NCBI RefSeq assembly: GCF_004322855.1
Contig: NZ_CP036402.1
Coordinates: forward strand, 2,480,001 to 2,544,000
Direction of reading: 5' to 3'
From: Egibacter rhizosphaerae
Lineage (GTDB): Bacteria > Actinomycetota > Nitriliruptoria > Euzebyales > Egibacteraceae
Length of the DNA stretch: 64,000 nt
Shown here: positions 1-64,000 of the stretch, in pieces
How positions within the stretch are numbered: the first letter of the stretch is position 1
Layout: each line of letters opens with the position of its first letter
Notes under the pieces: generated by a model
Told to the model about the DNA's origin: nothing
Database searches by the model: none
Seen by the model: the letters and a program-made list of their open reading frames with translations, nothing else
Position numbers and translations under genes: made by a program

Positions 1-1
1 G

Positions 2-574
2 GCCCTCGCCCTCGCCGGCCTCGCGGGGTGCGCGACGGAGGGCGAGAGCTCGGAGGGTGCCTCGGGCGAGGAAGCCGCGGGGAGTGAGGGAGCCGCGGAG
101 AGCGAGGGAGCCGCGTCCGACGGGGGGAACGAGGACGCCGCTGGTCCCGCGGGAGCACCCGAACCCGCCGACGTCCCCGACGAGGCCGAGGGCTGGCCGA
201 CGGACGACGTGGTGCTCACCGGTCCGGACGGAGCCACCGTCCCGCTGCACGTGTGGGTCGCCGACGACCAGGATCGGCGGGCGGTCGGCCTGATGGGATG
301 GTCCCATCTGCCGGAGGGCACCGGGATGCTGTTCGAGTATCCCGCTTCCCGCGATGGCGGCTTCTGGATGAAGGGCGTGCGGTTCCCTCTCTCGATCGCC
401 TTCGCGGACGACGCCGGCACGGTGACCGAGATCATCGAGATGGACGTGTGCGACGATGACCCGTGCCCGGTGCACGAGCCCGAGGGGCAGTACCGTCGCG
501 CGCTCGAGCTCCCCCAGGGGCGGTTCCAGGAGCACGGGGTCGAGCCGGGATGGCAGCTCGAGGTGCGCGGGTGA
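2..574 (+). CDS. DUF192 lipoprotein (5' end outside window)
   Basis: Reading frame open from the window edge. The first visible residues end in a lipobox-like Leu-Ala-Gly-Cys, so this is the end of a lipoprotein signal peptide. A long Glu/Ser/Gly/Ala-rich spacer follows (to about base 200), then a compact domain of about 120 residues. That domain has the DUF192 pattern: a V-x-V-A-x-x-x-x-x-R-x-x-GLM start, then a GMLF segment and the FWMKGVRFPLSIAF stretch, ending with an EVR-type strand. DUF192 proteins are small, often exported and of unclear function. The acidic spacer probably tethers the domain away from the membrane. The start codon lies upstream of the window. Family call is good; function unknown. 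Confidence 0.8.
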   Translation, partial: ALALAGLAGCATEGESSEGASGEEAAGSEGAAESEGAASDGGNEDAAGPAGAPEPADVPDEAEGWPTDDVVLTGPDGATVPLHVWVADDQDRRAVGLMGWSHLPEGTGMLFEYPASRDGGFWMKGVRFPLSIAFADDAGTVTEIIEMDVCDDDPCPVHEPEGQYRRALELPQGRFQEHGVEPGWQLEVRG

Positions 575-639
575 GAGTGCCCCGCACGCCACGGTCCGAG
601 GGTGACGAGGTCGGGAAGAGGTGGGGAAGGAGAGGGCAG

Positions 640-789
640 ATGGCGATCTGGCTGATGTGGGTGATCGCGATCGTCGTGGTGGTCCTGCCGGCCGTGCTCG
701 CGGTGGCGTTCAACGGGCGCGATCGGGCGGACGCGCGGGGACGGCGAGTCGACCACCGGTGGCGCGCACCGCGAGTGTCGAAGCAATAA
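640..789 (+). CDS. small single-span membrane protein, 49 aa
   Basis: ATG at 640 is preceded by a purine-rich ribosome-binding stretch (GGAAGGAGAGGG). The product opens with a strongly hydrophobic segment (MAIWLMWVIAIVVVVLPAVL) and ends in a short, very basic tail rich in Arg. It looks like a one-pass membrane peptide with a cytoplasmic tail. A longer frame starting at 463 overlaps the DUF192 gene and is unlikely. I do not recognise the family; the TM-plus-RBS combination is the only support. Confidence 0.55.
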   Translation: MAIWLMWVIAIVVVVLPAVLAVAFNGRDRADARGRRVDHRWRAPRVSKQ

Positions 790-791
790 AA

Positions 792-812
792 TCTGAGTGT
801 GACTGGCTCAAC
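792..812. promoter_or_regulatory. HAIR operator (HspR box) upstream of dnaK
   Basis: Inverted repeat TCTGAGT-N7-GCTCAAC, matching 10 of 14 positions of the HspR consensus CTTGAGT-N7-ACTCAAG. It lies about 85 bp upstream of dnaK and just upstream of a plausible promoter. HspR is encoded at the end of the same operon, so this predicts autoregulated heat-shock control as in Streptomyces and Mycobacterium. Confidence 0.75.
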
Positions 813-816
813 CATG

Positions 817-845
817 TTGTTGCTGCCCGTCGCGAGGGGTAGGCT
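817..845 (+). promoter_or_regulatory. candidate dnaK promoter
   Basis: TTGTTG (817-822) and TAGGCT (840-845) are separated by 17 bp, giving a start about 45 bases before the dnaK ATG. Each hexamer matches the vegetative consensus at only three positions, but the HAIR box touches the -35 element, as expected for repression. Confidence 0.45.
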
Positions 846-897
846 CGGGTTCGAGAACACGACGTCCCTGAGCGCCTGAGCGGCGCGGAGGTGGTAC

Positions 898-2748
<1,851 letters not shown>

Positions 2749-2751
2749 CCC

Positions 2752-3459
2752 ATGGATGGGGATCCACGCCACGGACGCGACGAGTACGCGCGGCACGACC
2801 CGGGCGAGGAGCCTGACGTGACCGATGGCTCGGCCCGGCAGGAGCCGCCGCACGACGCCACCGGGGAGGCCGGTGCGCACGACCCGAGGGCCGAGGGCGC
2901 CGACGCGTCGTTCGCCGAGGGTGGCTCGGCCGGGTCCGAGCCACCCTCGTCCGGCGAGGCGGTCGACGGTGAGGCTGCCGCCGGTGGTGCGGACCCCGAC
3001 GGCGAGCCCGTCGACGAGCTCACACGCGTTGCCGCCGAGCGCGACGAGTACCTCGACCTGCTCCGGCGCGAGCGCGCGGAGTTCGAGAACTTCCGCCGTC
3101 GCGTTCAGCGGGAGCGCGGCGAGGCGCTCGACAAGGGCGCGGAACAGCTCGTCGGGAACCTGCTGTCGGTGCTCGACAACTTCGGGCACGTGCGTCTCGG
3201 CGCTGAGGAGGCCGAGGACCAGCCGCTCGCCAAGGGCGTCGAGATGGTGTACCGGGAGCTGTGGGCCGCGCTGTCCGACGCCGGCCTCGAGGAGGTCCCC
3301 GGGGTCAGGGCGCCGTTCGACCCCGAGCACCACGAGGCGATGATGCAGGTCGAGGCCGACGAGGAGGTCGAGGAGCCGTACGTGGCCGAGGTGTTGCGGC
3401 CCGGCTACCGCTTCAAGGGGCGGGTGCTGCGGCCGGCCTCGGTGTCGGTGGCCCAGTAG
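2752..3459 (+). CDS. grpE: nucleotide exchange factor GrpE
   Basis: 235 aa, starting 3 bases after the dnaK stop. The first 85 residues or so are acidic and low-complexity. Then comes the long GrpE helix (LTRVAAERDEYLDLLRRERA onward, with FENFRRRVQRER), followed by the beta domain ending in the conserved G-Y-R-F-K-G-R-V-L-R-P-A-x-V-x-V. It releases ADP from DnaK and acts as the thermosensor of the cycle. The acidic N-terminal extension is longer than in mesophilic homologues and fits the general acidity of this proteome. Confidence 0.96.
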   Translation: MDGDPRHGRDEYARHDPGEEPDVTDGSARQEPPHDATGEAGAHDPRAEGADASFAEGGSAGSEPPSSGEAVDGEAAAGGADPDGEPVDELTRVAAERDEYLDLLRRERAEFENFRRRVQRERGEALDKGAEQLVGNLLSVLDNFGHVRLGAEEAEDQPLAKGVEMVYRELWAALSDAGLEEVPGVRAPFDPEHHEAMMQVEADEEVEEPYVAEVLRPGYRFKGRVLRPASVSVAQ

Positions 3460-3461
3460 CC

Positions 3462-4661
3462 ATGACCCAACGCGACTACGTCGAGAAGGACTACTACAAA
3501 ACCCTGGGGGTCTCGAAGGACGCCGACCAGTCCGAGATCTCCCGGGTGTACCGCAAGCTGGCGCGCGAGCACCACCCCGACGCGAACCCCGACGATCCGG
3601 ACGCCGAGCAGCGCTTCAAGGAGATCAGCGAGGCCTACTCGGTCCTCTCCGATCCCGAGAAGCGCAAGGAGTACGACCAGGTCCGCAACCTGGTCGACAG
3701 CGGGGCGTTCCGCGGTGGTGGACCGGGCCCCGGCGGGGCCGGTCCGTTCGGTGCCGGGGGCGGGTTCCGGGGCGCGGAGACCTTCGACCTCTCGGACCTG
3801 CTCGGCGACCTGTTCGGCGAGGGCGCCGGCGCGGGCGGTAGCCCGTTCGGGGCCGGCGGGTCGACCCGCAGCCGCGGCCGGGCACGCACGCAGCGCGGCA
3901 CCGACGTCGAGACCGAGCTGACGCTGTCCTTCGAGGACGCGATGGCCGGGGTGACGACGACGCTGCGGGTGGCCGGGCCCGCGCCCTGTTCGACGTGCCA
4001 CGGCTCCGGGTCGCGGCCGGGGACGAGCCCGCAGGTGTGCGGCACGTGCGGAGGCCAGGGGCTGATCACGCGCGACCAGGGCATGTTCGGGTTCAGCGAG
4101 CCCTGCCCGTCGTGCGGCGGCAGCGGTCGCCAGATCACCGATCCGTGCTCGACCTGCAGCGGCAGTGGGCGCGAGACCCGCACCCGCGACATCCGCGCCC
4201 GCATCCCCGCCGGAGTCAAGGACGGTGCTCGCATCCGGCTCAAGGGCAAGGGCGCGCCGGGGGGCGGCGGCGGAGAGCCCGGCGACCTCTACGTGACCGT
4301 GCACGTCGCGGAGCACGAGTTCTTCGACCGCCGCGGGGACAACCTCGTCGTGCACCTTCCCGTCACGATGACCGAGGCGGCGCTCGGGACGAAGGTGCGG
4401 GTCCCCACGCTGGACGGCGCCGTGACGGTCAAGGTGCCCGCCGGCACGCAACCGGGCCGCACCCTCCGCGTGCGCGGCCGCGGTGCGCCCAAGTCCGGTG
4501 GCGCCTACGGCGATCTGCTCGTGGTCGTCGACGTGGTCGTCCCCCGCAAGCTGAGCCGCACGCAGAAGAAGATGCTCGAGGAGTTCGGTGCGACCGAGCA
4601 GGCCGACGAGCTGCGGGCGCACCTGGACGCCGCGGTGGCCGCTCGGGAGGAGGCGCACTGA
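3462..4661 (+). CDS. dnaJ: co-chaperone DnaJ (Hsp40, type I)
   Basis: 399 aa from the ATG at 3462, two bases after the grpE stop. The J domain carries HPD at residues 38-40. A Gly/Phe-rich segment spans about 80-150. A zinc-binding domain with four C-x-x-C-x-G-x-G repeats ([32 protein letters not shown]) spans about 176-236, then the two beta-barrel client-binding domains. It stimulates DnaK ATPase and delivers substrates. A longer frame reaching back to 3261 is open but overlaps grpE and is rejected. Confidence 0.97.
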
Positions 4662-5086
4662 TGGTTGCGCGAGTTCGGCGGGAAACGGCGGTCTACATCA
4701 TCTCGGTGGCCGCCGAGCTGGCCGGCGTGCACCCGCAGACCCTGCGCACCTACGAGCGCAAGGGCCTCATCCGCCCGTCGCGGACGGCGGGGGGTACGCG
4801 CCGCTACTCCGAGCGCGACGTTGAGCGGGTCCGTCTCATCCAGGAGCTCACCCAGGAGGAGGGCGTCAACCTCGCCGGAGTCCTGCGGGTCCTGCGGTTG
4901 GAGGAGGAGCTGGAGGAGACCCGCGAGCGGCTCACCGAGGCGCTCGCGGAGGTCGAACGGGTCCGCCGCGACGCCGAGTACGCGCTGCGCGAGCAGGCGC
5001 GGGCGCGGTCGGCCGAGATCGTGCTCTACCGTGAGCCGTCCACGGAGATCGAGCCGCACCGCACCGTGGGCCGCCGCCGGCGCTGA
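4661..5086 (+). CDS. hspR: MerR-family heat-shock repressor HspR
   Basis: 141 aa. The ATG overlaps the dnaJ stop by one base (TGATG), implying translational coupling. The N-terminal half is a MerR winged helix ([26 protein letters not shown]...[31 protein letters not shown]), closely resembling HspR of Streptomyces and mycobacteria. A coiled coil and a basic RRRR tail follow. HspR represses its own operon and clpB through HAIR boxes with DnaK as co-repressor. Both expected operators are found here, upstream of dnaK and of clpB. Confidence 0.93.
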
Positions 5087-5160
5087 CTCGGCCACGCCCG
5101 TCGGCTATCGGATGTCGCCAGCGGTGTCGGGACGCTGGCGGCTCGTCTCCGGCGGGCGGA

Positions 5161-6088
5161 TCAGTCTCGGGCGGGCACCGTCTCGTGGTGGGGCCAGGGC
5201 CACCACTGCGACAGGCCCCGCACGACGGCCGGCAGCGCGGCGGGCTCCACCGGGCGCGCGAGCACGAATCCCTGAGCGCCGTGGCAGCCGATCGGGCGGA
5301 GCAGCTCGAGCTGCTCCTCGGTCTCGACGCCCTCGACGATCACCGGGGTGCGCAGCGCGTCGCTCAGCCAGGTGACCGCCCCGATGAACGCCGCCGCGTG
5401 CGGGCTGTCGATCAGGCTGCGGTCGAGCTTGATCTCGTCGAACGGGAGGAACTGCAGGCGCGTGAGGGAGCCGTGGCCCGCACCGAAGTCGTCGAGCGAG
5501 AGGCGGACCCCCACCTCCCGGACCGCGGCGAGGGTGCGGTCGACTGTCTCGGTCTGCTGCAGCAACGCGCTCTCGGTGATTTCGAGCGTCAACCGTTCCG
5601 GCGCCAGGTCGCCAGCCGCCAGGGTCGCGTCGAGTTCGGGCGCGAAGCCCTCGACGGCGAGCTCGCTGGCGCTGACGTTCGTCGACGCTGACGACCCGGT
5701 TCCCCCCGCCGCGCTTCGCCTCGTAGAGGGCGATGTCGGCGCGGGCGATCAACTCGGTGTGGGTGTCGTCCTTGTCGCCGGTGGCGATGCCCGCCGAGGC
5801 GGTCTGGCCTTCGGGCACCCGCCCGCGCAGGGTCTCGACCACCGCGAGAGCCTCGGCGCTCGAATGGCCGGGCAGCACGATCACGAACTCGTCACCCCCG
5901 TAGCGGGCGAGGGTCGCCTGCTCGGGAACGAGCTCGCGCCAGCGAGCCGCCAGCTCGGCCAGCAGCACGTCGCCGGCCCCGTGGTGGTGGACCTCGTTGA
6001 ACGCCTTGAAGTCGTCGACGTCCAGCACGCTCACCGCCGCGACGCCGACGGTCATGTGCGCGACGGCCTGCCCCGGAGGAGAAGCCAT
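5161..6088 (-). pseudogene. decayed GGDEF-EAL gene (internal deletion and frameshift)
   Basis: Reading down from 6088, the frame encodes most of a diguanylate cyclase domain with an intact GGDEF motif (ARYGGDEFVIVLPG) and the usual end YEAKRGGGNRVV. It lacks the DPLTGLPNR start of the family. Around 5680-5690 homology jumps into another frame. That frame encodes only the second half of an EAL domain: NVSASELA, LEITESALL, DDFGAGHGSL, DEIKLDRSLI, VEGVETEEQLE and GFVLARPV. The first part of the EAL domain, including the EAL signature, is missing. The result is a deletion of roughly 110 residues plus a frameshift. Compare the intact relative at 61454-63997. The GGDEF fragment may still be translated. 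Confidence 0.8.
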
Positions 6089-6111
6089 GGGCGAGGGTAG
6101 GGCCGCTCCGA

Positions 6112-6132
6112 CTTGAGCAACTAAGACTCAAG
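6112..6132. promoter_or_regulatory. HAIR operator (HspR box) upstream of clpB
   Basis: CTTGAGC-AACTAAG-ACTCAAG matches 13 of 14 consensus positions of the HspR box. It sits 44-64 bases before the clpB ATG and 24 bases before the start of the divergent GGDEF remnant, so HspR bound here could affect both directions. It is a better match than the dnaK site. Confidence 0.9.
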
Positions 6133-6162
6133 TTTTCTGCTGCGAGCACTGCGACGCCGCGC

Positions 6163-6168
6163 TAGGGT
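6163..6168 (+). promoter_or_regulatory. -10 box TAGGGT of a likely leaderless clpB transcript
   Basis: TAGGGT ends seven bases before the clpB ATG and no Shine-Dalgarno sequence is present, so transcription would begin at or next to the start codon. No convincing -35 hexamer at 16-18 bp. Confidence 0.55.
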
Positions 6169-6175
6169 TGGGGCC

Positions 6176-8815
6176 ATGGATGCGAACCGTTTGACCATCA
6201 AGGCCCAGGAGGCCGTCCAGCGCGGGTTCCAGCTCGCCGTGGAACGCGGGAACCCGCAGCTCGAGCCCGTCCACCTGCTCGTCGCGCTGCTCGACCAGCA
6301 GGACGGCATCGTGCCGCCGGTGCTGCGTCGCCTCGGCGGCGCTCCGGACGCGCTCCGCCAGGAGGCCGAGCAGGCGCTGGCCCGCTTGCCCCAGGCCAGC
6401 GGCGCGACGAGCCAGCCCGGCGCGTCCCGGGCCACGAGCCAGGCGCTCACCGAGGCCGAGCAGCGCGCCGAGTCACTCGGTGACGAGTACGTGTCGACCG
6501 AGCACCTGCTGCTCGCCATCGGCGAGGGGACCGACGCCGCGGCACGTGTGCTGCAGCAGGCCGGGGCCACCGGCGACGCGCTGCTGGCAGCGCTGCGCGA
6601 GGTCCGCGGCAACCAGCGGGTCGAGAGCCAGACGCCCGAGGACACCTACGAGGCGCTGGAGAAGTACGCGCGCGACCTCACCGAGGCCGCCGAGCAGGGC
6701 GAGCTCGACCCGGTGGTCGGGCGAGACGACGAGATCCGCCGGGTCGTGCAGGTGCTGAGCCGCCGCACGAAGAACAACCCCGTGCTCATCGGCGACCCGG
6801 GGGTCGGCAAGACCGCGATCGCCGAGGGTCTCGCCCAGCGCATCGTCGCCGGCGACGTGCCCGAGTCGCTCAAGGACCGTCGCATCGTCGCGCTCGACCT
6901 GGGCGCGATGATCGCGGGCGCGAAGTACCGCGGGGAGTTCGAGGAGCGACTCAAGGCCGTCCTCAAGGAGATCGAGGCCGCCGAGGGGCGGATGATCACC
7001 TTCGTCGACGAGCTGCACACGATCGTCGGTGCCGGCAAGGCCGAGGGCTCGATGGACGCCGGCAACATGCTCAAGCCCCTGCTGGCCCGCGGGAAGCTGC
7101 GCATGATCGGCGCGACGACCCTCGACGAGTACCGCGAGGTCGAGAAGGACAAGGCGCTGGAGCGCCGCTTCCAGCCCGTGCACGTCGGCGAGCCGAGCGT
7201 GGCCGACGCTGTCGCGATCCTGCGCGGCCTCAAGGAGCGCTACGAGGTCCACCACGGGGTGCGCATCACCGACGGTGCGCTCGTTGCGGCCGCACGCCTG
7301 TCCGACCGCTACCTCACCGAGCGCTACCTGCCGGACAAGGCGATCGACCTGATCGACGAGGCCACGAGCCGCGTGCGCATCGAGATCGACTCGATGCCCA
7401 CCGAGATCGACGTCCTCGACCGCCGCGTCAAGCAGCTCGAGATCGAGCAGGCCGCGCTCGAGGGCTCGGCCGAGGACGACCCCGAGGCAGGCCAGCGGCG
7501 CGCGGCGATCGCCGACGAGCTCGACGACCTGCGCGGCGAGCTGGCCCAGCTCACCGAGCGCTGGCAGGCGGAGAAGGCGGCGATCGAGGTCATCCGCAGC
7601 CTGAAGGAGCGCATCGAGGGGCTGCGGGACGAGGCCGAACGCGCCGAGCGCGACGGCGACCTGCAGCGCGCGGCCGAGCTGCGCTACGGCGAGCTGCCGG
7701 CCGCCGAGCGGGAGCTCGCCGACGCCCAGCAACAGCTCGCCGAGCTGCAGGCCGAGGGCGCCACCCTGCTCACCGAGGAGGTCACCGCCGAGGACGTGGC
7801 CGAGGTCGTCGCGAAGTGGACCGGGATCCCGGTCGACCGCCTCATGGAGGGCGAGCGCGAGAAGCTCGTGCGCCTGGAGGACGTGCTGCGTGAGCGCGTG
7901 ATCGGCCAGGAGGAGGCCGTGCAGGCGGTCAGCGACGCGGTGCGCCGCAGCCGGGCCGGCATCGCGGACCCGAACCGCCCGCTCGGGTCGTTCCTCTTCC
8001 TCGGGCCGACCGGGGTCGGCAAGACCGAGCTCGCGCGCACTCTCGCCGACTTCCTGTTCGACGACGAGCGGGCGATGGTCCGCCTCGACATGGGCGAGTT
8101 CCAGGAGAAGCACACCGTCAGCCGCCTCGTCGGGGCGCCGCCGGGCTACGTCGGCTACGAGGAGGGCGGTCAGCTCACCGAGCCGGTGCGCCGTCGCCCC
8201 TACTCGGTCGTGCTGCTCGACGAGGTCGAGAAGGCCCACCCGGACGTGTTCAACACGCTGCTCCAGCTGCTCGACGATGGGCGGCTGACCGACGGGCACG
8301 GGCAGACGGTCGACTTCCGCAACACCGTGGTCATCATGACCTCGAACCTCGGCAGCCAGTGGCTGCTGGAGGCCGACCTGCCCGAGGCGCAGATGCGCGA
8401 GCGGGTCATGGCGAGCGTGCGCGAGCACTTCCGCCCCGAGTTCCTGAACCGCCTCGACGAGCTGTTGATCTTCCACCGGCTCGACAAGGACCAGCTGCGC
8501 GAGATCGTCGACGTGCAGCTGCGCACCGTCGGCGAGCGGTTCGGCCAGCGCGACCTGGCTCTCGAGGTCAGCGAGGCCGCCAAGGACTGGCTCGCCGAGC
8601 GCGGCTACGACCCCGTCTACGGGGCCCGACCGCTCAAGCGCACGCTGCGCAAGGAGCTCGAGGATCGTGTCGCCCTCGCGCTGCTCGACGGGTCGATCAC
8701 CGAGGGCCAGGCGGTGCGCGTCGACGTCGGTCACGACGCCCTCGTGATCGAGGGCGTCGACACGGCCGAGCCCTCCACCGGGGAGCCGAGCGCCCTCGCG
8801 GCCGGGCACGACTAG
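6176..8815 (+). CDS. clpB: disaggregase ClpB (Hsp100)
   Basis: 879 aa, full length. The order is: two N-terminal Clp repeats (about 1-145), first AAA+ module with Walker A GDPGVGKT at 206-213, the long coiled-coil middle domain (about 395-530), second AAA+ module with Walker A GPTGVGKT at 610-617, and the sensor-2 GARPLKR motif near the C-terminus. ClpB works with DnaK/DnaJ/GrpE to resolubilise aggregates. The start is fixed by the -10 box and the N-domain sequence [17 protein letters not shown]. Predicted member of the HspR regulon through the HAIR box at 6112-6132. Confidence 0.97.
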
Positions 8816-8913
8816 GGTCCGGCGTCCCCGCGACCGTCCGTTCGGCGGTGGGGCTCGCGGGTCGACCCGCCCGACGTCTGCGAGCATGCGTGCGACGACG
8901 TCGGGAGTGCGAG

Positions 8914-9477
8914 ATGGCCGAACTCCGCAGGACCACGGGCGAGCGCCCCACCCCGCAGGGGCCGATCATCACGCGGGGCTACGAGGTCGTCGAGGACGGC
9001 GAGCCGCGCCCCCCTGCCCGGCTGGCGCCCGAGGCGTTCGACGAGATCGCCGTGGTCGACGTGCAACCCGCCTCCCCCGAGGAGCGGCAGGCGATGGCCT
9101 TCCCGGCCTTCGGGGTCGACCGGACCGTGACGCTGCGCACCGTCGAGGTCGCCGACGGGCGGCAGGTGGAGGTGCTCGACGCGGACGGGCAACGCCGAGC
9201 GGGCCGGATCGTTCCCGAAACGGCCGCGGCCACCGCCGAACTGCTCGCCCAGCGGCCCGACCTCGCCACCTGGGTGGTCCGTGAGGAGCTGGGCGAGACC
9301 GGGCGCACCGGTCTCGCGGTCGCGATCAGCCGTCCCGAGCTGCAACCGCAGCCGCTCGCCCGCCCGGCGCAGACCGGGGCGACCGGCGGGCTCCGAGCAC
9401 TGCTCGCCGATCGGCGCGTGTGGGTCGCGGTGGGCCTGGCCGTGGTGGTCGCGATCGCGGTGCTCGTGACCGGATAG
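8914..9477 (+). CDS. unknown tail-anchored protein, 187 aa
   Basis: ATG at 8914 has a GGGAG ribosome-binding site eight bases upstream. Residues 1-160 are soluble, Pro/Glu/Arg-rich, with no motif I recognise; the middle (about 55-150) looks like a small beta-rich domain. One hydrophobic segment at about 166-186 (VWVAVGLAVVVAIAVLV) ends the protein, so it is likely tail-anchored with the soluble part in the cytoplasm. It follows clpB by about 100 bp with no hairpin between, so read-through from the heat-shock promoter is possible. Confidence 0.7.
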   Translation: MAELRRTTGERPTPQGPIITRGYEVVEDGEPRPPARLAPEAFDEIAVVDVQPASPEERQAMAFPAFGVDRTVTLRTVEVADGRQVEVLDADGQRRAGRIVPETAAATAELLAQRPDLATWVVREELGETGRTGLAVAISRPELQPQPLARPAQTGATGGLRALLADRRVWVAVGLAVVVAIAVLVTG

Positions 9478-9670
9478 CCGGCGCCCCCGCCTCTCGACAG
9501 GCGGCGGGCGAGGCCTCCGGTGGGCTCTCCAGGCGGGTCGTGGACGGGCCGGTGGCCCGTAAGGGGACACCCTCGGGACAGAATCGGGACAGCGATCCGC
9601 TTTACTGTCCGTACCCGCAGCCGTACTGGTGGGTGCGGGCGGGCGGGGACAACCGGCGGGAGGGTGACCT

Positions 9671-10306
9671 GTGCGGAGGCGTTTAGTGTTCGGGGCGGTG
9701 TTCGCGGCGCTCGCGCTGCTACTCGCCGCGTGCGGGAACATGGTCGAGTCGCTTACCGAGCGTGCGGTCGGTGAGGCACTGTCCGATGACGAGCAGGACG
9801 TCGACATCGACTTCGACGAGGGCGTCACCGTGACCGGCGAGGACGGCGAGCAGAGCGAGGTCAGCTTCGACGAGGAGTCGGGGGAGCTCTCGTTCTCCGG
9901 TGAGGACGGGGAGATGACGCTCGGGGGCGGCGAGTTGCCCGACGAGTTCCCCGACGAGTTCCCGCTGCCCGAGGGCGCCGAGGTTCTCGGTCAGCAGACC
10001 CAGCGGGACGACGACGGGTTGAGCCTCTCCGTGCAGCTGGCGGTCGACGCGCCGTTCGAGGAGACCGCCGGACCGCTGCGCGACGAGGTCGAGGCGGCCG
10101 GCTGGGACGTCGACGAGGGCGAGGGTCACGACGCCGGCGAGACGCTCGAGCTGGACGGGCAGGCGGTCGAGGGGCCGGAGGCCGACGTCTACGCCCTGGC
10201 GGGCCACGGGTTCGACGACGGTGTCCTCGTGATCCTCGACGTGAGCGACGACGAGGGCGACTCCGGTGTCGTGTTGCAGGTCGGGTTCGAGCGGGATGAA
10301 AGGTGA
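9671..10306 (+). CDS. acidic lipoprotein, 211 aa
   Basis: GTG start at 9671 follows GGCGGGAGGGTGACCT. A signal peptide MRRRLVFGAVFAALALLLAA ends at the lipobox Cys21. The mature protein is extremely acidic (DDEQDVDIDFDEG, DEFPDEFPLPEG), with a C-terminal domain of alternating strands (LSLSVQLAVDAPFEETAG..., VLVILDVSDDEGDSGVVLQVGF). Architecture suggests a surface lipoprotein; I do not recognise the family. Intergenic 9478-9670 upstream holds a 7-bp inverted repeat (9544-9560) and an imperfect operator-like repeat GGACAG-N12-CTGTCC (9587-9610). Confidence 0.75.
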   Translation: MRRRLVFGAVFAALALLLAACGNMVESLTERAVGEALSDDEQDVDIDFDEGVTVTGEDGEQSEVSFDEESGELSFSGEDGEMTLGGGELPDEFPDEFPLPEGAEVLGQQTQRDDDGLSLSVQLAVDAPFEETAGPLRDEVEAAGWDVDEGEGHDAGETLELDGQAVEGPEADVYALAGHGFDDGVLVILDVSDDEGDSGVVLQVGFERDER

Positions 10307-10310
10307 GGGG

Positions 10311-11588
10311 ATGAGCGACGAGACGACGGGCAAGGTGCCCTTCCGCGAAGCGATGGGGCTGTTGCGGAAGACGACACCGTTCCTGTTCGCGAACGTGGTC
10401 GTATACGGCGGGTTCTTCCTGGCCACGGTCCTGTGGATGGCCCTGTGGGGGGCGTTGGCGGTGTTCTTCGCCGAGCGAGTCGAGTTGCTCGCCATCATCT
10501 GCTTCATCATCGCCGTCGCGGTGCCGGGTGGGCTGCTGGTGCTCGGCAAGCGCTACGTCCTCTACCTCGTGCAGGGCGCGCACATCGCGGTCGCGACGAA
10601 GCTGCTGCTGGAGGGCGAACTCCCGCAGGGCAAGGGGCAGGTCGAGTACGGACGAGAGGTCGTCAAGGACAACTTCCGTGACGTGAGCATCCTGTTCGCG
10701 GTCGACCGCATCGTCGACCGGGTCGTGCGGGCGTTCGTGCGGTCGTTCGTGCGGATCGTCGACATCCTGCCGCTGGGTGGCGCCGTCTCCCAGATCGCGC
10801 GGATCGTCGGCCAGGTCGTGCGCCGTGCCGCCTCGTACATCGACAACGCGATCCTGTCCTACGCGATCGCGCTGAACGAGGACAACGTGTGGCGCAGCGC
10901 GCGGCACGGGCTGATCCTCTACGCGCAGGTGTACAAGCCGGTCCTCGCGACCGCGGCGAAGGTCTGGGTGCTCGGCCGCGTCTTCTTCGTCGTCGCGCTC
11001 GTCGCGGTCGGCGTCCCCTTGTTCTTCGGTGCGGCCGTGTTCTTCGACGCCTTCGTCGTCCAGCTGATCGCGCTGGTCGCGACGTTCCTGCTCGCGCACC
11101 TGCTCGTCCGCGCCTTCTTCGAGCCGTTCGCGATGATCTACACCCTCGCGACCTACCACCGGGCGATCGAGGGCGTCGAGATCAACGCGACCTGGGACCG
11201 GCGTCTGCAGGACACCTCGAAGGCCTTCCGCGACCTCGTCGGCCGTGCGCGCGAGCACGACGACACGACCGACCCGGTGGACGCCGACGCGTCCGAGGGG
11301 ACGGGGGCGGAGGGGTCCGCCGGGGATACCGGCCGGGCTAGCCGCGGCGGGGCCGCGTCGCGTCAGGCCGGTGTCGGCGGGGGGCTCGGCGGGCTCCTCG
11401 GTCAGGCCGCCTCGGCCGCCGGGGACGCCCTCGGGCAGCGCAACGGCGGTAACGGTCCGGCGCCCGCGGGACCGACAGGCGAGGCGGCGCCGACCGGGGA
11501 TACAGGCGAGGCGGCGCCGGCCGGGGATACAGGGTCGGCGGGGGATGCACCGGTCGCCGACGAGGACGCCCGCGGAGGTACCTCCTGA
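10311..11588 (+). CDS. multi-span membrane protein with Gly/Ala/Pro-rich tail
   Basis: ATG at 10311, four bases after the lipoprotein stop and preceded by AGGTGAGGGG, so probably co-transcribed with it. 425 aa. Hydrophobic pairs lie at about 25-60 and 65-90 and again at about 215-275, with basic amphipathic stretches between them (DRIVDRVVRAFVRSFVRIVDI). Residues from about 320 to the end are low-complexity Ala/Gly/Pro/Asp with tandem repeats. The membrane part resembles uncharacterised multi-span proteins of the kind that coat or remodel membranes. No catalytic motif is visible; function unknown. A strong terminator follows. Confidence 0.75.
   Translation: MSDETTGKVPFREAMGLLRKTTPFLFANVVVYGGFFLATVLWMALWGALAVFFAERVELLAIICFIIAVAVPGGLLVLGKRYVLYLVQGAHIAVATKLLLEGELPQGKGQVEYGREVVKDNFRDVSILFAVDRIVDRVVRAFVRSFVRIVDILPLGGAVSQIARIVGQVVRRAASYIDNAILSYAIALNEDNVWRSARHGLILYAQVYKPVLATAAKVWVLGRVFFVVALVAVGVPLFFGAAVFFDAFVVQLIALVATFLLAHLLVRAFFEPFAMIYTLATYHRAIEGVEINATWDRRLQDTSKAFRDLVGRAREHDDTTDPVDADASEGTGAEGSAGDTGRASRGGAASRQAGVGGGLGGLLGQAASAAGDALGQRNGGNGPAPAGPTGEAAPTGDTGEAAPAGDTGSAGDAPVADEDARGGTS
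11477..11531 (+). repeat. 27-bp in-frame coding repeat, two copies
   Basis: Two nearly identical 27-bp copies (one A/G difference) encode GEAAPTGDT then GEAAPAGDT in the tail of the membrane protein at 10311-11588; a shorter related piece follows. Being a multiple of three it keeps the frame, so tail length can vary without harm. Confidence 0.85.
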
Positions 11589-11595
11589 CACCCCC

Positions 11596-11639
11596 GGCTC
11601 GTCCCGGCCCGAGGCGTGGGGCTCGGGCCGGGACGAGCC
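11596..11639 (+). terminator. hairpin terminator, 18-bp perfect stem
   Basis: Left arm 11596-11613 and right arm 11622-11639 are perfectly complementary (18 bp, nearly all G-C) around an 8-base loop, starting 7 bases after the membrane-protein stop. No T-run follows, as is usual for very GC-rich actinobacterial terminators. It separates the lipoprotein/membrane-protein pair from the regulator gene. Confidence 0.8.
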
Positions 11640-11700
11640 CCATCCGTCGCGCGACGACCGACCGACCGCGGAACGTATCCATGAACGGCGGGAGCATCTG

Positions 11701-13857
11701 ATGGCGGGTTGCGCCGAGAGGGCATCGATCCGCCTCCTCGGGCGGGTCGCGGTCACCGGGGCCGATGGTGAGTTCGAGCCCCCGCCGCGGACGTGGGGCC
11801 TCGTGGTGGCGTTGGCGCTGCGCCCGCAGGGATTCGAGCGGGAGGAGCTCGCGCGGATCGTCGCTCCCGAGCTCGAACGCACGTCCGCTCGCCGCCGCCT
11901 CTCGCGCCTGCTGTGGCTTCTGCGCGACGCGGTGCCCGACCTGGCGCTCTCGATCACGAGTCGGCGCGTCACCCTGCCCGCGGACGCCCGCGAGGTCGAC
12001 GTCGAGCAGATGCTCGCCTCGGCGCGCAGCGAGGCCGCCGACGACCTGGAGCTGGCCCTTCAGGGGACGTCGGGCGCGTTGGCTCAAGGGTGCGACCTGC
12101 CCTGGGTCGTCGAGCGCCGCAGGGAGGTGACCGCGGCGGTGCGCGACGCCATCGCTAAGCTCGCGAGTTGGCACCTCGCAGCCGACCGGCCGGCCGAGGC
12201 GATCCGTGTCCTTGCCCCGCGCCAGGCCGAGTACGCGGGGGACGGTGAGCTGCTCGGACTGCGCCTGCGGGCCCACCTCGCCCTCGGCGAGCGCGCGCAA
12301 GGGCTCGCCGCGCTGGATCGCTGGTGCGAGCAGAGCGGGCTGGAGGAGGAGCGGCTACCCCCGCACCTCCGCGAGCTCGTCGGCCAGCTGCGCGGGGAAC
12401 GGGACGAGGTCGCCTATCACGAGCCGCGCCCGACCGCCCCGCCACACGCCTGGCAGGCGTTCGCGCACGGCTGCGGGCCGCGCGGGGACCGACGCGGGCA
12501 GAACCGGGCGATCGGCGTGCTGCGTCAGGCCGTCACCGACGGGACGCTGTCACGCGACGAGCTCCGGCTGGTCGAGATCGACCGAGCGCTCGACGAGCAC
12601 GCTCTGGCGCTCGCGGAGCGGCTGCTCGCCATGGCCGACGCCGACAGCGGTGCGGTCGCGGTGCGGCGGGCGCGGCTCGCGCTCCTCTCGTGGCGGCTCG
12701 ACGAGGCGGTGCAGGAGGCCTCGCGCGCGCTGGTCGACCACTACTGCGAGGGCGAGCGCGAGGCGCGGGTGGCCGCGCTGCTCGTCCAAGCGGCGGCGCA
12801 CTCGCGGCGGGCGGACAAACGCGACGCGATCGCGAGCGCACAGGAGGCCCACCGAGCGGCTCGCGATCTCGGCCGGGCCGACCTGGAACTCGCCGCCGAG
12901 CTCGCCCACGGCCGCGAGCTCCTGCGCCAAGGGCGGTTCGCCCAGGCGCTCGACCGGCTCGATCCCGCGGGTGCCCGCGCCGAGGAGCTGGGCCTCGCGC
13001 GCGTCGAGCTGGACTTGCGGCACGAGACCGCGCGGGCCCGGTGCCGGCTCGGTGAGCTGGACATCGCCGACGTGCAGCAACGTGACCTGCGGCAGCGGTG
13101 GGCCGAGCTGGGCTATCCCGCTCGTGAGGCGGCTGCCGCGAGCGAGCACGCCTACACGCTCATTCGCGCCGGTCGGATCGCCGAGGCGCTCGAGGCCACC
13201 GACGACGCGCGTGACCTCGCCGAGCGCGGCGGCAGCCCCGAGCAGCACGGCTGGGCGTGCTTCTATCGCGCGCTCGCACTGACCTGCCGCGACGGGATGG
13301 TCGACGCGTCGTGGCGGGCCGCGCTGGTCGCCACCGAGCGTGCCGACGTCGTGGCGGACCCCGGGCTGGTCGCGACGTCCCGGCTGCTGATCGGTCTGCT
13401 CGACTACCTCGCGGATCGTCCTGGCGAGGCGCTCGAGTCCCTGCACGAGGCCCGCGAGCGTTACACGAGCCGCGACGAGTTCGATCACCTGCCGCTCGTG
13501 CTCGCGATCGAGGGCCTCGCGCACCTCGCCCGAGGGGAGGTCGAGCTCGCCCGCGACGCGACGGCGCGCGGGCTGCGCGAGATCGCGCAGCTTGGCGCGA
13601 GCGATTTCGCGGTGGGGTTGCACTACGCGCACGCGCGGGTGCTGGAGGCGTGCGACCGGCCCGAGGAGGCCGGACGCTGGCTGAGCCGGGGGAACGAGCT
13701 TCTGCGGGAGATCGCCCGTGAGGCGGGGCTCGACCCGATGGCGCTGGCGGCCCGCGACCCGCTGACCCGCGCCCTCACGGCCGCCGCGGCCGCGCGGACG
13801 CTGGACGACACGCCCGCCAGCGCCGCCCGCCGGACGTCGTCGGACCGGCGCCCCTAA
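11701..13857 (+). CDS. BTAD-TPR transcriptional regulator, paralogue 1
   Basis: 718 aa; ATG at 11701 with GGGAG upstream. Residues about 9-98 form an OmpR/SARP-type winged helix (RLLGRVAVTG...LARIVAP...ARRRLSRLLWLLRDAVPDLAL). Residues about 100-240 fit the bacterial transcriptional activation domain, including the CDLPWVVERRREV helix. The rest is a long alpha-helical repeat region of TPR type. Unlike full AfsR-like proteins it has no nucleotide-binding domain. It is clearly paralogous to 16952-19096 (same length, same order, many shared stretches such as RRRLSRLLWLLRDAVP). No biosynthetic cluster adjoins it. It ends in a 4-base overlap with the convergent neighbour. Confidence 0.85.
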   Translation: MAGCAERASIRLLGRVAVTGADGEFEPPPRTWGLVVALALRPQGFEREELARIVAPELERTSARRRLSRLLWLLRDAVPDLALSITSRRVTLPADAREVDVEQMLASARSEAADDLELALQGTSGALAQGCDLPWVVERRREVTAAVRDAIAKLASWHLAADRPAEAIRVLAPRQAEYAGDGELLGLRLRAHLALGERAQGLAALDRWCEQSGLEEERLPPHLRELVGQLRGERDEVAYHEPRPTAPPHAWQAFAHGCGPRGDRRGQNRAIGVLRQAVTDGTLSRDELRLVEIDRALDEHALALAERLLAMADADSGAVAVRRARLALLSWRLDEAVQEASRALVDHYCEGEREARVAALLVQAAAHSRRADKRDAIASAQEAHRAARDLGRADLELAAELAHGRELLRQGRFAQALDRLDPAGARAEELGLARVELDLRHETARARCRLGELDIADVQQRDLRQRWAELGYPAREAAAASEHAYTLIRAGRIAEALEATDDARDLAERGGSPEQHGWACFYRALALTCRDGMVDASWRAALVATERADVVADPGLVATSRLLIGLLDYLADRPGEALESLHEARERYTSRDEFDHLPLVLAIEGLAHLARGEVELARDATARGLREIAQLGASDFAVGLHYAHARVLEACDRPEEAGRWLSRGNELLREIAREAGLDPMALAARDPLTRALTAAAAARTLDDTPASAARRTSSDRRP

Positions 13858-16769
13858 CCGGTGGCCCCGTCCTCCCACGCCGCGGTGCGCGCGCGACGGC
13901 GCAGCGCCTCGGCCTGCGCCGAACGACCTGCCGCCTCCAGGAGCCCGGCGGCACGGTCGTGGCGGGCCGTGTCGAACGGGGCGATCGCGATCGCGTCCCC
14001 GAACAGCCGGGCCGCCTCGTCGGCATCCCCGCTCTCGGCGGCCGCCGTCGCCACCTGGTCCAGCAGCGCGAGCCGCAGCCGCGCGACCTCCCTCCTCGCC
14101 GGCTCGACCCATTCCTCGCCCCGGTTGTCGGGCAAGAGGTCGCCGGCGAGACCCAGGGCGATCCGCGCGCCCTCCCGGGAGCCGGTCGACCCGTGCAGCG
14201 CCTCCCTGGCGGCCTCGACGAACGCCGCGTGGTCGATCGTGGCGCCCTCGGGCAGGGTGAGCCGGTCGCCGTCGCGGGTCACGAGGTCGGCGCACTCCCG
14301 ACGCAGCCGGGCGAGCACTCGCCGGAGCCGCTGGCGACCCGCGTGGGGGTCGGTCTCGGGCCAGAGCGCCTCGATCACCTGCTCGGAGGACGCGCTCCCA
14401 CCCTGCAGGGCCACGATCTTCACGAGGGCGGCGAGGCGGCCGTCCGGGGGGGTGGCGTCGTGACCGGCGTGATCCACACGGAACCCGTCGAACAGCCGCA
14501 CCACGGTGCGTGGGGAGGGCTCGTCCGCCGGCTCGCTTGTGACGAGCGGGGCGAGCTGCGCCGCGAGCCGAGCCTCGCGGATCCACGGTGCGTCCGGGAC
14601 GTCGGTCGCCTCGGCGCGCTCGAGGGCGTCGCGCACGTGGGCCGCGGCGTCGTCCCGGGCGCCGCGACGGCGCGCAGCCTCCGCGCGCAGGAGGGCGACG
14701 CGCCAACGCTCCCGGGGTTCGAGGGCCGGTCGTTGCACGGCCTCCTCCAGATAGTCCTCGGCCCGCTGGGGATCGCCGCTGCGCGCGTGCAGCGCGAACG
14801 CGGCGAGCGGCACGAGGCCGAGCGTGCCGGTGTCAGCGGTGTCCGCCCGGGCGAGCAGGTCCCAGGCCCGATCGACCTCGCCGACCCGGTCCAGCAGCTG
14901 GGCGAGGTCGGCGAGCAGGTAGGCGCCACCGGAGGTGTCGACGAACCGGTCGCCGGCCAGGCGCAGCGCCTCGTCCACCGCCCGGACGGTGCCGGGGGCG
15001 TCCCCACGATGCGAGGCCGAGCGGGCGAACCCCCACTGCGCGTACACCTGGGCGGTGCGGTCCTGGAGACGCTCGCCGAGCCGTGCGGTCTCCGCGAAGC
15101 ACCGGTCGGCTTCCTCGTGGCGCCCGGCGTAGGTGAGCACGTACCCCAGGAACGGCAGGGCGTTCGCGCGCTGCTGGCTGAACGCGCCCGCGTTGGCGAG
15201 GGCCGTGTCGAGGTAGGTGATGGCGTCCTCGTGGCGCCCCAACGGCCACGCGACGACGAGTCCGCGGAAGAGCGCGACCTGGGCCAACAGCGACGACTCC
15301 CCGAGCCGGTCCCAGATGCCCATCGCCTCGGCCAGCAGCCCGTCCGCGCGGCGCAGGTCCGCCTCCTCCCGGCTCGAGGCCGTGATGCGCGCCACGGCCT
15401 GCAGCGCTTTCGCGCGGACGACGGGTCGGTCGGTGTCGGTGCGGGCGAGCAGCTCCTCCGCCCGCTCGTGCACGTCGTCCTCCCGGCCCTGGTACATCTC
15501 GGCGAGGATGCGCTCGGCCTCGACCTCGTCGGCCATGGCGGGGTCGGGCGGCAGGGCCTCCGCGCGCTCCAGCGCGGCGTGGCTGCCCTCGATGTCGTGT
15601 GCGTGGCGGCACGCGCGGGACAGGTGCACGAGCACGCGCGGATCGCGGCGCAGCGCCGCGTCGCTCACCGACCCGCAGAGACGCTGCAGGGGCTCGGGAC
15701 CCAGCTGGACGGCGGCCTGGCTCGACCACGAGCCCGCGGTCGCGACCGCGCGCTCCTCGCAGCCGGCGCGCAGCAACACCCACACGGCGGCCCGGCGCTC
15801 CTCGCGCAGGTCGTAGGCGCGCGCGGCGGTCTCGGCGGTGGAGGTGTCGAGGGACGCCCGACCGACGAGCTGGTCCCGTACGGGATCGGTGATCGTCCAC
15901 CATCCGTCCCGCGTGGGGGTGAGCGGCAGTCCGGCCGCGGCGAGCGTGTCCAGCGTGCCGGCGCGCCCCGCGACGCGGTCCGTGAGTGGCCCGTCGAGCA
16001 GCGGCAGGTGCGCGAGCTGGACGACCAGGTCCCGGTCCTCGGGGCGCAGTCGTCCGAGCGCGGATTCGGTGAGCGCCCCGAGCGTCGCGGGTTCCTGGGC
16101 GTGCCGCTGGATCGCCGCGCCGGTGTCCTCGGCGGGCAGTGCGGGCAGGAGCATGCGCAGCGCCGCGGGCCAGCCGGCCGTGGTGCGCCGCAGCAGCCCC
16201 GCATCGTCCTCCGACAGGTCGAGGCCGTAGGCACGGCCGAGCTCGGCGATCTCGGCCTCGGAGAACGCGAGGTCGTCACTCGACAGCAGTGTCGCGTCGG
16301 GGCGCTCGCTCAGCGGACGCAGCTCGGGTGGCAGCCAGCGGGCACACAGGACGACCACGTGCGGCTCGGGCAGCTCCTCGATCGCCTCGCGCAGGTAGCG
16401 GGCGGCGTCGTCTTGCAGTCGCTGGGCGTCGTCGACGAGCAGCAGCGTCGGCTCGCTCACCTCCACCAGCCCGTCGTGCAGCGCGTCGGCGAGGCCGCTC
16501 GGGTCGGCGGCGGTGGCGTCGAGGATCTCCGAGGCCTCCTCGAGGCGGGCACGCGCCAACGCCTGCCGCACGCTCTCCAGCAGCTGGTGGGCGTCGGCGG
16601 CGTCCTGGCGTACGCGCACCCGCGCGGCGGGGCACTCGTGCGTCTCGAGGAGCTCGGCGGCCAGGGCCGTCTTGCCGTAGCCCGCTCCCGCGATCACCGC
16701 GGAGATACGTGTCCGCAACAGCGCCTGCCGAAGGTGCGGCCGCGCGACGTGCTCGGCCGCCATCGTCAT
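13854..16769 (-). CDS. STAND ATPase-TPR-BTAD regulator (MalT/LAL-like)
   Basis: 971 aa from the ATG at 16769, which has an excellent GGGAGG ribosome-binding site six bases upstream; an alternative start at 16796 lacks one. Walker A is GAGYGKT at 28-34 and Walker B is LLLVDDAQ near 105-115, both characteristic of MalT-like signal-transduction ATPases. A helical TPR region covers about 290-720. The C-terminus carries a winged helix (VVRLFDGFRVDHAG...) and a BTAD-like domain instead of the LuxR helix-turn-helix of MalT. The product should be an ATP-dependent, ligand-gated transcription factor. Its stop codon overlaps that of the convergent BTAD-TPR gene. Confidence 0.85.
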   Translation of the reverse strand: MTMAAEHVARPHLRQALLRTRISAVIAGAGYGKTALAAELLETHECPAARVRVRQDAADAHQLLESVRQALARARLEEASEILDATAADPSGLADALHDGLVEVSEPTLLLVDDAQRLQDDAARYLREAIEELPEPHVVVLCARWLPPELRPLSERPDATLLSSDDLAFSEAEIAELGRAYGLDLSEDDAGLLRRTTAGWPAALRMLLPALPAEDTGAAIQRHAQEPATLGALTESALGRLRPEDRDLVVQLAHLPLLDGPLTDRVAGRAGTLDTLAAAGLPLTPTRDGWWTITDPVRDQLVGRASLDTSTAETAARAYDLREERRAAVWVLLRAGCEERAVATAGSWSSQAAVQLGPEPLQRLCGSVSDAALRRDPRVLVHLSRACRHAHDIEGSHAALERAEALPPDPAMADEVEAERILAEMYQGREDDVHERAEELLARTDTDRPVVRAKALQAVARITASSREEADLRRADGLLAEAMGIWDRLGESSLLAQVALFRGLVVAWPLGRHEDAITYLDTALANAGAFSQQRANALPFLGYVLTYAGRHEEADRCFAETARLGERLQDRTAQVYAQWGFARSASHRGDAPGTVRAVDEALRLAGDRFVDTSGGAYLLADLAQLLDRVGEVDRAWDLLARADTADTGTLGLVPLAAFALHARSGDPQRAEDYLEEAVQRPALEPRERWRVALLRAEAARRRGARDDAAAHVRDALERAEATDVPDAPWIREARLAAQLAPLVTSEPADEPSPRTVVRLFDGFRVDHAGHDATPPDGRLAALVKIVALQGGSASSEQVIEALWPETDPHAGRQRLRRVLARLRRECADLVTRDGDRLTLPEGATIDHAAFVEAAREALHGSTGSREGARIALGLAGDLLPDNRGEEWVEPARREVARLRLALLDQVATAAAESGDADEAARLFGDAIAIAPFDTARHDRAAGLLEAAGRSAQAEALRRRARTAAWEDGATG

Positions 16770-16951
16770 CACTGGCCTCCCGCGCCGTGCCCTCATCGTG
16801 TCACGCCCGTGTCACGCCCTATCGTGCACCATCCTTCACACGCGGCGATCCCCCGACGCGGGAGACGAGGGGAACGCCGCGCAGCGCCACGCGCATCACG
16901 GGGGGACGCGCGTGGCTCGGTGGATCGACGGTCGAGTCGAGAGGCGAGGTC

Positions 16952-19096
16952 ATGGGATCTGTGAACGTGCGGGTGAGATTGCTCGGGCCGGTGCGGGTCG
17001 AGACGGACGGGCGGGTGCAGGAGCCTCCGCCGCGAACCCACGGCCTGTTGGCGGTGCTCGCGCTCGAGCCCGGCGGATACGAGCGGGGCCGGCTGGCCGA
17101 GCTCGTGGCCCCCGGGGCCGGGTCGAGTGCAGCGCGACGGCGCCTGTCGCGCTTGCTGTGGCTGCTGCGTGACGCGGTGCCGGCGCTGCCGGTCACCGTC
17201 GGCCCCAGGTGGGTGGCGCTCGACGCCGATCACTTGACGGTCGACGTCGCCGAGGTCGAGGAGCTGGCGGCCTCGGACACGCCCCAGGCGCTGGAGGCGG
17301 CGTTCGAGCGTGTGGGCGGGCCGCTCTGCCCCGACGTCGACCTGCCCTGGGTCAGCGAGCAACGCGAACGGGTGCGCACCCTGGCCGAGCGGATCGCTGC
17401 GCGCGTTGCCGAGGACCGCGCCGGGCGCGGCGAGATGGCGGCGGCTCGGGACGCCGCGGATTGGCTGCTGGCCCACGATCCGGGCTCGACGACCGCGCTC
17501 GAGCTGCGGCTCCGCGCCGACCGGGTGCTCGGCCGCCGACAGGAGGCCGACGAGGCGGTCGCGGCGTGGGAGCAGGCGCAGGGTGCCACCGAGGCCTCCG
17601 CCCCGCCGGTTGTACGCGACCTGTTGGCCGCGATCCGGCGCGAAGCGACCATGCCTGAGGTGCCCCGCGAGGACGCCGCTCCCGAGGAGTGGCAGCTCGA
17701 GGCCCGGTTGGCGGGTGCCCGCGGTGATACGTCGGGGCAGCGGCGGGCGCTCGCGATGCTGCGCAACGCCTCCAGCCTCGGACGGATCACCCGCGCCGAG
17801 CTGCGCATCGCCGAGGTCGACGCGGCGCTCGACCGCGAGGAGTACCCGCTGGCAGACCGCTTGCTCGCCATGGGCCGCGACGATCCCGACACGGTGGCGC
17901 TGCAGATCCGCCGCTGCCGCGTCGCGCTCGCCCACGGGGCGCTGGATCAGGCGATGGAGGAGGCCAGCGACGCGCTGCTGCGCGCCTACTGCGACCGACG
18001 GGAGCTCGCGCGGCTCGAGGCGCTGCTGGCGCTGGCCGCGGTGATGTCGGCGCGGGGCGAGGGGCGAGAGGCCCTGGGTGCCGCTGCGCAGGCCCAGGAG
18101 ATCGCCGAGCGCGCTGGGCGGCTCGACGCCGTGCTCGAGGCGGACCTGGTGGCGGGGCGCGAGGAGGCACGGCAGGGCCGCTTCAAGGCGGCCGCGACCC
18201 GCCTCGTCGAAACCCGGGCGCGGGCTGCGGGATCGGGGTTCGCGCGGCTCGAGGGCGAGGCGTTGCACGAACTCGCCCGAGCACGGTGCCGGCTCGGGGA
18301 GCTCGACGCGGCCGACGGGCTCCACCGCGAGGCGCGCGAGCACTGGCGGCGCCTGTCCCTGCCGGTGCGGGAAGCGGTTGCCTGCGGCGAGCACGCGCAC
18401 ACCCGGGCGCGGGCCGCGCAGCACGAGGAGGCGCACGAGCTCGCCGAGCGCAGCGAGGAGCTCGCGACGGGCGCCGGCGCGAGCTCCGCCGCCGGGTGGG
18501 CGTGCCTGTCGAGCGGGCTGGTGCGGTTGTTCGAGGGTGACACCGAGCACGCGGATCGTGCCTTCGCACGGGCCGAGGCCCACGCCGGGAAGGACGCCGA
18601 CGACTCGCTCACCGCGGCGCTCGCGGTCCACCGCGGCTTCGCGGCCTACCTGCGCGGCGAGTCGTCGTCGGCGCTGGCCGAGGTGACCAGCGCCCGGGAG
18701 TGGTACGAGCGTCGCGACGAGCTCGAGCAGCTGCCGGTCATGCTCGTGGTCGAGGCGCTCGCCCGACTCAAGCTCGGCGAGCTGCACGCGGCGCGTGTGG
18801 CGACGGAGCGCGCCCTCACCGAGGTGGCCCAGCTCGGCGCGGGTGACCTCGCGGTATGGGTGCACTATGCCCACGGGCGGGTGCTGGAGAGCGCCGGTGA
18901 CGACGAGAACGCCCGCGTGTGGTTCGGGCACGGGATCGATCAGCTGCACGCGATGGCGTGCGCGGCCGGGGTCTCGGCCGAGGAGTTCGCCACCCGCGAC
19001 CCGCTGACGCGCGGGCTCGGGGTGGCCGCGACCGCCGCCGGCGTGGCGAACGTGCCGGCCACGTGGGTCACGGGCCGCCCCGCCGGGGTGGCCTAG
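16952..19096 (+). CDS. BTAD-TPR transcriptional regulator, paralogue 2
   Basis: 714 aa; ATG at 16952 preceded by GAGGCGAGGTC. Same layout as 11701-13857: winged helix (VRLLGPVRVETDG...LAELVAPGAG...RRRLSRLLWLLRDAVPAL), BTAD with DVDLPWVSEQRERV, then helical repeats to the end. It is transcribed divergently from the STAND-BTAD gene, with 182 bp between the starts. That interval (16770-16951) contains a direct duplication CGTGTCACGC CCGTGTCACGC near 16798-16818, a possible operator. No nucleotide-binding domain. Target genes unknown. Confidence 0.85.
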   Translation: MGSVNVRVRLLGPVRVETDGRVQEPPPRTHGLLAVLALEPGGYERGRLAELVAPGAGSSAARRRLSRLLWLLRDAVPALPVTVGPRWVALDADHLTVDVAEVEELAASDTPQALEAAFERVGGPLCPDVDLPWVSEQRERVRTLAERIAARVAEDRAGRGEMAAARDAADWLLAHDPGSTTALELRLRADRVLGRRQEADEAVAAWEQAQGATEASAPPVVRDLLAAIRREATMPEVPREDAAPEEWQLEARLAGARGDTSGQRRALAMLRNASSLGRITRAELRIAEVDAALDREEYPLADRLLAMGRDDPDTVALQIRRCRVALAHGALDQAMEEASDALLRAYCDRRELARLEALLALAAVMSARGEGREALGAAAQAQEIAERAGRLDAVLEADLVAGREEARQGRFKAAATRLVETRARAAGSGFARLEGEALHELARARCRLGELDAADGLHREAREHWRRLSLPVREAVACGEHAHTRARAAQHEEAHELAERSEELATGAGASSAAGWACLSSGLVRLFEGDTEHADRAFARAEAHAGKDADDSLTAALAVHRGFAAYLRGESSSALAEVTSAREWYERRDELEQLPVMLVVEALARLKLGELHAARVATERALTEVAQLGAGDLAVWVHYAHGRVLESAGDDENARVWFGHGIDQLHAMACAAGVSAEEFATRDPLTRGLGVAATAAGVANVPATWVTGRPAGVA

Positions 19097-19252
19097 CTCC
19101 CCGTTCGGCCGTGGCCTCCAGCTCACACGTCCCCCCGTCCGGGCGGTGCCCAGCCCTTCCTGCCGTGCCGGCGGCTCCGTGTCGGCCGCATCCAGCGCCA
19201 CCGGCACCGGTAGGCAAGCACCCCGGTGTCCCACGCGTGTCCCGTTGCCCGG

Positions 19253-19258
19253 TAGGCT
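19253..19258 (+). promoter_or_regulatory. -10 box TAGGCT, leaderless start for the thioesterase gene
   Basis: TAGGCT lies six bases before the ATG at 19265 and no Shine-Dalgarno sequence is present; same arrangement as at clpB, purC and purQ. Confidence 0.55.
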
Positions 19259-19264
19259 CGGGCC

Positions 19265-20074
19265 ATGGCGAGCGGGCCCGGCGGTGAGCTCGATGTCGAT
19301 ACGGTGCTCGAGCGGGGTCGGCCGGGGGTGCACCACGGCGTCGCGAGCGAGCGATGGAGCGTGGGGCCGGCCCTGAACGGCGGGTACGGGCTCGTGCTCG
19401 CGCTCCGAGCGATCGCTGCCGAGGTCCCGGCGCCCGACCCGCTCACGGTCACCGGGCACTTCCTCTCGGGGCTGGTTCCCGGACCCGTGGAGATCGCCGT
19501 CGCGGTGCACCGCGAGGGGCGGCGCGCCGCGGTGGCCACCGCGGCGATCCGCCAGGAGGGGGAGGCGCGCGTCCGCGCGATCGCCCGCTTCGGGGAGCTG
19601 CCGGCCGCACCCGATCCGCAGTACCTGGACGTGGCCCCTCCGTCGTTGCCGCCGCCCGACGCGTGCGTGGGCCGTGAGCCCGGTGCGGGGAATCCGCTGG
19701 GCATCGCGCTGCTCGAACGGGTCGATTGGCGCGTCGACCCGACCGCCCGCGGCTGGATGATCGACGGGATCCCCAACGGGCGGCCCCGCCAGGTCGGGTG
19801 GTTGCGGTTCGCGGACGGACGGCCCAACGACCTCCTCGGCCTGGCCTGCCTGGTCGACGGGATCGCTCCGACGGTGATGGAGCTCGGCATCGGCGGATGG
19901 GTGCCGACCCTGGAGCTCACCGTGCACCTGCGCGCACACCCGGCTGCCGGCTGGTTGCGGTGCGCCCTGGCCTCCCACGTCGTGCAGGGGGGCCTCACCG
20001 ACGAGACGTGCGAGCTGTGGGACGGGGACGGACGCTTCGTGGCAGCGGCGCGCCAGCTCGCCCGCCTCCCCTAG
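19265..20074 (+). CDS. acyl-CoA thioesterase-like protein (double hotdog)
   Basis: 269 aa. The sequence follows the TesB-like/acyl-CoA thioesterase-3 pattern: an N-terminal hotdog with LNGGYGLVLALRAI and a GHFLSGLVPGPVEIAV strand, and a C-terminal hotdog with PTLELTVHLRAHPAAGWLRC, ending in an ETCELWDGDGRFVAAARQLA segment. Such proteins hydrolyse acyl-CoA thioesters in the cytoplasm; substrate cannot be told. It precedes the Cys/Met PLP enzyme by 20 bases, though each gene has its own -10 box. Confidence 0.8.
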   Translation: MASGPGGELDVDTVLERGRPGVHHGVASERWSVGPALNGGYGLVLALRAIAAEVPAPDPLTVTGHFLSGLVPGPVEIAVAVHREGRRAAVATAAIRQEGEARVRAIARFGELPAAPDPQYLDVAPPSLPPPDACVGREPGAGNPLGIALLERVDWRVDPTARGWMIDGIPNGRPRQVGWLRFADGRPNDLLGLACLVDGIAPTVMELGIGGWVPTLELTVHLRAHPAAGWLRCALASHVVQGGLTDETCELWDGDGRFVAAARQLARLP

Positions 20075-20081
20075 GTGCGGG

Positions 20082-20087
20082 TACGGT
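20082..20087 (+). promoter_or_regulatory. -10 box TACGGT, leaderless start for the PLP enzyme
   Basis: TACGGT ends seven bases before the ATG at 20095; no Shine-Dalgarno sequence. It lies just after the thioesterase stop codon. Confidence 0.45.
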
Positions 20088-20094
20088 GCCGCGC

Positions 20095-21231
20095 ATGTCG
20101 AACCCGCTCGAACGCGCCGACGCGGGCGGCCTGGCACCGGCGACGGTCGCCGTCGCCGCCGGGCGGCCCCACCAGCCTGGGGATCCCGTGAACCCCCCGG
20201 TGGTCCTGACCTCGATCTACCGCTCCGAGGAGGACGCGCCGCCGGGGTACGCCCGGGAGGGCAATCCCACCTGGACCGCCTTCGAGGAAGCCCTCGGGTC
20301 CCTCGAGGGGGGCGCCGCCGTCGCGTTCGCCTCCGGGATCGCCGCGGTCGACGCCGCGCTCGGGGGCCTGCCCGACGGCGCGGTCGTCGTTGTCCCGGAC
20401 GACGCGTACAGCGGCACGCACGCGCTCGTCGACCACCTCGCCGAGCGCGGCCGGCTGACCCCTCGCGCGGTCGACATCGCCGACACCGAACGGGCGCTCG
20501 CGGCGTGCGACGGCGCGGACGCCCTCTGGGTGGAGTCCCCCACCAACCCGCTCATGGGCGTGGCGGACATCCCCGCACTCGCGGAGGGCGCGCACGCCCG
20601 GGGCTGTCGCGTGGTGGTCGACGCGACCTTCACGACGCCGATGCGGCAACGTGCCCTCGACCAGGGGGCCGACGTCGTCGTGCACAGCGCGACGAAGTTC
20701 CTGTCGGGGCATTCCGACGTGCTGCTCGGCTCGGCGGTGACGCGGGACGTGGATCACCTCGCCCAGTTGCGAGCCCACCGCACGCGGCACGGTGCGGTTC
20801 CGGGGCCGATGGAGGCGTGGCTCGCCCTGCGCGGCCTGCGGACCCTGGGTGTGCGGATCGAGCGGGGGGAGGCCTCGGCCCGCGAGCTGGCCCGCCGGCT
20901 GGCCGCTCATTCGATGGTGCACCGGGTGCGGTATCCGGGCCTGCCCGACGATCCGGGTTATCGGCGGGCGACCGAGCAGCTCGACGGACCGGGCGCGATG
21001 CTGTCGTTCGAGGTCGCCGACGCGGGGACCGCCGACGCTGTCTGCGCCGGTGTCCGGGTGATCGCACACGCGACCAGCCTCGGCGGGGTGGAGACCACGC
21101 TCGAGCGCCGGACCCGCCAGCGCGGCCAGTCGCACCTGCCCGCGGGCCTCGTGCGCGTGAGCGTCGGCTGCGAGGACGTCGAGGATCTCTGGACCGACCT
21201 CGCGCGCGCCCTCGAGGCCGCGGCAGCGTGA
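20095..21231 (+). CDS. Cys/Met-metabolism PLP enzyme (cystathionine gamma-synthase/lyase family)
   Basis: 378 aa, the usual size. The PLP lysine is K201 in HSATKFLSGHSDVLLG. An aromatic and substrate-binding segment YAREGNPTWTAFEEALGSLEGG and the C-terminal ATSLGGVETTLERRTRQRGQ...LPAGLVRVSVGCEDVEDLWTDL region are diagnostic of the trans-sulfuration family. Whether it acts as synthase, lyase or gamma-elimination enzyme cannot be decided from sequence alone. Its 3' end carries a stop-anchored duplication whose second copy supplies the start codon of the next gene. Confidence 0.9.
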   Translation: MSNPLERADAGGLAPATVAVAAGRPHQPGDPVNPPVVLTSIYRSEEDAPPGYAREGNPTWTAFEEALGSLEGGAAVAFASGIAAVDAALGGLPDGAVVVVPDDAYSGTHALVDHLAERGRLTPRAVDIADTERALAACDGADALWVESPTNPLMGVADIPALAEGAHARGCRVVVDATFTTPMRQRALDQGADVVVHSATKFLSGHSDVLLGSAVTRDVDHLAQLRAHRTRHGAVPGPMEAWLALRGLRTLGVRIERGEASARELARRLAAHSMVHRVRYPGLPDDPGYRRATEQLDGPGAMLSFEVADAGTADAVCAGVRVIAHATSLGGVETTLERRTRQRGQSHLPAGLVRVSVGCEDVEDLWTDLARALEAAAA

Positions 21232-21275
21232 GACGCGTGGCGGCGAGGGGCACACCGGCGTGAGGCGCGTGGCGG
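21226..21275 (+). repeat. stop-anchored tandem repeat, 2 copies, period 32
   Basis: The motif GCGTGAGRCGCGTGGCGG occurs at 21226 and again at 21258. In copy 1 its TGA is the stop of the PLP enzyme. In copy 2 the same GTGA supplies the GTG start (21260) of the SGNH hydrolase. This looks like duplication of an ancestral overlapping GTGA stop/start junction. Confidence 0.8.
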
Positions 21276-22081
21276 TCGAAGGAGGCAAGCGCGGAGGGGT
21301 CCGCCGACCGGCGCTCTGGCTCGGGGCGCCGGCCGCGCTGCTGGCCCTGGTCGTCGGGCAGGCCTGGATGACCGCGCGCGAGGAGTACCTCCCGCGGCCG
21401 CCCTACGAGGTGGCACACACCGTGACGCCCGACGGCGAGGTTCGCGCCGGCGCCGACACGGGGCAGGTACGGCTCGCCGTGCTCGGGGACTCGACCGTCG
21501 AGGGGATCGGCTCACCGACTGCCGAGGGCGCGCTGCCGGTGCTCGTCGCCTCCCGCGTCGCCGAGGCGCTGGACCGGACGGTCGGCGTCGTGGGCTTGGG
21601 GGTGTCCGGCGCACGCACCCGCGACGTGCAGCATGACCAGGCGCCCCGTCTCGCTGGGGGGGAGTGGGACGTGGTGCTCGTGGTCGTGGGGTCCAACGAC
21701 GTGACCCACGCCCACGCTCCCTGGCGCATGGCGGAGACGACCCGAAGGATGCTCGAGGAGGTCGAGGCGGCCAGCCGTGCCCCCGTGGTGCTGGGCGGCA
21801 TCCCGGAGTTCCACACGGTGCCGGCTGTGCCGAGGCCCCTGCGGTGGCTGCTCGGCTGGCAGGCCGACCTGCTGCGCGCCCGCCAGGCCGCGGCCGCCCG
21901 CGACGTCGGGGTGCGGTTCGTCGACATCCGGGCCGAGGCCAGCCCCCGCTTCCTCGGCCGGCCCGAGTCCATGAGCGCCGACGGCTTCCACCCCTCGGAC
22001 CTGGGATACGGCCTCTGGGCCGATGCGCTGGCGCCTCAGGTCGCCGACGCGGTCGCGGCGGGTGACACGGCCCCCGAATGA
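21260..22081 (+). CDS. membrane-anchored SGNH/GDSL hydrolase
   Basis: 273 aa, GTG start at 21260. A hydrophobic signal anchor at about 18-38 should place the enzyme outside the membrane. The catalytic motifs are in order: GDSTVEG with nucleophile Ser78, the GSNDVTH block near 145, and DGFHP with Asp241 and His244. This is the fold of exported esterases and acyl hydrolases acting on lipids or cell-wall acetyl groups; substrate unknown. The gene is followed by a perfect 24-bp palindrome and then by the convergent aldolase gene. Confidence 0.85.
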   Translation: MRRVAVEGGKRGGVRRPALWLGAPAALLALVVGQAWMTAREEYLPRPPYEVAHTVTPDGEVRAGADTGQVRLAVLGDSTVEGIGSPTAEGALPVLVASRVAEALDRTVGVVGLGVSGARTRDVQHDQAPRLAGGEWDVVLVVVGSNDVTHAHAPWRMAETTRRMLEEVEAASRAPVVLGGIPEFHTVPAVPRPLRWLLGWQADLLRARQAAAARDVGVRFVDIRAEASPRFLGRPESMSADGFHPSDLGYGLWADALAPQVADAVAAGDTAPE

Positions 22082-22085
22082 TCGC

Positions 22086-22109
22086 GGGGCGGCCCACGTG
22101 GGCCGCCCC
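22086..22109. terminator. 24-bp perfect palindrome between convergent genes
   Basis: GGGGCGGCCCAC followed immediately by its exact complement, 5 bases after the SGNH stop and 22 bases beyond the aldolase stop. The symmetry allows termination in both directions. Confidence 0.75.
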
Positions 22110-22131
22110 GTCGTCCGTGGTGCGCGGCCGT

Positions 22132-23217
22132 CTAGGCCACGGCGATCTCCTCGTTGCGGTAGACGTCCTGGATCGCGTGCAGCAGCTCGATGCCCTCCTC
22201 CATCGGGCGCTGGAACGACTTTCGGCCGCTGATCAGCCCCATGCCGCCGGCTCGCTTGTTGATGACCGCGGTGCGCACCGCCTCGGCCTTGTCGCTGTGC
22301 CCCGAGGAGGCGCCACCCGAGTTGATCAGCCCGGCCCGGCCCATGTAGCAGTTGAGCACCTGGTACCGGGTGAGGTCGATCGGATGGTCGCTCGCGAGCT
22401 TGTCGTACATCAACGGGTCGAGCTTGCCGTACGAGCTGTCGCCGGCGTTGAGCGCCTCGTACCCACGGTTCGTCTCGGGCAGCTTCTGCTTGATGACGTC
22501 CGCCTCGATCGTGACGCCGAGGTGGTTCGCCTGCCCGGTGAGGTCGGCGGCCGCATGGTAGTCGGTGCCGCCGGTCTTGAACGCGTCGTTGCGGGTGTAG
22601 CACCAGAGCACGGTGAACATCCCCAGCTCGTGTGCCTCGTGGAAGGCCTCGGCGATCTCCACGAGTTGGCGGTTCGACTCGGGCGAACCGAAGTAGACCG
22701 TCGCGCCGATCCCGGCGGCCCCCATGTTCCACGCCTCGCGCACCGTTCCGAACCGGATCTGGTCGAACGTGTTCGGGTACGTCAACAACTCGTTGTGGTT
22801 GATCTTGACGATGAACGGGATGTGGTGTGCCCACTTGCGGGCGGTCATCCCGAGCACCCCGAACGTCGAGGCGACGGCGTTGCAGCCTCCCTCGTACCCC
22901 AGGCGCACGATGTTCTCGGGGTCGAAGTACGCGGGGTTCTTGGCGAAGCTCGCCCCGGCCGAGTGCTCGACCCCTTGGTCGACGGGCAGGATCGACAGGT
23001 GCCCCGTGCCGGCGAGCCGCCCGTGGTTGAAGACCTGCGCCAGGTTGCGCAGCGCCTGGTTGCCGCGGTCGCTGGGAATGAAGATGCGATCCACGAAGTC
23101 GGACCCCGGCAGGTGCAACTGCTCGGCGCCGACCGTGTCGCACTTGTGGTTCAGCAGCGAGTCGGCCTCCTCGCCGAGCAGGCCCGTGATGTCGTCGATG
23201 GTGAGCTCGCTGACCAT
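22132..23217 (-). CDS. class I fructose-bisphosphate aldolase (DhnA/FbaB type)
   Basis: 361 aa; the ATG at 23217 has a textbook AGGAGG site. The sequence matches the archaeal-type class I aldolases of COG1830 rather than the zinc class II enzymes: [13 protein letters not shown], the IVKINHNE strand, [15 protein letters not shown], an [18 protein letters not shown] segment and the [16 protein letters not shown] phosphate site. It cleaves fructose-1,6-bisphosphate by Schiff-base chemistry in glycolysis or gluconeogenesis. No partner gene of that pathway adjoins it. The frame stays open far upstream only because of GC bias. Confidence 0.9.
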
Positions 23218-23656
23218 GTGTCCTCCTGCGTCGCCGTTGCGTCGGGTGCGGGACGTCGGCTCGTCTTTGTCGGTCGTCTGTCGCTGCGGGGTCGCCCGGG
23301 TGGCTGCGGAACCGGGATCGAGCGTGCGCGGTCTCCGGTCTGGGGGCAGTCTGCCCCGCGGGTCAGGGGGGTCAAGCGCGTGCTGCCCCCAACCGTAGGT
23401 CTCCCGGGGTGCTGGTGGGTTGTCACACCGGGTGTGGGTGGTGTCTCGCCGGGGTGTGGGTGGGTGTCTCGTCGAGCGGTGCGGGTTGGCGTCCCCACGT
23501 GTCGGCCGTAGGATCGCGCCGTCTGCTCGCTGCGCGGCGTGCGGCGAGCGCGCCCGCGGTGGGTGGATCCGATGGGTTCGCCGACCTCGCTGCCGGATGC
23601 GGCGAGCGGCGCGGGCCCGTCGGACCCGGACCGTCGATCCGAGCTGGAGGCCCGCC
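23218..23656. other. divergent intergenic region, no gene
   Basis: 439 bp between the divergent starts of the aldolase and the first dodecin gene. I see no supportable gene. It holds an inverted repeat TGGGGGCAG (23341-23349) / CTGCCCCCA (23383-23391) and the G-rich tandem repeat at 23404-23471. Promoters for both genes must lie here but no clear hexamer pair stands out. Confidence 0.6.
23404..23471. repeat. G/T-rich tandem repeat, three imperfect copies
   Basis: Three units of 24, 21 and 23 bp, each beginning CCGGGGTG or CCGGGTG and ending in TGTCACA or TGTCTCG. They lie in the divergent control region, far from any stop codon, and so differ from the stop-anchored arrays. Confidence 0.7.
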
Positions 23657-23860
23657 ATGGCCGTGATCAAGACCATCGACCTCGTGGGCGTGTCGACCGA
23701 GTCGTGGCGGGATGCCGCGCACAAGGCGCTCGCCGAGGCGTCCAAGACGCTCCGCGGTATCGAGGGCTTCGACGTGCTCGAGACCTCCGCGACCGTCCAG
23801 GACAACGAGATCGACGAGTACCACACGCACATCCGCATCCGATTCCGCCTGGAGCGGTAG
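23657..23860 (+). CDS. dodecin 1
   Basis: 67 aa. Typical dodecin: [20 protein letters not shown] helix start, then [36 protein letters not shown], the beta sheet that builds the flavin-binding dodecamer. Dodecins store or buffer flavins in the cytoplasm. A paralogue lies at 57884-58093. The last codons form the first unit of the tandem repeat at 23851-23945. Confidence 0.92.
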
Positions 23861-23945
23861 GCCCGGTGGGAGTGCCGGAGCGGTAGGCCCGGTGGGAGTG
23901 CCGGAGCGGTAGGCCCGGTGGGAGTGCCGGAGCGGTAAGCCGGGG
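23851..23945 (+). repeat. stop-anchored tandem repeat, about 3.5 copies, period 26
   Basis: GGAGCGGTAG, the last two codons and stop of dodecin, recurs at 23851, 23877 and 23903, with a variant ending TAA at 23929. Because 26 is not a multiple of three, the successive stops (23858, 23884, 23910) fall in all three frames. The array ends about 60 bases before the purA start. Confidence 0.92.
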
Positions 23946-24003
23946 GATGATCCGGCACCATGGATGTGGACGTGCGACCGCCGCACACGCGAGGAGCGAG
24001 CCG

Positions 24004-25281
24004 ATGGGCGCGATCATCGTTGTCGGCACCCAGTGGGGTGACGAGGGCAAGGGCAAGGCCACCGATCTGCTGGCCGACGACGTGGGCTACGTCGTGCGCT
24101 ATCAGGGGGGCAACAACGCGGGCCACACGATCATCGTGGGCGACCGCACGCTGAAGCTCCACCTCGTGCCGAGCGGGGTCATGTACCCGGCGGTCACGCC
24201 GGTGATCGCCGACGGGGTCGTCCTCGACCCGGGGGTCCTGTTGGAGGAGCTCGACGAGCTCGTCGCCCAGGGCCTCGACGTCTCGAAGCTCGCGATCAGC
24301 GGCAACGCGCACCTGATCATGCCCTATCACCGTGAGCTCGACCGCGTGACCGAGCGGTACCTCGGCAAGCAGAAGCTCGGCACCACCAAGCGCGGCATCG
24401 GGCCCGCGTACGCGGACAAGGCCGCACGGGTGGGGCTGCGCGTGCAGGACCTGTACGACATGAAGATCTTCCGCCAGAAGCTCGACACGGTGCTGAAGGA
24501 GAAGAACGCGGTCCTCTCGCGCGTCTACAACCGCATGCCGATGAGCGCCGCCGAGATCGAGACCGAGTACGCGGTCTATGCCGAGCGCCTGCGCCCGTAC
24601 ATCGCCGACACCGTCAGCCTGCTGCATGACGCAATGGACGGCGGCGAGCGCGTGCTGCTCGAGGGTGCCCAGGGCACGCTGCTCGACCTCGACCACGGCA
24701 CCTATCCGTTCGTCACCTCCTCGAACCCGGTGGCGGGGGGTGCGCTGACCGGCGCCGGTGTCGGCCCGAACGACATCGAGCAGGTTATCGGGATCACGAA
24801 GGCGTACGTCACCCGGGTCGGGTCGGGGCCGTTCCCCACCGAGCTCGACGGCGAGATCGCCGAGCGGATCACCGACCGGGGCGCCGAGTACGGCACGACC
24901 ACGGGCCGTCGCCGGCGCGTGGGCTGGTTCGACGCGGTGCTCGCCCGTTACGCGGCGAGGGTGAACGGCCTGACCGAGCATTTCCTCACCAAGCTGGACG
25001 TTCTCAGCCAGTTCGAGACGGTGCGGCTGTGCCGTGCCTACCGCTACCAGGGCGAGGAGTACGAGCACTTCCCCCCTCACCAGTCGATCATCCACCACGC
25101 CGAGCCGGTGTACGAGGACCTGCCCGGTTGGCACGAGGACATCTCCGGGGTGACCGAGTTCAGCGACCTGCCGAAGGAGGCGCAGGCCTTCGTCGAGCGC
25201 ATCGAGGAGCTTGGCGGGGTCCCCGTCCGGTGGGTCTCGGTCGGCCCGGCCCGCAGCCAGACGCTCGAACGGGGTCGCTGA
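24004..25281 (+). CDS. purA: adenylosuccinate synthetase
   Basis: 425 aa, ATG at 24004 with GAGGAG upstream. The GTP-binding loop is GDEGKGK at residues 12-18. The other family signatures follow: [21 protein letters not shown], the IMP-binding loop [19 protein letters not shown] and the C-terminal [14 protein letters not shown]. It joins IMP and aspartate using GTP, the first committed step to AMP. purD follows three bases after its stop, so the two are one transcription unit. Confidence 0.97.
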
Positions 25282-25284
25282 CCG

Positions 25285-26571
25285 GTGAAGGTGCTCGTGC
25301 TCGGGGGCGGCGGGCGCGAGCACGCCCTGTGCTGGGCGCTCGACCGTTCCCCCTCGGTGCAGGAGGTCGTCTGCGCGCCCGGCAACCCCGGCATCGCTGA
25401 GGTGGCGGACGTCCGCGCGCTTGACGTGACCGACGACGAGGAGGTCGTGGCGCTCGCCCGGGCACTGGCCGCGGACCTCGTCGTCGTCGGGCCGGAGGCG
25501 CCGCTGGTCGCGGGCGTGGCGGACGCGTTGCGCGGGGCGGGTGTGGCGGTGTTCGGTCCTTCCGCCGATGCGGCGCGGCTCGAGGGCTCGAAAGCGTTCG
25601 CCAAGGAGGTCATGGCTGCCGCGGGGGTGCCGACGGCCCGCTGGTGGACCGGGGACGACGCCGAGGCGGCCCGCGCCGCTCTGGACGAGTTCGCACCGCC
25701 CTACGTGGTGAAGGCGGACGGGCTCGCCGCGGGGAAGGGTGTCGTGATCGCCAGCAGCCGGTCCCAGGCCGAGGACGCCGTCGACGAGGCGCTCGTGACC
25801 GGTGCGTTCGGTGAGGCCGGCCGACGCGTCGTGCTGGAGGAGTTCCTCCAGGGCCCGGAGGTCAGCCTCTTCGGCGTTGCCGACGGGCAGTACGCCCGCG
25901 CGCTCGTCGCGGCGCAGGACTACAAGCGGATCGGCGACGACGACACCGGCCCGAACACCGGCGGGATGGGGGCGTACTCCCCGGTACCCGCGCTCGACGA
26001 CGCGGCGGTCGAGGCACTCGGCGAGGCGATACTCGGTCCGGTGGCCGCGGCTCTCGCCGAGCGCGGCACCCCGTACGTCGGAGTGCTCTACGCAGGGCTG
26101 GTGATGACGCCGGACGGCCCGAAGGTGCTCGAGTTCAACGCGCGCTTCGGCGACCCCGAGGCGCAGGCCTTCCTGCCGCGCCTGCGCGCCGACGGTCCGG
26201 GCGACCTCGGCTTGCTGTTGTCCGCTGCTGCGCGCGGCGATCTTCCCGGTGCACCGCCGCTCGCGTGGGACCGGCGGGCCTGCGCGACGGTGGTGTTGGC
26301 CTCGGCCGGGTATCCGGCCTCCTCCTCCTCGGGGGACCCGATCTCGGGCGTGAGGGAGGCCGCCGCGGTGCCGGACGCGCTGGTGTTCCACGCCGGCACG
26401 GCTGTGGAGGAGGGCGAACTCGTCACCGCGGGCGGGCGGGTGCTCTCCGTCTCGGGTCTGGGGGCGACCGTCGCCCAGGCGCGGGCGATCTCGTATCAGG
26501 CCGCGGACCGGATCTGGTTCGCGGGTCAGCAACGGCGGGAGGACATCGCGGCTCGGCCGCTCGGCGGCTGA
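25285..26571 (+). CDS. purD: phosphoribosylamine-glycine ligase
   Basis: 428 aa with a GTG start ([19 protein letters not shown]). ATP-grasp enzyme with the family segments [38 protein letters not shown], and [16 protein letters not shown], ending in the PurD C-terminal domain ([22 protein letters not shown]). It makes GAR from phosphoribosylamine, glycine and ATP. Co-transcribed with purA. Its 3' end starts a 44-bp duplication. Confidence 0.96.
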
Positions 26572-26651
26572 CCGTGGGATGGTGATCGGGGCCGCCGACG
26601 GTGCGACGCGGCTGACCGTGGGGCGGTGGCCGGCGGGCCGGTTGGCGCCCG
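26564..26651 (+). repeat. stop-anchored repeat after purD, 2 degenerate copies, period 44
   Basis: GCGGCTGACCGTGGG, containing the purD stop, recurs 44 bp downstream (26608), with partial similarity after it (GGTG, GGCCGGCGG). It is the weakest and longest-period member of the stop-anchored set. Confidence 0.6.
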
Positions 26652-26682
26652 GGGTGTGCGGTGAGCGTTCGGTCGAGTGGCG

Positions 26683-26843
26683 TCGTGGTGCGGTTACCCG
26701 CGCGCCCGGTGTCGACCCGTGATCGTGGTGCGGTTGCCCGCGGGCGCGCGGGTAGCTGTACCGCGAAAAGTGGGTGAGCGGTCGGCGTGGGGGCGTCCGC
26801 CGATTCGTCGTGCGGTTACCCGCGCCAGCGCGGGTAACCGCAC
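26683..26843 (+). repeat. hairpin repeat family in the purD-DUF559 gap
   Basis: A core TGGTGCGGTTACCCGCG-like motif occurs near 26687, 26727 and 26809. The third forms a perfect 15-bp stem (26810-26824 with 26829-26843) and a CCAG loop. The second forms the same stem using several G-U pairs (right arm CGCGGGTAGCTGTAC). The first has only the left arm. Wobble pairing points to conservation of structure at RNA level. The rest of 26572-26951 shows no gene. Confidence 0.75.
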
Positions 26844-26951
26844 CGTGCCTCGGAAGGGCCGGTAGGGCGTCCGCACGCCGCATGGAAGCCGTCCACACCC
26901 CCGGAGCGCCCGATTCGGGCTCCCGGGTGCCACTGGCCGGATGCTCGCCGC

Positions 26952-27866
26952 ATGGACGAGCAGCTGGCGGAGGCGTATCGGCGGATGGCGGCCAACCACG
27001 GCCTCATCGAACGGTCGGAGGCGGTGAGCCTGCTCGGTGCGAAGCGTGTCGACGGGCTGCTGCGCCGTGGCCGGTGGGGGGTGGTGCACCGCGGTGTCTA
27101 CCGCGCGGCCGGGAGCGCGCGGCCCGCCGAGCAGATCCACCTGGCGGCGGTCTGGCGCGTCGGCTACGAGGCGGTGCTGACCGGCGAGCCCGGGCTCGGC
27201 CTCTTCGGTGTGGAGGCCAACCGCTCGGATGCCGTGCCGGACGTGATCGGGCGGCGTGGACAACGCGTGCGTGCGGCCCCGTTCCGGGTGCGGTACGTGG
27301 GTCCGCTCCACCCGCGCGATCGCGCGACCCTGAACCGCATCCCCATCGCCCGTCCGCACCGGATGCTGGTCGACCGCGCCGCAGAGTTGCGCGGCCGGGA
27401 GCTGCGGACGGTGATCGATTCAGCCCGACGGCTCGGGTTGACGGGCGAGGACCGCCTGCACGATGCCGCGATGCGGGCGAGGCCGCAGCGCGGGGCCGCG
27501 GTGGTTCTCCGGTTGCTCGAGAGCGGGGGGCTCGCGACCGAATCGGAGGGGGAGCGGCTGCTGGCGGACCTCTTCTCCGACGTGGACCCACCGCCGGAGC
27601 CCCAGCAGTTCCTGCTGCCCGACATCAGGGTCGACCTCGTCTGGCGTGACGCCGGCCTGGTCGTCGAGTACGACGGGACCGATCACCACACCCTGCGCAG
27701 CGATCGCGACTACGATCGCCAGCGTCGCGATCGGCTGCGCGCCGCCGGCTGGACGGTCATCGTCGTCACCAAGCAGATGTGCCGCGACCTGGACGGCCTG
27801 CGCCGTCGGGTGCTCGCCCGCCGCGCGGAGTTGCTCCGCGAGCGGACCGCGATCGCCGACGCTTGA
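26952..27866 (+). CDS. AbiEi-like N-terminal domain fused to DUF559 nuclease-like domain
   Basis: 304 aa, ATG at 26952. Residues 10-60 ([40 protein letters not shown]) match the winged-helix AbiEi-antitoxin N-terminal domain common in actinobacteria. The C-terminal third ([48 protein letters not shown], about 226-275) matches DUF559, a Vsr-like PD-(D/E)XK fold with Asp and Glu in place. Such proteins are frequent, usually single genes, and of unproven function. No AbiEii toxin neighbour is seen, so a working type IV toxin-antitoxin pair is unlikely. No Shine-Dalgarno; GATGCT six bases upstream could be a leaderless -10. Confidence 0.8.
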
Positions 27867-27887
27867 GCCCTACCCGAGGTGACGCCG

Positions 27888-28793
27888 ATGCTCCACCGGT
27901 TGCCCGAGCTGCGCCCGCTGACACCCGACGAGGCGCCCGCGGTGGGGGAGCTCGCTGAGCGGGTGTGGCGCGCCTACGACATCGCCCGTGGACGTCCCGA
28001 GCGGCCGCGGAGCACCGACGAGCAGATCGCCCGGAGGGACGCGCGGCTGCGCCGGGCGATCGCCAACGACCCGAGCTCGTCGACCGGCGCGTGGGACGGT
28101 GACGCGTTGGTCGGGATCGCGCTCGCCCGCCGCCGCGAGGCCTTCTGGGGTCTGTCGACGCTCCTCGTCCACCCCGAGCACCAGAGCGCCGGGGTCGGGC
28201 GGATGCTGCTCGAGGCGGCACTGGAGTCGGGTGAGGACGCGCCGTACGGGATGATCGTCGCCAGCGAGGACCCCCGAGCCACCGCGCGGTACCGCCTGGC
28301 GGGCTACCGCCTGCATCCTTGCCTGCACGCGGAAGGCACGGTCGACCCCGCCACCCTGCCGGCCGTGCCGGAGGCGCGCGCCGGCACCGGCGCGGACCAC
28401 GAATGGATCCACGAGCTCGGCCGGCGACTGCGCGGCGGTGGCTACGGCCCGGACCTCGACGGCCTGGGGGAGGACCGGAACCACCTCGTCGTCGTCGAGC
28501 GCGGGGACCGGCGGGGATGGGCGTTCGTTCGCGACTCGCAGGTCACGCAACTCGGCGCGACCGATCCCGAGACCGGCGCCGGGGTGCTCCGCGCAGCGCT
28601 CGCCGCCACGCGGCCGGACCCCGACGAGCCGACCACGTCTCCCCCCGTCGTGGTGCGCCAACTCACCGCCGAGCAGGAGTGGGCCGTCGACGTGTGCCTC
28701 GAGGCCGGCCTGCGGCTGCAGCCCAAGGGGCCCCTGTGCACCCGGGGCATGGATCCGCCCGTGCCGTACCTGCCGGATGGCGTCGCGTTCTAG
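27888..28793 (+). CDS. GNAT N-acetyltransferase, two-domain
   Basis: 301 aa from the ATG at 27888, eight bases after a GAGG site; a GTG at 27879 overlaps that site and is less likely. The N-terminal half is a canonical GNAT fold with the acetyl-CoA loop in STLLVHPEHQSAGVGRMLLEAAL. The C-terminal half (from about 160) looks like a second, degenerate GNAT module (NHLVVVERGDRRGWAFVRDSQVTQLGATDPETGAGVL). Substrate unknown. Confidence 0.8.
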   Translation: MLHRLPELRPLTPDEAPAVGELAERVWRAYDIARGRPERPRSTDEQIARRDARLRRAIANDPSSSTGAWDGDALVGIALARRREAFWGLSTLLVHPEHQSAGVGRMLLEAALESGEDAPYGMIVASEDPRATARYRLAGYRLHPCLHAEGTVDPATLPAVPEARAGTGADHEWIHELGRRLRGGGYGPDLDGLGEDRNHLVVVERGDRRGWAFVRDSQVTQLGATDPETGAGVLRAALAATRPDPDEPTTSPPVVVRQLTAEQEWAVDVCLEAGLRLQPKGPLCTRGMDPPVPYLPDGVAF

Positions 28794-28865
28794 GCATCGT
28801 GGCGCGGGGCCGCTGCCGCTCGACCGGTGTGTGTCGGCGCCCGCGATCAGGCATGCTGCCGCGCG

Positions 28866-29288
28866 ATGCGTCTTACCGACCTCGAACCGGGCGCCCCGGG
28901 TCTCGACGCGGCACTGGCGGTGCTGCGCGAGTTGCGACCCGAGCACACTCCCGACTCGGTCGCCGAGCGCTTCGCGGTGCAGCACGCCGAGGGCTACCGG
29001 TTGACCGCCGCCTTCGACGGGGCCACGTGCCTGGGGGTCGCCGGCTGGCGAGTGTTCACCACGTTCGCCGACGGGCGGACGCTGCACCTCGACGATCTGG
29101 TGACCGCCACCCAGGCGCGGTCTGGCGGCGTCGGGGCGCGGCTGCTGCGCCACTTGGAGGAGTGGGCTCGCGCGGACGGGTGTGCGCGCTTGCGGCTCGA
29201 CTCGGGGGTGACCCGGCACGGCGCTCACCGCTTCTACCTGCGGGAGGGATACCGGATCGCCAGCCATCACTTCGAGAAGGACCTCTGA
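28866..29288 (+). CDS. GNAT N-acetyltransferase, small
   Basis: 140 aa, ATG at 28866. GNAT core with HLDDLVTATQARSGGVGARLLRHLEEWARADGCARLRLDSGV and the typical HRFYLREGYRI end. No Shine-Dalgarno; CATGCT eight bases upstream could be a -10 for a leaderless message. Substrate unknown. The last codons begin the tandem array at 29280-29406, which separates this gene from purB. Confidence 0.85.
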   Translation: MRLTDLEPGAPGLDAALAVLRELRPEHTPDSVAERFAVQHAEGYRLTAAFDGATCLGVAGWRVFTTFADGRTLHLDDLVTATQARSGGVGARLLRHLEEWARADGCARLRLDSGVTRHGAHRFYLREGYRIASHHFEKDL

Positions 29289-29406
29289 GTCCCTCGCGGG
29301 TACGACCTGTGCTTTTCCTCGCGGGCACGACCTGTGCTTCTGCCCGCGGGCGGGCGACCTGTGCTCTTGCTCGCGGGCGCGACCTGTGCCTCCGCCCGCG
29401 GGCACA
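29280..29406 (+). repeat. stop-anchored tandem array, 5 copies, period 24-27
   Basis: Units start at 29280, 29304, 29329, 29356 and 29381, each opening GACCTSTG and ending near CGCGGGC. The first unit contains the GNAT stop (GACCTCTGA); in the later copies TGA has become TGC, so only copy 1 terminates. The array fills most of the gap to purB, which starts 57 bases later. Confidence 0.9.
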
Positions 29407-29462
29407 CTGGGAGCGTTCCCGCCCCCGCTGCACGTTCGGCCACCAGGCCCGAGGAGGCCCGC

Positions 29463-30806
29463 GTGATCCCGCGCTACACGCTGCCCGAGATGGGCGCGCT
29501 CTGGACCGACCAGGCGAAGCTCGCCACGTGGGTCGAGGTCGAGATCCTCGCGTGCGAGGCGCACCACGAGCTCGGCGTCGTGCCGGCCGAGGACCTCGCC
29601 GCGATCCGGAAGGGGGAACCGCCGACGCCCGAGCGCGTGTCCGAGATCGAGGCGACCACCGACCATGACGTGATCGCCTTCCTCACCGCGTTCGCCGAGA
29701 CGATCCCCGGGGCCGAGCGCGAGGTCGACGCGCCCGCCGACACCGGCGAGAGCACCGCGGACGGCGAGCATCCCAGCCGCTGGGTGCACTACGGGATGAC
29801 GAGCTCCGACCTGATCGACACGGCGCTCGGCGCGACGCTCGCCCGCGCGACCGATCTCGTGCTGGACAAGGCGGATCGCCTCGTCGCCGTCCTCAAGCGA
29901 CGCGCGCTCGAACACTGGCACGACGTCTGCGTCGGGCGCACCCACGGGGTGCACGCGGAGCCGACCACGTTCGGGCACAAGCTCGCCCAGTTCGCCTTCG
30001 CGGTCGACCGCGGCCGCACGCGGCTGCGTGCCGCGCGCGAGGCGGTCGCGGTGGGCTCGATCTCCGGCGCGGTCGGTACGTACTCGAACATCGACCCGTT
30101 CGTCGAGCAATACGTCTGCGAGAAGCTGGGTCTGGGCATCGAGCCGGTCGCCACCCAGGTGGTCGCCCGTGACCGGCACGCCGAGCTGCTCAGCGCGCTC
30201 GCGATGCTCGGGGCGTCGGTCGAGCAGCTCGGCACCGAGATCCGCCACCTGCAGCGCACCGAGGTGCGGGAAGCGGAGGAGTCCTTCGGCTCCGGGCAAA
30301 AGGGCTCGAGCGCGATGCCGCACAAGCGCAATCCCATCCGCTCGGAGCGGCTGGTCGGCATCGCGCGGTTGCTGCGCGGCAACGCCGTCGCGGCGATGGA
30401 GTCGATCGCGCTGTGGCACGAGCGCGACATCAGCCACAGCTCCACCGAGCGGGTCGTCTTGCCGGATTCCCTGATCGTGGCCGACTACCAGCTCGATCTC
30501 GCCCGCAAGGTCGTCGAGGGGCTACGCGTCGATCCCGAGCGGATGAGGGTGAACCTCGACGCCACGGGCGGCCTGGTCGTGTCGAGCCGCGTCCTGCTCG
30601 ACGTGGTCGATCGGCTCGGCGTGAGCCGGGACGCGGCCTACGAGGTCGTGCAGGCTGCGGCGATGCGGACCTGGGAGAGCGGCCGACCGTTCCGCGACAC
30701 CCTCGCCGAGGAGGGCGTCGAACTCGACGAGGAGGCGCTCGCGCCGGAGCGGTTCCTCGAGCGCCACCACGTGGTCCGTGAGCGCCTGGAGGCGCTGGAG
30801 CCGTAG
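29463..30806 (+). CDS. purB: adenylosuccinate lyase
   Basis: 447 aa with a GTG start preceded by GAGGAGG. The fumarase/aspartase signature is GSSAMPHKRNP at 281-291, with the catalytic HGVHAEPT region near 162-169. It acts twice in purine synthesis, on SAICAR and on adenylosuccinate, releasing fumarate each time. Residues about 82-104 form an acidic insertion (AEREVDAPADTGESTADGEH) just before the conserved HYGMTSSD loop, not usual in the family. The gene converges on the membrane-protein gene at 30824. Confidence 0.96.
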   Translation: MIPRYTLPEMGALWTDQAKLATWVEVEILACEAHHELGVVPAEDLAAIRKGEPPTPERVSEIEATTDHDVIAFLTAFAETIPGAEREVDAPADTGESTADGEHPSRWVHYGMTSSDLIDTALGATLARATDLVLDKADRLVAVLKRRALEHWHDVCVGRTHGVHAEPTTFGHKLAQFAFAVDRGRTRLRAAREAVAVGSISGAVGTYSNIDPFVEQYVCEKLGLGIEPVATQVVARDRHAELLSALAMLGASVEQLGTEIRHLQRTEVREAEESFGSGQKGSSAMPHKRNPIRSERLVGIARLLRGNAVAAMESIALWHERDISHSSTERVVLPDSLIVADYQLDLARKVVEGLRVDPERMRVNLDATGGLVVSSRVLLDVVDRLGVSRDAAYEVVQAAAMRTWESGRPFRDTLAEEGVELDEEALAPERFLERHHVVRERLEALEP

Positions 30807-30823
30807 CGCGCGGTGTGGACGCG

Positions 30824-31651
30824 TCAGCCGCGGCGCGCCCGCCACCGGCCCACGAGCCACTCGACGAGGCCGAACAACGCGGCCACCACGCCGTAGAGGG
30901 GCCAAAGTGCCAGGTAGGCGCCCAGCGGGTCGCCGACGGACTGGGCGAGGTGGTCGGCGACGGCGAGCACGCCGCCGGTGCCGAGCACCGCGACCGGCAG
31001 GATCGCGCCACGGCGGACCGCGACCGCTGTCGCGAGGCCCCAGACGAGCCCGTGACCGATCGCGCCCCAACCCCCCAGCGCGCCGCCGACGTGCCAGCCA
31101 CCCGGGACGAGCGCGGGCGCGAGCACGACCGCACCCGCCCAGGCGCCCCCCGTGCCCACGGCCCACGCGGCGACGTGGCGCAGCGCGGGCCTCGCACGCC
31201 CGGACGCGCGGTCGGCACGGCGCGCCTCGGTGCGCCACGCGACCGTGACGGCGATGGCGAGCAGGGGCCACGTCGACGCGAGGGCCGCGAGCACCGGCAC
31301 GCCGCCGGTCACCGAGACCCCTGCCACGACGGCCTGCTCGGGCCCTGGCGTCGCGAGCTCGGCGACGAGGGTGATCGCGAGGATCACACCCACCAGGATC
31401 CCCGGCACCCGTCGTCCCCGGGTCCACGCGAAGGCGGCGAGCGCGGTGACCAGCCCCACGCCGGCGACTGGGACGGTGATGTGGGGCAGGGCCGAGCCCG
31501 CCAGGGGGGTGTAGCCGAGCAGAGCGGCCGCCCCCATCAGGAAGAGGCCCGTGGCCGCACCCACGACCGCCGCGGGAAGCAGCGCGCGGGGCCATGCGGG
31601 GGATGGGCGGACCTCTGGGGCCGGGTCGGTGGTCGGGCGGATGCGGGTCAC
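30824..31651 (-). CDS. multi-span membrane protein, 275 aa
   Basis: GTG start at 31651, overlapping the stop of the upstream hydrolase gene by four bases (GTGA), which implies translational coupling. After about 25 polar residues there are some seven or eight hydrophobic segments to the end, with Gly- and Ala-rich helices (LLPAAVVGAATGLFLMGAAALLGY...). No transporter signature is recognisable. Possibly a helper of the lipoprotein hydrolase encoded just upstream. Confidence 0.75.
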   Translation of the reverse strand: MTRIRPTTDPAPEVRPSPAWPRALLPAAVVGAATGLFLMGAAALLGYTPLAGSALPHITVPVAGVGLVTALAAFAWTRGRRVPGILVGVILAITLVAELATPGPEQAVVAGVSVTGGVPVLAALASTWPLLAIAVTVAWRTEARRADRASGRARPALRHVAAWAVGTGGAWAGAVVLAPALVPGGWHVGGALGGWGAIGHGLVWGLATAVAVRRGAILPVAVLGTGGVLAVADHLAQSVGDPLGAYLALWPLYGVVAALFGLVEWLVGRWRARRG

Positions 31652-33072
31652 GGCTCGCTCCGGTCGCTCGTCGCGTCGGCGAGCAGGTCGGTGAGGTGTG
31701 CCCACCCCTCGCGGGCGCCTGCCGCGGTGGCCGACGGCTCGCCGCCCGCGTCGATCCAGATCCCGGCGACGTACGGCATGCCGGTCATGTGGGTGGTGGG
31801 CAGGCCGGGTTGGTCGAACATGAGGTGACCGGCATCCTCGGCGGTGCTCCGTGTCACCCGTTCCGCGACGCCCTCGCGCTCGGCACGAACCTCGATGACG
31901 TCCGCGAGCCGCGCAGGCCACAACGCGTCGTCGCCCGCGGCCAGCGCCAGAACGGGCCCCTCGACCTCCTCGACGGGGAGCTCGGCGGCGCGGCGCTCGT
32001 CCTCGTCCGCGGCCGCGATCCCGGCGTCGTAGGTCACATCCAGCGCCACCGGATGCCCGCGCAGACCGTCCACGATCGCGCCGAGAGCCCGGGCGTCACC
32101 GCCGATCTCGAGATGATCGACGGGCTCACCGCCCCGAGTCCACGACGAGCGCACCTCGGCGTTCGCTTGCTCCTCGAACGCGGGGAGACCGCTCCACGCG
32201 TAGCCGCTCGGCAGCGCCGCTGCGACACCTCCCACGAGGTCGCTCGCGGCGCCGACGAGCAGCGCGTACTCGCTGCCCTTCGACGCGCCGACCACGGCGA
32301 TCGGCGCATCCGCCACCGCGTCGTGGGTGGCCAGCCACTCCACGCCGTCGACGCCGTACTCGACGGGGATCTCCTCGAGGCCGGCGGGCAGGTGCTCGAC
32401 GCCGAAGTACGCGAGGGCGAGCACCGCGTAGCCTTCGCTGGCGAGCGCTCGGGGTAGCCCGGGTGCCGGCAGCCCTCCCTCGGAGCCGCCGAACAGCACC
32501 ACGCCGGGAGCCGGGTCGTCGCCCGGCGGGCGGTAGAGGGTGCCGACGAGCTCGTCGTCGCGAACGTCGCTCTCGTCCACCCCGGGGTCGTACTGCTGGC
32601 GCGCGACGGTGGTGCGCGTTGCGGTGCGGCCGCCGATGTCGGCACCGACCTCGATGGTGTGGGAGGGCTCGGTGAGTAGCGCGAACGGTGGGTCGGGGTG
32701 GTGTCCGTCGGGCAGTCGCATGGACCACAGGAGCCCGTGCGGGTCCACGGTCTCCCACGTGCCCGCGAGTGGCACCTGTGCCGCGGTGTCGACCCGCCCC
32801 TGCCCGTCAGCCTCGAACGCACCCCAGGCGGTCCAGGGGCGGTTCTGCGCGTCGACCAGCCGTGCCCACACCGTCACGGATTCGCCCGCGGGCACCCCGT
32901 CCACCTCGACCGGCAGGCCGTCGACCATGTCGATCTCGTCGTCGACCGTGAGGTCGACGTTCCCGTCGGGCGCGCCGCAGGCGGTGAGTGTGGCCGCGAG
33001 CGCCAGGAGCAGGACCAGCGGGACCGAGCGAGTCGGCGGGGCACGATCAGGTGCGGAACGGGGAGTTGGCAC
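31648..33072 (-). CDS. lipoprotein acyl-CoA thioesterase/BAAT-family alpha/beta hydrolase
   Basis: 474 aa from a GTG at 33072, preceded by AGGAGG; longer starts upstream would bury the signal peptide. Lipobox LTAC with Cys32. Residues about 45-170 form the beta-sandwich BAAT N-terminal domain, followed by an alpha/beta hydrolase with nucleophile Ser264 in GASKGS, then a GDDALWPA acid region and an AGHLMF histidine. Human-type BAAT enzymes use Cys or Ser there for acyl transfer or hydrolysis. Export as a lipoprotein is unusual for a CoA-dependent family, so the true substrate is probably an external ester. Confidence 0.8.
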   Translation of the reverse strand: MPTPRSAPDRAPPTRSVPLVLLLALAATLTACGAPDGNVDLTVDDEIDMVDGLPVEVDGVPAGESVTVWARLVDAQNRPWTAWGAFEADGQGRVDTAAQVPLAGTWETVDPHGLLWSMRLPDGHHPDPPFALLTEPSHTIEVGADIGGRTATRTTVARQQYDPGVDESDVRDDELVGTLYRPPGDDPAPGVVLFGGSEGGLPAPGLPRALASEGYAVLALAYFGVEHLPAGLEEIPVEYGVDGVEWLATHDAVADAPIAVVGASKGSEYALLVGAASDLVGGVAAALPSGYAWSGLPAFEEQANAEVRSSWTRGGEPVDHLEIGGDARALGAIVDGLRGHPVALDVTYDAGIAAADEDERRAAELPVEEVEGPVLALAAGDDALWPARLADVIEVRAEREGVAERVTRSTAEDAGHLMFDQPGLPTTHMTGMPYVAGIWIDAGGEPSATAAGAREGWAHLTDLLADATSDRSEP

Positions 33073-33194
33073 GGGTCGGCCCTCCTGGTCTCGGGCTGGC
33101 GTTGCGGTGGATGGTCCGCCCTGACGTCGCGAGAGGGTCATCCCCTCGTGCATCCAGCGGACGCCGTGATCGCGTCGGCGAATGTGTGCGGAGA

Positions 33195-33227
33195 CTTTGT
33201 ATCGCTGCTAGCTTTGTATTGCAAAGC
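33195..33227. promoter_or_regulatory. operator candidate upstream of the ABC operon
   Basis: An AT-rich island in a GC-rich genome. It contains CTTTGTAT twice, 17 bp apart (33195-33202 and 33212-33219), and a perfect inverted repeat GCTTTG-TATTG-CAAAGC (33211-33227). It lies 70-100 bases before the operon that encodes its own winged-helix regulator, so autoregulation is likely. The rest of 33073-33294 shows no gene. Confidence 0.6.
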
Positions 33228-33294
33228 CGTTTATGAACGCAACTCCGAGAACGCAACCCGAGTCCGTCTGGTGCCGAACAGGTGAGGTCAAGGC

Positions 33295-34032
33295 ATGAGC
33301 AACGAGCCGCGCGGAGCCACACCGCAGCCGGGAGCCGACGCGGGAGGGAGCGGCGATTCGGAAGGAGCGCCGCCGGATCGGGACGACGCGCCCGAGGTGG
33401 GCGAGGCGCCCCCGAGCCCCGAGGAGTCCCTCGCGCTGATCGACGCGACCGACGCGCGTGCTCGTCGCGAGCTGGGGGGCCGCGAGGCGCCCATCTGGTA
33501 CGTCTGGGGGCTCGCCTGGCTGCTCGCGTTCGGGGTCTCGTACCTCGCCGCCGAGCCGCCCGCCCCGCTGGGCGGCCTGCCCGACCTGGTGCTCGCCCTG
33601 CTCTGGCCCGCTGCGATCGGCGGGGGGATCGCCTTCCAGTCCATCTACATCGCCCGTCACACGCGGGGGCGCGGCGGGCGGACGGTCCGACAGGAGTCGC
33701 GGGTCGGGTTCGCGTACGGCGCCGCGATCGTCCTGACCGCGGCGCTGATCCCGATGCTCGACCTGCTGCCCGAGAATCCCGGGGACGATCCGGTGGTCCT
33801 CTGGGACGCGGCGATGCTGTTCGTGTTCACGCTCGCCGTGCTGTTCCTCGTCATCGGTGCGTACGAGAACGATCGTCTCTGGACCGGCTCGGGGCTCTGG
33901 CTGGGCGCGGTGAACGTGCTCGCGGCGCTGGCCTTCCCCGATCACTACGGGGCTCTGTTGGCCGTCCTCGGCGGCGGCGGGTTCGTGGTGGGCGGGGTGC
34001 TGCGCGACCTCCGGTTCCGGAGGGACCGATGA
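33295..34032 (+). CDS. membrane protein of the ABC operon
   Basis: 245 aa; ATG at 33295 after GGTGAGGTC. An acidic disordered N-terminus (about 1-60) is followed by six hydrophobic segments in three pairs (about 68-90 and 95-120, 140-165 and 175-200, 205-240). In actinobacteria such proteins sit beside a small winged-helix regulator and an ABC exporter; their role is unproven. Overlaps the next gene by four bases (ATGA). Confidence 0.75.
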   Translation: MSNEPRGATPQPGADAGGSGDSEGAPPDRDDAPEVGEAPPSPEESLALIDATDARARRELGGREAPIWYVWGLAWLLAFGVSYLAAEPPAPLGGLPDLVLALLWPAAIGGGIAFQSIYIARHTRGRGGRTVRQESRVGFAYGAAIVLTAALIPMLDLLPENPGDDPVVLWDAAMLFVFTLAVLFLVIGAYENDRLWTGSGLWLGAVNVLAALAFPDHYGALLAVLGGGGFVVGGVLRDLRFRRDR

Positions 34033-34445
34033 GCCGCTCGGTGGAGGGCATGCCCGATCTCGATCCGGTGATCCACGCACAAGCGCGCCTGAAGGTCGTG
34101 ACGGCACTCGCGAGCGTGCCCGCCGGCGATGTCCTCGCCTTCCCGCGATTGCAGGAGCTTACCGACATGACCGCTGGTAACCTTTCGACGCATCTGCGCA
34201 AGCTCGAGGATGCCGGGTACGTCTCGGTCGAGAAGGCCCATAAAGGGCGCACGCCGGTCACCTGGGTGGGTCTGACTGACCGTGGTCGCCTCGCCTTCCG
34301 CGAGTACCGGGAGGCCCTGCAGGCGCTCCTGGATCCCGGACCCGACGACGCCGGATCGGACGCCCAGCCACGGGCCGCCCCGGTGCCGGGGGACGCGGAG
34401 GCGGAGGTCCACGGCCAGATCGACGACACGGAGGGACGAGGATGA
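34029..34445 (+). CDS. winged-helix transcriptional regulator
   Basis: 138 aa. The core LDPVIHAQARLKVVTALASV...FPRLQELTDMTAGNLSTHLRKLEDAGYVSVEK...TPVTWVGLTDRGRLAFREY is the MarR-like winged-helix fold found beside ABC exporters. It probably binds the palindrome at 33211-33227. Coupled by ATGA overlaps to the genes on both sides. Confidence 0.88.
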   Translation: MSRSVEGMPDLDPVIHAQARLKVVTALASVPAGDVLAFPRLQELTDMTAGNLSTHLRKLEDAGYVSVEKAHKGRTPVTWVGLTDRGRLAFREYREALQALLDPGPDDAGSDAQPRAAPVPGDAEAEVHGQIDDTEGRG

Positions 34446-35446
34446 GCGAGGTGGTCGCAGCGCTCGAGGGGGTCACCAAGGACTACGGGCCGACCCGGGC
34501 CCTTGACGGCGTGGACCTCGCCGTCCATCGGGGCGAGGTGCTGGGCCTCCTGGGACCGAACGGCTCCGGCAAGACGACCGCGGTCAGCCTGCTGGCGGGG
34601 CTGCGGCGCCCCGACGGTGGTCGGGTACGGCTCGCCGGCGGGGACCCCCGGGACCGTCGCACCCGCACCAGGCTCGGAGTGACAGCGCAGCAAACCGGCA
34701 TGGTGGACGTGCTCAAGGTCCGCGAGCTCGCGAAGTGGGCCGCCACGCACTATCCGGCCGCGCGCGACGTCGACGAACTGCTGGCCGAGTTCGGCCTCGA
34801 CGACCTCGCCGACAAGCAGTTCGGCGGGCTGTCGGGCGGGCAGCAGCGGCGGCTGACCGTCGCGCTGGCCTTCGTGGGCGACCCCGAGGTCGCCCTGCTC
34901 GACGAGCCGACGACCGGGTTGGACGTCGGCGCGCGGCGGTCGCTGTGGGACGCGATCCGCCGCTACGGCAGCGGTCGTCGCGCGGTCGTGCTGACCAGCC
35001 ACTACCTGGAGGAGGTCGAGGCCCTCGCCGACCGGGTCGTCGTGCTCGGCCGCGGGCGGGTGCTCGCCGAGGGCACCGTCGACGAGATCCGCCGCCTCGT
35101 GGGACTGACCAAGGTGCGGGTGCGCGTCGCTGAGGACGTCGAGTTCGCCACCCTCGGCCCCGTGGCCCAGGTCGAGCGGCGGGACGAGAGCGTCGAGGTG
35201 CTGACCCCGGATGCCGACCAGCTCGTGCGCGGACTCGTCCGCCACGAGATCGGGTTCAGCCACCTGGAGGTCGCCCCCGCGAGCCTCGAGGACGCCTTCC
35301 TCGCGCTGACGGACGACCATCACGGCGCGGAGGGTCCGGCCGCCGACCGGGCGGCGATGGAGTCCGTCCTCGAGGTGGGGGCGCCCGCGGCAACCGATCG
35401 TCCCGACACCACGACCCAGTCCCCCGACGCGCAGCCACGGAGGTGA
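34442..35446 (+). CDS. ABC transporter ATP-binding protein (ABC-2 export type)
   Basis: 334 aa. Walker A GPNGSGKTT at 38-46, signature LSGGQQRRL near 130, Walker B VALLDEPTTGLD near 152, and the H-loop TSHYLEEVEALADR. The C-terminal extension resembles the regulatory domain of drug/lipid exporter ATPases. Pairs with the permease four bases downstream. Substrate unknown; antibiotic, lipid or peptide export are all possible. Confidence 0.93.
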   Translation: MSEVVAALEGVTKDYGPTRALDGVDLAVHRGEVLGLLGPNGSGKTTAVSLLAGLRRPDGGRVRLAGGDPRDRRTRTRLGVTAQQTGMVDVLKVRELAKWAATHYPAARDVDELLAEFGLDDLADKQFGGLSGGQQRRLTVALAFVGDPEVALLDEPTTGLDVGARRSLWDAIRRYGSGRRAVVLTSHYLEEVEALADRVVVLGRGRVLAEGTVDEIRRLVGLTKVRVRVAEDVEFATLGPVAQVERRDESVEVLTPDADQLVRGLVRHEIGFSHLEVAPASLEDAFLALTDDHHGAEGPAADRAAMESVLEVGAPAATDRPDTTTQSPDAQPRR

Positions 35447-35450
35447 CAGC

Positions 35451-36188
35451 GTGACCGTGTTCGCCGCCCATCTGCGCTACCGCGCGCTCGAGTACCTGCG
35501 CACGCCCATCGCGATCTGGCCGACCGTCGCGTTCCCGCTGATGATCGCCCTGTTCTTCATCGTGCCCGCAGCCCAGGACGTGCCCCAGGCCGCGACCTAC
35601 GGGCTGGTGAGCATCCTGTTGCTGTCGTTCACGATGATCGCGATGTTCACGTTCGGTGCGGGCACCGCCGAGGAACGTCGCCTGCCCTGGTACGACTACC
35701 AGCGGACGCTGCCGGTGCGCCCCACCGTCGTGATCGCCGGGCGGGTGGCGGTCGGCCTCGTGTTCGCGGTCATCGGCGCCCTACCCGCCGTCGTCCTGAT
35801 CACGGCCCGCACGGCCGTGGAGGTGCCCGTGGCCCGATGGCCGCTCCTGGCCGTCGCGGTGCTGGCCGGCGCGCTCGGCATGACCCTGCTCGGGCTCGGC
35901 CTGGGCATGGCGCTGCCCTTCAAGGCCGCCCTGCCGGTCGCCAACATCGCGTTCTTCCCGATGGCGTTCGCGGGCGGTCTCTTCCTGCCGCTCGAGCAGC
36001 TGCCGGACTGGGCGCGCATCGTGGGCGCTGCCACCCCCATGCGCCCGTGGGTCGAGGTCGCGACCGCCGCGGCCTTCGGCGAGGGGGCACCGCCTGGATG
36101 GTGGGCGGCGCTCGCTGCCTGGATCGCCGCGCTCGGCGCGTTCTCGGTGTGGGCGCATCGGCGCGACGCGGTACAACGGTTCCGTTGA
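35451..36188 (+). CDS. ABC-2 type permease
   Basis: 245 aa, GTG start at 35451, five bases after the ATPase stop region and preceded by GGAGGTGACAGC. Six hydrophobic segments, with the ABC-2 hallmark near the end: FPMAFAGGLFLPLEQLPDWARIVGAATPMRPWVEVATAAAFG. Forms the membrane half of the exporter encoded by this operon. Confidence 0.9.
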   Translation: MTVFAAHLRYRALEYLRTPIAIWPTVAFPLMIALFFIVPAAQDVPQAATYGLVSILLLSFTMIAMFTFGAGTAEERRLPWYDYQRTLPVRPTVVIAGRVAVGLVFAVIGALPAVVLITARTAVEVPVARWPLLAVAVLAGALGMTLLGLGLGMALPFKAALPVANIAFFPMAFAGGLFLPLEQLPDWARIVGAATPMRPWVEVATAAAFGEGAPPGWWAALAAWIAALGAFSVWAHRRDAVQRFR

Positions 36189-36302
36189 GGCCCTCGGGAG
36201 ACCGGGCCGATCGGCCTTGTCATCCGTCAGACCACGGGTGAGGCTTCCGTCATGGGCCGCCCCGCGAGCCGGCGCGGTACCGACCGAACCGGAGTGAACA
36301 CG

Positions 36303-37064
36303 ATGCCGATCGATCCACGCCCCCGCGACGCGGAGCGCGCCCCGGACCCCGAGCCCCCGGATTCCGCACGCCCGGCCGGGACCGAGTCAATACGACCCGG
36401 TCGCACACGCGAGCCCCTTCGGGTCGGTCCGCTGTTGGCCGGCCTCGTGTTCATCGTCCTCGGAGGCACCCTCGCGCTCGGTCAGCTCGGCGTGCTCGAC
36501 GTCGATGTCTGGGCGGCGGTCCGACAGCTCTGGCCGCTGGTGCTCGTGGCGGTCGGCGGAGGCATGCTCCTCGAGCGGCGGTGGCTCGAGGGCGCGACGA
36601 TCACGCTGATCGGCCTCCTGCTGCTCGGGTCGACGACCGGCGTGACGCCCGGGGTCGGCTTCGAACTCATCGTGCCGATCCTGATCATCGCCGTGGGGAT
36701 CGGGATCATCGCCGGCGCGGTCCGCCGGCCGGGAGGGGCGCTGGGCAGCACTGCTCTTTTCGGCGGCCTGGAGCGCGAGGTCGACCCGTCGGAGCCCGCC
36801 GCACACGCGGTGACCGCCATTTTCGGCGGCTACGAGGTCCGCGTCGCCGACCGGGAGCCCGCATCCGGGGCCCGGCTCTCCGCGCTCGCGGTCTTCGGCG
36901 GCGTCGACATCGAGGTTCCGGAGTCGGTCCCGGTGCGGATCATCCGACGGAGTGGGCTGTTCGGGAGCGTCGAATCGAAGGTGCACGAGGCCTCGCACCG
37001 CGAGGTCGCCTACGAGATCGAGGCCAGCGCGCTGTTCGGCGGCGTCGAGGTCACGCGCCGGTAG
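36303..37064 (+). CDS. LiaF/DUF1707-like envelope-stress membrane protein
   Basis: 253 aa from the ATG at 36303 (GGAG upstream); an in-frame ATG at 36252 has no such site. Residues about 45-140 hold four hydrophobic segments of the LiaI/LiaF type. The C-terminal half is a repeated beta structure marked by FGG motifs (ALFGGLEREV, AIFGGYEVRV, AVFGGVDIEV, LFGSVESKV, ALFGGVEVTR). That pattern is typical of the LiaF cell-wall-stress sensor domain. It could report on the exporter operon upstream, but no LiaRS genes are present. Confidence 0.8.
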   Translation: MPIDPRPRDAERAPDPEPPDSARPAGTESIRPGRTREPLRVGPLLAGLVFIVLGGTLALGQLGVLDVDVWAAVRQLWPLVLVAVGGGMLLERRWLEGATITLIGLLLLGSTTGVTPGVGFELIVPILIIAVGIGIIAGAVRRPGGALGSTALFGGLEREVDPSEPAAHAVTAIFGGYEVRVADREPASGARLSALAVFGGVDIEVPESVPVRIIRRSGLFGSVESKVHEASHREVAYEIEASALFGGVEVTRR

Positions 37065-37137
37065 CGCGGGCACCGCTGCGGACCTTCCGAGGGCCGGCTC
37101 GGAGGGCGAGACCGCCGGAGGCGAGACCGGCGCGACG

Positions 37138-38106
37138 TCACGGTGAGGGGGTGCCGCGGAGGCGTTCCTCGGTCGGTCGCCCGCCCCGCGGGCTGACGTC
37201 GACCAACGGGAAGCCGGCCCGATCGAGCGCTCGGGCCGCGCCCTCGAGTCGCTGCCTGCCCGGCGCCTCGGACCAGGGGTCGGCGCGGGACTCGACCGTG
37301 CCGATGCGGAACCGGGCCGGGTCGAAGGCCTCGTCCACCTCCTCCCACCGCAGCGGCGTCGCCACCGGCGCGCCCGGAGCAGCCCGCGGGCTCCACGGCG
37401 CGACGACCGTCTGGCCCGCGGTGTTGCGCGACCAGTCCAGCAGCAGCCGCCCGCCCCGGTGGGCCTTGCGCATCTCGACGGTCAGCTCGTCGGGGTGTCG
37501 GGCCGCGCAGTGCCGGCAGAGCGCGAGCGCGACGGCGCGCACGTAGGCGCTGTCGTAACGCCGCTCGATGGGCACCTGCACGTGCAGGCCCCGCTTGCCG
37601 CTGGTCTTCACGCGCGTCGTGAGGCCGAGACCCTCCAGTTCGTCGCGGACCCAGTGGGCCGCGCGCGCCACGGGGAGCTCGATCGTCCCGGGATCGAGGT
37701 CGACGGTCAGCGCGTCGGGGCGATCGGGCCGGTCGATGCGGACGAGGCCCGCGTGCAGTTCCAGGGCCGCGACCTGCGCGCACCAGGCGAGTCCCCCCTT
37801 GGAGGCGAGGAGCGCGTAGGCCACCTCGCGCTCGCTCGTGTCGGACCACTGGCGGTAGCGGCCGATCTCCGCGGGAGCGTGGTCGGGGACGTCCTTCTGG
37901 AAGAAGCCCTCGCGCTCGATCCCGTCCGGGTAGCGCCGCAGGGTCACGGGGCGGTCATCGATCGCCGGGAGCAGCCGGTCGGCGACCGCGCGGTAGTAGT
38001 CGTGGAGGTCGGCCTTCGTGACGGCCGACGTCCCCGAGGTCGGTGGCCACAGCACCTTGTCCGGGCTGGACAGGCCCGGCCGGGAGGCGTCGGCCCGACC
38101 GCTCAC
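37138..38106 (-). CDS. stand-alone LigD-type polymerase/primase
   Basis: 322 aa, GTG start overlapping the acylphosphatase stop (GTGA). Matches the archaeo-eukaryotic primase-like polymerase domain of DNA ligase D: SSPDKVLWPP, ADLHDYYRAVADRLLPAIDDRPVTLRRYPDGI, FFQKDVPDHAP, the catalytic LTVDLDPG with two metal-binding Asp, and TSGKRGLHVQVPIERRYDSAYVR. It lacks the ligase and nuclease domains of full LigD. These enzymes fill ends during non-homologous end joining together with Ku, or add ribonucleotides. No ku or ligase gene lies in the window. Confidence 0.9.
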   Translation of the reverse strand: MSGRADASRPGLSSPDKVLWPPTSGTSAVTKADLHDYYRAVADRLLPAIDDRPVTLRRYPDGIEREGFFQKDVPDHAPAEIGRYRQWSDTSEREVAYALLASKGGLAWCAQVAALELHAGLVRIDRPDRPDALTVDLDPGTIELPVARAAHWVRDELEGLGLTTRVKTSGKRGLHVQVPIERRYDSAYVRAVALALCRHCAARHPDELTVEMRKAHRGGRLLLDWSRNTAGQTVVAPWSPRAAPGAPVATPLRWEEVDEAFDPARFRIGTVESRADPWSEAPGRQRLEGAARALDRAGFPLVDVSPRGGRPTEERLRGTPSP

Positions 38107-38372
38107 TGGACCGTGAACCCGGTGAGGCGCGGATCGGGATCGAGTTCGGCCGTCTCGACGTGCTCCACGCTCGCCGCCGGCGGTCCCTCGCGGCAGAACG
38201 CCAGGACCTCCTCGACCGCGAGGTCCGGGCCCTGCAGTTCGGCCTCGACCTGCCCGTCAGGGGTGTTGCGCACCCAGCCCGTGACCTGCCGGCGCTGCGC
38301 CTCGTCGTCGAGCGACGCGCGGAAGAAGACCCCCTGCACCTTCCCGGCGATCGTCACGTGCACTCGTCGCAT
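38103..38372 (-). CDS. acyP: acylphosphatase
   Basis: 89 aa, standard size. The phosphate-binding Arg is in GVFFRAS and the catalytic Asn in GWVRNTPDGQVEAELQG. Hydrolyses acyl phosphates such as carbamoyl phosphate. Translationally coupled to the LigD-type polymerase downstream; I see no functional reason for the pairing. Confidence 0.93.
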   Translation of the reverse strand: MRRVHVTIAGKVQGVFFRASLDDEAQRRQVTGWVRNTPDGQVEAELQGPDLAVEEVLAFCREGPPAASVEHVETAELDPDPRLTGFTVQ

Positions 38373-38466
38373 CCCCTACTCCAGCTGTCGGTGGCGCCGG
38401 CCACGTCCTACCCGCGCCGCGCCCACTCGGCACCTGACCCGCTGGCGTCGAAAGCCGCCGGCTGCG

Positions 38467-38472
38467 TAGCCT
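38467..38472 (+). promoter_or_regulatory. -10 box TAGCCT, leaderless start for purC
   Basis: TAGCCT ends six bases before the purC ATG; no Shine-Dalgarno sequence. The short divergent gap to acyP (106 bp) must also hold the acyP promoter. Confidence 0.55.
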
Positions 38473-38478
38473 GTCAGC

Positions 38479-39408
38479 ATGTTCGAGCCGACCCGCCCCG
38501 CGGACCCTGCCGAGCTCCCCCGAGTGGTGCGACTCGAGCCCGGCAAGGTTCGCGAGCGGTACGCGGTCGGTGACGACGCGATCCTGCTCGTCGCCAGCGA
38601 CCGGATCAGCGCCTTCGATGTCGTGTTGCCCACGCCCATCCCCGACAAGGGCCGGGTCCTCACCGGGCTCACCGACCACTGGCTCGACGAGCTCGCGGAC
38701 CTGCTGCCCACCCACCGGATCACCTGCGACGTCGCGGCGATGCCCGCGGGGCTCGCGGCGTTCGCCGACGAACTGGAGGGTCGGGCGATGCTCTGCCGGC
38801 AGGCGGCTCCGTTGCCCGTCGAGTGCGTCGCCCGTGGATATCTGGCCGGCTCGGGGTGGGCCGACTACCGCGCCACGGGAACCATCGGCGGCGTGCCGCT
38901 GCCGCCCGGCCTGGTGGAGGCGGCCGAGCTGCCCGAGGCCGTGTTCACGCCGTCCACGAAGGCCCGGGACGAGGGCGCGCACGACGAGAACATCGACCAT
39001 GCCGCCGTGGCCGGGCTCGTCGGTGGGGACCTGGCCGAGCGGCTCGAGACGCTCACGCTGCAGGTCTACGAGCGCCTCGCCGAGCGGGCCCGCGCCGCGG
39101 GCCTCATCCTCGCTGACACGAAGCTCGAGTTCGGCCTGATCGACGGCGAGCTCGTGCTGATCGACGAGGTCGGCACGCCCGACTCGTCGCGCCTGTGGCC
39201 CGAGGCCGAGTGGGAACCCGGCCGCCCGCCACCCTCGTTCGACAAGCAGCCGCTGCGCGACTGGCTGACCTCCAGTGGCTGGGATCGTCGCCCGCCCGGC
39301 CCCGAGCTGCCCGACGAGGTCGTCGCCGCGACGCGCGAACGCTACGTTGCCGCGTACGAGCGGTTGACCGGCCGGCCCTTCTCGGCCTGGGCCGCTCCCG
39401 GGCCCTGA
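38479..39408 (+). CDS. purC: SAICAR synthetase
   Basis: 309 aa. Family segments: GKVRERYAVGDDAILLVASDRISAFD, PVECVARGYLAGSGWADYRATGTIGG, FTPSTKARDEGAHDENI, LILADTKLEFGLIDGELVLIDEVGTPDSSRLW. Condenses CAIR with aspartate using ATP. It starts a run of purine genes (purC, S, Q, L) on this strand. Its stop codon begins a five-unit decaying tandem array. Confidence 0.97.
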   Translation: MFEPTRPADPAELPRVVRLEPGKVRERYAVGDDAILLVASDRISAFDVVLPTPIPDKGRVLTGLTDHWLDELADLLPTHRITCDVAAMPAGLAAFADELEGRAMLCRQAAPLPVECVARGYLAGSGWADYRATGTIGGVPLPPGLVEAAELPEAVFTPSTKARDEGAHDENIDHAAVAGLVGGDLAERLETLTLQVYERLAERARAAGLILADTKLEFGLIDGELVLIDEVGTPDSSRLWPEAEWEPGRPPPSFDKQPLRDWLTSSGWDRRPPGPELPDEVVAATRERYVAAYERLTGRPFSAWAAPGP

Positions 39409-39505
39409 CCGCCGATCCCGAGGCCTGACCGCCGATCCCGAGGCACGACGGCCGATCACGAGGTACGACCCGCCGACCACGAGGCACAACCCGCCGATCG
39501 CGCGA
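39404..39505 (+). repeat. stop-anchored tandem array after purC, 5 copies, period 20
   Basis: CCTGACCGCCGATCCCGAGG, beginning with the last base of the final codon region and the purC TGA, is repeated exactly at 39424. It then decays through units at about 39444, 39464 and 39485 in which TGA has become ACGA or ACAA. Divergence increases with distance from the gene. Confidence 0.9.
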
Positions 39506-39550
39506 CGGCGAGCCCTGATGATCGATCAGAGCAGCGAAGAAGGAGTGCCG

Positions 39551-39802
39551 GTGCCCCGCGTGCACATCGACGTGATGCTCAAGGACGAGATCCTCGACCC
39601 ACAGGGCCAGGCCATCGAGGCCGCGCTGCCACAGCTCGGCTACGACGGGATCGGCGACGTGCGGGTGGGCAAGCACATCGAGCTGTCCGTGCCCGACGAC
39701 GTCGACGTCGCGACCACGGTCGACGGGCTCGCGGACCGGCTGCTCGCCAACCCCGTGATCGAGCGGTTCAGCTGGCGCATCGCCGACGACGAACGCCGGT
39801 GA
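39551..39802 (+). CDS. purS: FGAM synthase small subunit PurS
   Basis: 83 aa from the GTG at 39551, which has AAGGAG five bases upstream; the ATG at 39518 would add an unrelated dozen residues. Pattern VHIDVMLKDEILDPQGQAIEAALPQLGYDGIGDVRVGKHIEL is typical PurS. It bridges PurQ and the short PurL in the three-subunit FGAM synthase; both partners are encoded downstream. Confidence 0.93.
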   Translation: MPRVHIDVMLKDEILDPQGQAIEAALPQLGYDGIGDVRVGKHIELSVPDDVDVATTVDGLADRLLANPVIERFSWRIADDERR

Positions 39803-40602
39803 GCGAGCGGCGCACCCGACCGGCTCGCCGCTTGACCGAGCGGCTCGCGCGCCGGTCCGGCAAGGATCCCTACGAGGGGCTGCCGGTCGACGACGAGCTC
39901 GGGGAACCGATCCTGCCGCGCTGGTTCGTCCTCACCGCGCTGGCCTTCGTGCCTCTGGTCCTCGTCGTCGGCGGCATCGCGTTCCTCGGGTTCGGGACCG
40001 GCCTGCTGGGGGGTGAGGACGTGCCGGCGGCCGAGCGCCGTCCGCCCCCCGAGGGGCCGTATACTACCGGGGTGGGCGAGCTCGTCGCGGGCGAGGCCGA
40101 TCCCGAACGGATCGACGCGCCTTGCTCGGCCGCGGAGGGGCTGCGCGTGGCCGGGACCGAGCAGGACCGGGCAACGCTTTACGGAGCGGTCGACGCGGCC
40201 TGCGACTCCCTGGGCGAGGTCGACGAGCTCGCGGACGGGCTCGAGCCGCTAGCCGATCACGGCGCGATCCTGCGCTTCGCGACGTTCGAGGCGACAGGGG
40301 TCGACGTGACGACCGACCTGGTCTCCGACCCGCCGGTGGTGTACGCGAACGCGCGCTACGCCCAACAGGCCGCCGAGTTGATCGTGCCGCTGCTGGCCCA
40401 CGAGGCGGACCTGCTCCGCGCGGCTGACCGGGGGGACGAGCTCGACGGCGCACGGACCGCGCTCGACGCGCGGGCACGCCAGGCCCGGGCCTGCGAGGCG
40501 GCCCTCGACCGGCCGAGTCGGGCGTGCGAGGACACCGCCGAGCTGCTCGCGCTCGAGCGCGAGGAGGCCGTGGAGCGCCTGCGTGCAGCCGGCTTCCGCT
40601 GA
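39799..40602 (+). CDS. unknown single-span membrane protein within the pur cluster
   Basis: 267 aa; GTG start overlapping the purS stop by four bases (GTGA), so translation is coupled to purS. A basic cytoplasmic N-terminus (about 1-40) precedes one TM segment (about 42-68, WFVLTALAFVPLVLVVGGIAFLGF). The remainder, predicted outside, is helical and acidic with four Cys (in APCSAAEG, AACDSL, ARACEAAL, SRACEDTA). No family recognised. Its place between purS and purQ is curious because those subunits are usually adjacent. Confidence 0.8.
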   Translation: MSERRTRPARRLTERLARRSGKDPYEGLPVDDELGEPILPRWFVLTALAFVPLVLVVGGIAFLGFGTGLLGGEDVPAAERRPPPEGPYTTGVGELVAGEADPERIDAPCSAAEGLRVAGTEQDRATLYGAVDAACDSLGEVDELADGLEPLADHGAILRFATFEATGVDVTTDLVSDPPVVYANARYAQQAAELIVPLLAHEADLLRAADRGDELDGARTALDARARQARACEAALDRPSRACEDTAELLALEREEAVERLRAAGFR

Positions 40603-40669
40603 CCGTCCACACGTCGATCTCCGCTGACCGTCCACACGTCGGCCTCCCCTGACCGTCTGTTCGTCGGCG
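40595..40669 (+). repeat. stop-anchored tandem array, 3 copies, period 25
   Basis: TCCGCTGACCGTCCACACGT, including the gene's TGA, recurs at 40620 and, with changes, at 40645. The TGA is kept in all three units, and as the period is 25 the stops (40600, 40625, 40650) fall in all three frames. purQ begins 17 bases after the array. Confidence 0.92.
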
Positions 40670-40673
40670 GTGT

Positions 40674-40679
40674 TAGCGT
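40674..40679 (+). promoter_or_regulatory. -10 box TAGCGT, leaderless start for purQ
   Basis: TAGCGT ends six bases before the purQ ATG; no Shine-Dalgarno. CTGACC in the last repeat unit (40649-40654) sits 19 bp upstream as a possible -35. Confidence 0.55.
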
Positions 40680-40685
40680 GCGCCC

Positions 40686-41378
40686 ATGCGGATCGGCGTC
40701 GTGCAGTTCCCCGGCTCGTGCGACGAGCGCGACGCGGTACGTGCCCTCGTGCTGCTCGGTGCCGAGCCCGTGTTGATCCGCCACGACCACGACCGGCTCG
40801 ATGGCGTCGATGCGGTCGTGTTGCCCGGCGGCTTCACGTACGGGGACTACCTGCGCACGGGTGCCCTGGCGCAGTTCGCCCCGATCATGTCGGCGGTCGC
40901 CGCCTTCGCGGAGCGCGGGGGACGCGTGCTCGGGATCTGCAACGGCTTCCAGGTGCTGTGCGAGGCGGGGCTCCTGCCCGGCGCGCTCGTGCGCAACGTG
41001 GGGCTGCGATTCGTGCACCGTCGGCAGCCCGTCCGGGTCGAGCGCACCGGTCCGTGGCTCGCGGCGCCGACTGGTGCGGTGCTCGAGCTGCCCATCAAGC
41101 ACGGCGAGGGCCGTTACGTGGTCGACGATCCCGACGGCCTGGCCGCATCGGGGCAGGTGTTGCTCCGCTACTGCGACGCCGACGGGGCCGTCACCGACGC
41201 CGCGAACCCGAACGGCTCGGTGCGGGGGATCGCTGGCGTCACCAACCGCGGCGGCAACGTCGCCGGCCTCATGCCCCACCCCGAGCACGCCGTCGAGGCC
41301 CTGCTCGGCCCGACCGACGGGAGGGCCGTCCTCGGGACGGTGGGCACTCCCGGGAGCGTGCGGGCCGGCGCCGGGTAG
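40686..41378 (+). CDS. purQ: FGAM synthase glutaminase subunit PurQ
   Basis: 230 aa, class I glutamine amidotransferase. Nucleophile Cys85 in GICNGFQVL, catalytic His/Glu in LMPHPEHAVE, and the N-terminal GVVQFPGSCDERDAV. Feeds ammonia to PurL with PurS as linker. Its own stop is the first of four in-frame TAG codons in the following array. Confidence 0.96.
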   Translation: MRIGVVQFPGSCDERDAVRALVLLGAEPVLIRHDHDRLDGVDAVVLPGGFTYGDYLRTGALAQFAPIMSAVAAFAERGGRVLGICNGFQVLCEAGLLPGALVRNVGLRFVHRRQPVRVERTGPWLAAPTGAVLELPIKHGEGRYVVDDPDGLAASGQVLLRYCDADGAVTDAANPNGSVRGIAGVTNRGGNVAGLMPHPEHAVEALLGPTDGRAVLGTVGTPGSVRAGAG

Positions 41379-41446
41379 TGCCCCGGGTTCCGGTAGTGCC
41401 CCGGGGTCGGGTAGTGCTCCGGGGTCGGGTAGTGCTCCGGGGTGGG
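41371..41446 (+). repeat. stop-anchored tandem array after purQ, 4 copies, period 18
   Basis: GGTAGTGCYCCGGGGT-like units place TAG at 41376, 41394, 41412 and 41430. The period is exactly six codons, so all four stops are in the purQ frame. The array ends 17 bases before the 3' end of the small convergent gene. Confidence 0.93.
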
Positions 41447-41462
41447 TCTCAGCGCCGCGTCG

Positions 41463-41651
41463 TCAATCGGACGATTCCGAGAACTGGACGCGCTCGTGCA
41501 GCCCACCCGTGCCGGCGACGTCGCCATTGCCGGTGGTCAGCCCGACGGCGAGAAGGACGATGACGACGAGGATGGCGGCGGCGGCGGCCACGGCCGACGC
41601 AAGCCGTCCGTTCTGACGCGGGACACGCGGAGGACGGTGCGAGTCGGGCAT
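41463..41651 (-). CDS. small membrane protein, 62 aa
   Basis: From the ATG at 41651: a basic N-terminus (MPDSHRPPRVPRQNGR), one strong hydrophobic helix (LASAVAAAAAILVVIVLLAVGL), and a short polar tail. The hydrophobicity and positive-inside charge look real, but the ribosome-binding site is weak and no family is recognised. Lies antisense between purQ and purL. Confidence 0.5.
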   Translation of the reverse strand: MPDSHRPPRVPRQNGRLASAVAAAAAILVVIVLLAVGLTTGNGDVAGTGGLHERVQFSESSD

Positions 41652-41784
41652 CGGCTGGGTCCGGATCGTGGTTGGGTGGGAACGCAGCCAATGTGCCGAG
41701 TCGCCGGCGGACTGCGACGTGTCCCCTCGGTCACCTGACCCGTCCGGTCGGCCCGTTCGACGGGCACGGTGGCGCACCGTCGGC

Positions 41785-41790
41785 TAGCGT
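41785..41790 (+). promoter_or_regulatory. -10 box TAGCGT, leaderless start for purL
   Basis: TAGCGT ends eight bases before the purL ATG; no Shine-Dalgarno sequence. The same hexamer occurs before purQ. Confidence 0.5.
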
Positions 41791-41798
41791 CTGGCGCG

Positions 41799-44153
41799 AT
41801 GACCAGCCCCGCCCCCACCGGAACCCCGGCGTCGGCCCCCGATCCGGATGGGCTCGCCGGCGAGCTCGGTCTCACCGAGGACGAGCTGACCGCGATCCGA
41901 CGCACGCTCGGTCGCGACCCGTCGTCCGCCGAGCTCGGCGCGTACTCGGTCATGTGGTCCGAGCACTGCTCGTACAAGTCGTCGCGGATCCACCTGCGTC
42001 GTCTGCCGGCGCAAGGCCCGCGCGTGCTCGTGGGCCCGGGGGAGAACGCGGGCGTCGTCAGTGTCGCCGAGGGACTCGCCGCGGCCTTCAAGATCGAGAG
42101 CCACAATCACCCGAGCTTCGTCGAGCCCTACCAGGGCGCGGCGACCGGGGTGGGGGGAATCATCCGCGACGTCCTGACGATGGGCGCCCGTCCGATCGCG
42201 CTGCTCGACGCGCTGCGATTCGGGGATCCGGACGACCCGGTGGCTCGGCGCGTCGCCGACGGTGTCGTCCGTGGCGTGGGAGGCTACGGCAACTCGATCG
42301 GGGTGCCGACCGTCGGCGGCGAGACCGACTTCGATCCCGCCTACGCGACCAATCCGCTGGTGAACGTGCTCTGCGTGGGGGCGGTCCCCGCCGACCGCGT
42401 GCAGCTCGCCCGCGCGGAACGTCCCGGGCACGTCGCGGTGCTCGTCGGCCAGCGCACCGGGCGGGACGGAATCGGCGGCGCGTCGGTGCTCGCCTCGGCA
42501 GGGTTCGGGGCGTCGGACGCCGACGAGGCGAAGCGCCCCAACGTCCAGGTCGGCGACCCCTTCGCCGGCAAGCTGTTGATCGAGTGTTGCCTGGAGCTCG
42601 TCGACGCCGAGCTGCTGTCGGGGATCCAGGACATGGGCGCGGCCGGCATCGTCTGCTCCGCAGCGGAGATGGCCGCGGCCGCGGAACTCGGCATCCACCT
42701 CGACCTCGACCGGGTGCCGTTGCGGGAGCCGTCGATGCAGGCATGGGAGATCCTGTGCTCGGAGTCGCAGGAACGCATGCTCGCGCTCGTCGACCCCGAC
42801 CGACTCGGGTCCGTGCTCGACGTCTGTGCCCGCTGGGGCGTCGCGGCGACCCCGATCGGCGAGATCACCACGGGGGACCGCCTGGTCGCCACCCACGAGG
42901 GCGAGATCGTGATGGACGCCCCCGCGGTCTCGCTCGCCGACGACGGGCCGGTCTACGAGCGGCCCGTGGGGACGTGGGCCCATCCGGCGGGGCAGGACGA
43001 CGCCCGCGCCGACCTCCTCGGGATCGACCTCGACGACGCGGCCTGGACGGTGCTGACCGCCCCCGACGTCGCGCCCTGTGACTGGATCACCGAGCAGTAC
43101 GACGCGATCGTCGGAGCGGCGACCGTGCTCGGACCCGGCGCCGACGCGGCGGTGTTGCGCCTGCCGACCGAGCGGCTCGACGGTGACCCCGCCGGGCGCT
43201 CGACGTGCGCGGTCGCGGTGGCGGTGGACGGGCACCCCCGGCGCTGTGCCCTCGATCCCGGACGAGGAGCCCGCCTGGTCCTCGCCGAGGCCGCGCGCAA
43301 CGTGGCCTGCGTCGGGGCGGAGCCGGTCGGGGCGACCAACAACCTGAACTTCGGGGCCCCGGAACGGGCGGACGTGATGGGTGCCTTCTCCGCCACCGTC
43401 GACGGGCTCGCGGCGGCCGCTGATGCGCTCGGGACCCCCATCACCGGGGGCAACGTGTCGTTCTACAACCAGACGGGCGACCGGCCGATCCACCCCACCC
43501 CGGTCGTCGGGGTGCTCGGGGTGCTCGACGACGTCGCCGAGGCCGTGGGACCGTGGGCGCGCCGTGCGGGGGACACGGTCGTGCTCCTGGCGGCGCCGGA
43601 ACCGGCGGATCGGGAAGAGGCCGCCGCGGCAGCCCTGGCCGGGTCGGCGGTGCAGTGGCACGTGGCCGGCCGGATCGCCGGGCGCCCACCCGAGGTCGAC
43701 CTGGCCGCCGAGGCCGCGCTGCACCGCGTGCTCCGAACGGCGAACGAGGCCGACGAGCTCACTGGTGCACACGACGTCGCCGACGGGGGATTGCTCGTGG
43801 CGCTGGTCGAGGCGCTACGTGGTACGGGGCTCGGCGCCGACATCGCGCCCGTGGGCGACGGGGACCGCACGGACGTCGTCGATCCCCTCGCATGGCTGCT
43901 CGGTGAGCTCCCGACGCGGGTGCTGGCGATCACGGAGCGTCCCACCGCGCTCGCGCAACGGGCCGCGGCGGAGGGAATCGCCGCACGCGCGCTGGGCACC
44001 GTGACCGCGACGCCGCGTCTGGCGATCGGCGACTGGCTCGCTCTCGATCTGGCGGAGGTGGAGGCCGCTCAGCGGGCCGTGCTACCCCGCGCGCTGGACC
44101 CGGACGGGCCGTCGACCGGGGACGAGCAGGCGGGCGCACCCGCGCGAGGGTGA
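41799..44153 (+). CDS. purL: FGAM synthase large subunit (short form PurL)
   Basis: 784 aa, the short form that needs PurS and PurQ. Motifs: [19 protein letters not shown] with the catalytic His, [48 protein letters not shown]-type loop [13 protein letters not shown], and the second-half [14 protein letters not shown]. Converts FGAR to FGAM with ATP and ammonia channelled from PurQ. The start is set by the -10 box and the family's N-terminus. Confidence 0.96.
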
Positions 44154-44162
44154 TCGACCTCG

Positions 44163-44183
44163 GCCCGGTGCGGGGAACCGGGC
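44163..44183. terminator. weak hairpin between convergent genes
   Basis: GCCCGGT and ACCGGGC form a 7-bp stem around a 7-base loop, 10 bases after the purL stop and before the convergent gene end at 44206. Confidence 0.4.
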
Positions 44184-44205
44184 GTGGTGCGTCGGTCCGC
44201 AGGGG

Positions 44206-44658
44206 TCAAGCGCTGCCGAGCTTGCGGTCGATGGCGTCGAGGACGGTCTTGCGCTGCTTGCTCGCGTTCTCGGCTTGACGCAGCGCCCGCAGCTCGCTCG
44301 GCTTCAACGCGTCGAGCTCGCCCAACAGCGCCCGCACCGGCTTCTCGGCCAGCGACTCGATCTTGCTGCTCGAAGCCGCCGGACTCGTGCTGCTCGCGGC
44401 GTCGGCCGAGCCGGATGCGTCGGGTGCGGTGCTGCCCGGGCTCGAAGGCGGCTTCGGCGGCTCGGTGGTGGTGCCGGCCGAGGGACGGCCCTTGGCGGAC
44501 GCGGCGTCGTCGTCCGGGGGACGGAGCTGCTGTGCCGTGCTCTGCAACGCCTTCGCCGCGGCCGAGAGGCCGGCGGCCGTACTGCTGAGCGCCTTGGCGA
44601 AAGCGGCGCGGGTGACTTCCCGCGCCTGCTCGCCACGTTCGTGGGCTGAGTCGCTCAT
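44206..44658 (-). CDS. uncharacterised Ala/Ser-rich protein, 150 aa
   Basis: ATG at 44658 preceded by GAGGGAGC. Residues 1-50 form an Ala-rich helix (VTRAAFAKALSSTAAGLSAAAKALQSTAQQL), residues 50-100 are a Pro/Ser/Ala linker, and the end (VRALLGELDALKPSELRALRQAENASKQRKTVLDAIDRKL) is a charged helical pair. No enzyme motif, no membrane segment. The layout recalls nucleoid- or wall-associated helper proteins of actinobacteria, but I do not recognise a family. Confidence 0.65.
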   Translation of the reverse strand: MSDSAHERGEQAREVTRAAFAKALSSTAAGLSAAAKALQSTAQQLRPPDDDAASAKGRPSAGTTTEPPKPPSSPGSTAPDASGSADAASSTSPAASSSKIESLAEKPVRALLGELDALKPSELRALRQAENASKQRKTVLDAIDRKLGSA

Positions 44659-44771
44659 GAAGCTCCCTCGTGTCGGCAGGGCGGTCGCGGGACGGTGTGC
44701 CGGCTCGGCCCCTAGCCTGCCACACCGACTGCGGGCCGTTCCGGCCCCGTTCGCGCTTGGCGGACGCCCGT

Positions 44772-44777
44772 TATCCT
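44772..44777 (+). promoter_or_regulatory. -10 box TATCCT for purF
   Basis: TATCCT lies 43 bases before the purF ATG. Unlike the leaderless genes nearby, purF has a good AAGGGAGG site in the intervening leader. No clear -35. Confidence 0.4.
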
Positions 44778-44820
44778 GCGCACAGTCAGCCAGGGCGCCG
44801 CGTCAAGGGAGGCGAGAGCG

Positions 44821-46302
44821 ATGGCCGCGACCACGGGCGCCCGTGACGAGTGCGGCGTGGTGGCGGTCAGCGCGCCCGGCGAGGAGGTGGCGCGCCTCTG
44901 CTACTACGCGCTCTACGCGCTGCAGCACCGCGGGCAGGAGTCGGCCGGCATCGCGGTGTCCGAGGGCGCGCGGCTGCTCGTGTCCCGCGAGATGGGGTTG
45001 GTGAGCCAGGCGTTCGACGAGGCCCGCCTCGCCGGCCTGCCCGGTGATCGCGGGATCGGGCACGTGCGGTACTCCACCAGCGGGACGTCGAGCTGGGACA
45101 ACGCCCAGCCCGCGTTCACGGTGGCGGGCAGCGGCGCCGGCGTGGCGCTCGCGCACAACGGCAACCTCACGAACACCGAGGCGCTCGCCGGCTCCGGGGG
45201 TCGCACGCGGGCGTGCGGCACCGACTCCCAGCTGCTCGCGACACTGCTCGCCGAGCGCCTCGACGAGGGGGGGCTCGAGGCGGCCACGGCCGACGTCTGC
45301 TCGGAGGCGATGGGCGCCTACTCGCTGGTCGCGCTCACCGAGGACGCGATCGTCGGGGCCCGCGATCCTCACGGGGTTCGACCGCTGGTGGTCGGCAGGC
45401 TGCCAGCCGGCGGGTACGTGCTGGCGAGCGAGACGGTCGCCCTCGACATCCTCGGCGCGCATCTCATCCGCGAGGTCGCGCCCGGCGAGGTCGTGACCGT
45501 CGACCGTCACGGACTGCGGACGCGCCGGTTCGCGTCCGCCCACCCCGCGTTCTGTGCCTTCGAGTACGTCTACCTCGCGCGGCCCGACCACGTGGAGCCG
45601 GCCGCCGACGGGTCGACGACGAGCGTGGCCGCCGCGCGCCGGCGGCTCGGGCAGGCGCTGGCCGAGGAGGCCCCTGCCGACGCCGACCTCGTCGTCCCCG
45701 TTCCGGACTCGGGCACGGCCGCCGCGGCCGGCTACGCGCAGGCCTCGGGCATCCCGTACGCCGAGGGCCTCGTGAAGAACCGCTACGTCGGCCGCACGTT
45801 CATCGAACCCAGCCCGTCGCTGCGCCAACTCGGGGTGCGTCTGAAGCTGAACCCGCTGCGCGACGTGATCGCCGGGCAGCGGCTCGTGGTGGTCGACGAT
45901 TCGATCGTGCGGGGCAACACCAGCCGTCAACTCATGGCGATGCTGCGCGAGGCCGGGGCACGCGAGATCCACCTGCGGGTGACGTCCCCGCCGATCCGCC
46001 ATCCCTGCTTCTACGGCGTCGACATGGCCACCCCGACCGAGCTGATCGGCTCGGGGCTCACCATCGACGAGATCCGGGCCTTCGTCGGGGCGGACTCGCT
46101 CGCCTACCTCCCCCAGGAACGGCTGGTCGAGGCCACGCGTCGTCCCGGCGACGCGCTCTGCACGGCCTGCTTCGACGGGCGGTACCCGATCCCGATCCCC
46201 GACGAGCCGGCCCTCGCCCAAGCCAGCCTGTTCACCGACCTGTCGCCTGGGACGTCCGTGGCCGCGCCGGCGCCCCCGCACGTGGAAGGCAGCGACGCGT
46301 GA
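44821..46302 (+). CDS. purF: glutamine-PRPP amidotransferase
   Basis: 493 aa. Class II (Ntn) amidotransferase: the nucleophile is Cys11 (DECGVVAV), so a ten-residue propeptide must be removed, as in the iron-sulfur PurF class. The PRPP loop VVVDDSIVRGNTSRQL lies near 355-370 and a C-terminal CTACFDGRYPIPIP supplies further cluster cysteines. First committed step of purine synthesis. Its stop overlaps the purM start. Confidence 0.97.
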   Translation: MAATTGARDECGVVAVSAPGEEVARLCYYALYALQHRGQESAGIAVSEGARLLVSREMGLVSQAFDEARLAGLPGDRGIGHVRYSTSGTSSWDNAQPAFTVAGSGAGVALAHNGNLTNTEALAGSGGRTRACGTDSQLLATLLAERLDEGGLEAATADVCSEAMGAYSLVALTEDAIVGARDPHGVRPLVVGRLPAGGYVLASETVALDILGAHLIREVAPGEVVTVDRHGLRTRRFASAHPAFCAFEYVYLARPDHVEPAADGSTTSVAAARRRLGQALAEEAPADADLVVPVPDSGTAAAAGYAQASGIPYAEGLVKNRYVGRTFIEPSPSLRQLGVRLKLNPLRDVIAGQRLVVVDDSIVRGNTSRQLMAMLREAGAREIHLRVTSPPIRHPCFYGVDMATPTELIGSGLTIDEIRAFVGADSLAYLPQERLVEATRRPGDALCTACFDGRYPIPIPDEPALAQASLFTDLSPGTSVAAPAPPHVEGSDA

Positions 46303-47363
46303 GCGGCCCGCGGTCCGGTCGCGAGGGGATCACGTACCGCGACGCCGGGGTCGACCTCGAGGTGGCCGACGCGGTGGCCGAGCGTGCCGGACACCACGCT
46401 CGCCGCGCCACCCGCCCCGAGGTGGTGGACAGCGCCAGTGGGTTCGCGGGTCTCTTCGCACTCGATCGCGACCGGTACGCCGATCCGCTGTTGGTCGCGT
46501 CCTGCGACGGGGTGGGGACCAAGCTCGAGCTTGCCCACGCCGTCGGCCGTCACGACACCGTGGGAGTCGACCTCGTCGCGATGGTCGTCGACGATCTCGT
46601 CTGCACCGGGGCCGAGCCGCTGCTGTTCCTCGACTACGTCGCCGCGGGCGAGCTGTCCCCCGATGTTGTGGACGAGCTGCTCGCGGGCATCGCCGACGGC
46701 TGCGTCCAGGCGGGCTGTGCGCTGCTCGGAGGCGAGTCCGCCGCACACCCCGGCGTGCTGCCGAGCGACCGGTACGACCTCGCCGGTTTCGGGGTCGGCG
46801 TCGTGGAGCGTGCGGAGGCGCTCGAGCCGGCCCGCGTGCGCTCGGGCGACGCCGTCGTCGCGATGGCGTCGACGGGGCTGCACAGCAACGGCTACAGCCT
46901 GGCGCGGCGCGTGGTCGATGCCGCGGGACTGGCCCTGGCCTCCGACCACGGGCTCAAGGTGCAGACCTTGGGGGACGCGTTGCTGCGCCCGACCCGGATC
47001 TACGCGCCGGACTGCCTCGCGCTGCTCGGCGAGACCCCCGTCCACGCCCTCTGCCACGTGACCGGCGGGGGCGTGCCCGGCAACCTCGCGCGCGTGCTGC
47101 CCGACGGCCACGGCGCCCTGGTGGACACGACGACGTTCGCGGTCCCCGGCGTGTTCGGGGTGCTCGCCGAGCACGGGCCCATCGCGCCCGAGGAGATGTG
47201 GCGCGTGTTCAACATGGGCGCCGGCATGCTCGCTGTCGTGCCCGACGGCGCGGCGGCGGTCGACGTGCTGCGCGCCCGCGGCGTCGACGCCTGGGAGTGC
47301 GGCGAGGTCCGTGCGGGCGCGGAGGGTGTGGAGCTCGCGGGTCTCACCGCGCCGGGTGCCTAG
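46299..47363 (+). CDS. purM: AIR synthetase
   Basis: 354 aa; GTG start overlapping the purF stop (GTGA). Motifs: ITYRDAGVDLEVADA, VASCDGVGTKLELAHAVGRHDTVGVDLVAMVVDD, GCALLGGESAAHPG, YSLARRVVDAAG, HVTGGGVPGNLARVLPDG. Closes the imidazole ring (FGAM to AIR). Its stop lies in the first unit of an array shared with the convergent dehydrogenase gene. Confidence 0.96.
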   Translation: MSGPRSGREGITYRDAGVDLEVADAVAERAGHHARRATRPEVVDSASGFAGLFALDRDRYADPLLVASCDGVGTKLELAHAVGRHDTVGVDLVAMVVDDLVCTGAEPLLFLDYVAAGELSPDVVDELLAGIADGCVQAGCALLGGESAAHPGVLPSDRYDLAGFGVGVVERAEALEPARVRSGDAVVAMASTGLHSNGYSLARRVVDAAGLALASDHGLKVQTLGDALLRPTRIYAPDCLALLGETPVHALCHVTGGGVPGNLARVLPDGHGALVDTTTFAVPGVFGVLAEHGPIAPEEMWRVFNMGAGMLAVVPDGAAAVDVLRARGVDAWECGEVRAGAEGVELAGLTAPGA

Positions 47364-47386
47364 TCGCGCAGTCGCAGGCCGGGTGC

Positions 47387-47406
<20 letters not shown>
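47351..47406. repeat. stop-anchored repeat shared by purM and the convergent dehydrogenase, period 27
   Basis: GCCGGGTGCCTAGTCGCG occurs at 47351 and 47378, with a third partial copy GCCGGGTAGCC at 47396. The self-complementary CTAG makes TAG on both strands. In copy 1 it stops purM (47361-47363); in copy 2 it stops the dehydrogenase (complement of 47387-47389). Confidence 0.9.
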
Positions 47407-48466
<1,060 letters not shown>

Positions 48467-48794
48467 CGCTGACAGCGCTCCTTGTCGGCCCACGCGCGGA
48501 TCCGCGCGCGTGGGGCGGGCTCCGGTCACGGTCGCCGCGGGGTGTGCGGGACCGTAACGGCATGCTACCGACGGTCGTCGGTGAATGGCCGGACGATTGG
48601 GAACACTGCGTCGTAGTGACGCGTTTCCCACGTGCGAGAGGGTCCAATGTCGGTGGACGCGTCCGTGGAGTACGCTTTGTCCAGGCAGGCCCGATTCGGC
48701 GCCCGCCCGGGGGATCGGGTGCGAGCCAGGGGGGACCTGGGTGGCCGGCGTGGCATCGGCTTGTTCACGCGGAACGAATAGAGAGGTAATCGAG
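48467..48794. other. divergent control region between the dehydrogenase and bldC, no gene
   Basis: 328 bp without a supportable gene. It holds an inverted repeat ACCGACG-GT-CGTCGGT (48567-48582) and, overlapping it on the minus strand, TAGCAT (complement of 48562-48567), a possible -10 for the dehydrogenase. BldC proteins bind direct repeats near promoters, so autoregulation here is possible but not visible. Confidence 0.45.
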
Positions 48795-49007
48795 ATGGCA
48801 GCCGAGGCCGGGAATCGTCCCGAGGACGACGAGCTGCTGACGCCCTCCGAGGTCGCGAAGCTGTTCCGGGTGGATCCGAAGACCGTGACGCGATGGGCGA
48901 AGGCCGGGAAGCTCTCGTCGATCCGCACGCTCGGTGGCCACCGCCGTTACCGGGCGGCCGAGATCTACGCGTTGCTCGAGGAGGAGCGCGGGTCCCAGTC
49001 CCGCTAG
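48795..49007 (+). CDS. bldC: developmental regulator BldC
   Basis: 70 aa. Nearly the whole protein is the BldC winged helix: LLTPSEVAKLFRVDPKTVTRWAKAGKLSSIRTLGGHRRYRAAEIYALLEE. This sequence is almost unchanged across actinobacteria. BldC is a small MerR-like protein that binds DNA head-to-tail at tandem repeats and controls development in Streptomyces; in non-sporulating lineages its targets are unknown. ATG preceded by GAGAGGTAATCGAG. Confidence 0.95.
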   Translation: MAAEAGNRPEDDELLTPSEVAKLFRVDPKTVTRWAKAGKLSSIRTLGGHRRYRAAEIYALLEEERGSQSR

Positions 49008-49037
49008 CCCCGGTGGTCGCCCGGGGGCGCGGGGATC

Positions 49038-49055
49038 CAGGGTCGCGTGACCCTG
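49038..49055. terminator. hairpin between bldC and the convergent gene
   Basis: CAGGGTC-GCGT-GACCCTG, a perfect 7-bp stem, 30 bases after the bldC stop and 21 bases from the convergent gene end. Confidence 0.5.
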
Positions 49056-49076
49056 TCCTCGTTCGTTCGCGCGCTG

Positions 49077-50669
49077 CTATTCCAGCGCTTCCTCCGTGTA
49101 GTCGACGCCCGCGTCCCAGAGGATCCATTCCTCGACGTCGAGGTCCGCGGCGGCGTCGATCTGGGCTCGCACCTCGTCGGGACCGTAGGTCTGTCCCATC
49201 GAGAAGTCCTGCAGCCACGGCACGACGCGGGCGCGGCGGTCCCCGGTGATCTCGAGGAAGTCCTCGAGCGAAGCCCGCACGATGTCGTAGGGCTGGCCGT
49301 CCGGGTCGTCGATCCCGTACTCCCCGGGCGCCCAGTGCGAGGGGTAGACCATCGGCGCGACGTAGTCGACGTGCTCGGCGATCCCCCCGATGTCCTGGGC
49401 GATCTCGTCGGGACGATCGACGGCGATCCCGTAGACCGACGCGCCGTGACCGACGCCGTACGGCTCGAGTCGTTCGTCGGCTTCCGCGATGAACTCGACG
49501 ATCGACTCCGAGGGCGTCGTGTCGTCGTCGAGACCGGGGAACGCGAACTCCTCCTCATCGCCGTCCGGACGCCGGACGTAGTCCCACAGGATGTCGTCCA
49601 CACCGGCTTGTGCCGCTTCCTCGGCGAGCTCGTGGTGGTACTCGCGGATCCGCTCGCTCGCGAAGTTCGTGAAACCCCCGTAGCCCTCGTAGAGGCTGCC
49701 GTCGGCGTGCTGGACGACGAGACCCTCTTCGCCGTCCTCCCACGCCCGCTCGGCGACGATGGGATCCCGGAAGACCACGATGCGCCCGGCGATGTGCACG
49801 TCGCGGTCGTGGAGCTCGGCGACCGCCTCGTCGAGCTCGTAGATGGGGTCGACGGCGTCGTATTCGTGCGCGAACTCGACCTCGGAGTCGTAACCGACCG
49901 TACCCGACTCGTCCTTGAGGTCGAGCTGCACCGAGTTGATGAGCCCGCGGTCGGCCAGGTCGAGGACCGGTTCGCGCAGGCTCTCGGACGTCCACGCCCA
50001 GAACGAGACGTGCACGCTGCGCAGGTCGTCGGCCTCGACCCGCGACGGCACCGTCACGACCGACTCGCTCGCCACGGCGACGTTGCCGGCCTCGTCCTCG
50101 GCCTCGATCGTGAGCTCGCCCTGCGGCGCAGCGTCGTAGGTGACCGAGAAGCGCTCCCCGTCGCGCTCGACCTCCGCACCCTCGGCCCGGACCTCGGCGT
50201 CGGGGTCGTCGAGCCGGCCGGTCACCACCAAGGGCTCGTCGGCCACGACTGGCGGCTCGGGTGCGTCGAGCTCGATCGCTGGAGGTTCGGTGTCGAGCTC
50301 GACCGTTCGTGTCTCGCTCGCGCGCTGCCCGACACCGCCGGTGAGCTCGGCCGTGACGGTGCGGGTCCCATCGTCCAGCCCCGCCAAGGGGAGGTGCCAC
50401 CGACGTCCGTTGCGCTCGGCGATCCCGGTCGCGTCCTCGCCGTCAACCCGCAGGTGGGTCTCCCGCGCGGCCTCGGCGGTGCTGGCGGTCACGACGAACG
50501 TGGCCTCCTCCGCCGCGTCGGCGTCGAGCACGGCGCCGTCCTCCGGGCTGTTGACCTCGAGCTCCGGCGAGGGCGCGGTGACCGGAACGGCCAACGCGAT
50601 CACGGCCACGAGCGCGGCCGCGCCGACGAGTGCCCACGCGAGTGGGCGGCGGTGGTGCTTGCGGGGCAT
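49077..50669 (-). CDS. DUF4015-type putative glycoside hydrolase with Ig-like N-terminal part
   Basis: 530 aa from the ATG at 50669. Basic N-terminus and signal anchor (PLAWALVGAAALVAVIALAV, about 9-30). Residues about 40-215 are beta-rich and look like two Ig-like modules (TFVVTASTAEAARETHLRVDG, PLVVTGRLDDPDAEVRAEG). Residues about 220-525 match DUF4015 (COG1306): VHVSFWAWTS, INSVQLDLKDESGTVGYDSEV, RIVVFRDPIVAE, DDILWDYVRRPDG, VDYVAPMVYPSHW, VVPWLQDFS. A TIM barrel exported to the cell surface, substrate unknown. Confidence 0.85.
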   Translation of the reverse strand: MPRKHHRRPLAWALVGAAALVAVIALAVPVTAPSPELEVNSPEDGAVLDADAAEEATFVVTASTAEAARETHLRVDGEDATGIAERNGRRWHLPLAGLDDGTRTVTAELTGGVGQRASETRTVELDTEPPAIELDAPEPPVVADEPLVVTGRLDDPDAEVRAEGAEVERDGERFSVTYDAAPQGELTIEAEDEAGNVAVASESVVTVPSRVEADDLRSVHVSFWAWTSESLREPVLDLADRGLINSVQLDLKDESGTVGYDSEVEFAHEYDAVDPIYELDEAVAELHDRDVHIAGRIVVFRDPIVAERAWEDGEEGLVVQHADGSLYEGYGGFTNFASERIREYHHELAEEAAQAGVDDILWDYVRRPDGDEEEFAFPGLDDDTTPSESIVEFIAEADERLEPYGVGHGASVYGIAVDRPDEIAQDIGGIAEHVDYVAPMVYPSHWAPGEYGIDDPDGQPYDIVRASLEDFLEITGDRRARVVPWLQDFSMGQTYGPDEVRAQIDAAADLDVEEWILWDAGVDYTEEALE

Positions 50670-50819
50670 GGTGGCTCGCACGTGGAGAGGCGGTCAGGTC
50701 CCCCGACCCGAACGACCCGGTCCGGGCCGCCGCGCTGCTCGCGCACGGCCTCCGCGAGTCTGCCGAGCCGGACCGACCCGGGGCACCCTCCCCGCTCGCC
50801 CCGCCGGACGAGGCGACAG

Positions 50820-50854
50820 CCGTTGGGGGAGGGCCCAAGGCCCTCCCCCAACGG
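50820..50854 (-). terminator. hairpin terminator, 16-bp perfect stem
   Basis: Arms 50820-50835 and 50839-50854 are fully complementary around a CAA loop, 28 bases beyond the stop of the betaine-binding protein. No T-run. Confidence 0.8.
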
Positions 50855-50881
50855 GTCGGTGCGTGTACGGTCGTGGACCGC

Positions 50882-51907
50882 CTAGCGGCCGAGCCACTCG
50901 TCGACGAGGTCCTCGTTCTCATCGACCCACTCGGCGGCGCCTTCCTGCTCGTTGCCCTCGCCGGCCTCCTCGATCGTGGCCTGCAGGGCACCCATGTCGT
51001 CGGAGCCGATCGAGAAGTTCTCGAGCCACTCCGCGACCTCGGGCATGTCCTCGCTGAAGCCGGGCCGTGCGACCCCGTGGAGTTCCTCGCCCTCGCCCCA
51101 GGCGCCCTCGGGGTCCTCCAGGATGTGGAGGTCCTTGTCGGCGTACTCAGGGTGCGGCGTCCACAGCGTGACGACGATCGGCTCCTCGTTGTCGTACGCG
51201 GTCTCGAGCTCAGCGCGCATCGCGGAGGTCGAGGAGTCGATGAGGTCGAACTCCTCGTCGAGGCCGTAAGTGGGCATGACCTCCTCGTCGAGGGTCTGCA
51301 TCATCCCGGCACCAGCTTCGATGCCGGTGATCTCCCCACCGAAGAGGTCGGGGTTCTCCGCGAGGTCCTCGTGCGAGCAGACGCCCTCGTCCTCGCACAC
51401 GTACTCCGGCACGGTCAGCTCGACCGTGGCGGGGTCGTCGAACCAGACGCCGAGCTCCTCGAGCTCGTCGCCGAACTCCTCCTCGTAGTCGGCGTGGGTG
51501 GTCGGGAGCCACATGTCGAGGAAGACGTCCTCGTCGCCCCCGGCAACGGCGGCGAAGGTCGGCGCGACGTCGTACTGCTCCTCGCTGGCCTCGTAACCCT
51601 CACGCTCGAGGATCTCGACCCAGAGGAAGGTGTTCGCGATGTTCTCCTCCCAGGGGATCCACGCGAACGAGACCTCGCCGTTGGCCGGCTCCTCGGCCTC
51701 CTCCTCGTCGGGCTCTTCCTCTTCGTCCTCGTCGGGGTCCTCGTCGGGCTCTTCCTCTTCGTCCTCGTCGGGGTCCTCGTCGGGCTCTTCCTCTTCCTCC
51801 TCGTCGGGCTCATCGTCAGGGTCGTCTGCCACGTCCTCCTCACAGGCTGCGACCAGCAGCATCAGTGCGGCGAGCAACGACAGGAACAAGAGCGGCTTGT
51901 TTCTGAT
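50882..51907 (-). CDS. glycine-betaine/proline-betaine ABC substrate-binding lipoprotein (OpuAC type)
   Basis: OpuAC-like binding protein: VSFAWIPWEENIANTFLWVEILEREGY, the DVFLDMWLPTTHADYEEEF box, LWTPHPEYADKDLHILEDPEGAWGEGEELHGVARPGF. A lipobox (LMLLVAAC) is followed by an extreme acidic linker built of EEEEPDEDPDED repeats. No ATG, GTG or TTG gives a proper signal peptide: the only standard in-frame start is TTG at 51889, which lacks positive charge and a ribosome-binding site. An ATC at 51907, after AAAGGAAGTGAGGAG, yields (M)RNKPLLFLSLLAALMLLVAAC. I use that as the probable non-canonical start (341 aa). Confidence 0.8.
   Translation of the reverse strand: MRNKPLLFLSLLAALMLLVAACEEDVADDPDDEPDEEEEEEPDEDPDEDEEEEPDEDPDEDEEEEPDEEEAEEPANGEVSFAWIPWEENIANTFLWVEILEREGYEASEEQYDVAPTFAAVAGGDEDVFLDMWLPTTHADYEEEFGDELEELGVWFDDPATVELTVPEYVCEDEGVCSHEDLAENPDLFGGEITGIEAGAGMMQTLDEEVMPTYGLDEEFDLIDSSTSAMRAELETAYDNEEPIVVTLWTPHPEYADKDLHILEDPEGAWGEGEELHGVARPGFSEDMPEVAEWLENFSIGSDDMGALQATIEEAGEGNEQEGAAEWVDENEDLVDEWLGR
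51700..51800 (-). repeat. 36-bp coding repeat in the acidic linker
   Basis: The 36-bp unit containing TCGGGCTCTTCCTCTTC starts at 51708, 51744 and 51780 (last copy partial) and encodes 12-residue EEEEPDEDPDED blocks. In-frame period allows linker length changes. Confidence 0.88.
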
Positions 51908-52064
51908 GGCTCCTCACTTCCTTTCATCTCACGGCGATCCTACACAGGGGGACAGTGAACCCCGCCCCTCGTGAGTCGACGGTAACGCACTGGACGCGGC
52001 CCTGCTATCGGGCTCGTTGGAATCGTGCCCTCAGCGCGCATCGCTGAACCTCGGCCATCACCGG

Positions 52065-52934
52065 CTACGACTCGGCGAGGGCGCGATCGCGCATGAAGCT
52101 CGTGATGCGGTCGAGGAAGATGGCGAGGATCACGACGGCGATCCCGCCCTCGAACCCGGTCCCGAGCCGCAGACGTGTGACGCCTTCGACGACCTCGGAG
52201 CCAAGACCACCGGCACCGATCATTCCCGCGATGACGACCATCGACAGGGCGAGCATGATGACCTGGTTCACGCCCTGCATGATCGTCGGCATCGCGAGGG
52301 GCACCTGGACCCGCCAGAGGATCTGGCGCTTGCTGGCCCCGAAGGCCTCGGCGGCTTCCACGACCTCCTTGTCGACCTGCCGGATGCCGAGCTCGGCGAG
52401 TCGCACGCCCGGCGGGATCGCGAAGATCAGCGTCGCGAGCAGCCCGGGTGGCGTGCCGACGCGGAGGAGGAACACGGCGGGGATCAGATAGACGAATGGC
52501 GGCAGCGTCTGCATGAAGTCGAGGATCGGCCGCACGATCGTGCTCACCGTGGCCCTGCGAGCGGCCCAGATGCCGACGGGGATCGCGACCGCGATCGCGA
52601 CGATCGTCGCGATCAGGATCATCGCGAGCGTATCCATCGTCGGTATCCACAGCTCCATCGAGTCGATGAGCAGGAACGCGAGCAACGTGAACACCGCGAA
52701 GCCCGGGCCCCGCAGGTACCAGCCGAGCGCGGTGACGATCGCGATGAACACGAGTGGGTGCGGGAACAGCAGCACGCTCTCGAGGGTGCCCACGGAAGCT
52801 GCGAACACCGCCCGCATCCCTTCGAACAGCCAAGCGAACTCGTTGGTGAGGAACCGGATGAAGTCCGCGAACCACTCGCCGATCGGGATGCGCGGCAGGG
52901 CTTGGGCCGTGGGCGCGATGGCGTCACTGAGCAC
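52065..52934 (-). CDS. glycine-betaine ABC transporter permease (ProW/OpuAB type)
   Basis: 289 aa from a GTG at 52934, overlapping the ATPase gene by 11 bases. Six hydrophobic segments and the binding-protein-dependent permease loop EAAEAFGASKRQILWRVQVPLAMPTIMQGVNQVIMLALSMVVIAGMIGAGGLG, plus the family's LDFMQTLPPFVYLIPAVFLL. Imports betaine for osmoprotection with the ATPase and binding protein encoded on either side. The 157-bp gap before the binding-protein gene contains no hairpin. Confidence 0.93.
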   Translation of the reverse strand: MLSDAIAPTAQALPRIPIGEWFADFIRFLTNEFAWLFEGMRAVFAASVGTLESVLLFPHPLVFIAIVTALGWYLRGPGFAVFTLLAFLLIDSMELWIPTMDTLAMILIATIVAIAVAIPVGIWAARRATVSTIVRPILDFMQTLPPFVYLIPAVFLLRVGTPPGLLATLIFAIPPGVRLAELGIRQVDKEVVEAAEAFGASKRQILWRVQVPLAMPTIMQGVNQVIMLALSMVVIAGMIGAGGLGSEVVEGVTRLRLGTGFEGGIAVVILAIFLDRITSFMRDRALAES

Positions 52935-54180
52935 TGGGGGCCCCTTCCGGTTCGACCGCGCCGCTGGGTGCAGTCCCCTCTCCGCTGTTGGTCTGGTGCT
53001 CGGCCGGGGTCGTGAGGGACGACAACAGCAGCGCGCGGGGCAGGACGCCGACGAGCTCCCCGGCATCGTCGACGACCGCCACCGGCAGCTCCTGGTTGGC
53101 CGCGATCTCGAGCACGTCCGACAGTGCGGTGTCCGGTGAGACGACCTCGTATTCGGTGTGAACGACCCCTTCGAGGGTGGCGTCACCGCGGTTCGCGGCC
53201 TCCGCGAGGTCCTGGTCGCGGACCGCACCCACGAGCTTCCGGCCATGGTCGACGACGTAGAGTCCCTGGGCCTGGCGCTCGCGCAGCTGGAGCATGCCGA
53301 CCTTGGGGCCGTGTCGCGGAGAGAGCGTCTCGATGGGATCGACCGCGACGGTCCCGGCGGTGAGGATCCGAGAGCGGTCGACGTCCTGGATGAAATCCGC
53401 GACGTAGTCGTTCGCGGGGTTGTTCAGGATCTTCTCGGGCTCGTCGTTCTGGACGATCGCCCCGGCCTTCATTACCGCGATCCGGTCACCGAGGCGCATG
53501 GCCTCGTTCAGGTCGTGCGTGATGAAGATGATCGTCTTCTGGAGAGTGCTCTGCAGCTCGAGCAGCTGACCCTGGATGTCCCGCCGGATCAGCGGATCGA
53601 GCGCGCTGAACGGCTCGTCCATGAGCATGATGTCCGCGTCGGTCGCGAGGGCGCGGGCCAGACCGACTCGCTGGCGCATCCCGCCCGACAGCTGGTGCGG
53701 CTTGCGCTCTCCCCAGCCCTCGAGACCGACCATCTCGAGGGCCTCGTTGGCGCGTCGATCCCGCTCCTCACGGTCGATCCGGCGCACCTCGAGCCCATAG
53801 CCGACGTTCTCGAGGACGGTGCGGTGCGGGAACAGCGCGAAGCTCTGGAACACCATGCTGATGCGGCGGGACCGCAGATCGCGCAGGTCGTGATCGTTCA
53901 GGCTCGCGATATCGGTGCCGTCGATCTCGCACGTGCCGGCGGTCGCGTCGAGCAGGCGGTTCACCATCCGCACGAGGGTCGACTTGCCGGAGCCGGACAG
54001 GCCCATCACGACGAAGAGCTGGCCCGGTTCCACGGTGAAGGTCGCGTCGACGACAGCAGCGAACTGGCCGGTCCTCTCGTAGACCTCGTCGCGATCCTCG
54101 CCCGCCTGCAACGGCTCCACGGCGCGCTCGGGGTGGGACCCGAACACCTTGAAGAGCCCGTTGGCTCTGATCGCACTCAT
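52924..54180 (-). CDS. glycine-betaine ABC transporter ATPase with CBS domains
   Basis: 418 aa, ATG at 54180 after AAGGTGACGAGT. Walker A GLSGSGKST at 60-68, Q-loop FQSFALFPHRTV, signature LSGGMRQRVGLARAL, Walker B IMLMDEPFSALDP, and HDLNEAMRLGDR. The C-terminal third holds two CBS modules (about 290-390), which in OpuA sense ionic strength. A conserved insertion (RAVEPLQAGEDRDEVYERTGQ) before the first strand is characteristic of ProV/OpuAA. Confidence 0.95.
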   Translation of the reverse strand: MSAIRANGLFKVFGSHPERAVEPLQAGEDRDEVYERTGQFAAVVDATFTVEPGQLFVVMGLSGSGKSTLVRMVNRLLDATAGTCEIDGTDIASLNDHDLRDLRSRRISMVFQSFALFPHRTVLENVGYGLEVRRIDREERDRRANEALEMVGLEGWGERKPHQLSGGMRQRVGLARALATDADIMLMDEPFSALDPLIRRDIQGQLLELQSTLQKTIIFITHDLNEAMRLGDRIAVMKAGAIVQNDEPEKILNNPANDYVADFIQDVDRSRILTAGTVAVDPIETLSPRHGPKVGMLQLRERQAQGLYVVDHGRKLVGAVRDQDLAEAANRGDATLEGVVHTEYEVVSPDTALSDVLEIAANQELPVAVVDDAGELVGVLPRALLLSSLTTPAEHQTNSGEGTAPSGAVEPEGAPSAQ

Positions 54181-54490
54181 ACTCGTCACCTTGATCGTTG
54201 GGTCGCCCGCCGACGTGGCCCGTGCCGCGGTCCTTGGCCGAACCACAGCGCGCAGCGGCCCACGGCGGCGCGAAAGCTCGAGTTCGCGTGGTCCCGCGAA
54301 CCCAGGGCGCACGGCTCCCAGATGTTGAGTGTAACCATCTTGCCTGGTCCATGATGCGGAGCGCGCGTCGGTCCGTCGACGCATCGGCGTTGCGCGGCGT
54401 CGAAGGGCACGGGCCCGCGGGCGGCCGAGCGTGGCCGGTCGACGCTGCCCGCGGGCAAGAGGAGGGTGCAGTGCGGCAACAGGACCGGCG
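54181..54490. other. divergent region between betaine ATPase and Pit genes, no gene
   Basis: 310 bp. No supportable coding sequence. An AT-richer island near 54321-54345 contains, on the minus strand, GGTTACACT (complement of 54328-54336), an extended -10-like element that could serve the betaine operon. GAGGAGGGTGCAGTG near 54460 precedes the Pit gene. Confidence 0.4.
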
Positions 54491-55447
54491 GTGACCGACC
54501 CGCTCGGGCTCGTCTTCCTGGTGGCTGCGCTCGGCTTCGTGGTCCTGAACGGCGTCAACGATGGGGGCGCCCTGGTCGCCGCATCGCTGAAGACCCCGGT
54601 GCTGCGCCCGCTCACCGTCATCGGGCTGATCTGCGCGACCCTGGCGCTGGTCCCCGCGCTCGGGGCCGCCGCGGTCGCGGGGACCCTGGCCGACGGCCTC
54701 GTCCCTGCTGACCCCTCGACCCGTCGGACGTTGCTGGCCGCCGGGTTGGCGGCCTGTCTGCTGGTCGTCGGGCTCTTGAACCGCAGAGGCCTGCCGACGA
54801 GCCTCACCCTCGCGCTCGTCGGCGGTGTTGTCGGCGCCGGCGTCGGGGCGGGGGAGAGCGTGGAGTGGTCCCGGGTCGGTGTCGTCGTGTTGGTCGGGAT
54901 CGCGGCGCCGTTCGTCGGCGGTGCCCTCGGGTTGGCGCTGCGCGGGCTCGGGGCGATCCCGAGATCGAGGGTGCGCAGCGCGCACGTCGTGACCGTGGCC
55001 GGTCAGGCGCTCGCCTACGCGGCCAACGACGGGCAGAAGACCTATGCGGCCATGGCGGCCGCGACGCTGGCGCCGGTGGGGGCAGGTGTGGCGCCGCCGG
55101 TGTGGATGCTCGTCGTCGTGCCGGTGCTCTTCGGCGTGGGTGCGGCGCTCGGCGTACGGCGAGCGCGCGGGACCCTCGCGGGAGGTGGGGTCCTGCGCAC
55201 CCGCCCTCGCGACGAGGTCGCCGCGGAGGCCGCCTCGGCGGTCGCGGTGCTCGGCAGCTCCGCGGTCGGCGCGCCGGTCAGCATGACGCAATCGATCGTC
55301 GGCTCCCTGGTGGGTGCGGGCCTCACGCGCGGGCGGCGGCACGTGCGCTGGCGAGCTGCGGGGCGGCTGGTGCTCGCGTGGGTGCTGACGCTGCCCTCCA
55401 GCGCGCTGGCGGGTGTCGTGCTGGGCGCGATGCTGGGGCTCCTCTGA
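54491..55447 (+). CDS. Pit-family inorganic phosphate transporter
   Basis: 318 aa from the GTG at 54491. About ten hydrophobic segments and the two PiT signature loops, in shortened form: VVLNGVNDGGALVAASLKT near the start and AYAANDGQKTYAAMAAATL in the middle. Short compared with E. coli PitA (about 500 aa) but normal for the compact bacterial and archaeal class that pairs with a DUF47 protein, which follows 16 bases later. Low-affinity phosphate or divalent metal-phosphate import. Confidence 0.9.
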   Translation: MTDPLGLVFLVAALGFVVLNGVNDGGALVAASLKTPVLRPLTVIGLICATLALVPALGAAAVAGTLADGLVPADPSTRRTLLAAGLAACLLVVGLLNRRGLPTSLTLALVGGVVGAGVGAGESVEWSRVGVVVLVGIAAPFVGGALGLALRGLGAIPRSRVRSAHVVTVAGQALAYAANDGQKTYAAMAAATLAPVGAGVAPPVWMLVVVPVLFGVGAALGVRRARGTLAGGGVLRTRPRDEVAAEAASAVAVLGSSAVGAPVSMTQSIVGSLVGAGLTRGRRHVRWRAAGRLVLAWVLTLPSSALAGVVLGAMLGLL

Positions 55448-55463
55448 CGGGAAGGGACGAGCG

Positions 55464-56099
55464 ATGAGGTGGCTGCGCACGCTGCTGCGTGATCTGACGG
55501 GGCGACGCGACGGCGAGTTCGTCGGGATGCTGCAGGGCCAGGTCGACTGCGGGATCTCGGCGGCCGCGTGGCTCCGGGACGCGGCTGCGGGCGACACGGG
55601 CCTCGACGAGGCCCTCGCGGAGGTGCGCCGGGTCGAGGCCGAGGCCGACCGGACACGGGACACCCTCGTGGCGGAGCTGAACCGGTCGCTCACGACGCCG
55701 CTCGACCGTGAGGACCTGATGCGCCTGTCGCGGGCGCTCGACAACGTCGTCGACAACCTGCGGGACCTGGCGGATACACTCGACGCATTCCGGGTGAGTG
55801 ACCCGAGCGGTTGTGTTCGGCCCCTCGACGAGCTCTGGGCGGGGCTCAACGCGCTGCATGCCGTGATCGGGCAGCTCGACGGGGGGTCGATCGCGGGACT
55901 GGCGGCCGCGGCGCGAGACGCGAAACGGGTCAGCCGGGTGCGCGTCGCTTTCGTGGAGGGGCTGCGGGAGCTGTTCACCGAGCCGGTCACCGGTGACGTG
56001 CTGGCCCGACGCGAGTTGCTGCGGCGCCTCGACGTGGTCGGGCTGCGCCTGGGGGAGGCCTGCGACGCGCTCGCCGACGCGGCCCTCAAGCGCGCGTAG
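55464..56099 (+). CDS. DUF47/PhoU-like partner of the Pit transporter
   Basis: 211 aa, ATG at 55464 after GGAAGGGACGAGCG. All-helical PhoU-like protein: VEAEADRTRDTLVAELNRSLTTPLDREDLMRLSRALDNVVDNLRDLADTL is the DUF47 signature. Such proteins regulate the neighbouring Pit transporter. Its last codons begin a 24-bp tandem duplication. Confidence 0.92.
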   Translation: MRWLRTLLRDLTGRRDGEFVGMLQGQVDCGISAAAWLRDAAAGDTGLDEALAEVRRVEAEADRTRDTLVAELNRSLTTPLDREDLMRLSRALDNVVDNLRDLADTLDAFRVSDPSGCVRPLDELWAGLNALHAVIGQLDGGSIAGLAAAARDAKRVSRVRVAFVEGLRELFTEPVTGDVLARRELLRRLDVVGLRLGEACDALADAALKRA

Positions 56100-56136
56100 C
56101 CGACCGCCCGCAAGCGCGCGTAGCCGACCGCCCGCC
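56087..56136 (+). repeat. stop-anchored tandem repeat, 2 exact copies, period 24
   Basis: Lys-Arg-Ala-stop plus 12 more bases (unit begins AAGCGCGCGTAGCCGACC at 56088) is repeated exactly from 56112. The period is eight codons, so the second TAG is in frame with the first. Confidence 0.92.
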
Positions 56137-56185
56137 TGCCGTGGGGCGGGTGGGCACGGGACGCCGTCGATCCGCCCCGTGCGTC

Positions 56186-56944
56186 CTACGCTCCGGTGGC
56201 CACCGATGCCGGGCAGGTCGACCGCCAGGGGCACGGCTCGCACACCGGGCCGGGGCGCGCGGGCAGGTCCCCCGCCCGCAGCGTGGCCGCGTGGTGGCGC
56301 ACCCGACGGGCCGCCCCCGCCACGACCTCCTCGTCGACGTCGACGGCCGCGAGGACCGGGTCGTGGGCGAGCCGTTCGTACACCACGCGCAGCGGCCGGT
56401 CGGGCCAGGTCAGCCGTCCGAGCAGTGCGTGCACCGCTGCGGCCGGATCCTCGGTGGGGTCCGGGGCCAGGCCGCCGGTCTTGTAGTCGCGGAGCTCGAT
56501 CGTGCCGTCGGGGCGCTCCCAGACCGCATCGATGGTGGCGAGCAGCAGCACGCGCTCGTCGGTGAAGCGCCAGCCCAGCGTGCGCTCGCCGCCGCGGTAT
56601 GCGGCGTCGCCCTGCGGTCCGCCGGGGCAGACGGTCCGATGCGCGGCGACGAACCGGGCGACGGCCTCGAGGGTCTGCGGGTCGTGCTCGAGGATGGGCT
56701 CGGGCTCGTCGTGACGGCCCGGCGCCGTGTGGCGCTTCTCCAGTTCGCGGTGCACCGCGAGGCCGAGCTCGAGGGCGGGGTGGGAGGGCGCCTCCTCGCC
56801 CCGCAGACCCAGGACGTAGCGGTTGCGGTACGCGCGCCCGCAACGATCCAGCTCGGCCAGGCGCGAGGGCCACACGGTGATGTAGGGCTCTCGCGCGAGC
56901 TCGATACCCGGCAGCTCGGCGCCCTCTCCGACCGCCGCGCTCAT
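56186..56944 (-). CDS. Cas4/RecB-like PD-(D/E)XK nuclease with Fe-S cysteines
   Basis: 252 aa. A Cas4/AddB-like arrangement: Cys35 in LDRCGRAYRNRYVLGL, motif I in LGLAVHRELEKR, Asp139 in LLATIDAVWE, Asp153-Tyr-Lys155 in ELRDYKTGG, and a C-terminal cysteine group C235-x2-C238-x5-C244. The four cysteines should hold a 4Fe-4S cluster clamping the nuclease fold. Catalytic residues are all present. No cas1, cas2, recombinase or helicase adjoins it. Overlaps its upstream partner by four bases (ATGA). Confidence 0.85.
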   Translation of the reverse strand: MSAAVGEGAELPGIELAREPYITVWPSRLAELDRCGRAYRNRYVLGLRGEEAPSHPALELGLAVHRELEKRHTAPGRHDEPEPILEHDPQTLEAVARFVAAHRTVCPGGPQGDAAYRGGERTLGWRFTDERVLLLATIDAVWERPDGTIELRDYKTGGLAPDPTEDPAAAVHALLGRLTWPDRPLRVVYERLAHDPVLAAVDVDEEVVAGAARRVRHHAATLRAGDLPARPGPVCEPCPWRSTCPASVATGA

Positions 56945-57795
56945 CCGCCCATCCCCGCCGCGCCGCGGCTCCCACCCGTGGTGGGGCTCTCGCTCGCGCC
57001 GGGCGCCTCGTCGGTGCCGGGGCGTTCACCCGTGCCGGGTCCCCCGCGCTCCGCGGACGAGAGGGGCGACGCCAGGTCGGAGGCGCCGATCGCCGGGCAG
57101 CCCCGCACCGCGGGACAGGAACTGCACCAGGGTCCCGGCGTCGCGGCCGGCTCCGGTTCGTCGAGTGCGCTGATGATCCTGGGCCCGAGCTCGTCCCCCC
57201 AGCGGCGCCGTTCTTCGGCGTCGGTGTCGACCACCGAGGCCGAGGCGCGGAGCACGTCGACGTGCACGTAGCGCAGCGGCTCGGTGCCGCCACAGACCAG
57301 CGCGGTGAGTCGCGCGCGCGGGTCGTCGGCCAATCGACCGTGGGGGCTCGGCCCGAACGCCAGCCGCCGCACCTCGGTGATGCCGTCGACGACGAGGGCG
57401 ACATCGATGGTCACCGAGAGCTTGAACCGGCCGCTGCGGCTGGTCCGCGCCGGGAAGGCGTCGGGCGCCGGGTCGACGGGTCGGCCCCCGCGCGCGTCGG
57501 CCACGTCGCCGTAGCCGGCCATGGCATCGTCGAAGACGGCCCGTTCCTCGGCCTCGAGGTCGCGCGGCGGCGCGGTGTCGTCGAGGATCTCGCTCGGGGC
57601 GACGCCCTCGGACTCGGCCTGGGCGTGGGCGCGCCGCGCGGCGTCGACGACCGCATTGGCGAGGGCGAAGCGGCGCCGGGAGTGCGTGCTGGGGCCATGG
57701 GTGAGCCCGCTGCCTGTCACGGTCCGTACGAACCGCCGTCGGCACCGATCGAGCTGCGGCAGATCACTGGGGCGGACCCGCGCGACGTCGTCCAT
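56941..57795 (-). CDS. Cas4-like Fe-S protein, catalytic residues lost
   Basis: 284 aa, first gene of the pair. Same layout as its partner: Cys18 in LPQLDRCRRRFVRTV, a SVTIDVALVV strand, and a CSSCPAVRGCPA cysteine group, followed by a 45-residue Gly/Pro/Ser tail. But the place of the DYK motif is taken by EVRRLAFG, so metal binding and catalysis should be lost while the cluster is kept. Probably a structural or DNA-binding subunit for the active partner. Start ATG; CATCCT seven bases upstream could be a leaderless -10. Confidence 0.75.
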   Translation of the reverse strand: MDDVARVRPSDLPQLDRCRRRFVRTVTGSGLTHGPSTHSRRRFALANAVVDAARRAHAQAESEGVAPSEILDDTAPPRDLEAEERAVFDDAMAGYGDVADARGGRPVDPAPDAFPARTSRSGRFKLSVTIDVALVVDGITEVRRLAFGPSPHGRLADDPRARLTALVCGGTEPLRYVHVDVLRASASVVDTDAEERRRWGDELGPRIISALDEPEPAATPGPWCSSCPAVRGCPAIGASDLASPLSSAERGGPGTGERPGTDEAPGASESPTTGGSRGAAGMGG

Positions 57796-57883
57796 GGGCG
57801 CAGGATGCCGAACATCGACGGACTTGTCCGCAGCCCCTGCCCGGCAGAGCTCGTACGACCCGCGCCGTTTCCCGGGTGGGTGC

Positions 57884-58093
57884 TCAGGCCTCGTACTTGA
57901 ACGAGACGTTGACCTTCGCGCGGAACTGCGCGACGCCGCCGTCCTCGATGGTCATGTCGAGCTTCACGACCTCGGCCACCCGCAGATCGCGCAGGCTGCG
58001 GCCAGCCTTCTCCACTGCCGCGGCGGCGGCGCGCTCCCAGGACTCGGTGCTCGTGCCGACGAGCTCGATGACCTTGTAGACGTTCTCCGCCAT
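57884..58093 (-). CDS. dodecin 2
   Basis: 69 aa; ATG at 58093 with GAGGAGGACGCC upstream. VYKVIELVGTSTESWERAAAAAVEKAGRSLRDLRVAEVVKLDMTIEDGGVAQFRAKVNVSFKYEA is a typical dodecin, of the larger common bacterial class. It differs from dodecin 1 (23657-23860) in the flavin-facing strand (DGGVAQF versus DNEIDEY). Flavin storage or protection. Confidence 0.93.
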   Translation of the reverse strand: MAENVYKVIELVGTSTESWERAAAAAVEKAGRSLRDLRVAEVVKLDMTIEDGGVAQFRAKVNVSFKYEA

Positions 58094-58304
58094 GGCGTCC
58101 TCCTCGCTTGGGTCGGCTGCGGCCCGCCCGCTTCGGGCGGGTCCGCGAGCCCTACCCAGTTCGCGGTCCCCCCACGCGCGGGGGTGCAGGACCTCGCCCG
58201 CCACGACCGCGCACCCCGCAGCGAGGTCGCGTGAGGTCCGGCGCGACGGTGCGGTGCCGGAGGCTCCCGATCACCGCGATCGGACCCTCGGGGCTGCTCA
58301 CCGC

Positions 58305-58332
58305 TTGCCGTGAGGTACCCGCTCTGTAAGGT
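58305..58332 (+). promoter_or_regulatory. candidate promoter of the surface nucleotidase gene
   Basis: TTGCCG (58305-58310) and TAAGGT (58327-58332) with 16 bp between; start about 50 bases before the ATG, leaving room for the AAGGAGG site. Confidence 0.45.
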
Positions 58333-58390
58333 TCCGCGGACGCTCGCTCCTGGGCCGGTCGCTCAGGGGCCCACCAACAAGGAGGTTGGC

Positions 58391-61054
58391 ATGGGTTCGT
58401 CCGACAGAGTCGCTCCAGGGGCGACTTCCTGGCGACGCTACGCGGTGGCGCTGGCTGCCGCCGCCGTGGCACTCGGGTTGCTGTTACCCGCGGCCGCGGC
58501 AGATGAGCACGATGACGACGACAACGGGGACGGCGGGGATCAGGTCGAGGTCAATCTCGCGGCGATCAACGACTACCACGGGCGTCTCACGCCCGAGGGC
58601 GCGAGCTTTGTGCCAGAGGACGTGTTTCGCCTCGAGGGCGCGGACCGAGTCGCCACGGCCGTCGACGTGTCGCAGCACGTGTACGACGACGCCGAGGCGG
58701 TGGTATTGGCGCGGGCGGACGAGTTCGCGGACGCATTGGCCGGCGCACCGCTGGCCTCGGCAGCGGACGCGCCGATCCTGCTGACCCGTACCGGCGAGGT
58801 GCCGTCCGAGACCCTCGACGAGATCGACCGCCTGGGGGCGGACGCGGCGTACCTACTCGGGGGCAGCGCGGCAATCAGCGACGACGCCGCCGACGAGGTC
58901 GAGCAGGCGGAGGTTGACACGACACGTCTGGACGGCCCGACGCGCTTCGAGACCGCGATCGCGATCGCCGAGGCGATGGGCGAGGAACTCGGCGTCGACG
59001 CGTTCAGCGACGCGTACGTCGTCGAGGGGCTGAACCCCGACGAGTTCCGAGGCTGGCCGGACGCGATGGCGATCTCGGCGCTCGCGGCGTACGAGCAGCG
59101 ACCGATCCTGCTCGCCGAGCAGGACGGGGTGCCGGAGGCCACCGCGGAGGGCGCGACCGCGCTCGAGGTCGAGACTGCCACGCTGGTAGGGGGTTCGGCG
59201 GCTCTCGGCAACGAGGTCGACGCCGATTTCGAGGACCTCGGCATCGCCCTGGCCGATCGGCTGGAGGGCGACGACCGCTACGCGACGAGCGTGGCCGTGG
59301 CCGAGGCCGCTGCCGACGCCGGCATGGACGAGACCCAGCCATGGCTGGTGACCGGCCTGAATTGGCCCGATGGCGTCACCTCGGGGGCCGCGGCGGCCGA
59401 GGCGGGCGCTATTCCCGTGTTGGTGCACGGTGAGGACCGCGGTGCGTCCGAGGCCAGTGCCGACTGGATCTCCGAGACGTTCGAGGCACGCGAATCGCTC
59501 GGCGTCATCGGTGGTCAGGCCGCCATCGCCGACGATGTCGTGGCCGAGGACGTCGGCGGCGCCGCCTACCTGGGGGCGCACATCGACGCGTTCCGCGAGG
59601 CGCACGAGCACACGTACATGGTGGACGCCGGCGACCTCGTCGGCGGCACGCCGGTCCTGTCGAGCTACTTCAACGACGTCCCGACCGTCGAGATCATGAA
59701 CGAGATCGGCCTCGACGTGCAGACGGTCGGCAACCACGAGTTCGACGCCGGGCAGGAGGAACTCCTGTGGCGCCGTGACGGCGGCGAGTACCCGGGTGAC
59801 CCCGAGGACTTCCCGCTCGACCGCGAGCACGAGGGCCAAGACTTCGTGACGCTGTCGACGAACGTCGTGCACGAGGACACCGGGGATGCCTTGACGCAGC
59901 CGTACCACGTCGCCGAGTTCGGCGACGCGAGCGTCGGGTTCCTCGGTGTCACGACCGAGAGCACCGACGAGGTCGTCCACCCCGACGGCATCGATGGTCT
60001 CGAGTTCCTCGGCGAGGCAGAGGCGGTGGCCGACGCGGTGCCGGACCTGCAGGCGGAGGACCCGGACGCGATCGTCGTGCTCATGCACGAGGGCGGTCGC
60101 CAGGCCGGCGGCATGAACGAGTGCATCGAGCCCGAGGGCGCGCTCGTGCCGATCATGGACGAGATGGATGAGGCCGTGGACCTCATGGTCACCGGTCACA
60201 CCCACCAGACGTACGTCTGCGACGAGGCATTCGACGACACGCTCGTCACTCAGGCGAACGAGTACGGCAACTTGTTCACGGAGATCTCGCTCAGTATCGA
60301 GCCTGGCGAGGGCGTCGTGGACTCGTCGGCCGAGAACCAGCTCGTCCACCATCACGTCGAGCCCGATCCCGAAGTGCAGGCACAGATTGACGATTGGGAG
60401 GACATCGGCGAGGACATCTTCGCCGAGGTCGTCGGCCAGTCCGAGGTGGAGATCCCGAGGACGACGCGCGTGGAGGAGTCGGCGCAGGGCAACCTCGCGA
60501 CCGACGCGCTCACCTACGTCCACGACGTCGACTTCGCGTTCCAGAACTCGGGAGGGCTCCGCGCCGACATGACCCACGACGACGACATGGAGGACGGCCG
60601 CTACAACATCAGGCTCGAGTACATTCTCGACGTCTGGCCGTTCGGCAACGAGACCGAGCTCGTCGAGATCACCGGCGCCCAGCTCGAGGAGTACCTCAAC
60701 CACGGGGTGAGTGAGGTCGGCGGTGGCCGCTTCATTCAGGTCTCGGGCCTGCGGATCGAGTACGACATCGTCGACGAGTCCGGGGACTTCCCCCAGGGCG
60801 AGGTCCACACGGTCGAGTACTGGGACCACCGCTCCGAGGAGGACGGCACGCCGGTCGACCTGTCGGCCGACGCCACCTACCAGGTGGCGACGAACGACTT
60901 CATGGTCGCCGGCGGTGACGGCTACCCGGTCCTCACCGACGACGTCTACAGCCTCCAGAACCCCCTGGAACTCGACGTCGAGCGCTACGTCCGGGAGAAC
61001 TCGCCGGTCGCTCCGGAGGTCGAGGGGCGGATCGTCGAGAGTCCCGCGGAGTAG
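58391..61054 (+). CDS. surface 5'-nucleotidase with CWB2 repeats inserted in the catalytic domain
   Basis: 887 aa, ATG at 58391 after AAGGAGG. Signal peptide (about 14-38). The metallophosphatase begins at VEVNLAAINDYHGRL (Asp61, His63) but is interrupted by about 310 residues. These form three cell-wall-binding-2 repeats (DRVATAVDVSQHVYDDAEAVVLA..., TRFETAIAIAEAM..., DRYATSVAVAEAA..., each with an LLGGSAAI-type end). The nucleotidase resumes near 390 with GGAAYLGAHIDAFRE, DAGDLVGG, GNHEFD near 447, GHTHQTYV near 602, and the C-terminal substrate domain with FQNSGGLRAD and ATNDFMVAGGDGY. Exported, wall-bound, releasing phosphate from nucleotides. Confidence 0.9.
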   Translation: MGSSDRVAPGATSWRRYAVALAAAAVALGLLLPAAAADEHDDDDNGDGGDQVEVNLAAINDYHGRLTPEGASFVPEDVFRLEGADRVATAVDVSQHVYDDAEAVVLARADEFADALAGAPLASAADAPILLTRTGEVPSETLDEIDRLGADAAYLLGGSAAISDDAADEVEQAEVDTTRLDGPTRFETAIAIAEAMGEELGVDAFSDAYVVEGLNPDEFRGWPDAMAISALAAYEQRPILLAEQDGVPEATAEGATALEVETATLVGGSAALGNEVDADFEDLGIALADRLEGDDRYATSVAVAEAAADAGMDETQPWLVTGLNWPDGVTSGAAAAEAGAIPVLVHGEDRGASEASADWISETFEARESLGVIGGQAAIADDVVAEDVGGAAYLGAHIDAFREAHEHTYMVDAGDLVGGTPVLSSYFNDVPTVEIMNEIGLDVQTVGNHEFDAGQEELLWRRDGGEYPGDPEDFPLDREHEGQDFVTLSTNVVHEDTGDALTQPYHVAEFGDASVGFLGVTTESTDEVVHPDGIDGLEFLGEAEAVADAVPDLQAEDPDAIVVLMHEGGRQAGGMNECIEPEGALVPIMDEMDEAVDLMVTGHTHQTYVCDEAFDDTLVTQANEYGNLFTEISLSIEPGEGVVDSSAENQLVHHHVEPDPEVQAQIDDWEDIGEDIFAEVVGQSEVEIPRTTRVEESAQGNLATDALTYVHDVDFAFQNSGGLRADMTHDDDMEDGRYNIRLEYILDVWPFGNETELVEITGAQLEEYLNHGVSEVGGGRFIQVSGLRIEYDIVDESGDFPQGEVHTVEYWDHRSEEDGTPVDLSADATYQVATNDFMVAGGDGYPVLTDDVYSLQNPLELDVERYVRENSPVAPEVEGRIVESPAE

Positions 61055-61080
61055 CGGCCCCGTACACCAACGCTCCACCA

Positions 61081-61111
61081 CGCGTGCCCGGGCTGCTAGC
61101 CCGGGCACGCG
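61081..61111 (+). terminator. hairpin terminator, 14-bp perfect stem
   Basis: Arms 61081-61094 and 61098-61111 pair perfectly around a GCT loop, 26 bases after the nucleotidase stop, followed by TGTTCGTCT. Confidence 0.8.
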
Positions 61112-61453
61112 CGTGTTCGTCTCGCTGCGGTGGCATCGAGCGGTCAGCTGACGGGTTCGTCGAGTTCGTCGGCGGGAGGTGTCCGCGCACGGTCCTCGTT
61201 CGGACGTGACCGTTCCGTGCGCCGGGACGTCTTGCGGTCGTACATGCAACTCGTCACCGCCGAAGCGGGCGTGTCTTACCGGTCGCCGCACCAGACGGCG
61301 AGTCGAGGCCCGTCCTGTCGCGTGTTGACGGCAACCCGCTAGGATTCGCACTTATACACACAGAACACTCGTCGACGGTCCGGATACCGACGCCGATGCC
61401 GGGGGGATTCGCATCGGGGTCGCCGGCAAGGCGCCGTCACCGTCGGGACCACG
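61112..61453. other. intergenic region before the GGDEF-EAL gene, no gene
   Basis: 342 bp without a supportable gene. TTGACG (61325-61330), TAGGAT (61340-61345) and the AT-rich CTTATACACA (61351-61360) form a likely promoter zone, although no pair has ideal spacing. Confidence 0.4.
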
Positions 61454-63997
61454 ATGACAATGGATCCTGTAGGAGCGAACGGATCGTCTGCGGGGGACGC
61501 GGGCGGTCGGGTTCGCGCGTTCAGCGATGACGGAGCGGCGGATGGGACGCCGCCCGACCTGGGCGGCCTGTCGGTCGCCGTGCTCGAGCACATGCGCGTC
61601 GCCGTGATCGTCACGGACGCCCAGCTCGACGAGCCCGGCCCCAGGATCGTGTACGCGAACCCGATGTTCGCGGAGATGACGGGCCACGCGCCCGAGGACG
61701 TCGTCGGGCACTCGCCGCGCTTCCTGCAGACCGACGGCACCGACCCCGCGGACCTGGCCCGCCTCCGCGAGGGGCTCGAGCGCGCCCGACCGGTGCGCAC
61801 GGTCGTGGAGAACGAGCGTGCCGACGGCTCGCGCTTCTGGGTGGAGTTGGACATCACCGCCGTGTGCGATGGGAGAGGCCGGGTCACGAACTTCCTCGCG
61901 ACGCAGCGGGACGTCACCGCCCGCGAGAAGCAGCAGCGCCACCTGGCGTCCGTGGCCGAGCAACGGCGGCTGGCGATCGAGGCCGGGCGGCTGGGTACGT
62001 GGCAGTACCTCGTTCAGGACGACGTCTTCAGGCACGACCGGGTCTGCGCGCAGATGTTCGACGGTGACCCCGACGGGCCGCCCCTCACCATCGAGGACTG
62101 CCTGCAGGCCGTGCACCCGGTCGACCGCACGGCGCTGAGCACCGCCCTGTATCGGGTTGCCGAGCAGGGCGGGTCGTACGAGCGGACGTTCCGCGTGCAG
62201 CATCACGACGGCTCGGCGCGCTGGGTGCTCGAACGGGCCCGCGCCGCGCCCGGCGCCCACGGGCGCATCGAGCGCATCGATGGCGTGGTCATGGACGTCT
62301 CCGACCGCCAGGACGCTGCGCAGCGCGTGGTCGAGACCCTCGACAGCGTGAGCGACGGCTACATCTCGTTCGACCGCGAGTGGCGGTTCACTCACGTGAA
62401 CCGCAGTACCGAGAGGGCGTTCGGTCTCCCCCGGGAGGAGCTCGAGGGGCGGCTGCTGTGGGAGGCGTTCCCGGGCCTGATCGGCACGGACTTCGAGTAC
62501 TACTACCTGAAGGCGGCCGAGACCGGGGAGCCGCAGGTGTTCGAGGCCCACTTCGAACCGTGGGGGCGCTGGTTCGAGGAGCGCGTCTTCCCCCACGAGC
62601 GCGGGGTGGCGGTCTTCTTCGTCGACATCACCGAGCGCGTCGACCGCGAGGTCGAGCAGCGCCGCCTCTTCGACGCCGAGCGCACGGCCCGGGAGGCCGC
62701 GGAGGCCGCGCAGGCCGAGCTCGCGCACGCCGCGGCCCACGATGACCTCACCGGGCTGTTGAACCGCGGCGCCTTCGAGCGACGGGTGGACGAGTTCCGC
62801 GGCCTTGGCGAGGGCGCGCCGGTGCTCCTGTTCTTCGACCTGGATCACTTCAAGATCGTGAACGACAGTCTCGGTCACCGCGTCGGGGACGGCCTGTTGT
62901 GCGAGATCGCGTCGCGATTGCGTGCGCATCTGTCGTCCGATGCGCTCGCGTGCCGGTTCGGGGGCGACGAGTTCATCGTGGCCCTCACGGAGGTGTCGGT
63001 GAACCGCGCGCTCGAGATCGGGGAGCAGCTTCGCACGGCGCTGCGCGCCCCGTACGAGGTTCAGGGTCGCACCGTCACGATCTCGGCCAGCGTCGGGGTC
63101 GCGCCCTCCGAACCGGGCGAGCGCGCCGCCACGATCATCCGCAACGCCGACGCCGCCCTGTTCGCCGCGAAGCGGCGCGGCCGCGACCAGTCAGCGGTCT
63201 ACGACGAGGCGCTGCACCACGACGCGCTCGAGCGCCTCGACCTCGAGCAGGATCTTCGTCAGGCATGCGAGCGGGGCGAGTTCGCGCTGCACTACCAGCC
63301 GATCTTTCGGCTGGCCGACGGCCGACGCAGTTGTGCCGAGGCCCTGGTGCGCTGGCATCACCCGCGTCGCGGCCTGCTGGCCGCCGGGGCGTTCATCGGC
63401 ACCGCCGAGGAGAGCGGGCTGGCGGGGGTGATCGGTGAGTCGGTGCTCGAGGAGGCGTGTCGCACCCTGGTGGCGCACCGGCACCGGGGCAACGGGTTCC
63501 GCCGGGTCTGGATCAACGTGTCCCCCGATGAGCTGACGAGCAGCGAGTTCGTCGACCACGTCAGCGACAGGCTGCGAACGCACGGGGTGCGGTCGGGCGA
63601 GCTGGGCATCGAGCTGACCGAGCGCACGCTCGTGCGCGATCCCGAAACCGTGACCGCGCAACTCGACCGTCTGCACGGTCTGGGCGTGTGCATCGCGATC
63701 GACGACTTCGGTACGGGCTATTCGTCGATGAGTGCGCTGCAGCACCATCCGATCGACGTGCTCAAGGTCGATCGTGCGTTCGTGGGGCAGCTCGACCAGC
63801 GGAACGGGCAGGCCATCGTCGGCGCGATCATCCAGCTCGCCCACGCCCTGGGGGCGAGCGCCTCGGCCGAGGGCGTCGAGTACGCCTCCCAATGGACACA
63901 GTTGCGCGCTCTCGGCTGCGACACCGCCGCCGGGTACCTGCTGGGGCGCCCCCAGGCGCTCGACACTCCGATGCCGGACGCCTACTCCCCGGAGTGA
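61454..63997 (+). CDS. LOV-like/PAS-PAS-GGDEF-EAL cyclic-di-GMP enzyme
   Basis: 847 aa, cytoplasmic. Residues about 40-155 resemble a LOV domain (PRIVYANPMFAEMTGH, then GHSPRFLQTDGTD at 85-97, and NFLATQRDVTARE), but Pro88 replaces the photoactive Cys. A PAC-like second PAS follows (about 160-285) and a third (about 290-405, DSVSDGYISFDREWRFTHVN). The GGDEF domain has an intact FGGDEF near 502. The EAL domain has AEALVRW near 628, INVSPDEL, ELTERTL and DDFGTGYSSM, all intact. Both activities are plausible. Start ATG 61454 lacks a good Shine-Dalgarno sequence. Confidence 0.9.
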   Translation: MTMDPVGANGSSAGDAGGRVRAFSDDGAADGTPPDLGGLSVAVLEHMRVAVIVTDAQLDEPGPRIVYANPMFAEMTGHAPEDVVGHSPRFLQTDGTDPADLARLREGLERARPVRTVVENERADGSRFWVELDITAVCDGRGRVTNFLATQRDVTAREKQQRHLASVAEQRRLAIEAGRLGTWQYLVQDDVFRHDRVCAQMFDGDPDGPPLTIEDCLQAVHPVDRTALSTALYRVAEQGGSYERTFRVQHHDGSARWVLERARAAPGAHGRIERIDGVVMDVSDRQDAAQRVVETLDSVSDGYISFDREWRFTHVNRSTERAFGLPREELEGRLLWEAFPGLIGTDFEYYYLKAAETGEPQVFEAHFEPWGRWFEERVFPHERGVAVFFVDITERVDREVEQRRLFDAERTAREAAEAAQAELAHAAAHDDLTGLLNRGAFERRVDEFRGLGEGAPVLLFFDLDHFKIVNDSLGHRVGDGLLCEIASRLRAHLSSDALACRFGGDEFIVALTEVSVNRALEIGEQLRTALRAPYEVQGRTVTISASVGVAPSEPGERAATIIRNADAALFAAKRRGRDQSAVYDEALHHDALERLDLEQDLRQACERGEFALHYQPIFRLADGRRSCAEALVRWHHPRRGLLAAGAFIGTAEESGLAGVIGESVLEEACRTLVAHRHRGNGFRRVWINVSPDELTSSEFVDHVSDRLRTHGVRSGELGIELTERTLVRDPETVTAQLDRLHGLGVCIAIDDFGTGYSSMSALQHHPIDVLKVDRAFVGQLDQRNGQAIVGAIIQLAHALGASASAEGVEYASQWTQLRALGCDTAAGYLLGRPQALDTPMPDAYSPE

Positions 63998-64000
63998 GCC

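What the first reader, a model, noticed from the sequence alone, without database searches (positions are those of the whole stretch)
21226..56136. Stop-anchored tandem repeats: nine gene ends whose last codons and stop are tandemly multiplied
Directly visible: at 21226, 23851, 26564, 29280, 39404, 40595, 41371, 47351 and 56087 a tandem array of 2-5 units (period 18-44 bp) begins one to four codons before a stop codon, so the stop lies inside the unit. Unit sequences are unrelated between loci; each is a copy of its own gene's tail. None begins well inside an intergenic region. Eight of nine lie between 21 and 47 kb, mostly between purine genes. Known relatives are the MIRU elements of mycobacteria, which sit at stop/start junctions, but those are one dispersed family; here every locus has its own unit. 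This suggests a lineage-specific process that repeatedly duplicates gene ends, perhaps replication slippage or ribosome/transcription-linked repair, or selection for structured, stop-rich spacers.
Basis: partly seen in the sequence, partly recalled or inferred. Interest (0 to 1): 0.85.

Follow-up and report, generated by a model that had tools for sequence, protein, structure and literature searches.

The report
Gene-junction tandem duplications in a bacterium
Short stretches of DNA where one gene ends and the next begins have been copied in tandem; this looks like ordinary duplication that survives there because it breaks neither gene, and in some places it pulls apart two genes that used to overlap.

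Summary
The repeats are real: eight of the nine listed loci carry a tandem copy spanning the stop codon, far above chance; at 29280 only the later copies are convincing. Units are private to each locus. "Stop-anchored" fails as a rule. In 1.254 Mb (27%) of this genome, 66 of 96 non-coding arrays touch neither stop nor start; stop-spanning arrays match uniform placement (25 seen, 23.4 expected), while start codons are avoided (5 against 15.2). A mild excess of array edges just after stops remains (11 against 4.6). Relatives show how arrays form: tight or overlapping junctions are tandemly duplicated, copy 1 keeping the upstream stop and the last copy the downstream start or opposing stop. Two window junctions fit to the base: GTGA overlap (-4) plus a 32-bp unit gives +28; CTAG overlap (-4) plus a 27-bp unit gives +23. 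In one related genus the purF-purM junction has one, two or about three copies. Best reading: ordinary short tandem duplication filtered by selection, which can separate overlapping genes in one step. Unexplained: the window is locally enriched.

The parts
21226..21275 (+). Two-copy 32-bp junction duplication. Copy 1 (21226-21243) holds the TGA of the Cys/Met PLP enzyme gene; copy 2 (21258-21275) holds the GTG start (21260) of the GDSL hydrolase gene.
   Evidence: Spacer +28 = -4 + 32. Relatives G009 and G018 have the same gene pair meeting at GTGA (start ambiguous in G018).
23399..23471 (.). Counter-example: 23-bp x3.3 array in the divergent region between a DeoC-family gene and dodecin, not at a stop codon.
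23851..23941 (+). 26-bp x3.5 array spanning the dodecin stop (23858-23860), upstream of purA.
   Evidence: Pfam Dodecin and Adenylsucc_synt
26564..26622 (+). Two copies, 44 bp apart (26564-26578, 26608-26622), the first spanning the purD stop (26569-26571).
   Evidence: Pfam GARS
29280..29403 (+). About 25-bp x4.3 array (TRF 29295-29403) between a GNAT gene and purB; the first unit, over the TGA, is diverged.
   Evidence: Pfam
39391..39499 (+). About 20-bp repeat array (TRF also gives 40 bp x2.7) spanning the purC stop (39406-39408), inside the 142-bp purC-purS spacer.
   Evidence: 17 relatives with a readable purC-purS junction have -25 to +37 bp and no array
40590..40657 (+). 25-bp x2.7 array spanning the stop of the gene 39832-40602 (no Pfam match), upstream of purQ.
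41371..41447 (+). 18-bp x4.3 array spanning the purQ stop (41376-41378).
47351..47395 (.). 27-bp duplication at the convergent purM | ELFV-dehydrogenase junction. Copy 1 holds the purM TAG (47361-47363); copy 2 holds the opposing TAG (47387-47389, - strand).
   Evidence: Gap +23 = -4 + 27; G011 and G012 share stops at CTAG (gap -4).
56066..56135 (+). 24-bp x2.9 array spanning the stop (56097-56099) of a PhoU_div (DUF47) gene; convergent junction.
46299..46302 (+). Unduplicated 4-bp GTGA overlap of the purF stop and purM start; the corresponding junction is tripled in relative G016.

Best explanation
These are ordinary short tandem duplications, about 15-50 bp, that happen throughout the chromosome and are filtered by selection. 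A duplication that contains the end of a gene is harmless: the first copy keeps the last codons and the stop, and the extra copies fall downstream as non-coding DNA. Where the next gene starts close by or overlaps, the last copy keeps its start codon (or, for convergent genes, the opposing stop), so both proteins survive and the genes move apart by one unit length. Duplications over start codons are mostly removed, and those inside genes survive almost only in multiples of three. Later slippage adds copies and drift makes them diverge. Shown here: the selection pattern, single-copy junctions in relatives, copy-number differences inside one genus, and exact arithmetic at two window junctions. 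Inferred: the molecular step (polymerase slippage or end-joining with little homology), the order of later copy gains, and any effect on expression.
For: Placement null on 90 of 95 arrays: stop-spanning 25 vs 23.4 expected, start-spanning 5 vs 15.2. Duplication profile flat at 2.1-2.4% from -10 to +49 around stops and about 0.2-0.3% just past starts. Direct rate: 28 of 1064 gene ends vs 4 of 1066 gene starts here; 7 of 409 vs 1 of 419 in G032. Period divisible by three in 136 of 140 coding arrays but 10 of 24 stop-spanning and 19 of 66 intergenic. purC-purS: 17 relatives with a readable junction have -25 to +37 bp and no array; here 142 bp with the array. purM|dehydrogenase: -4 with CTAG in G011 and G012, +23 here with a 27-bp unit. 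GDSL junction: GTGA (-4) in G009 and probably G018, +28 here with a 32-bp unit. purF-purM in genus g18: one copy, spacer 20 (G023); two exact 43-bp copies, spacer 63 (G025); 2.8 copies, spacer 98 (G027); the fourth member, G021, lacks the unit; G016 triples its GTGA junction. purQ-purL in genus g10: no array in G018, 30-bp x2.1 in G009. Overlap-resolving register: 4 of 534 pairs at 70% identity, control 0.3; looser cut 8 vs 2.2.
Against: Array edges 0-8 bp after a stop are in excess (11 vs 4.6, P about 0.005), and edges from -45 to +8 together are 36 vs 27.9 (P about 0.014); in the window alone stop-spanning is 5 vs 2.3 (P about 0.02). With pre-expansion spacers as the null, stop-spanning arrays are somewhat above expectation (13 vs 10.1 or 7.2 of the 34 same-strand arrays in spacers up to 400 bp). 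The window is a local hot spot (9 of 54 vs 19 of 1015) that the model does not explain. G039 (2 of 358 vs 1 of 362) and G029 (1 of 188 vs 1 of 190) show little or no stop/start asymmetry; G032 (0 of 201) and G039 (0 of 184) have no overlap-resolving pair and G029 has 1 of 96. Array density is higher here than in the four relatives sampled in long stretches. Only 2 of 17 relatives with a convergent dehydrogenase have the CTAG overlap, so the ancestral state there is inferred. No genome of the same species was available. Several relatives are draft assemblies in which exact copies could be miscounted.
Confidence: 0.85

Rival explanations
1. A dedicated process acts at gene ends (linked to transcription termination, ribosome release or repair) and duplicates tails around stop codons.
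For: The window has 9 of 54 gene ends duplicated. Array edges just after stops are in excess, 11 vs 4.6.
Against: No genome-wide excess of stop-spanning arrays (25 vs 23.4); plateau rather than peak at the stop; 66 of 96 arrays touch neither stop nor start.
Confidence: 0.07
2. The arrays are selected as functional spacers: terminators, stop-rich insulators or expression tuners between operon genes.
For: In M. tuberculosis, repeat length upstream of fpg1 was reported to correlate with fpg1 expression (PMC2734929, abstract and passages). A review reports 3- to 10-fold weaker translational coupling as spacing rises to about +40 nt, though one study it cites saw no change up to +25 nt (PMC12548453, passages).
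Against: Stop-spanning arrays are less structured than arrays of shuffled units (mean z +0.99, 0 of 23 below -2). Units are unrelated. None of the 17 relatives with a readable purC-purS junction has an array there.
Confidence: 0.06
3. A mobile, MIRU-like element family inserts at start/stop junctions.
For: Some junctions are NTGA overlaps; MIRUs are reported to insert at start codons so that -4 spacing is kept (PMC12548453, passage).
Against: No shared unit: 3 similar unit pairs of 4465 vs 5 shuffled. Units at several junctions are copies of local sequence that is single-copy in a relative.
Confidence: 0.01
4. Assembly artefact.
For: Exact copies in draft relatives could be stutter.
Against: The window lies in a single 4,637,169-bp contig; the TRF-detected window arrays at these loci have diverged copies (matches 78-98%).
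Confidence: 0.01

Closest known systems
M. tuberculosis complex rnc-fpg1 tandem repeats (ETR-F / VNTR3239)
   Same: A junction of 1-54 bp in the other mycobacteria listed is expanded to 279-358 bp by tandem repeats, with six repeat patterns among 32 isolates (PMC2734929, section 16 read).
   Different: That array starts 40 bp after the stop and does not include it; here the units at eight listed loci include the stop, and in two cases the second copy carries the neighbour's start or opposing stop.
MIRU (mycobacterial interspersed repetitive units)
   Same: Sit at start/stop junctions with -4 spacing kept (PMC12548453, passage).
   Different: MIRUs are described as one dispersed, apparently mobile family; here each unit is a copy of local DNA.
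Bacterial VNTR loci in general
   Same: Short tandem copies in non-coding DNA; coding ones have periods in multiples of three.
   Different: Variation between strains of this species was not testable.
TAACTGA heptamer repeats of Beggiatoaceae
   Same: Direct repeats with stop codons, 13 sets overlapping the stop of an upstream gene (PMC4679880, passages).
   Different: One shared heptamer, mostly just upstream of start codons; here private units of 18-52 bp.

Membership tests
MIRU | One homologous unit dispersed at many loci | tested here: not met
   3 of 4465 unit pairs similar vs 5 shuffled; 24 of 95 units with a match elsewhere vs 13 of 95 shuffled
MIRU | Located at start/stop junctions (NTGA) | tested here: inconclusive
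   A small minority: 4 of 534 same-strand pairs at 70% identity in the overlap register, control 0.3
Bacterial tandem repeat / VNTR locus | Head-to-tail copies above chance | tested here: met
   95 arrays at score 60 or more vs 0 in each of three simulations of 178 kb intergenic sequence
Bacterial tandem repeat / VNTR locus | Copy number differs between strains of one species | not testable with these tools
   No second genome of the species; between species of one genus 1, 2.0 and 2.8 copies at purF-purM
Structured terminator array | Folds better than matched controls | tested here: not met
   Stop-spanning arrays: mean z +0.99, 0 of 23 below -2
Known structured RNA family | Match to an Rfam model | tested here: not met
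   0 matches in the window at gathering thresholds

The most novel reading that the evidence does not exclude
Tandem duplication of a start/stop overlap is a general one-step route by which bacteria lose gene overlap and translational coupling without harming either protein. The copy number of the resulting array then sets the distance, and so the coupling strength, between operon neighbours.
Probability: 0.35. Interest if true: 0.6.

Novelty: new member of a known kind. Interest (0 to 1): 0.4.

Why it matters
Loss of gene overlap seems little modelled. One paper says published work on overlapping pairs covered their creation, not their loss, and proposes moving start or stop codons as the route (PMC4161906, passages). 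Junction duplication is a simpler route that leaves a readable scar, and here the arithmetic fits to the base at two junctions. The case also warns that repeats which look 'anchored' to stop codons can arise from survivorship alone.

Tried and rejected
Shared or mobile unit family: rejected. RNA structure or terminators: rejected for stop-spanning arrays; 13 of 64 other arrays had z below -2 and were not followed up. Rfam: no match. Microhomology: among 18 two-copy arrays of high identity the longest exact run exceeded the period by 0-2 nt in 6 and by 7 in one; in the other 11 it was shorter than the period (internal mismatches, or a run one base short), so no clear signature. Ku/end-joining as the cause: Ku is present here but no match was found in G009, which has a 97%-identical array, so it is not required. 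Missing MutS as the cause: no MutS_V match here, but also none in G026, which had no non-coding array in 100 kb. Origin proximity: GC skew flips near 2.1-2.25 Mb, about 0.3 Mb from the window, but the rest of the 494-kb context has 7 of the listed hits, a rate like the remaining sample. Purine genes as a general hot spot: 131 relatives' loci around the query genes and their paralogues (470 kb) have 27 non-coding arrays, 4 spanning a stop and 2 both a stop and a start, no enrichment over this genome's sample.

Data set aside. One of the 95 arrays is a CRISPR array: it was left out and of the array-density bins; it and four other arrays in intergenic regions over 1000 bp fell outside the null. 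One search also left out arrays with period over 60 or length over 200. In one search, of 29 relatives' purC loci, 17 gave a readable purC-purS gap, 3 (L004, L007, L011) were set aside because the script overshot the stop, and 9 had no purS match after purC; the two most negative gaps kept (L009 -13, L016 -25) may also be overshoots. In one search, 17 relatives had a convergent dehydrogenase; 2 had the CTAG overlap and the others ranged from -167 to +1195, some negative values possibly overshoots. In one search I examined 19 of the relatives' 29 loci: 2 had the two genes adjacent, 6 had the GDSL match starting 676-950 bp after the stop, 10 had no upstream match and 1 upstream match was spurious. 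Genes were called by my own codon-usage script, so start positions are approximate.

Literature: nine searches of open-access papers; no listing showed this mechanism for overlap loss. For listed papers I saw titles and the start of abstracts; passages of PMC12548453, PMC2734929, PMC4679880, PMC4161906 and PMC3843671, and one section of PMC2734929.

Full report
The window lies in a single 4,637,169-bp contig, at 2,480,001-2,544,000. The two best named matches of the purC search are MAGs of Nitriliruptorales and Nitriliruptoraceae (62% and 56% identity), so the organism is probably a member or neighbour of that group; that search says the own record may be left out, so this is inference. The region holds dodecin, purA, purD, purB, purC, purS, purQ, purL, purF and purM (Pfam domains).

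The repeats are real. Eight of the nine listed loci carry a copy spanning the stop codon that no simulated site matched: 0 of 1500 reached score 12, and the eight score 15-62. At 29280 the unit over the stop is diverged and only the later units are convincing. The claim that none begins inside an intergenic region fails at 23399-23471.

Is the stop codon special? I sampled 1.254 Mb of this genome. Of 96 non-coding arrays (TRF score 60 or more, period 10 or more), 24 overlap a stop, 6 a start and 66 neither. For 90 of the 95 arrays that could be given flanking genes, random placement in the same intergenic region plus 45 bp of flank gave 23.4 stop-spanning against 25 seen, and 15.2 start-spanning against 5 seen. 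The rate of local duplication is flat from -10 to +49 of stops, and falls about fivefold from upstream DNA to just past start codons. So stops are tolerated and starts are protected. Periods are multiples of three in 136 of 140 coding arrays but only 10 of 24 stop-spanning arrays, so the extra copies are not held in frame. One deviation remains: array edges lie 0-8 bp after a stop more often than expected (11 vs 4.6), which makes edges from -45 to +8 together 36 vs 27.9 (P about 0.014). A possible cause, by inference, is that the first copy is held by coding constraint while the others drift, so the detected edge retreats to the stop, as at 29280.

Array density is 7.7 non-coding arrays per 100 kb here. 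It is 8.4 in 11 loci (214 kb) of named actinobacteria, 3.4 in 20 other loci of 62% GC or more and 1.4 in 11 loci of 55-62% GC. In long stretches of relatives it is 4.5 in G029 (200 kb) and 0 in G026 (100 kb), 5.8 in G032 (29 arrays in 500 kb) and 3.3 in G039 (13 in 400 kb). So this genome is within the actinobacterial range but at the top among the sampled relatives.

How the arrays form can be read from relatives. At purC-purS, 17 relatives with a readable junction have gaps from -25 to +37 bp and no array; this genome has 142 bp, most of it the array. At purM and its convergent dehydrogenase neighbour, G011 and G012 have stops overlapping at CTAG (gap -4); this genome has a 27-bp duplication and a gap of +23, which is -4 + 27. 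At the GDSL junction, the two relatives with the same direct adjacency meet at GTGA (-4; start ambiguous in G018); this genome has a 32-bp duplication and a spacer of +28, which is -4 + 32. Copy 1 holds the upstream stop and copy 2 the downstream start. At purF-purM this genome keeps the GTGA overlap, while G016 has tripled it. In another genus the same junction has one copy (G023, spacer 20), two exact 43-bp copies (G025, spacer 63 = 20 + 43) and 2.8 copies (G027, spacer 98); the fourth member sampled, G021, lacks the unit. At purQ-purL, G009 has an array that its genus-mate G018 lacks.

A systematic search for this overlap-resolving register found 4 of 534 same-strand pairs at 70% identity against 0.3 in shifted registers, and 8 against 2.2 at a looser cut. 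It was not seen in G032 (0 of 201) or G039 (0 of 184), and once in G029 (1 of 96). It is therefore supported here but not shown to be general. The stop/start asymmetry itself is seen here (28 of 1064 vs 4 of 1066) and in G032 (7 of 409 vs 1 of 419), hardly in G039 (2 of 358 vs 1 of 362) and not in G029 (1 of 188 vs 1 of 190).

Other explanations were tested. Units form no family. Stop-spanning arrays are not unusually structured. Neither Ku nor missing MutS tracks simply with the arrays.

What stays unexplained is the local concentration: 9 of 54 gene ends in the window against 19 of 1015 elsewhere in the sample (p=3.6e-6, post hoc; one array in each group counted from both sides), with 20-kb bins overdispersed (variance/mean 2.2). 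Tight operon spacing explains why arrays there include stops, not why there are so many.

The nearest published case read here is the rnc-fpg1 junction of the M. tuberculosis complex: 1-54 bp in the other mycobacteria listed and 279-358 bp of repeats in the complex (PMC2734929). The finding is thus a known kind of event with several documented examples; the part that may be new is its role in separating overlapping genes, and nine literature searches showed no description of it in their listings.

Noticed in passing
L083:7905 to about 11100 (own genome, from about 1,907,905): A CRISPR array with a 37-bp repeat, about 42-45 copies and spacers of about 36 bp; a 218-bp block of three repeat-spacer units is exactly duplicated (8196-8413 and 8414-8631).
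   Followed up: partly
window 51702-51817: A 36-bp x3.2 repeat inside the predicted minus-strand gene 50882-51889; the period is a multiple of three.
   Followed up: no
own genome, about 2.1-2.25 Mb: GC skew changes from negative to positive here, suggesting the replication origin is about 0.3 Mb from the window.
   Followed up: partly
own genome, 2593-2601 kb: A second local cluster of stop-spanning duplications (four gene ends in 8 kb).
   Followed up: partly
own genome: Ku (PF02735) is present and no MutS_V (PF00488) match was found.
   Followed up: partly

Follow-up and report, generated by a model that had tools for sequence, protein, structure and literature searches.

The gene for dodecin, a small flavin-binding protein, ends in the window analysed here (a stretch of 64,000 nucleotides) inside a tandem repeat that copies its stop codon into all three reading frames, and this raises the question of whether the repeated stops serve a purpose or are the by-product of an ordinary duplication. 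Direct reading of the sequence and TRF analysis both agree with the initial annotation, which had reported the positions of the 26-bp repeat, the TAA variant of its last unit, the presence of stops in every frame and the location just before purA. GGAGCGGTAG begins at 23851, 23877 and 23903, and GGAGCGGTAA begins at 23929; the array comprises 3.5 copies with a 98% match and no indels (Table 1). Copies 1-3 are identical in 26 of 26 bases, and the fourth matches them for 13 bases, with TAA in place of TAG as the only difference, before the similarity ends. The TAG triplets of the plus strand at 23858, 23884 and 23910 fall in three different frames and are followed by TAA at 23936. As a repeat, the array is far beyond chance, and it shows two hallmarks of a minisatellite, namely near-identical head-to-tail copies with a period between ~10 and 100 bp (here 26 bp x 3.5, 98%) and a location outside the coding sequence (81 of the 91 bases lie in the dodecin-purA spacer). 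The remaining 10 bases, with which copy 1 starts, are the last 10 bases of dodecin, i.e. the array begins within the final three codons of the gene, and its 3' edge is located 62 bp upstream of the purA ATG. A second, more decayed array with a 23-bp unit (TRF score 88) is found upstream of dodecin, at 23399-23471.

Table 1. Coordinates (window numbering) of the genes, signals and tandem arrays discussed in the text.
Feature	Position	Strand	Basis or remark
Promoter-like TTGGCG-17-TAGGAT before dodecin	23486..23514	+	putative, read by eye
Dodecin gene, 67 aa, C-terminal end ...RFRLER*	23657..23860	+	Pfam PF07311, E 4.2e-22
26-bp tandem array (minisatellite)	23851..23941	+	unit GGAGCGGTAGGCCCGGTGGGAGTGCC; TRF score 175
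TAG, genuine dodecin stop, in copy 1	23858..23860	+	sequence
Dodecin-purA spacer, 143 nt	23861..24003	+	65 nt minus three extra 26-bp units
AGGAG ribosome-binding site of purA	23992-23996	+	seen in sequence
purA, adenylosuccinate synthetase	24004..25281	+	Pfam PF00709, E 2.8e-180
purD	25285..26571	+	Pfam PF01071/PF02844/PF02843; starts 3 nt after purA
Stop-spanning array	39391-39499
Stop-spanning array	40590-40657
Stop-spanning array	41372-41447
Stop-spanning array	56066-56135

The spacing of the genes suggests that dodecin, purA and purD are co-transcribed as one probable operon. The promoter-like sequence upstream of dodecin was not reported by the consensus scan, which covers TTGACA/TATAAT types, and a literature search for a link between dodecin and purA returned nothing relevant. 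The extra copies of the repeat make up 78 nt of the spacer, and the stops at 23884, 23910 and 23936 fall in its untranslated sequence, outside any frame in use.

We compared the genome (4.64 Mb, one contig) with 20 other genomes of its family. Dodecin is located directly upstream of purA in 13 of them, and in this conserved pair the two genes sometimes abut or overlap. The spacer ranges from a 1-nt overlap (-1) to ~60 nt in the 12 same-family genomes measured by script and is ~8 nt, as read by eye, in the thirteenth (G008); the 26-bp repeat was not found in the dodecin-purA spacer of any of these 13 relatives. Since their spacers are short and devoid of the repeat, as opposed to 143 nt here, the expansion appears from the sequence comparison to be lineage-specific: the array is absent from the other genera of the family, its own genus being represented in the comparison by this genome alone. 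The C-terminus of dodecin in the relatives also reads RFR-L/I-E/D-R*, hence the end of the protein is unchanged. The initial annotation had regarded the expansion as "recent or maintained"; the three perfect copies and their absence from the measured same-family spacers agree with the former, and the latter found no support.

Several other identities of the array were considered and rejected. The unit GGAGCGGTAGGCCCGGTGGGAGTGCC has no second site in the 4.6-Mb genome with up to 3 mismatches allowed, and the idea of a dispersed element was dropped on account of this uniqueness. The core GAGCGGTAGGCCC occurs in one other array (genome positions 1252827-1252920) and at one single site (2050832), which we treat as coincidence, because by our own estimate roughly one site is expected from the base composition alone. 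A structured RNA element or an intrinsic terminator was likewise rejected, as the Rfam search of positions 23300-24100 (E up to 1) returned no match, the terminator scan reported no terminator-like site at the locus, and the predicted RNA fold of the array was not significant (z -1.65). Antisense ORFs running across the array were discounted as stop-free frames due to GC richness.

The array is very probably an ordinary intergenic minisatellite (a VNTR-type locus) within the probable dodecin-purA-purD operon, generated by a tolerated duplication that spanned the stop codon. We infer both the mechanism of this duplication and its neutrality. A tandem duplication would have started in the final three dodecin codons and carried the stop codon along, whereupon replication slippage or unequal recombination could have expanded the array to 3.5 copies. 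The first copy preserves the frame and the stop of dodecin, leaving the protein unchanged, and purA would be translated from its own ribosome-binding site farther downstream. A stop-spanning duplication would be tolerated because the first copy, the frame and the stop stay intact.

Similar arrays are common in this genome. A survey of 1.264 Mb sampled from the genome (27% of its length), with genes called by a simple home-made hexamer model, revealed 85 non-coding tandem arrays with a score of at least 60, and the dodecin array ranks 21st among 102 non-coding arrays of this sample. An order-level relative (G029, family f3), sampled over 600 kb, has non-coding arrays at a comparable density, and strong non-coding arrays were far fewer in a 200-kb sample of a same-family genome (G015). 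Coding arrays with a score of at least 80 have a period that is a multiple of 3 in 36 of 37 cases (otherwise in 1 of 37), as expected if frame-breaking arrays are removed; among the non-coding arrays the period is not a multiple of 3 in 43 of 67.

According to a count based on the home-made gene caller and a simple null model, 28 of 67 non-coding arrays span a stop codon, about three times the 9.7 expected under random placement, and only 2 of 67 span a start codon (11.5 expected). The excess on stops must in part reflect intolerance at the 5' side of genes, because divergent spacers also hold fewer arrays, and convergent ones more, than expected. No such excess was observed in G029 (3 of 16 arrays, 3.5 expected). 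Pfam confirmed several of the genes located upstream of stop-spanning arrays (among them purC, a purQ-type glutamine amidotransferase, an AIR-synthase-like gene and a BMC-domain gene). Apart from those in the window (Table 1), stop-spanning arrays were collected from sampled stretches L138, L206, L216 and others. Two of those in the window, with unrelated units, accompany other purine genes: one lies in the purC-purS spacer (39391-39499) and one after purQ (41372-41447). The purC-purS gap looks much shorter in relatives (for instance, ~12-22 nt between matches in G001 and G011, compared to ~170 nt here). A cluster with a bacterial-microcompartment (BMC) gene in L206 (5218-6034) carries a different stop-spanning array in each of three successive spacers (27, 18 and 19 bp). 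We regard the excess on stop codons as a lead rather than an established result. It counts against a purely neutral picture, which accounts for only part of it, and arrays may have a real preference for gene ends. We consider it unlikely, however, that tandem duplication in this lineage is targeted to the 3' ends of genes by a process linked to termination, with the dodecin array as one of its products.

An alternative reading of about the same low probability is that the array tunes purA, the longer spacer weakening the coupling to dodecin or altering mRNA stability, so that copy number would act as a slow expression dial. The measured spacers of the relatives, often overlapping or abutting and nowhere longer than ~60 nt, do differ from the 143 nt found here. 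An effect on purA expression is also possible by analogy, because translational coupling falls off with distance and works best over short gaps (PMC12548453), and because fpg1 mRNA levels in M. tuberculosis correlate with repeat length at rnc-fpg1 (PMC2734929). Against such tuning, purA retains its AGGAG site, the folding of the array is not unusual, and many other gene pairs bear unrelated arrays, i.e. there is nothing special to purA.

A tolerated minisatellite also accounts for the stops in all three frames, to which the initial annotation had implicitly attached a meaning. Such cover is an arithmetic by-product of the 26-bp period and not a device, because any stop-bearing unit whose period is not a multiple of 3 provides it automatically (two of three periods). 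The implied meaning of the stops in all frames is not borne out, as the later stops sit in the spacer and not in a used frame, the periods of non-coding arrays are flat modulo 3 (24/19/24), and stop triplets are not significantly better kept than their surroundings. The idea that selection favoured the repeated stops as a fail-safe, there to catch ribosomes that leave dodecin by read-through or in a shifted frame, could draw on their presence in all three frames and on the frequent retention of the stop triplet in later copies of stop-spanning arrays (61 of 75). If selection acted to close all frames, few stop-spanning arrays should have a period divisible by 3, but remainders 0/1/2 occur in 10/10/13 of them. 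Counted without controls, the stop triplets of later copies did look selected (56/68 kept, versus 63% of other triplets), but matching by position left no significant difference, and selection of this kind was rejected: stop bases of later copies are identical in 202/225 positions (90%), compared to 975/1126 (87%) for their context (paired Wilcoxon p = 0.16). With the relatives' spacers, from -1 to ~60 nt, also lacking a repeated stop unit, we find a fail-safe function highly improbable. That the copy number is an assembly or sequencing artefact is just as implausible: perfect tandem copies are prone to mis-counting, but the array (91 bp) is below the typical short-read length, and the one-contig genome contains many others like it.

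Among known repeats, the dodecin minisatellite most resembles ETR-F / VNTR3239, the intergenic repeat between rnc and fpg1 in the Mycobacterium tuberculosis complex (PMC2734929). There, too, an array fills the spacer between two co-directional genes in one lineage only, with a short spacer in outgroups: the repeat-filled rnc-fpg1 intergenic regions measure 279-358 bp, as opposed to anything from several bases up to some tens of bases in other mycobacteria (PMC2734929). Unlike the dodecin array, the 37-bp rnc-fpg1 repeats start 40 bp past the stop codon and not inside the gene (PMC2734929); they are polymorphic among strains and linked to the mRNA level, whereas the dodecin array is known from the sequence of one genome. 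Short tandem units in intergenic spacers are likewise typical of the mycobacterial interspersed repetitive units (MIRUs), some of which overlap the stop and start codons of adjacent operon genes. MIRUs, however, form one dispersed family with about 41 loci (PMC2734929), whereas the 26-bp unit is confined to a single locus (up to 3 mismatches), so membership in that family was rejected. The array otherwise resembles generic bacterial intergenic VNTRs or minisatellites, with a period of 10-100 bp, a few near-identical non-coding copies arranged head-to-tail and a locus-specific unit, but it differs from them in that it starts within a gene and takes in the stop codon of that gene. It is new only as an individual locus.

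By itself, the array matters little, being a minisatellite that is specific to the lineage, sits in a spacer and does not alter the proteins, with a possible use as a typing marker. The arrays found on stop codons throughout the genome might help in asking whether duplications are targeted to gene ends or merely tolerated there.
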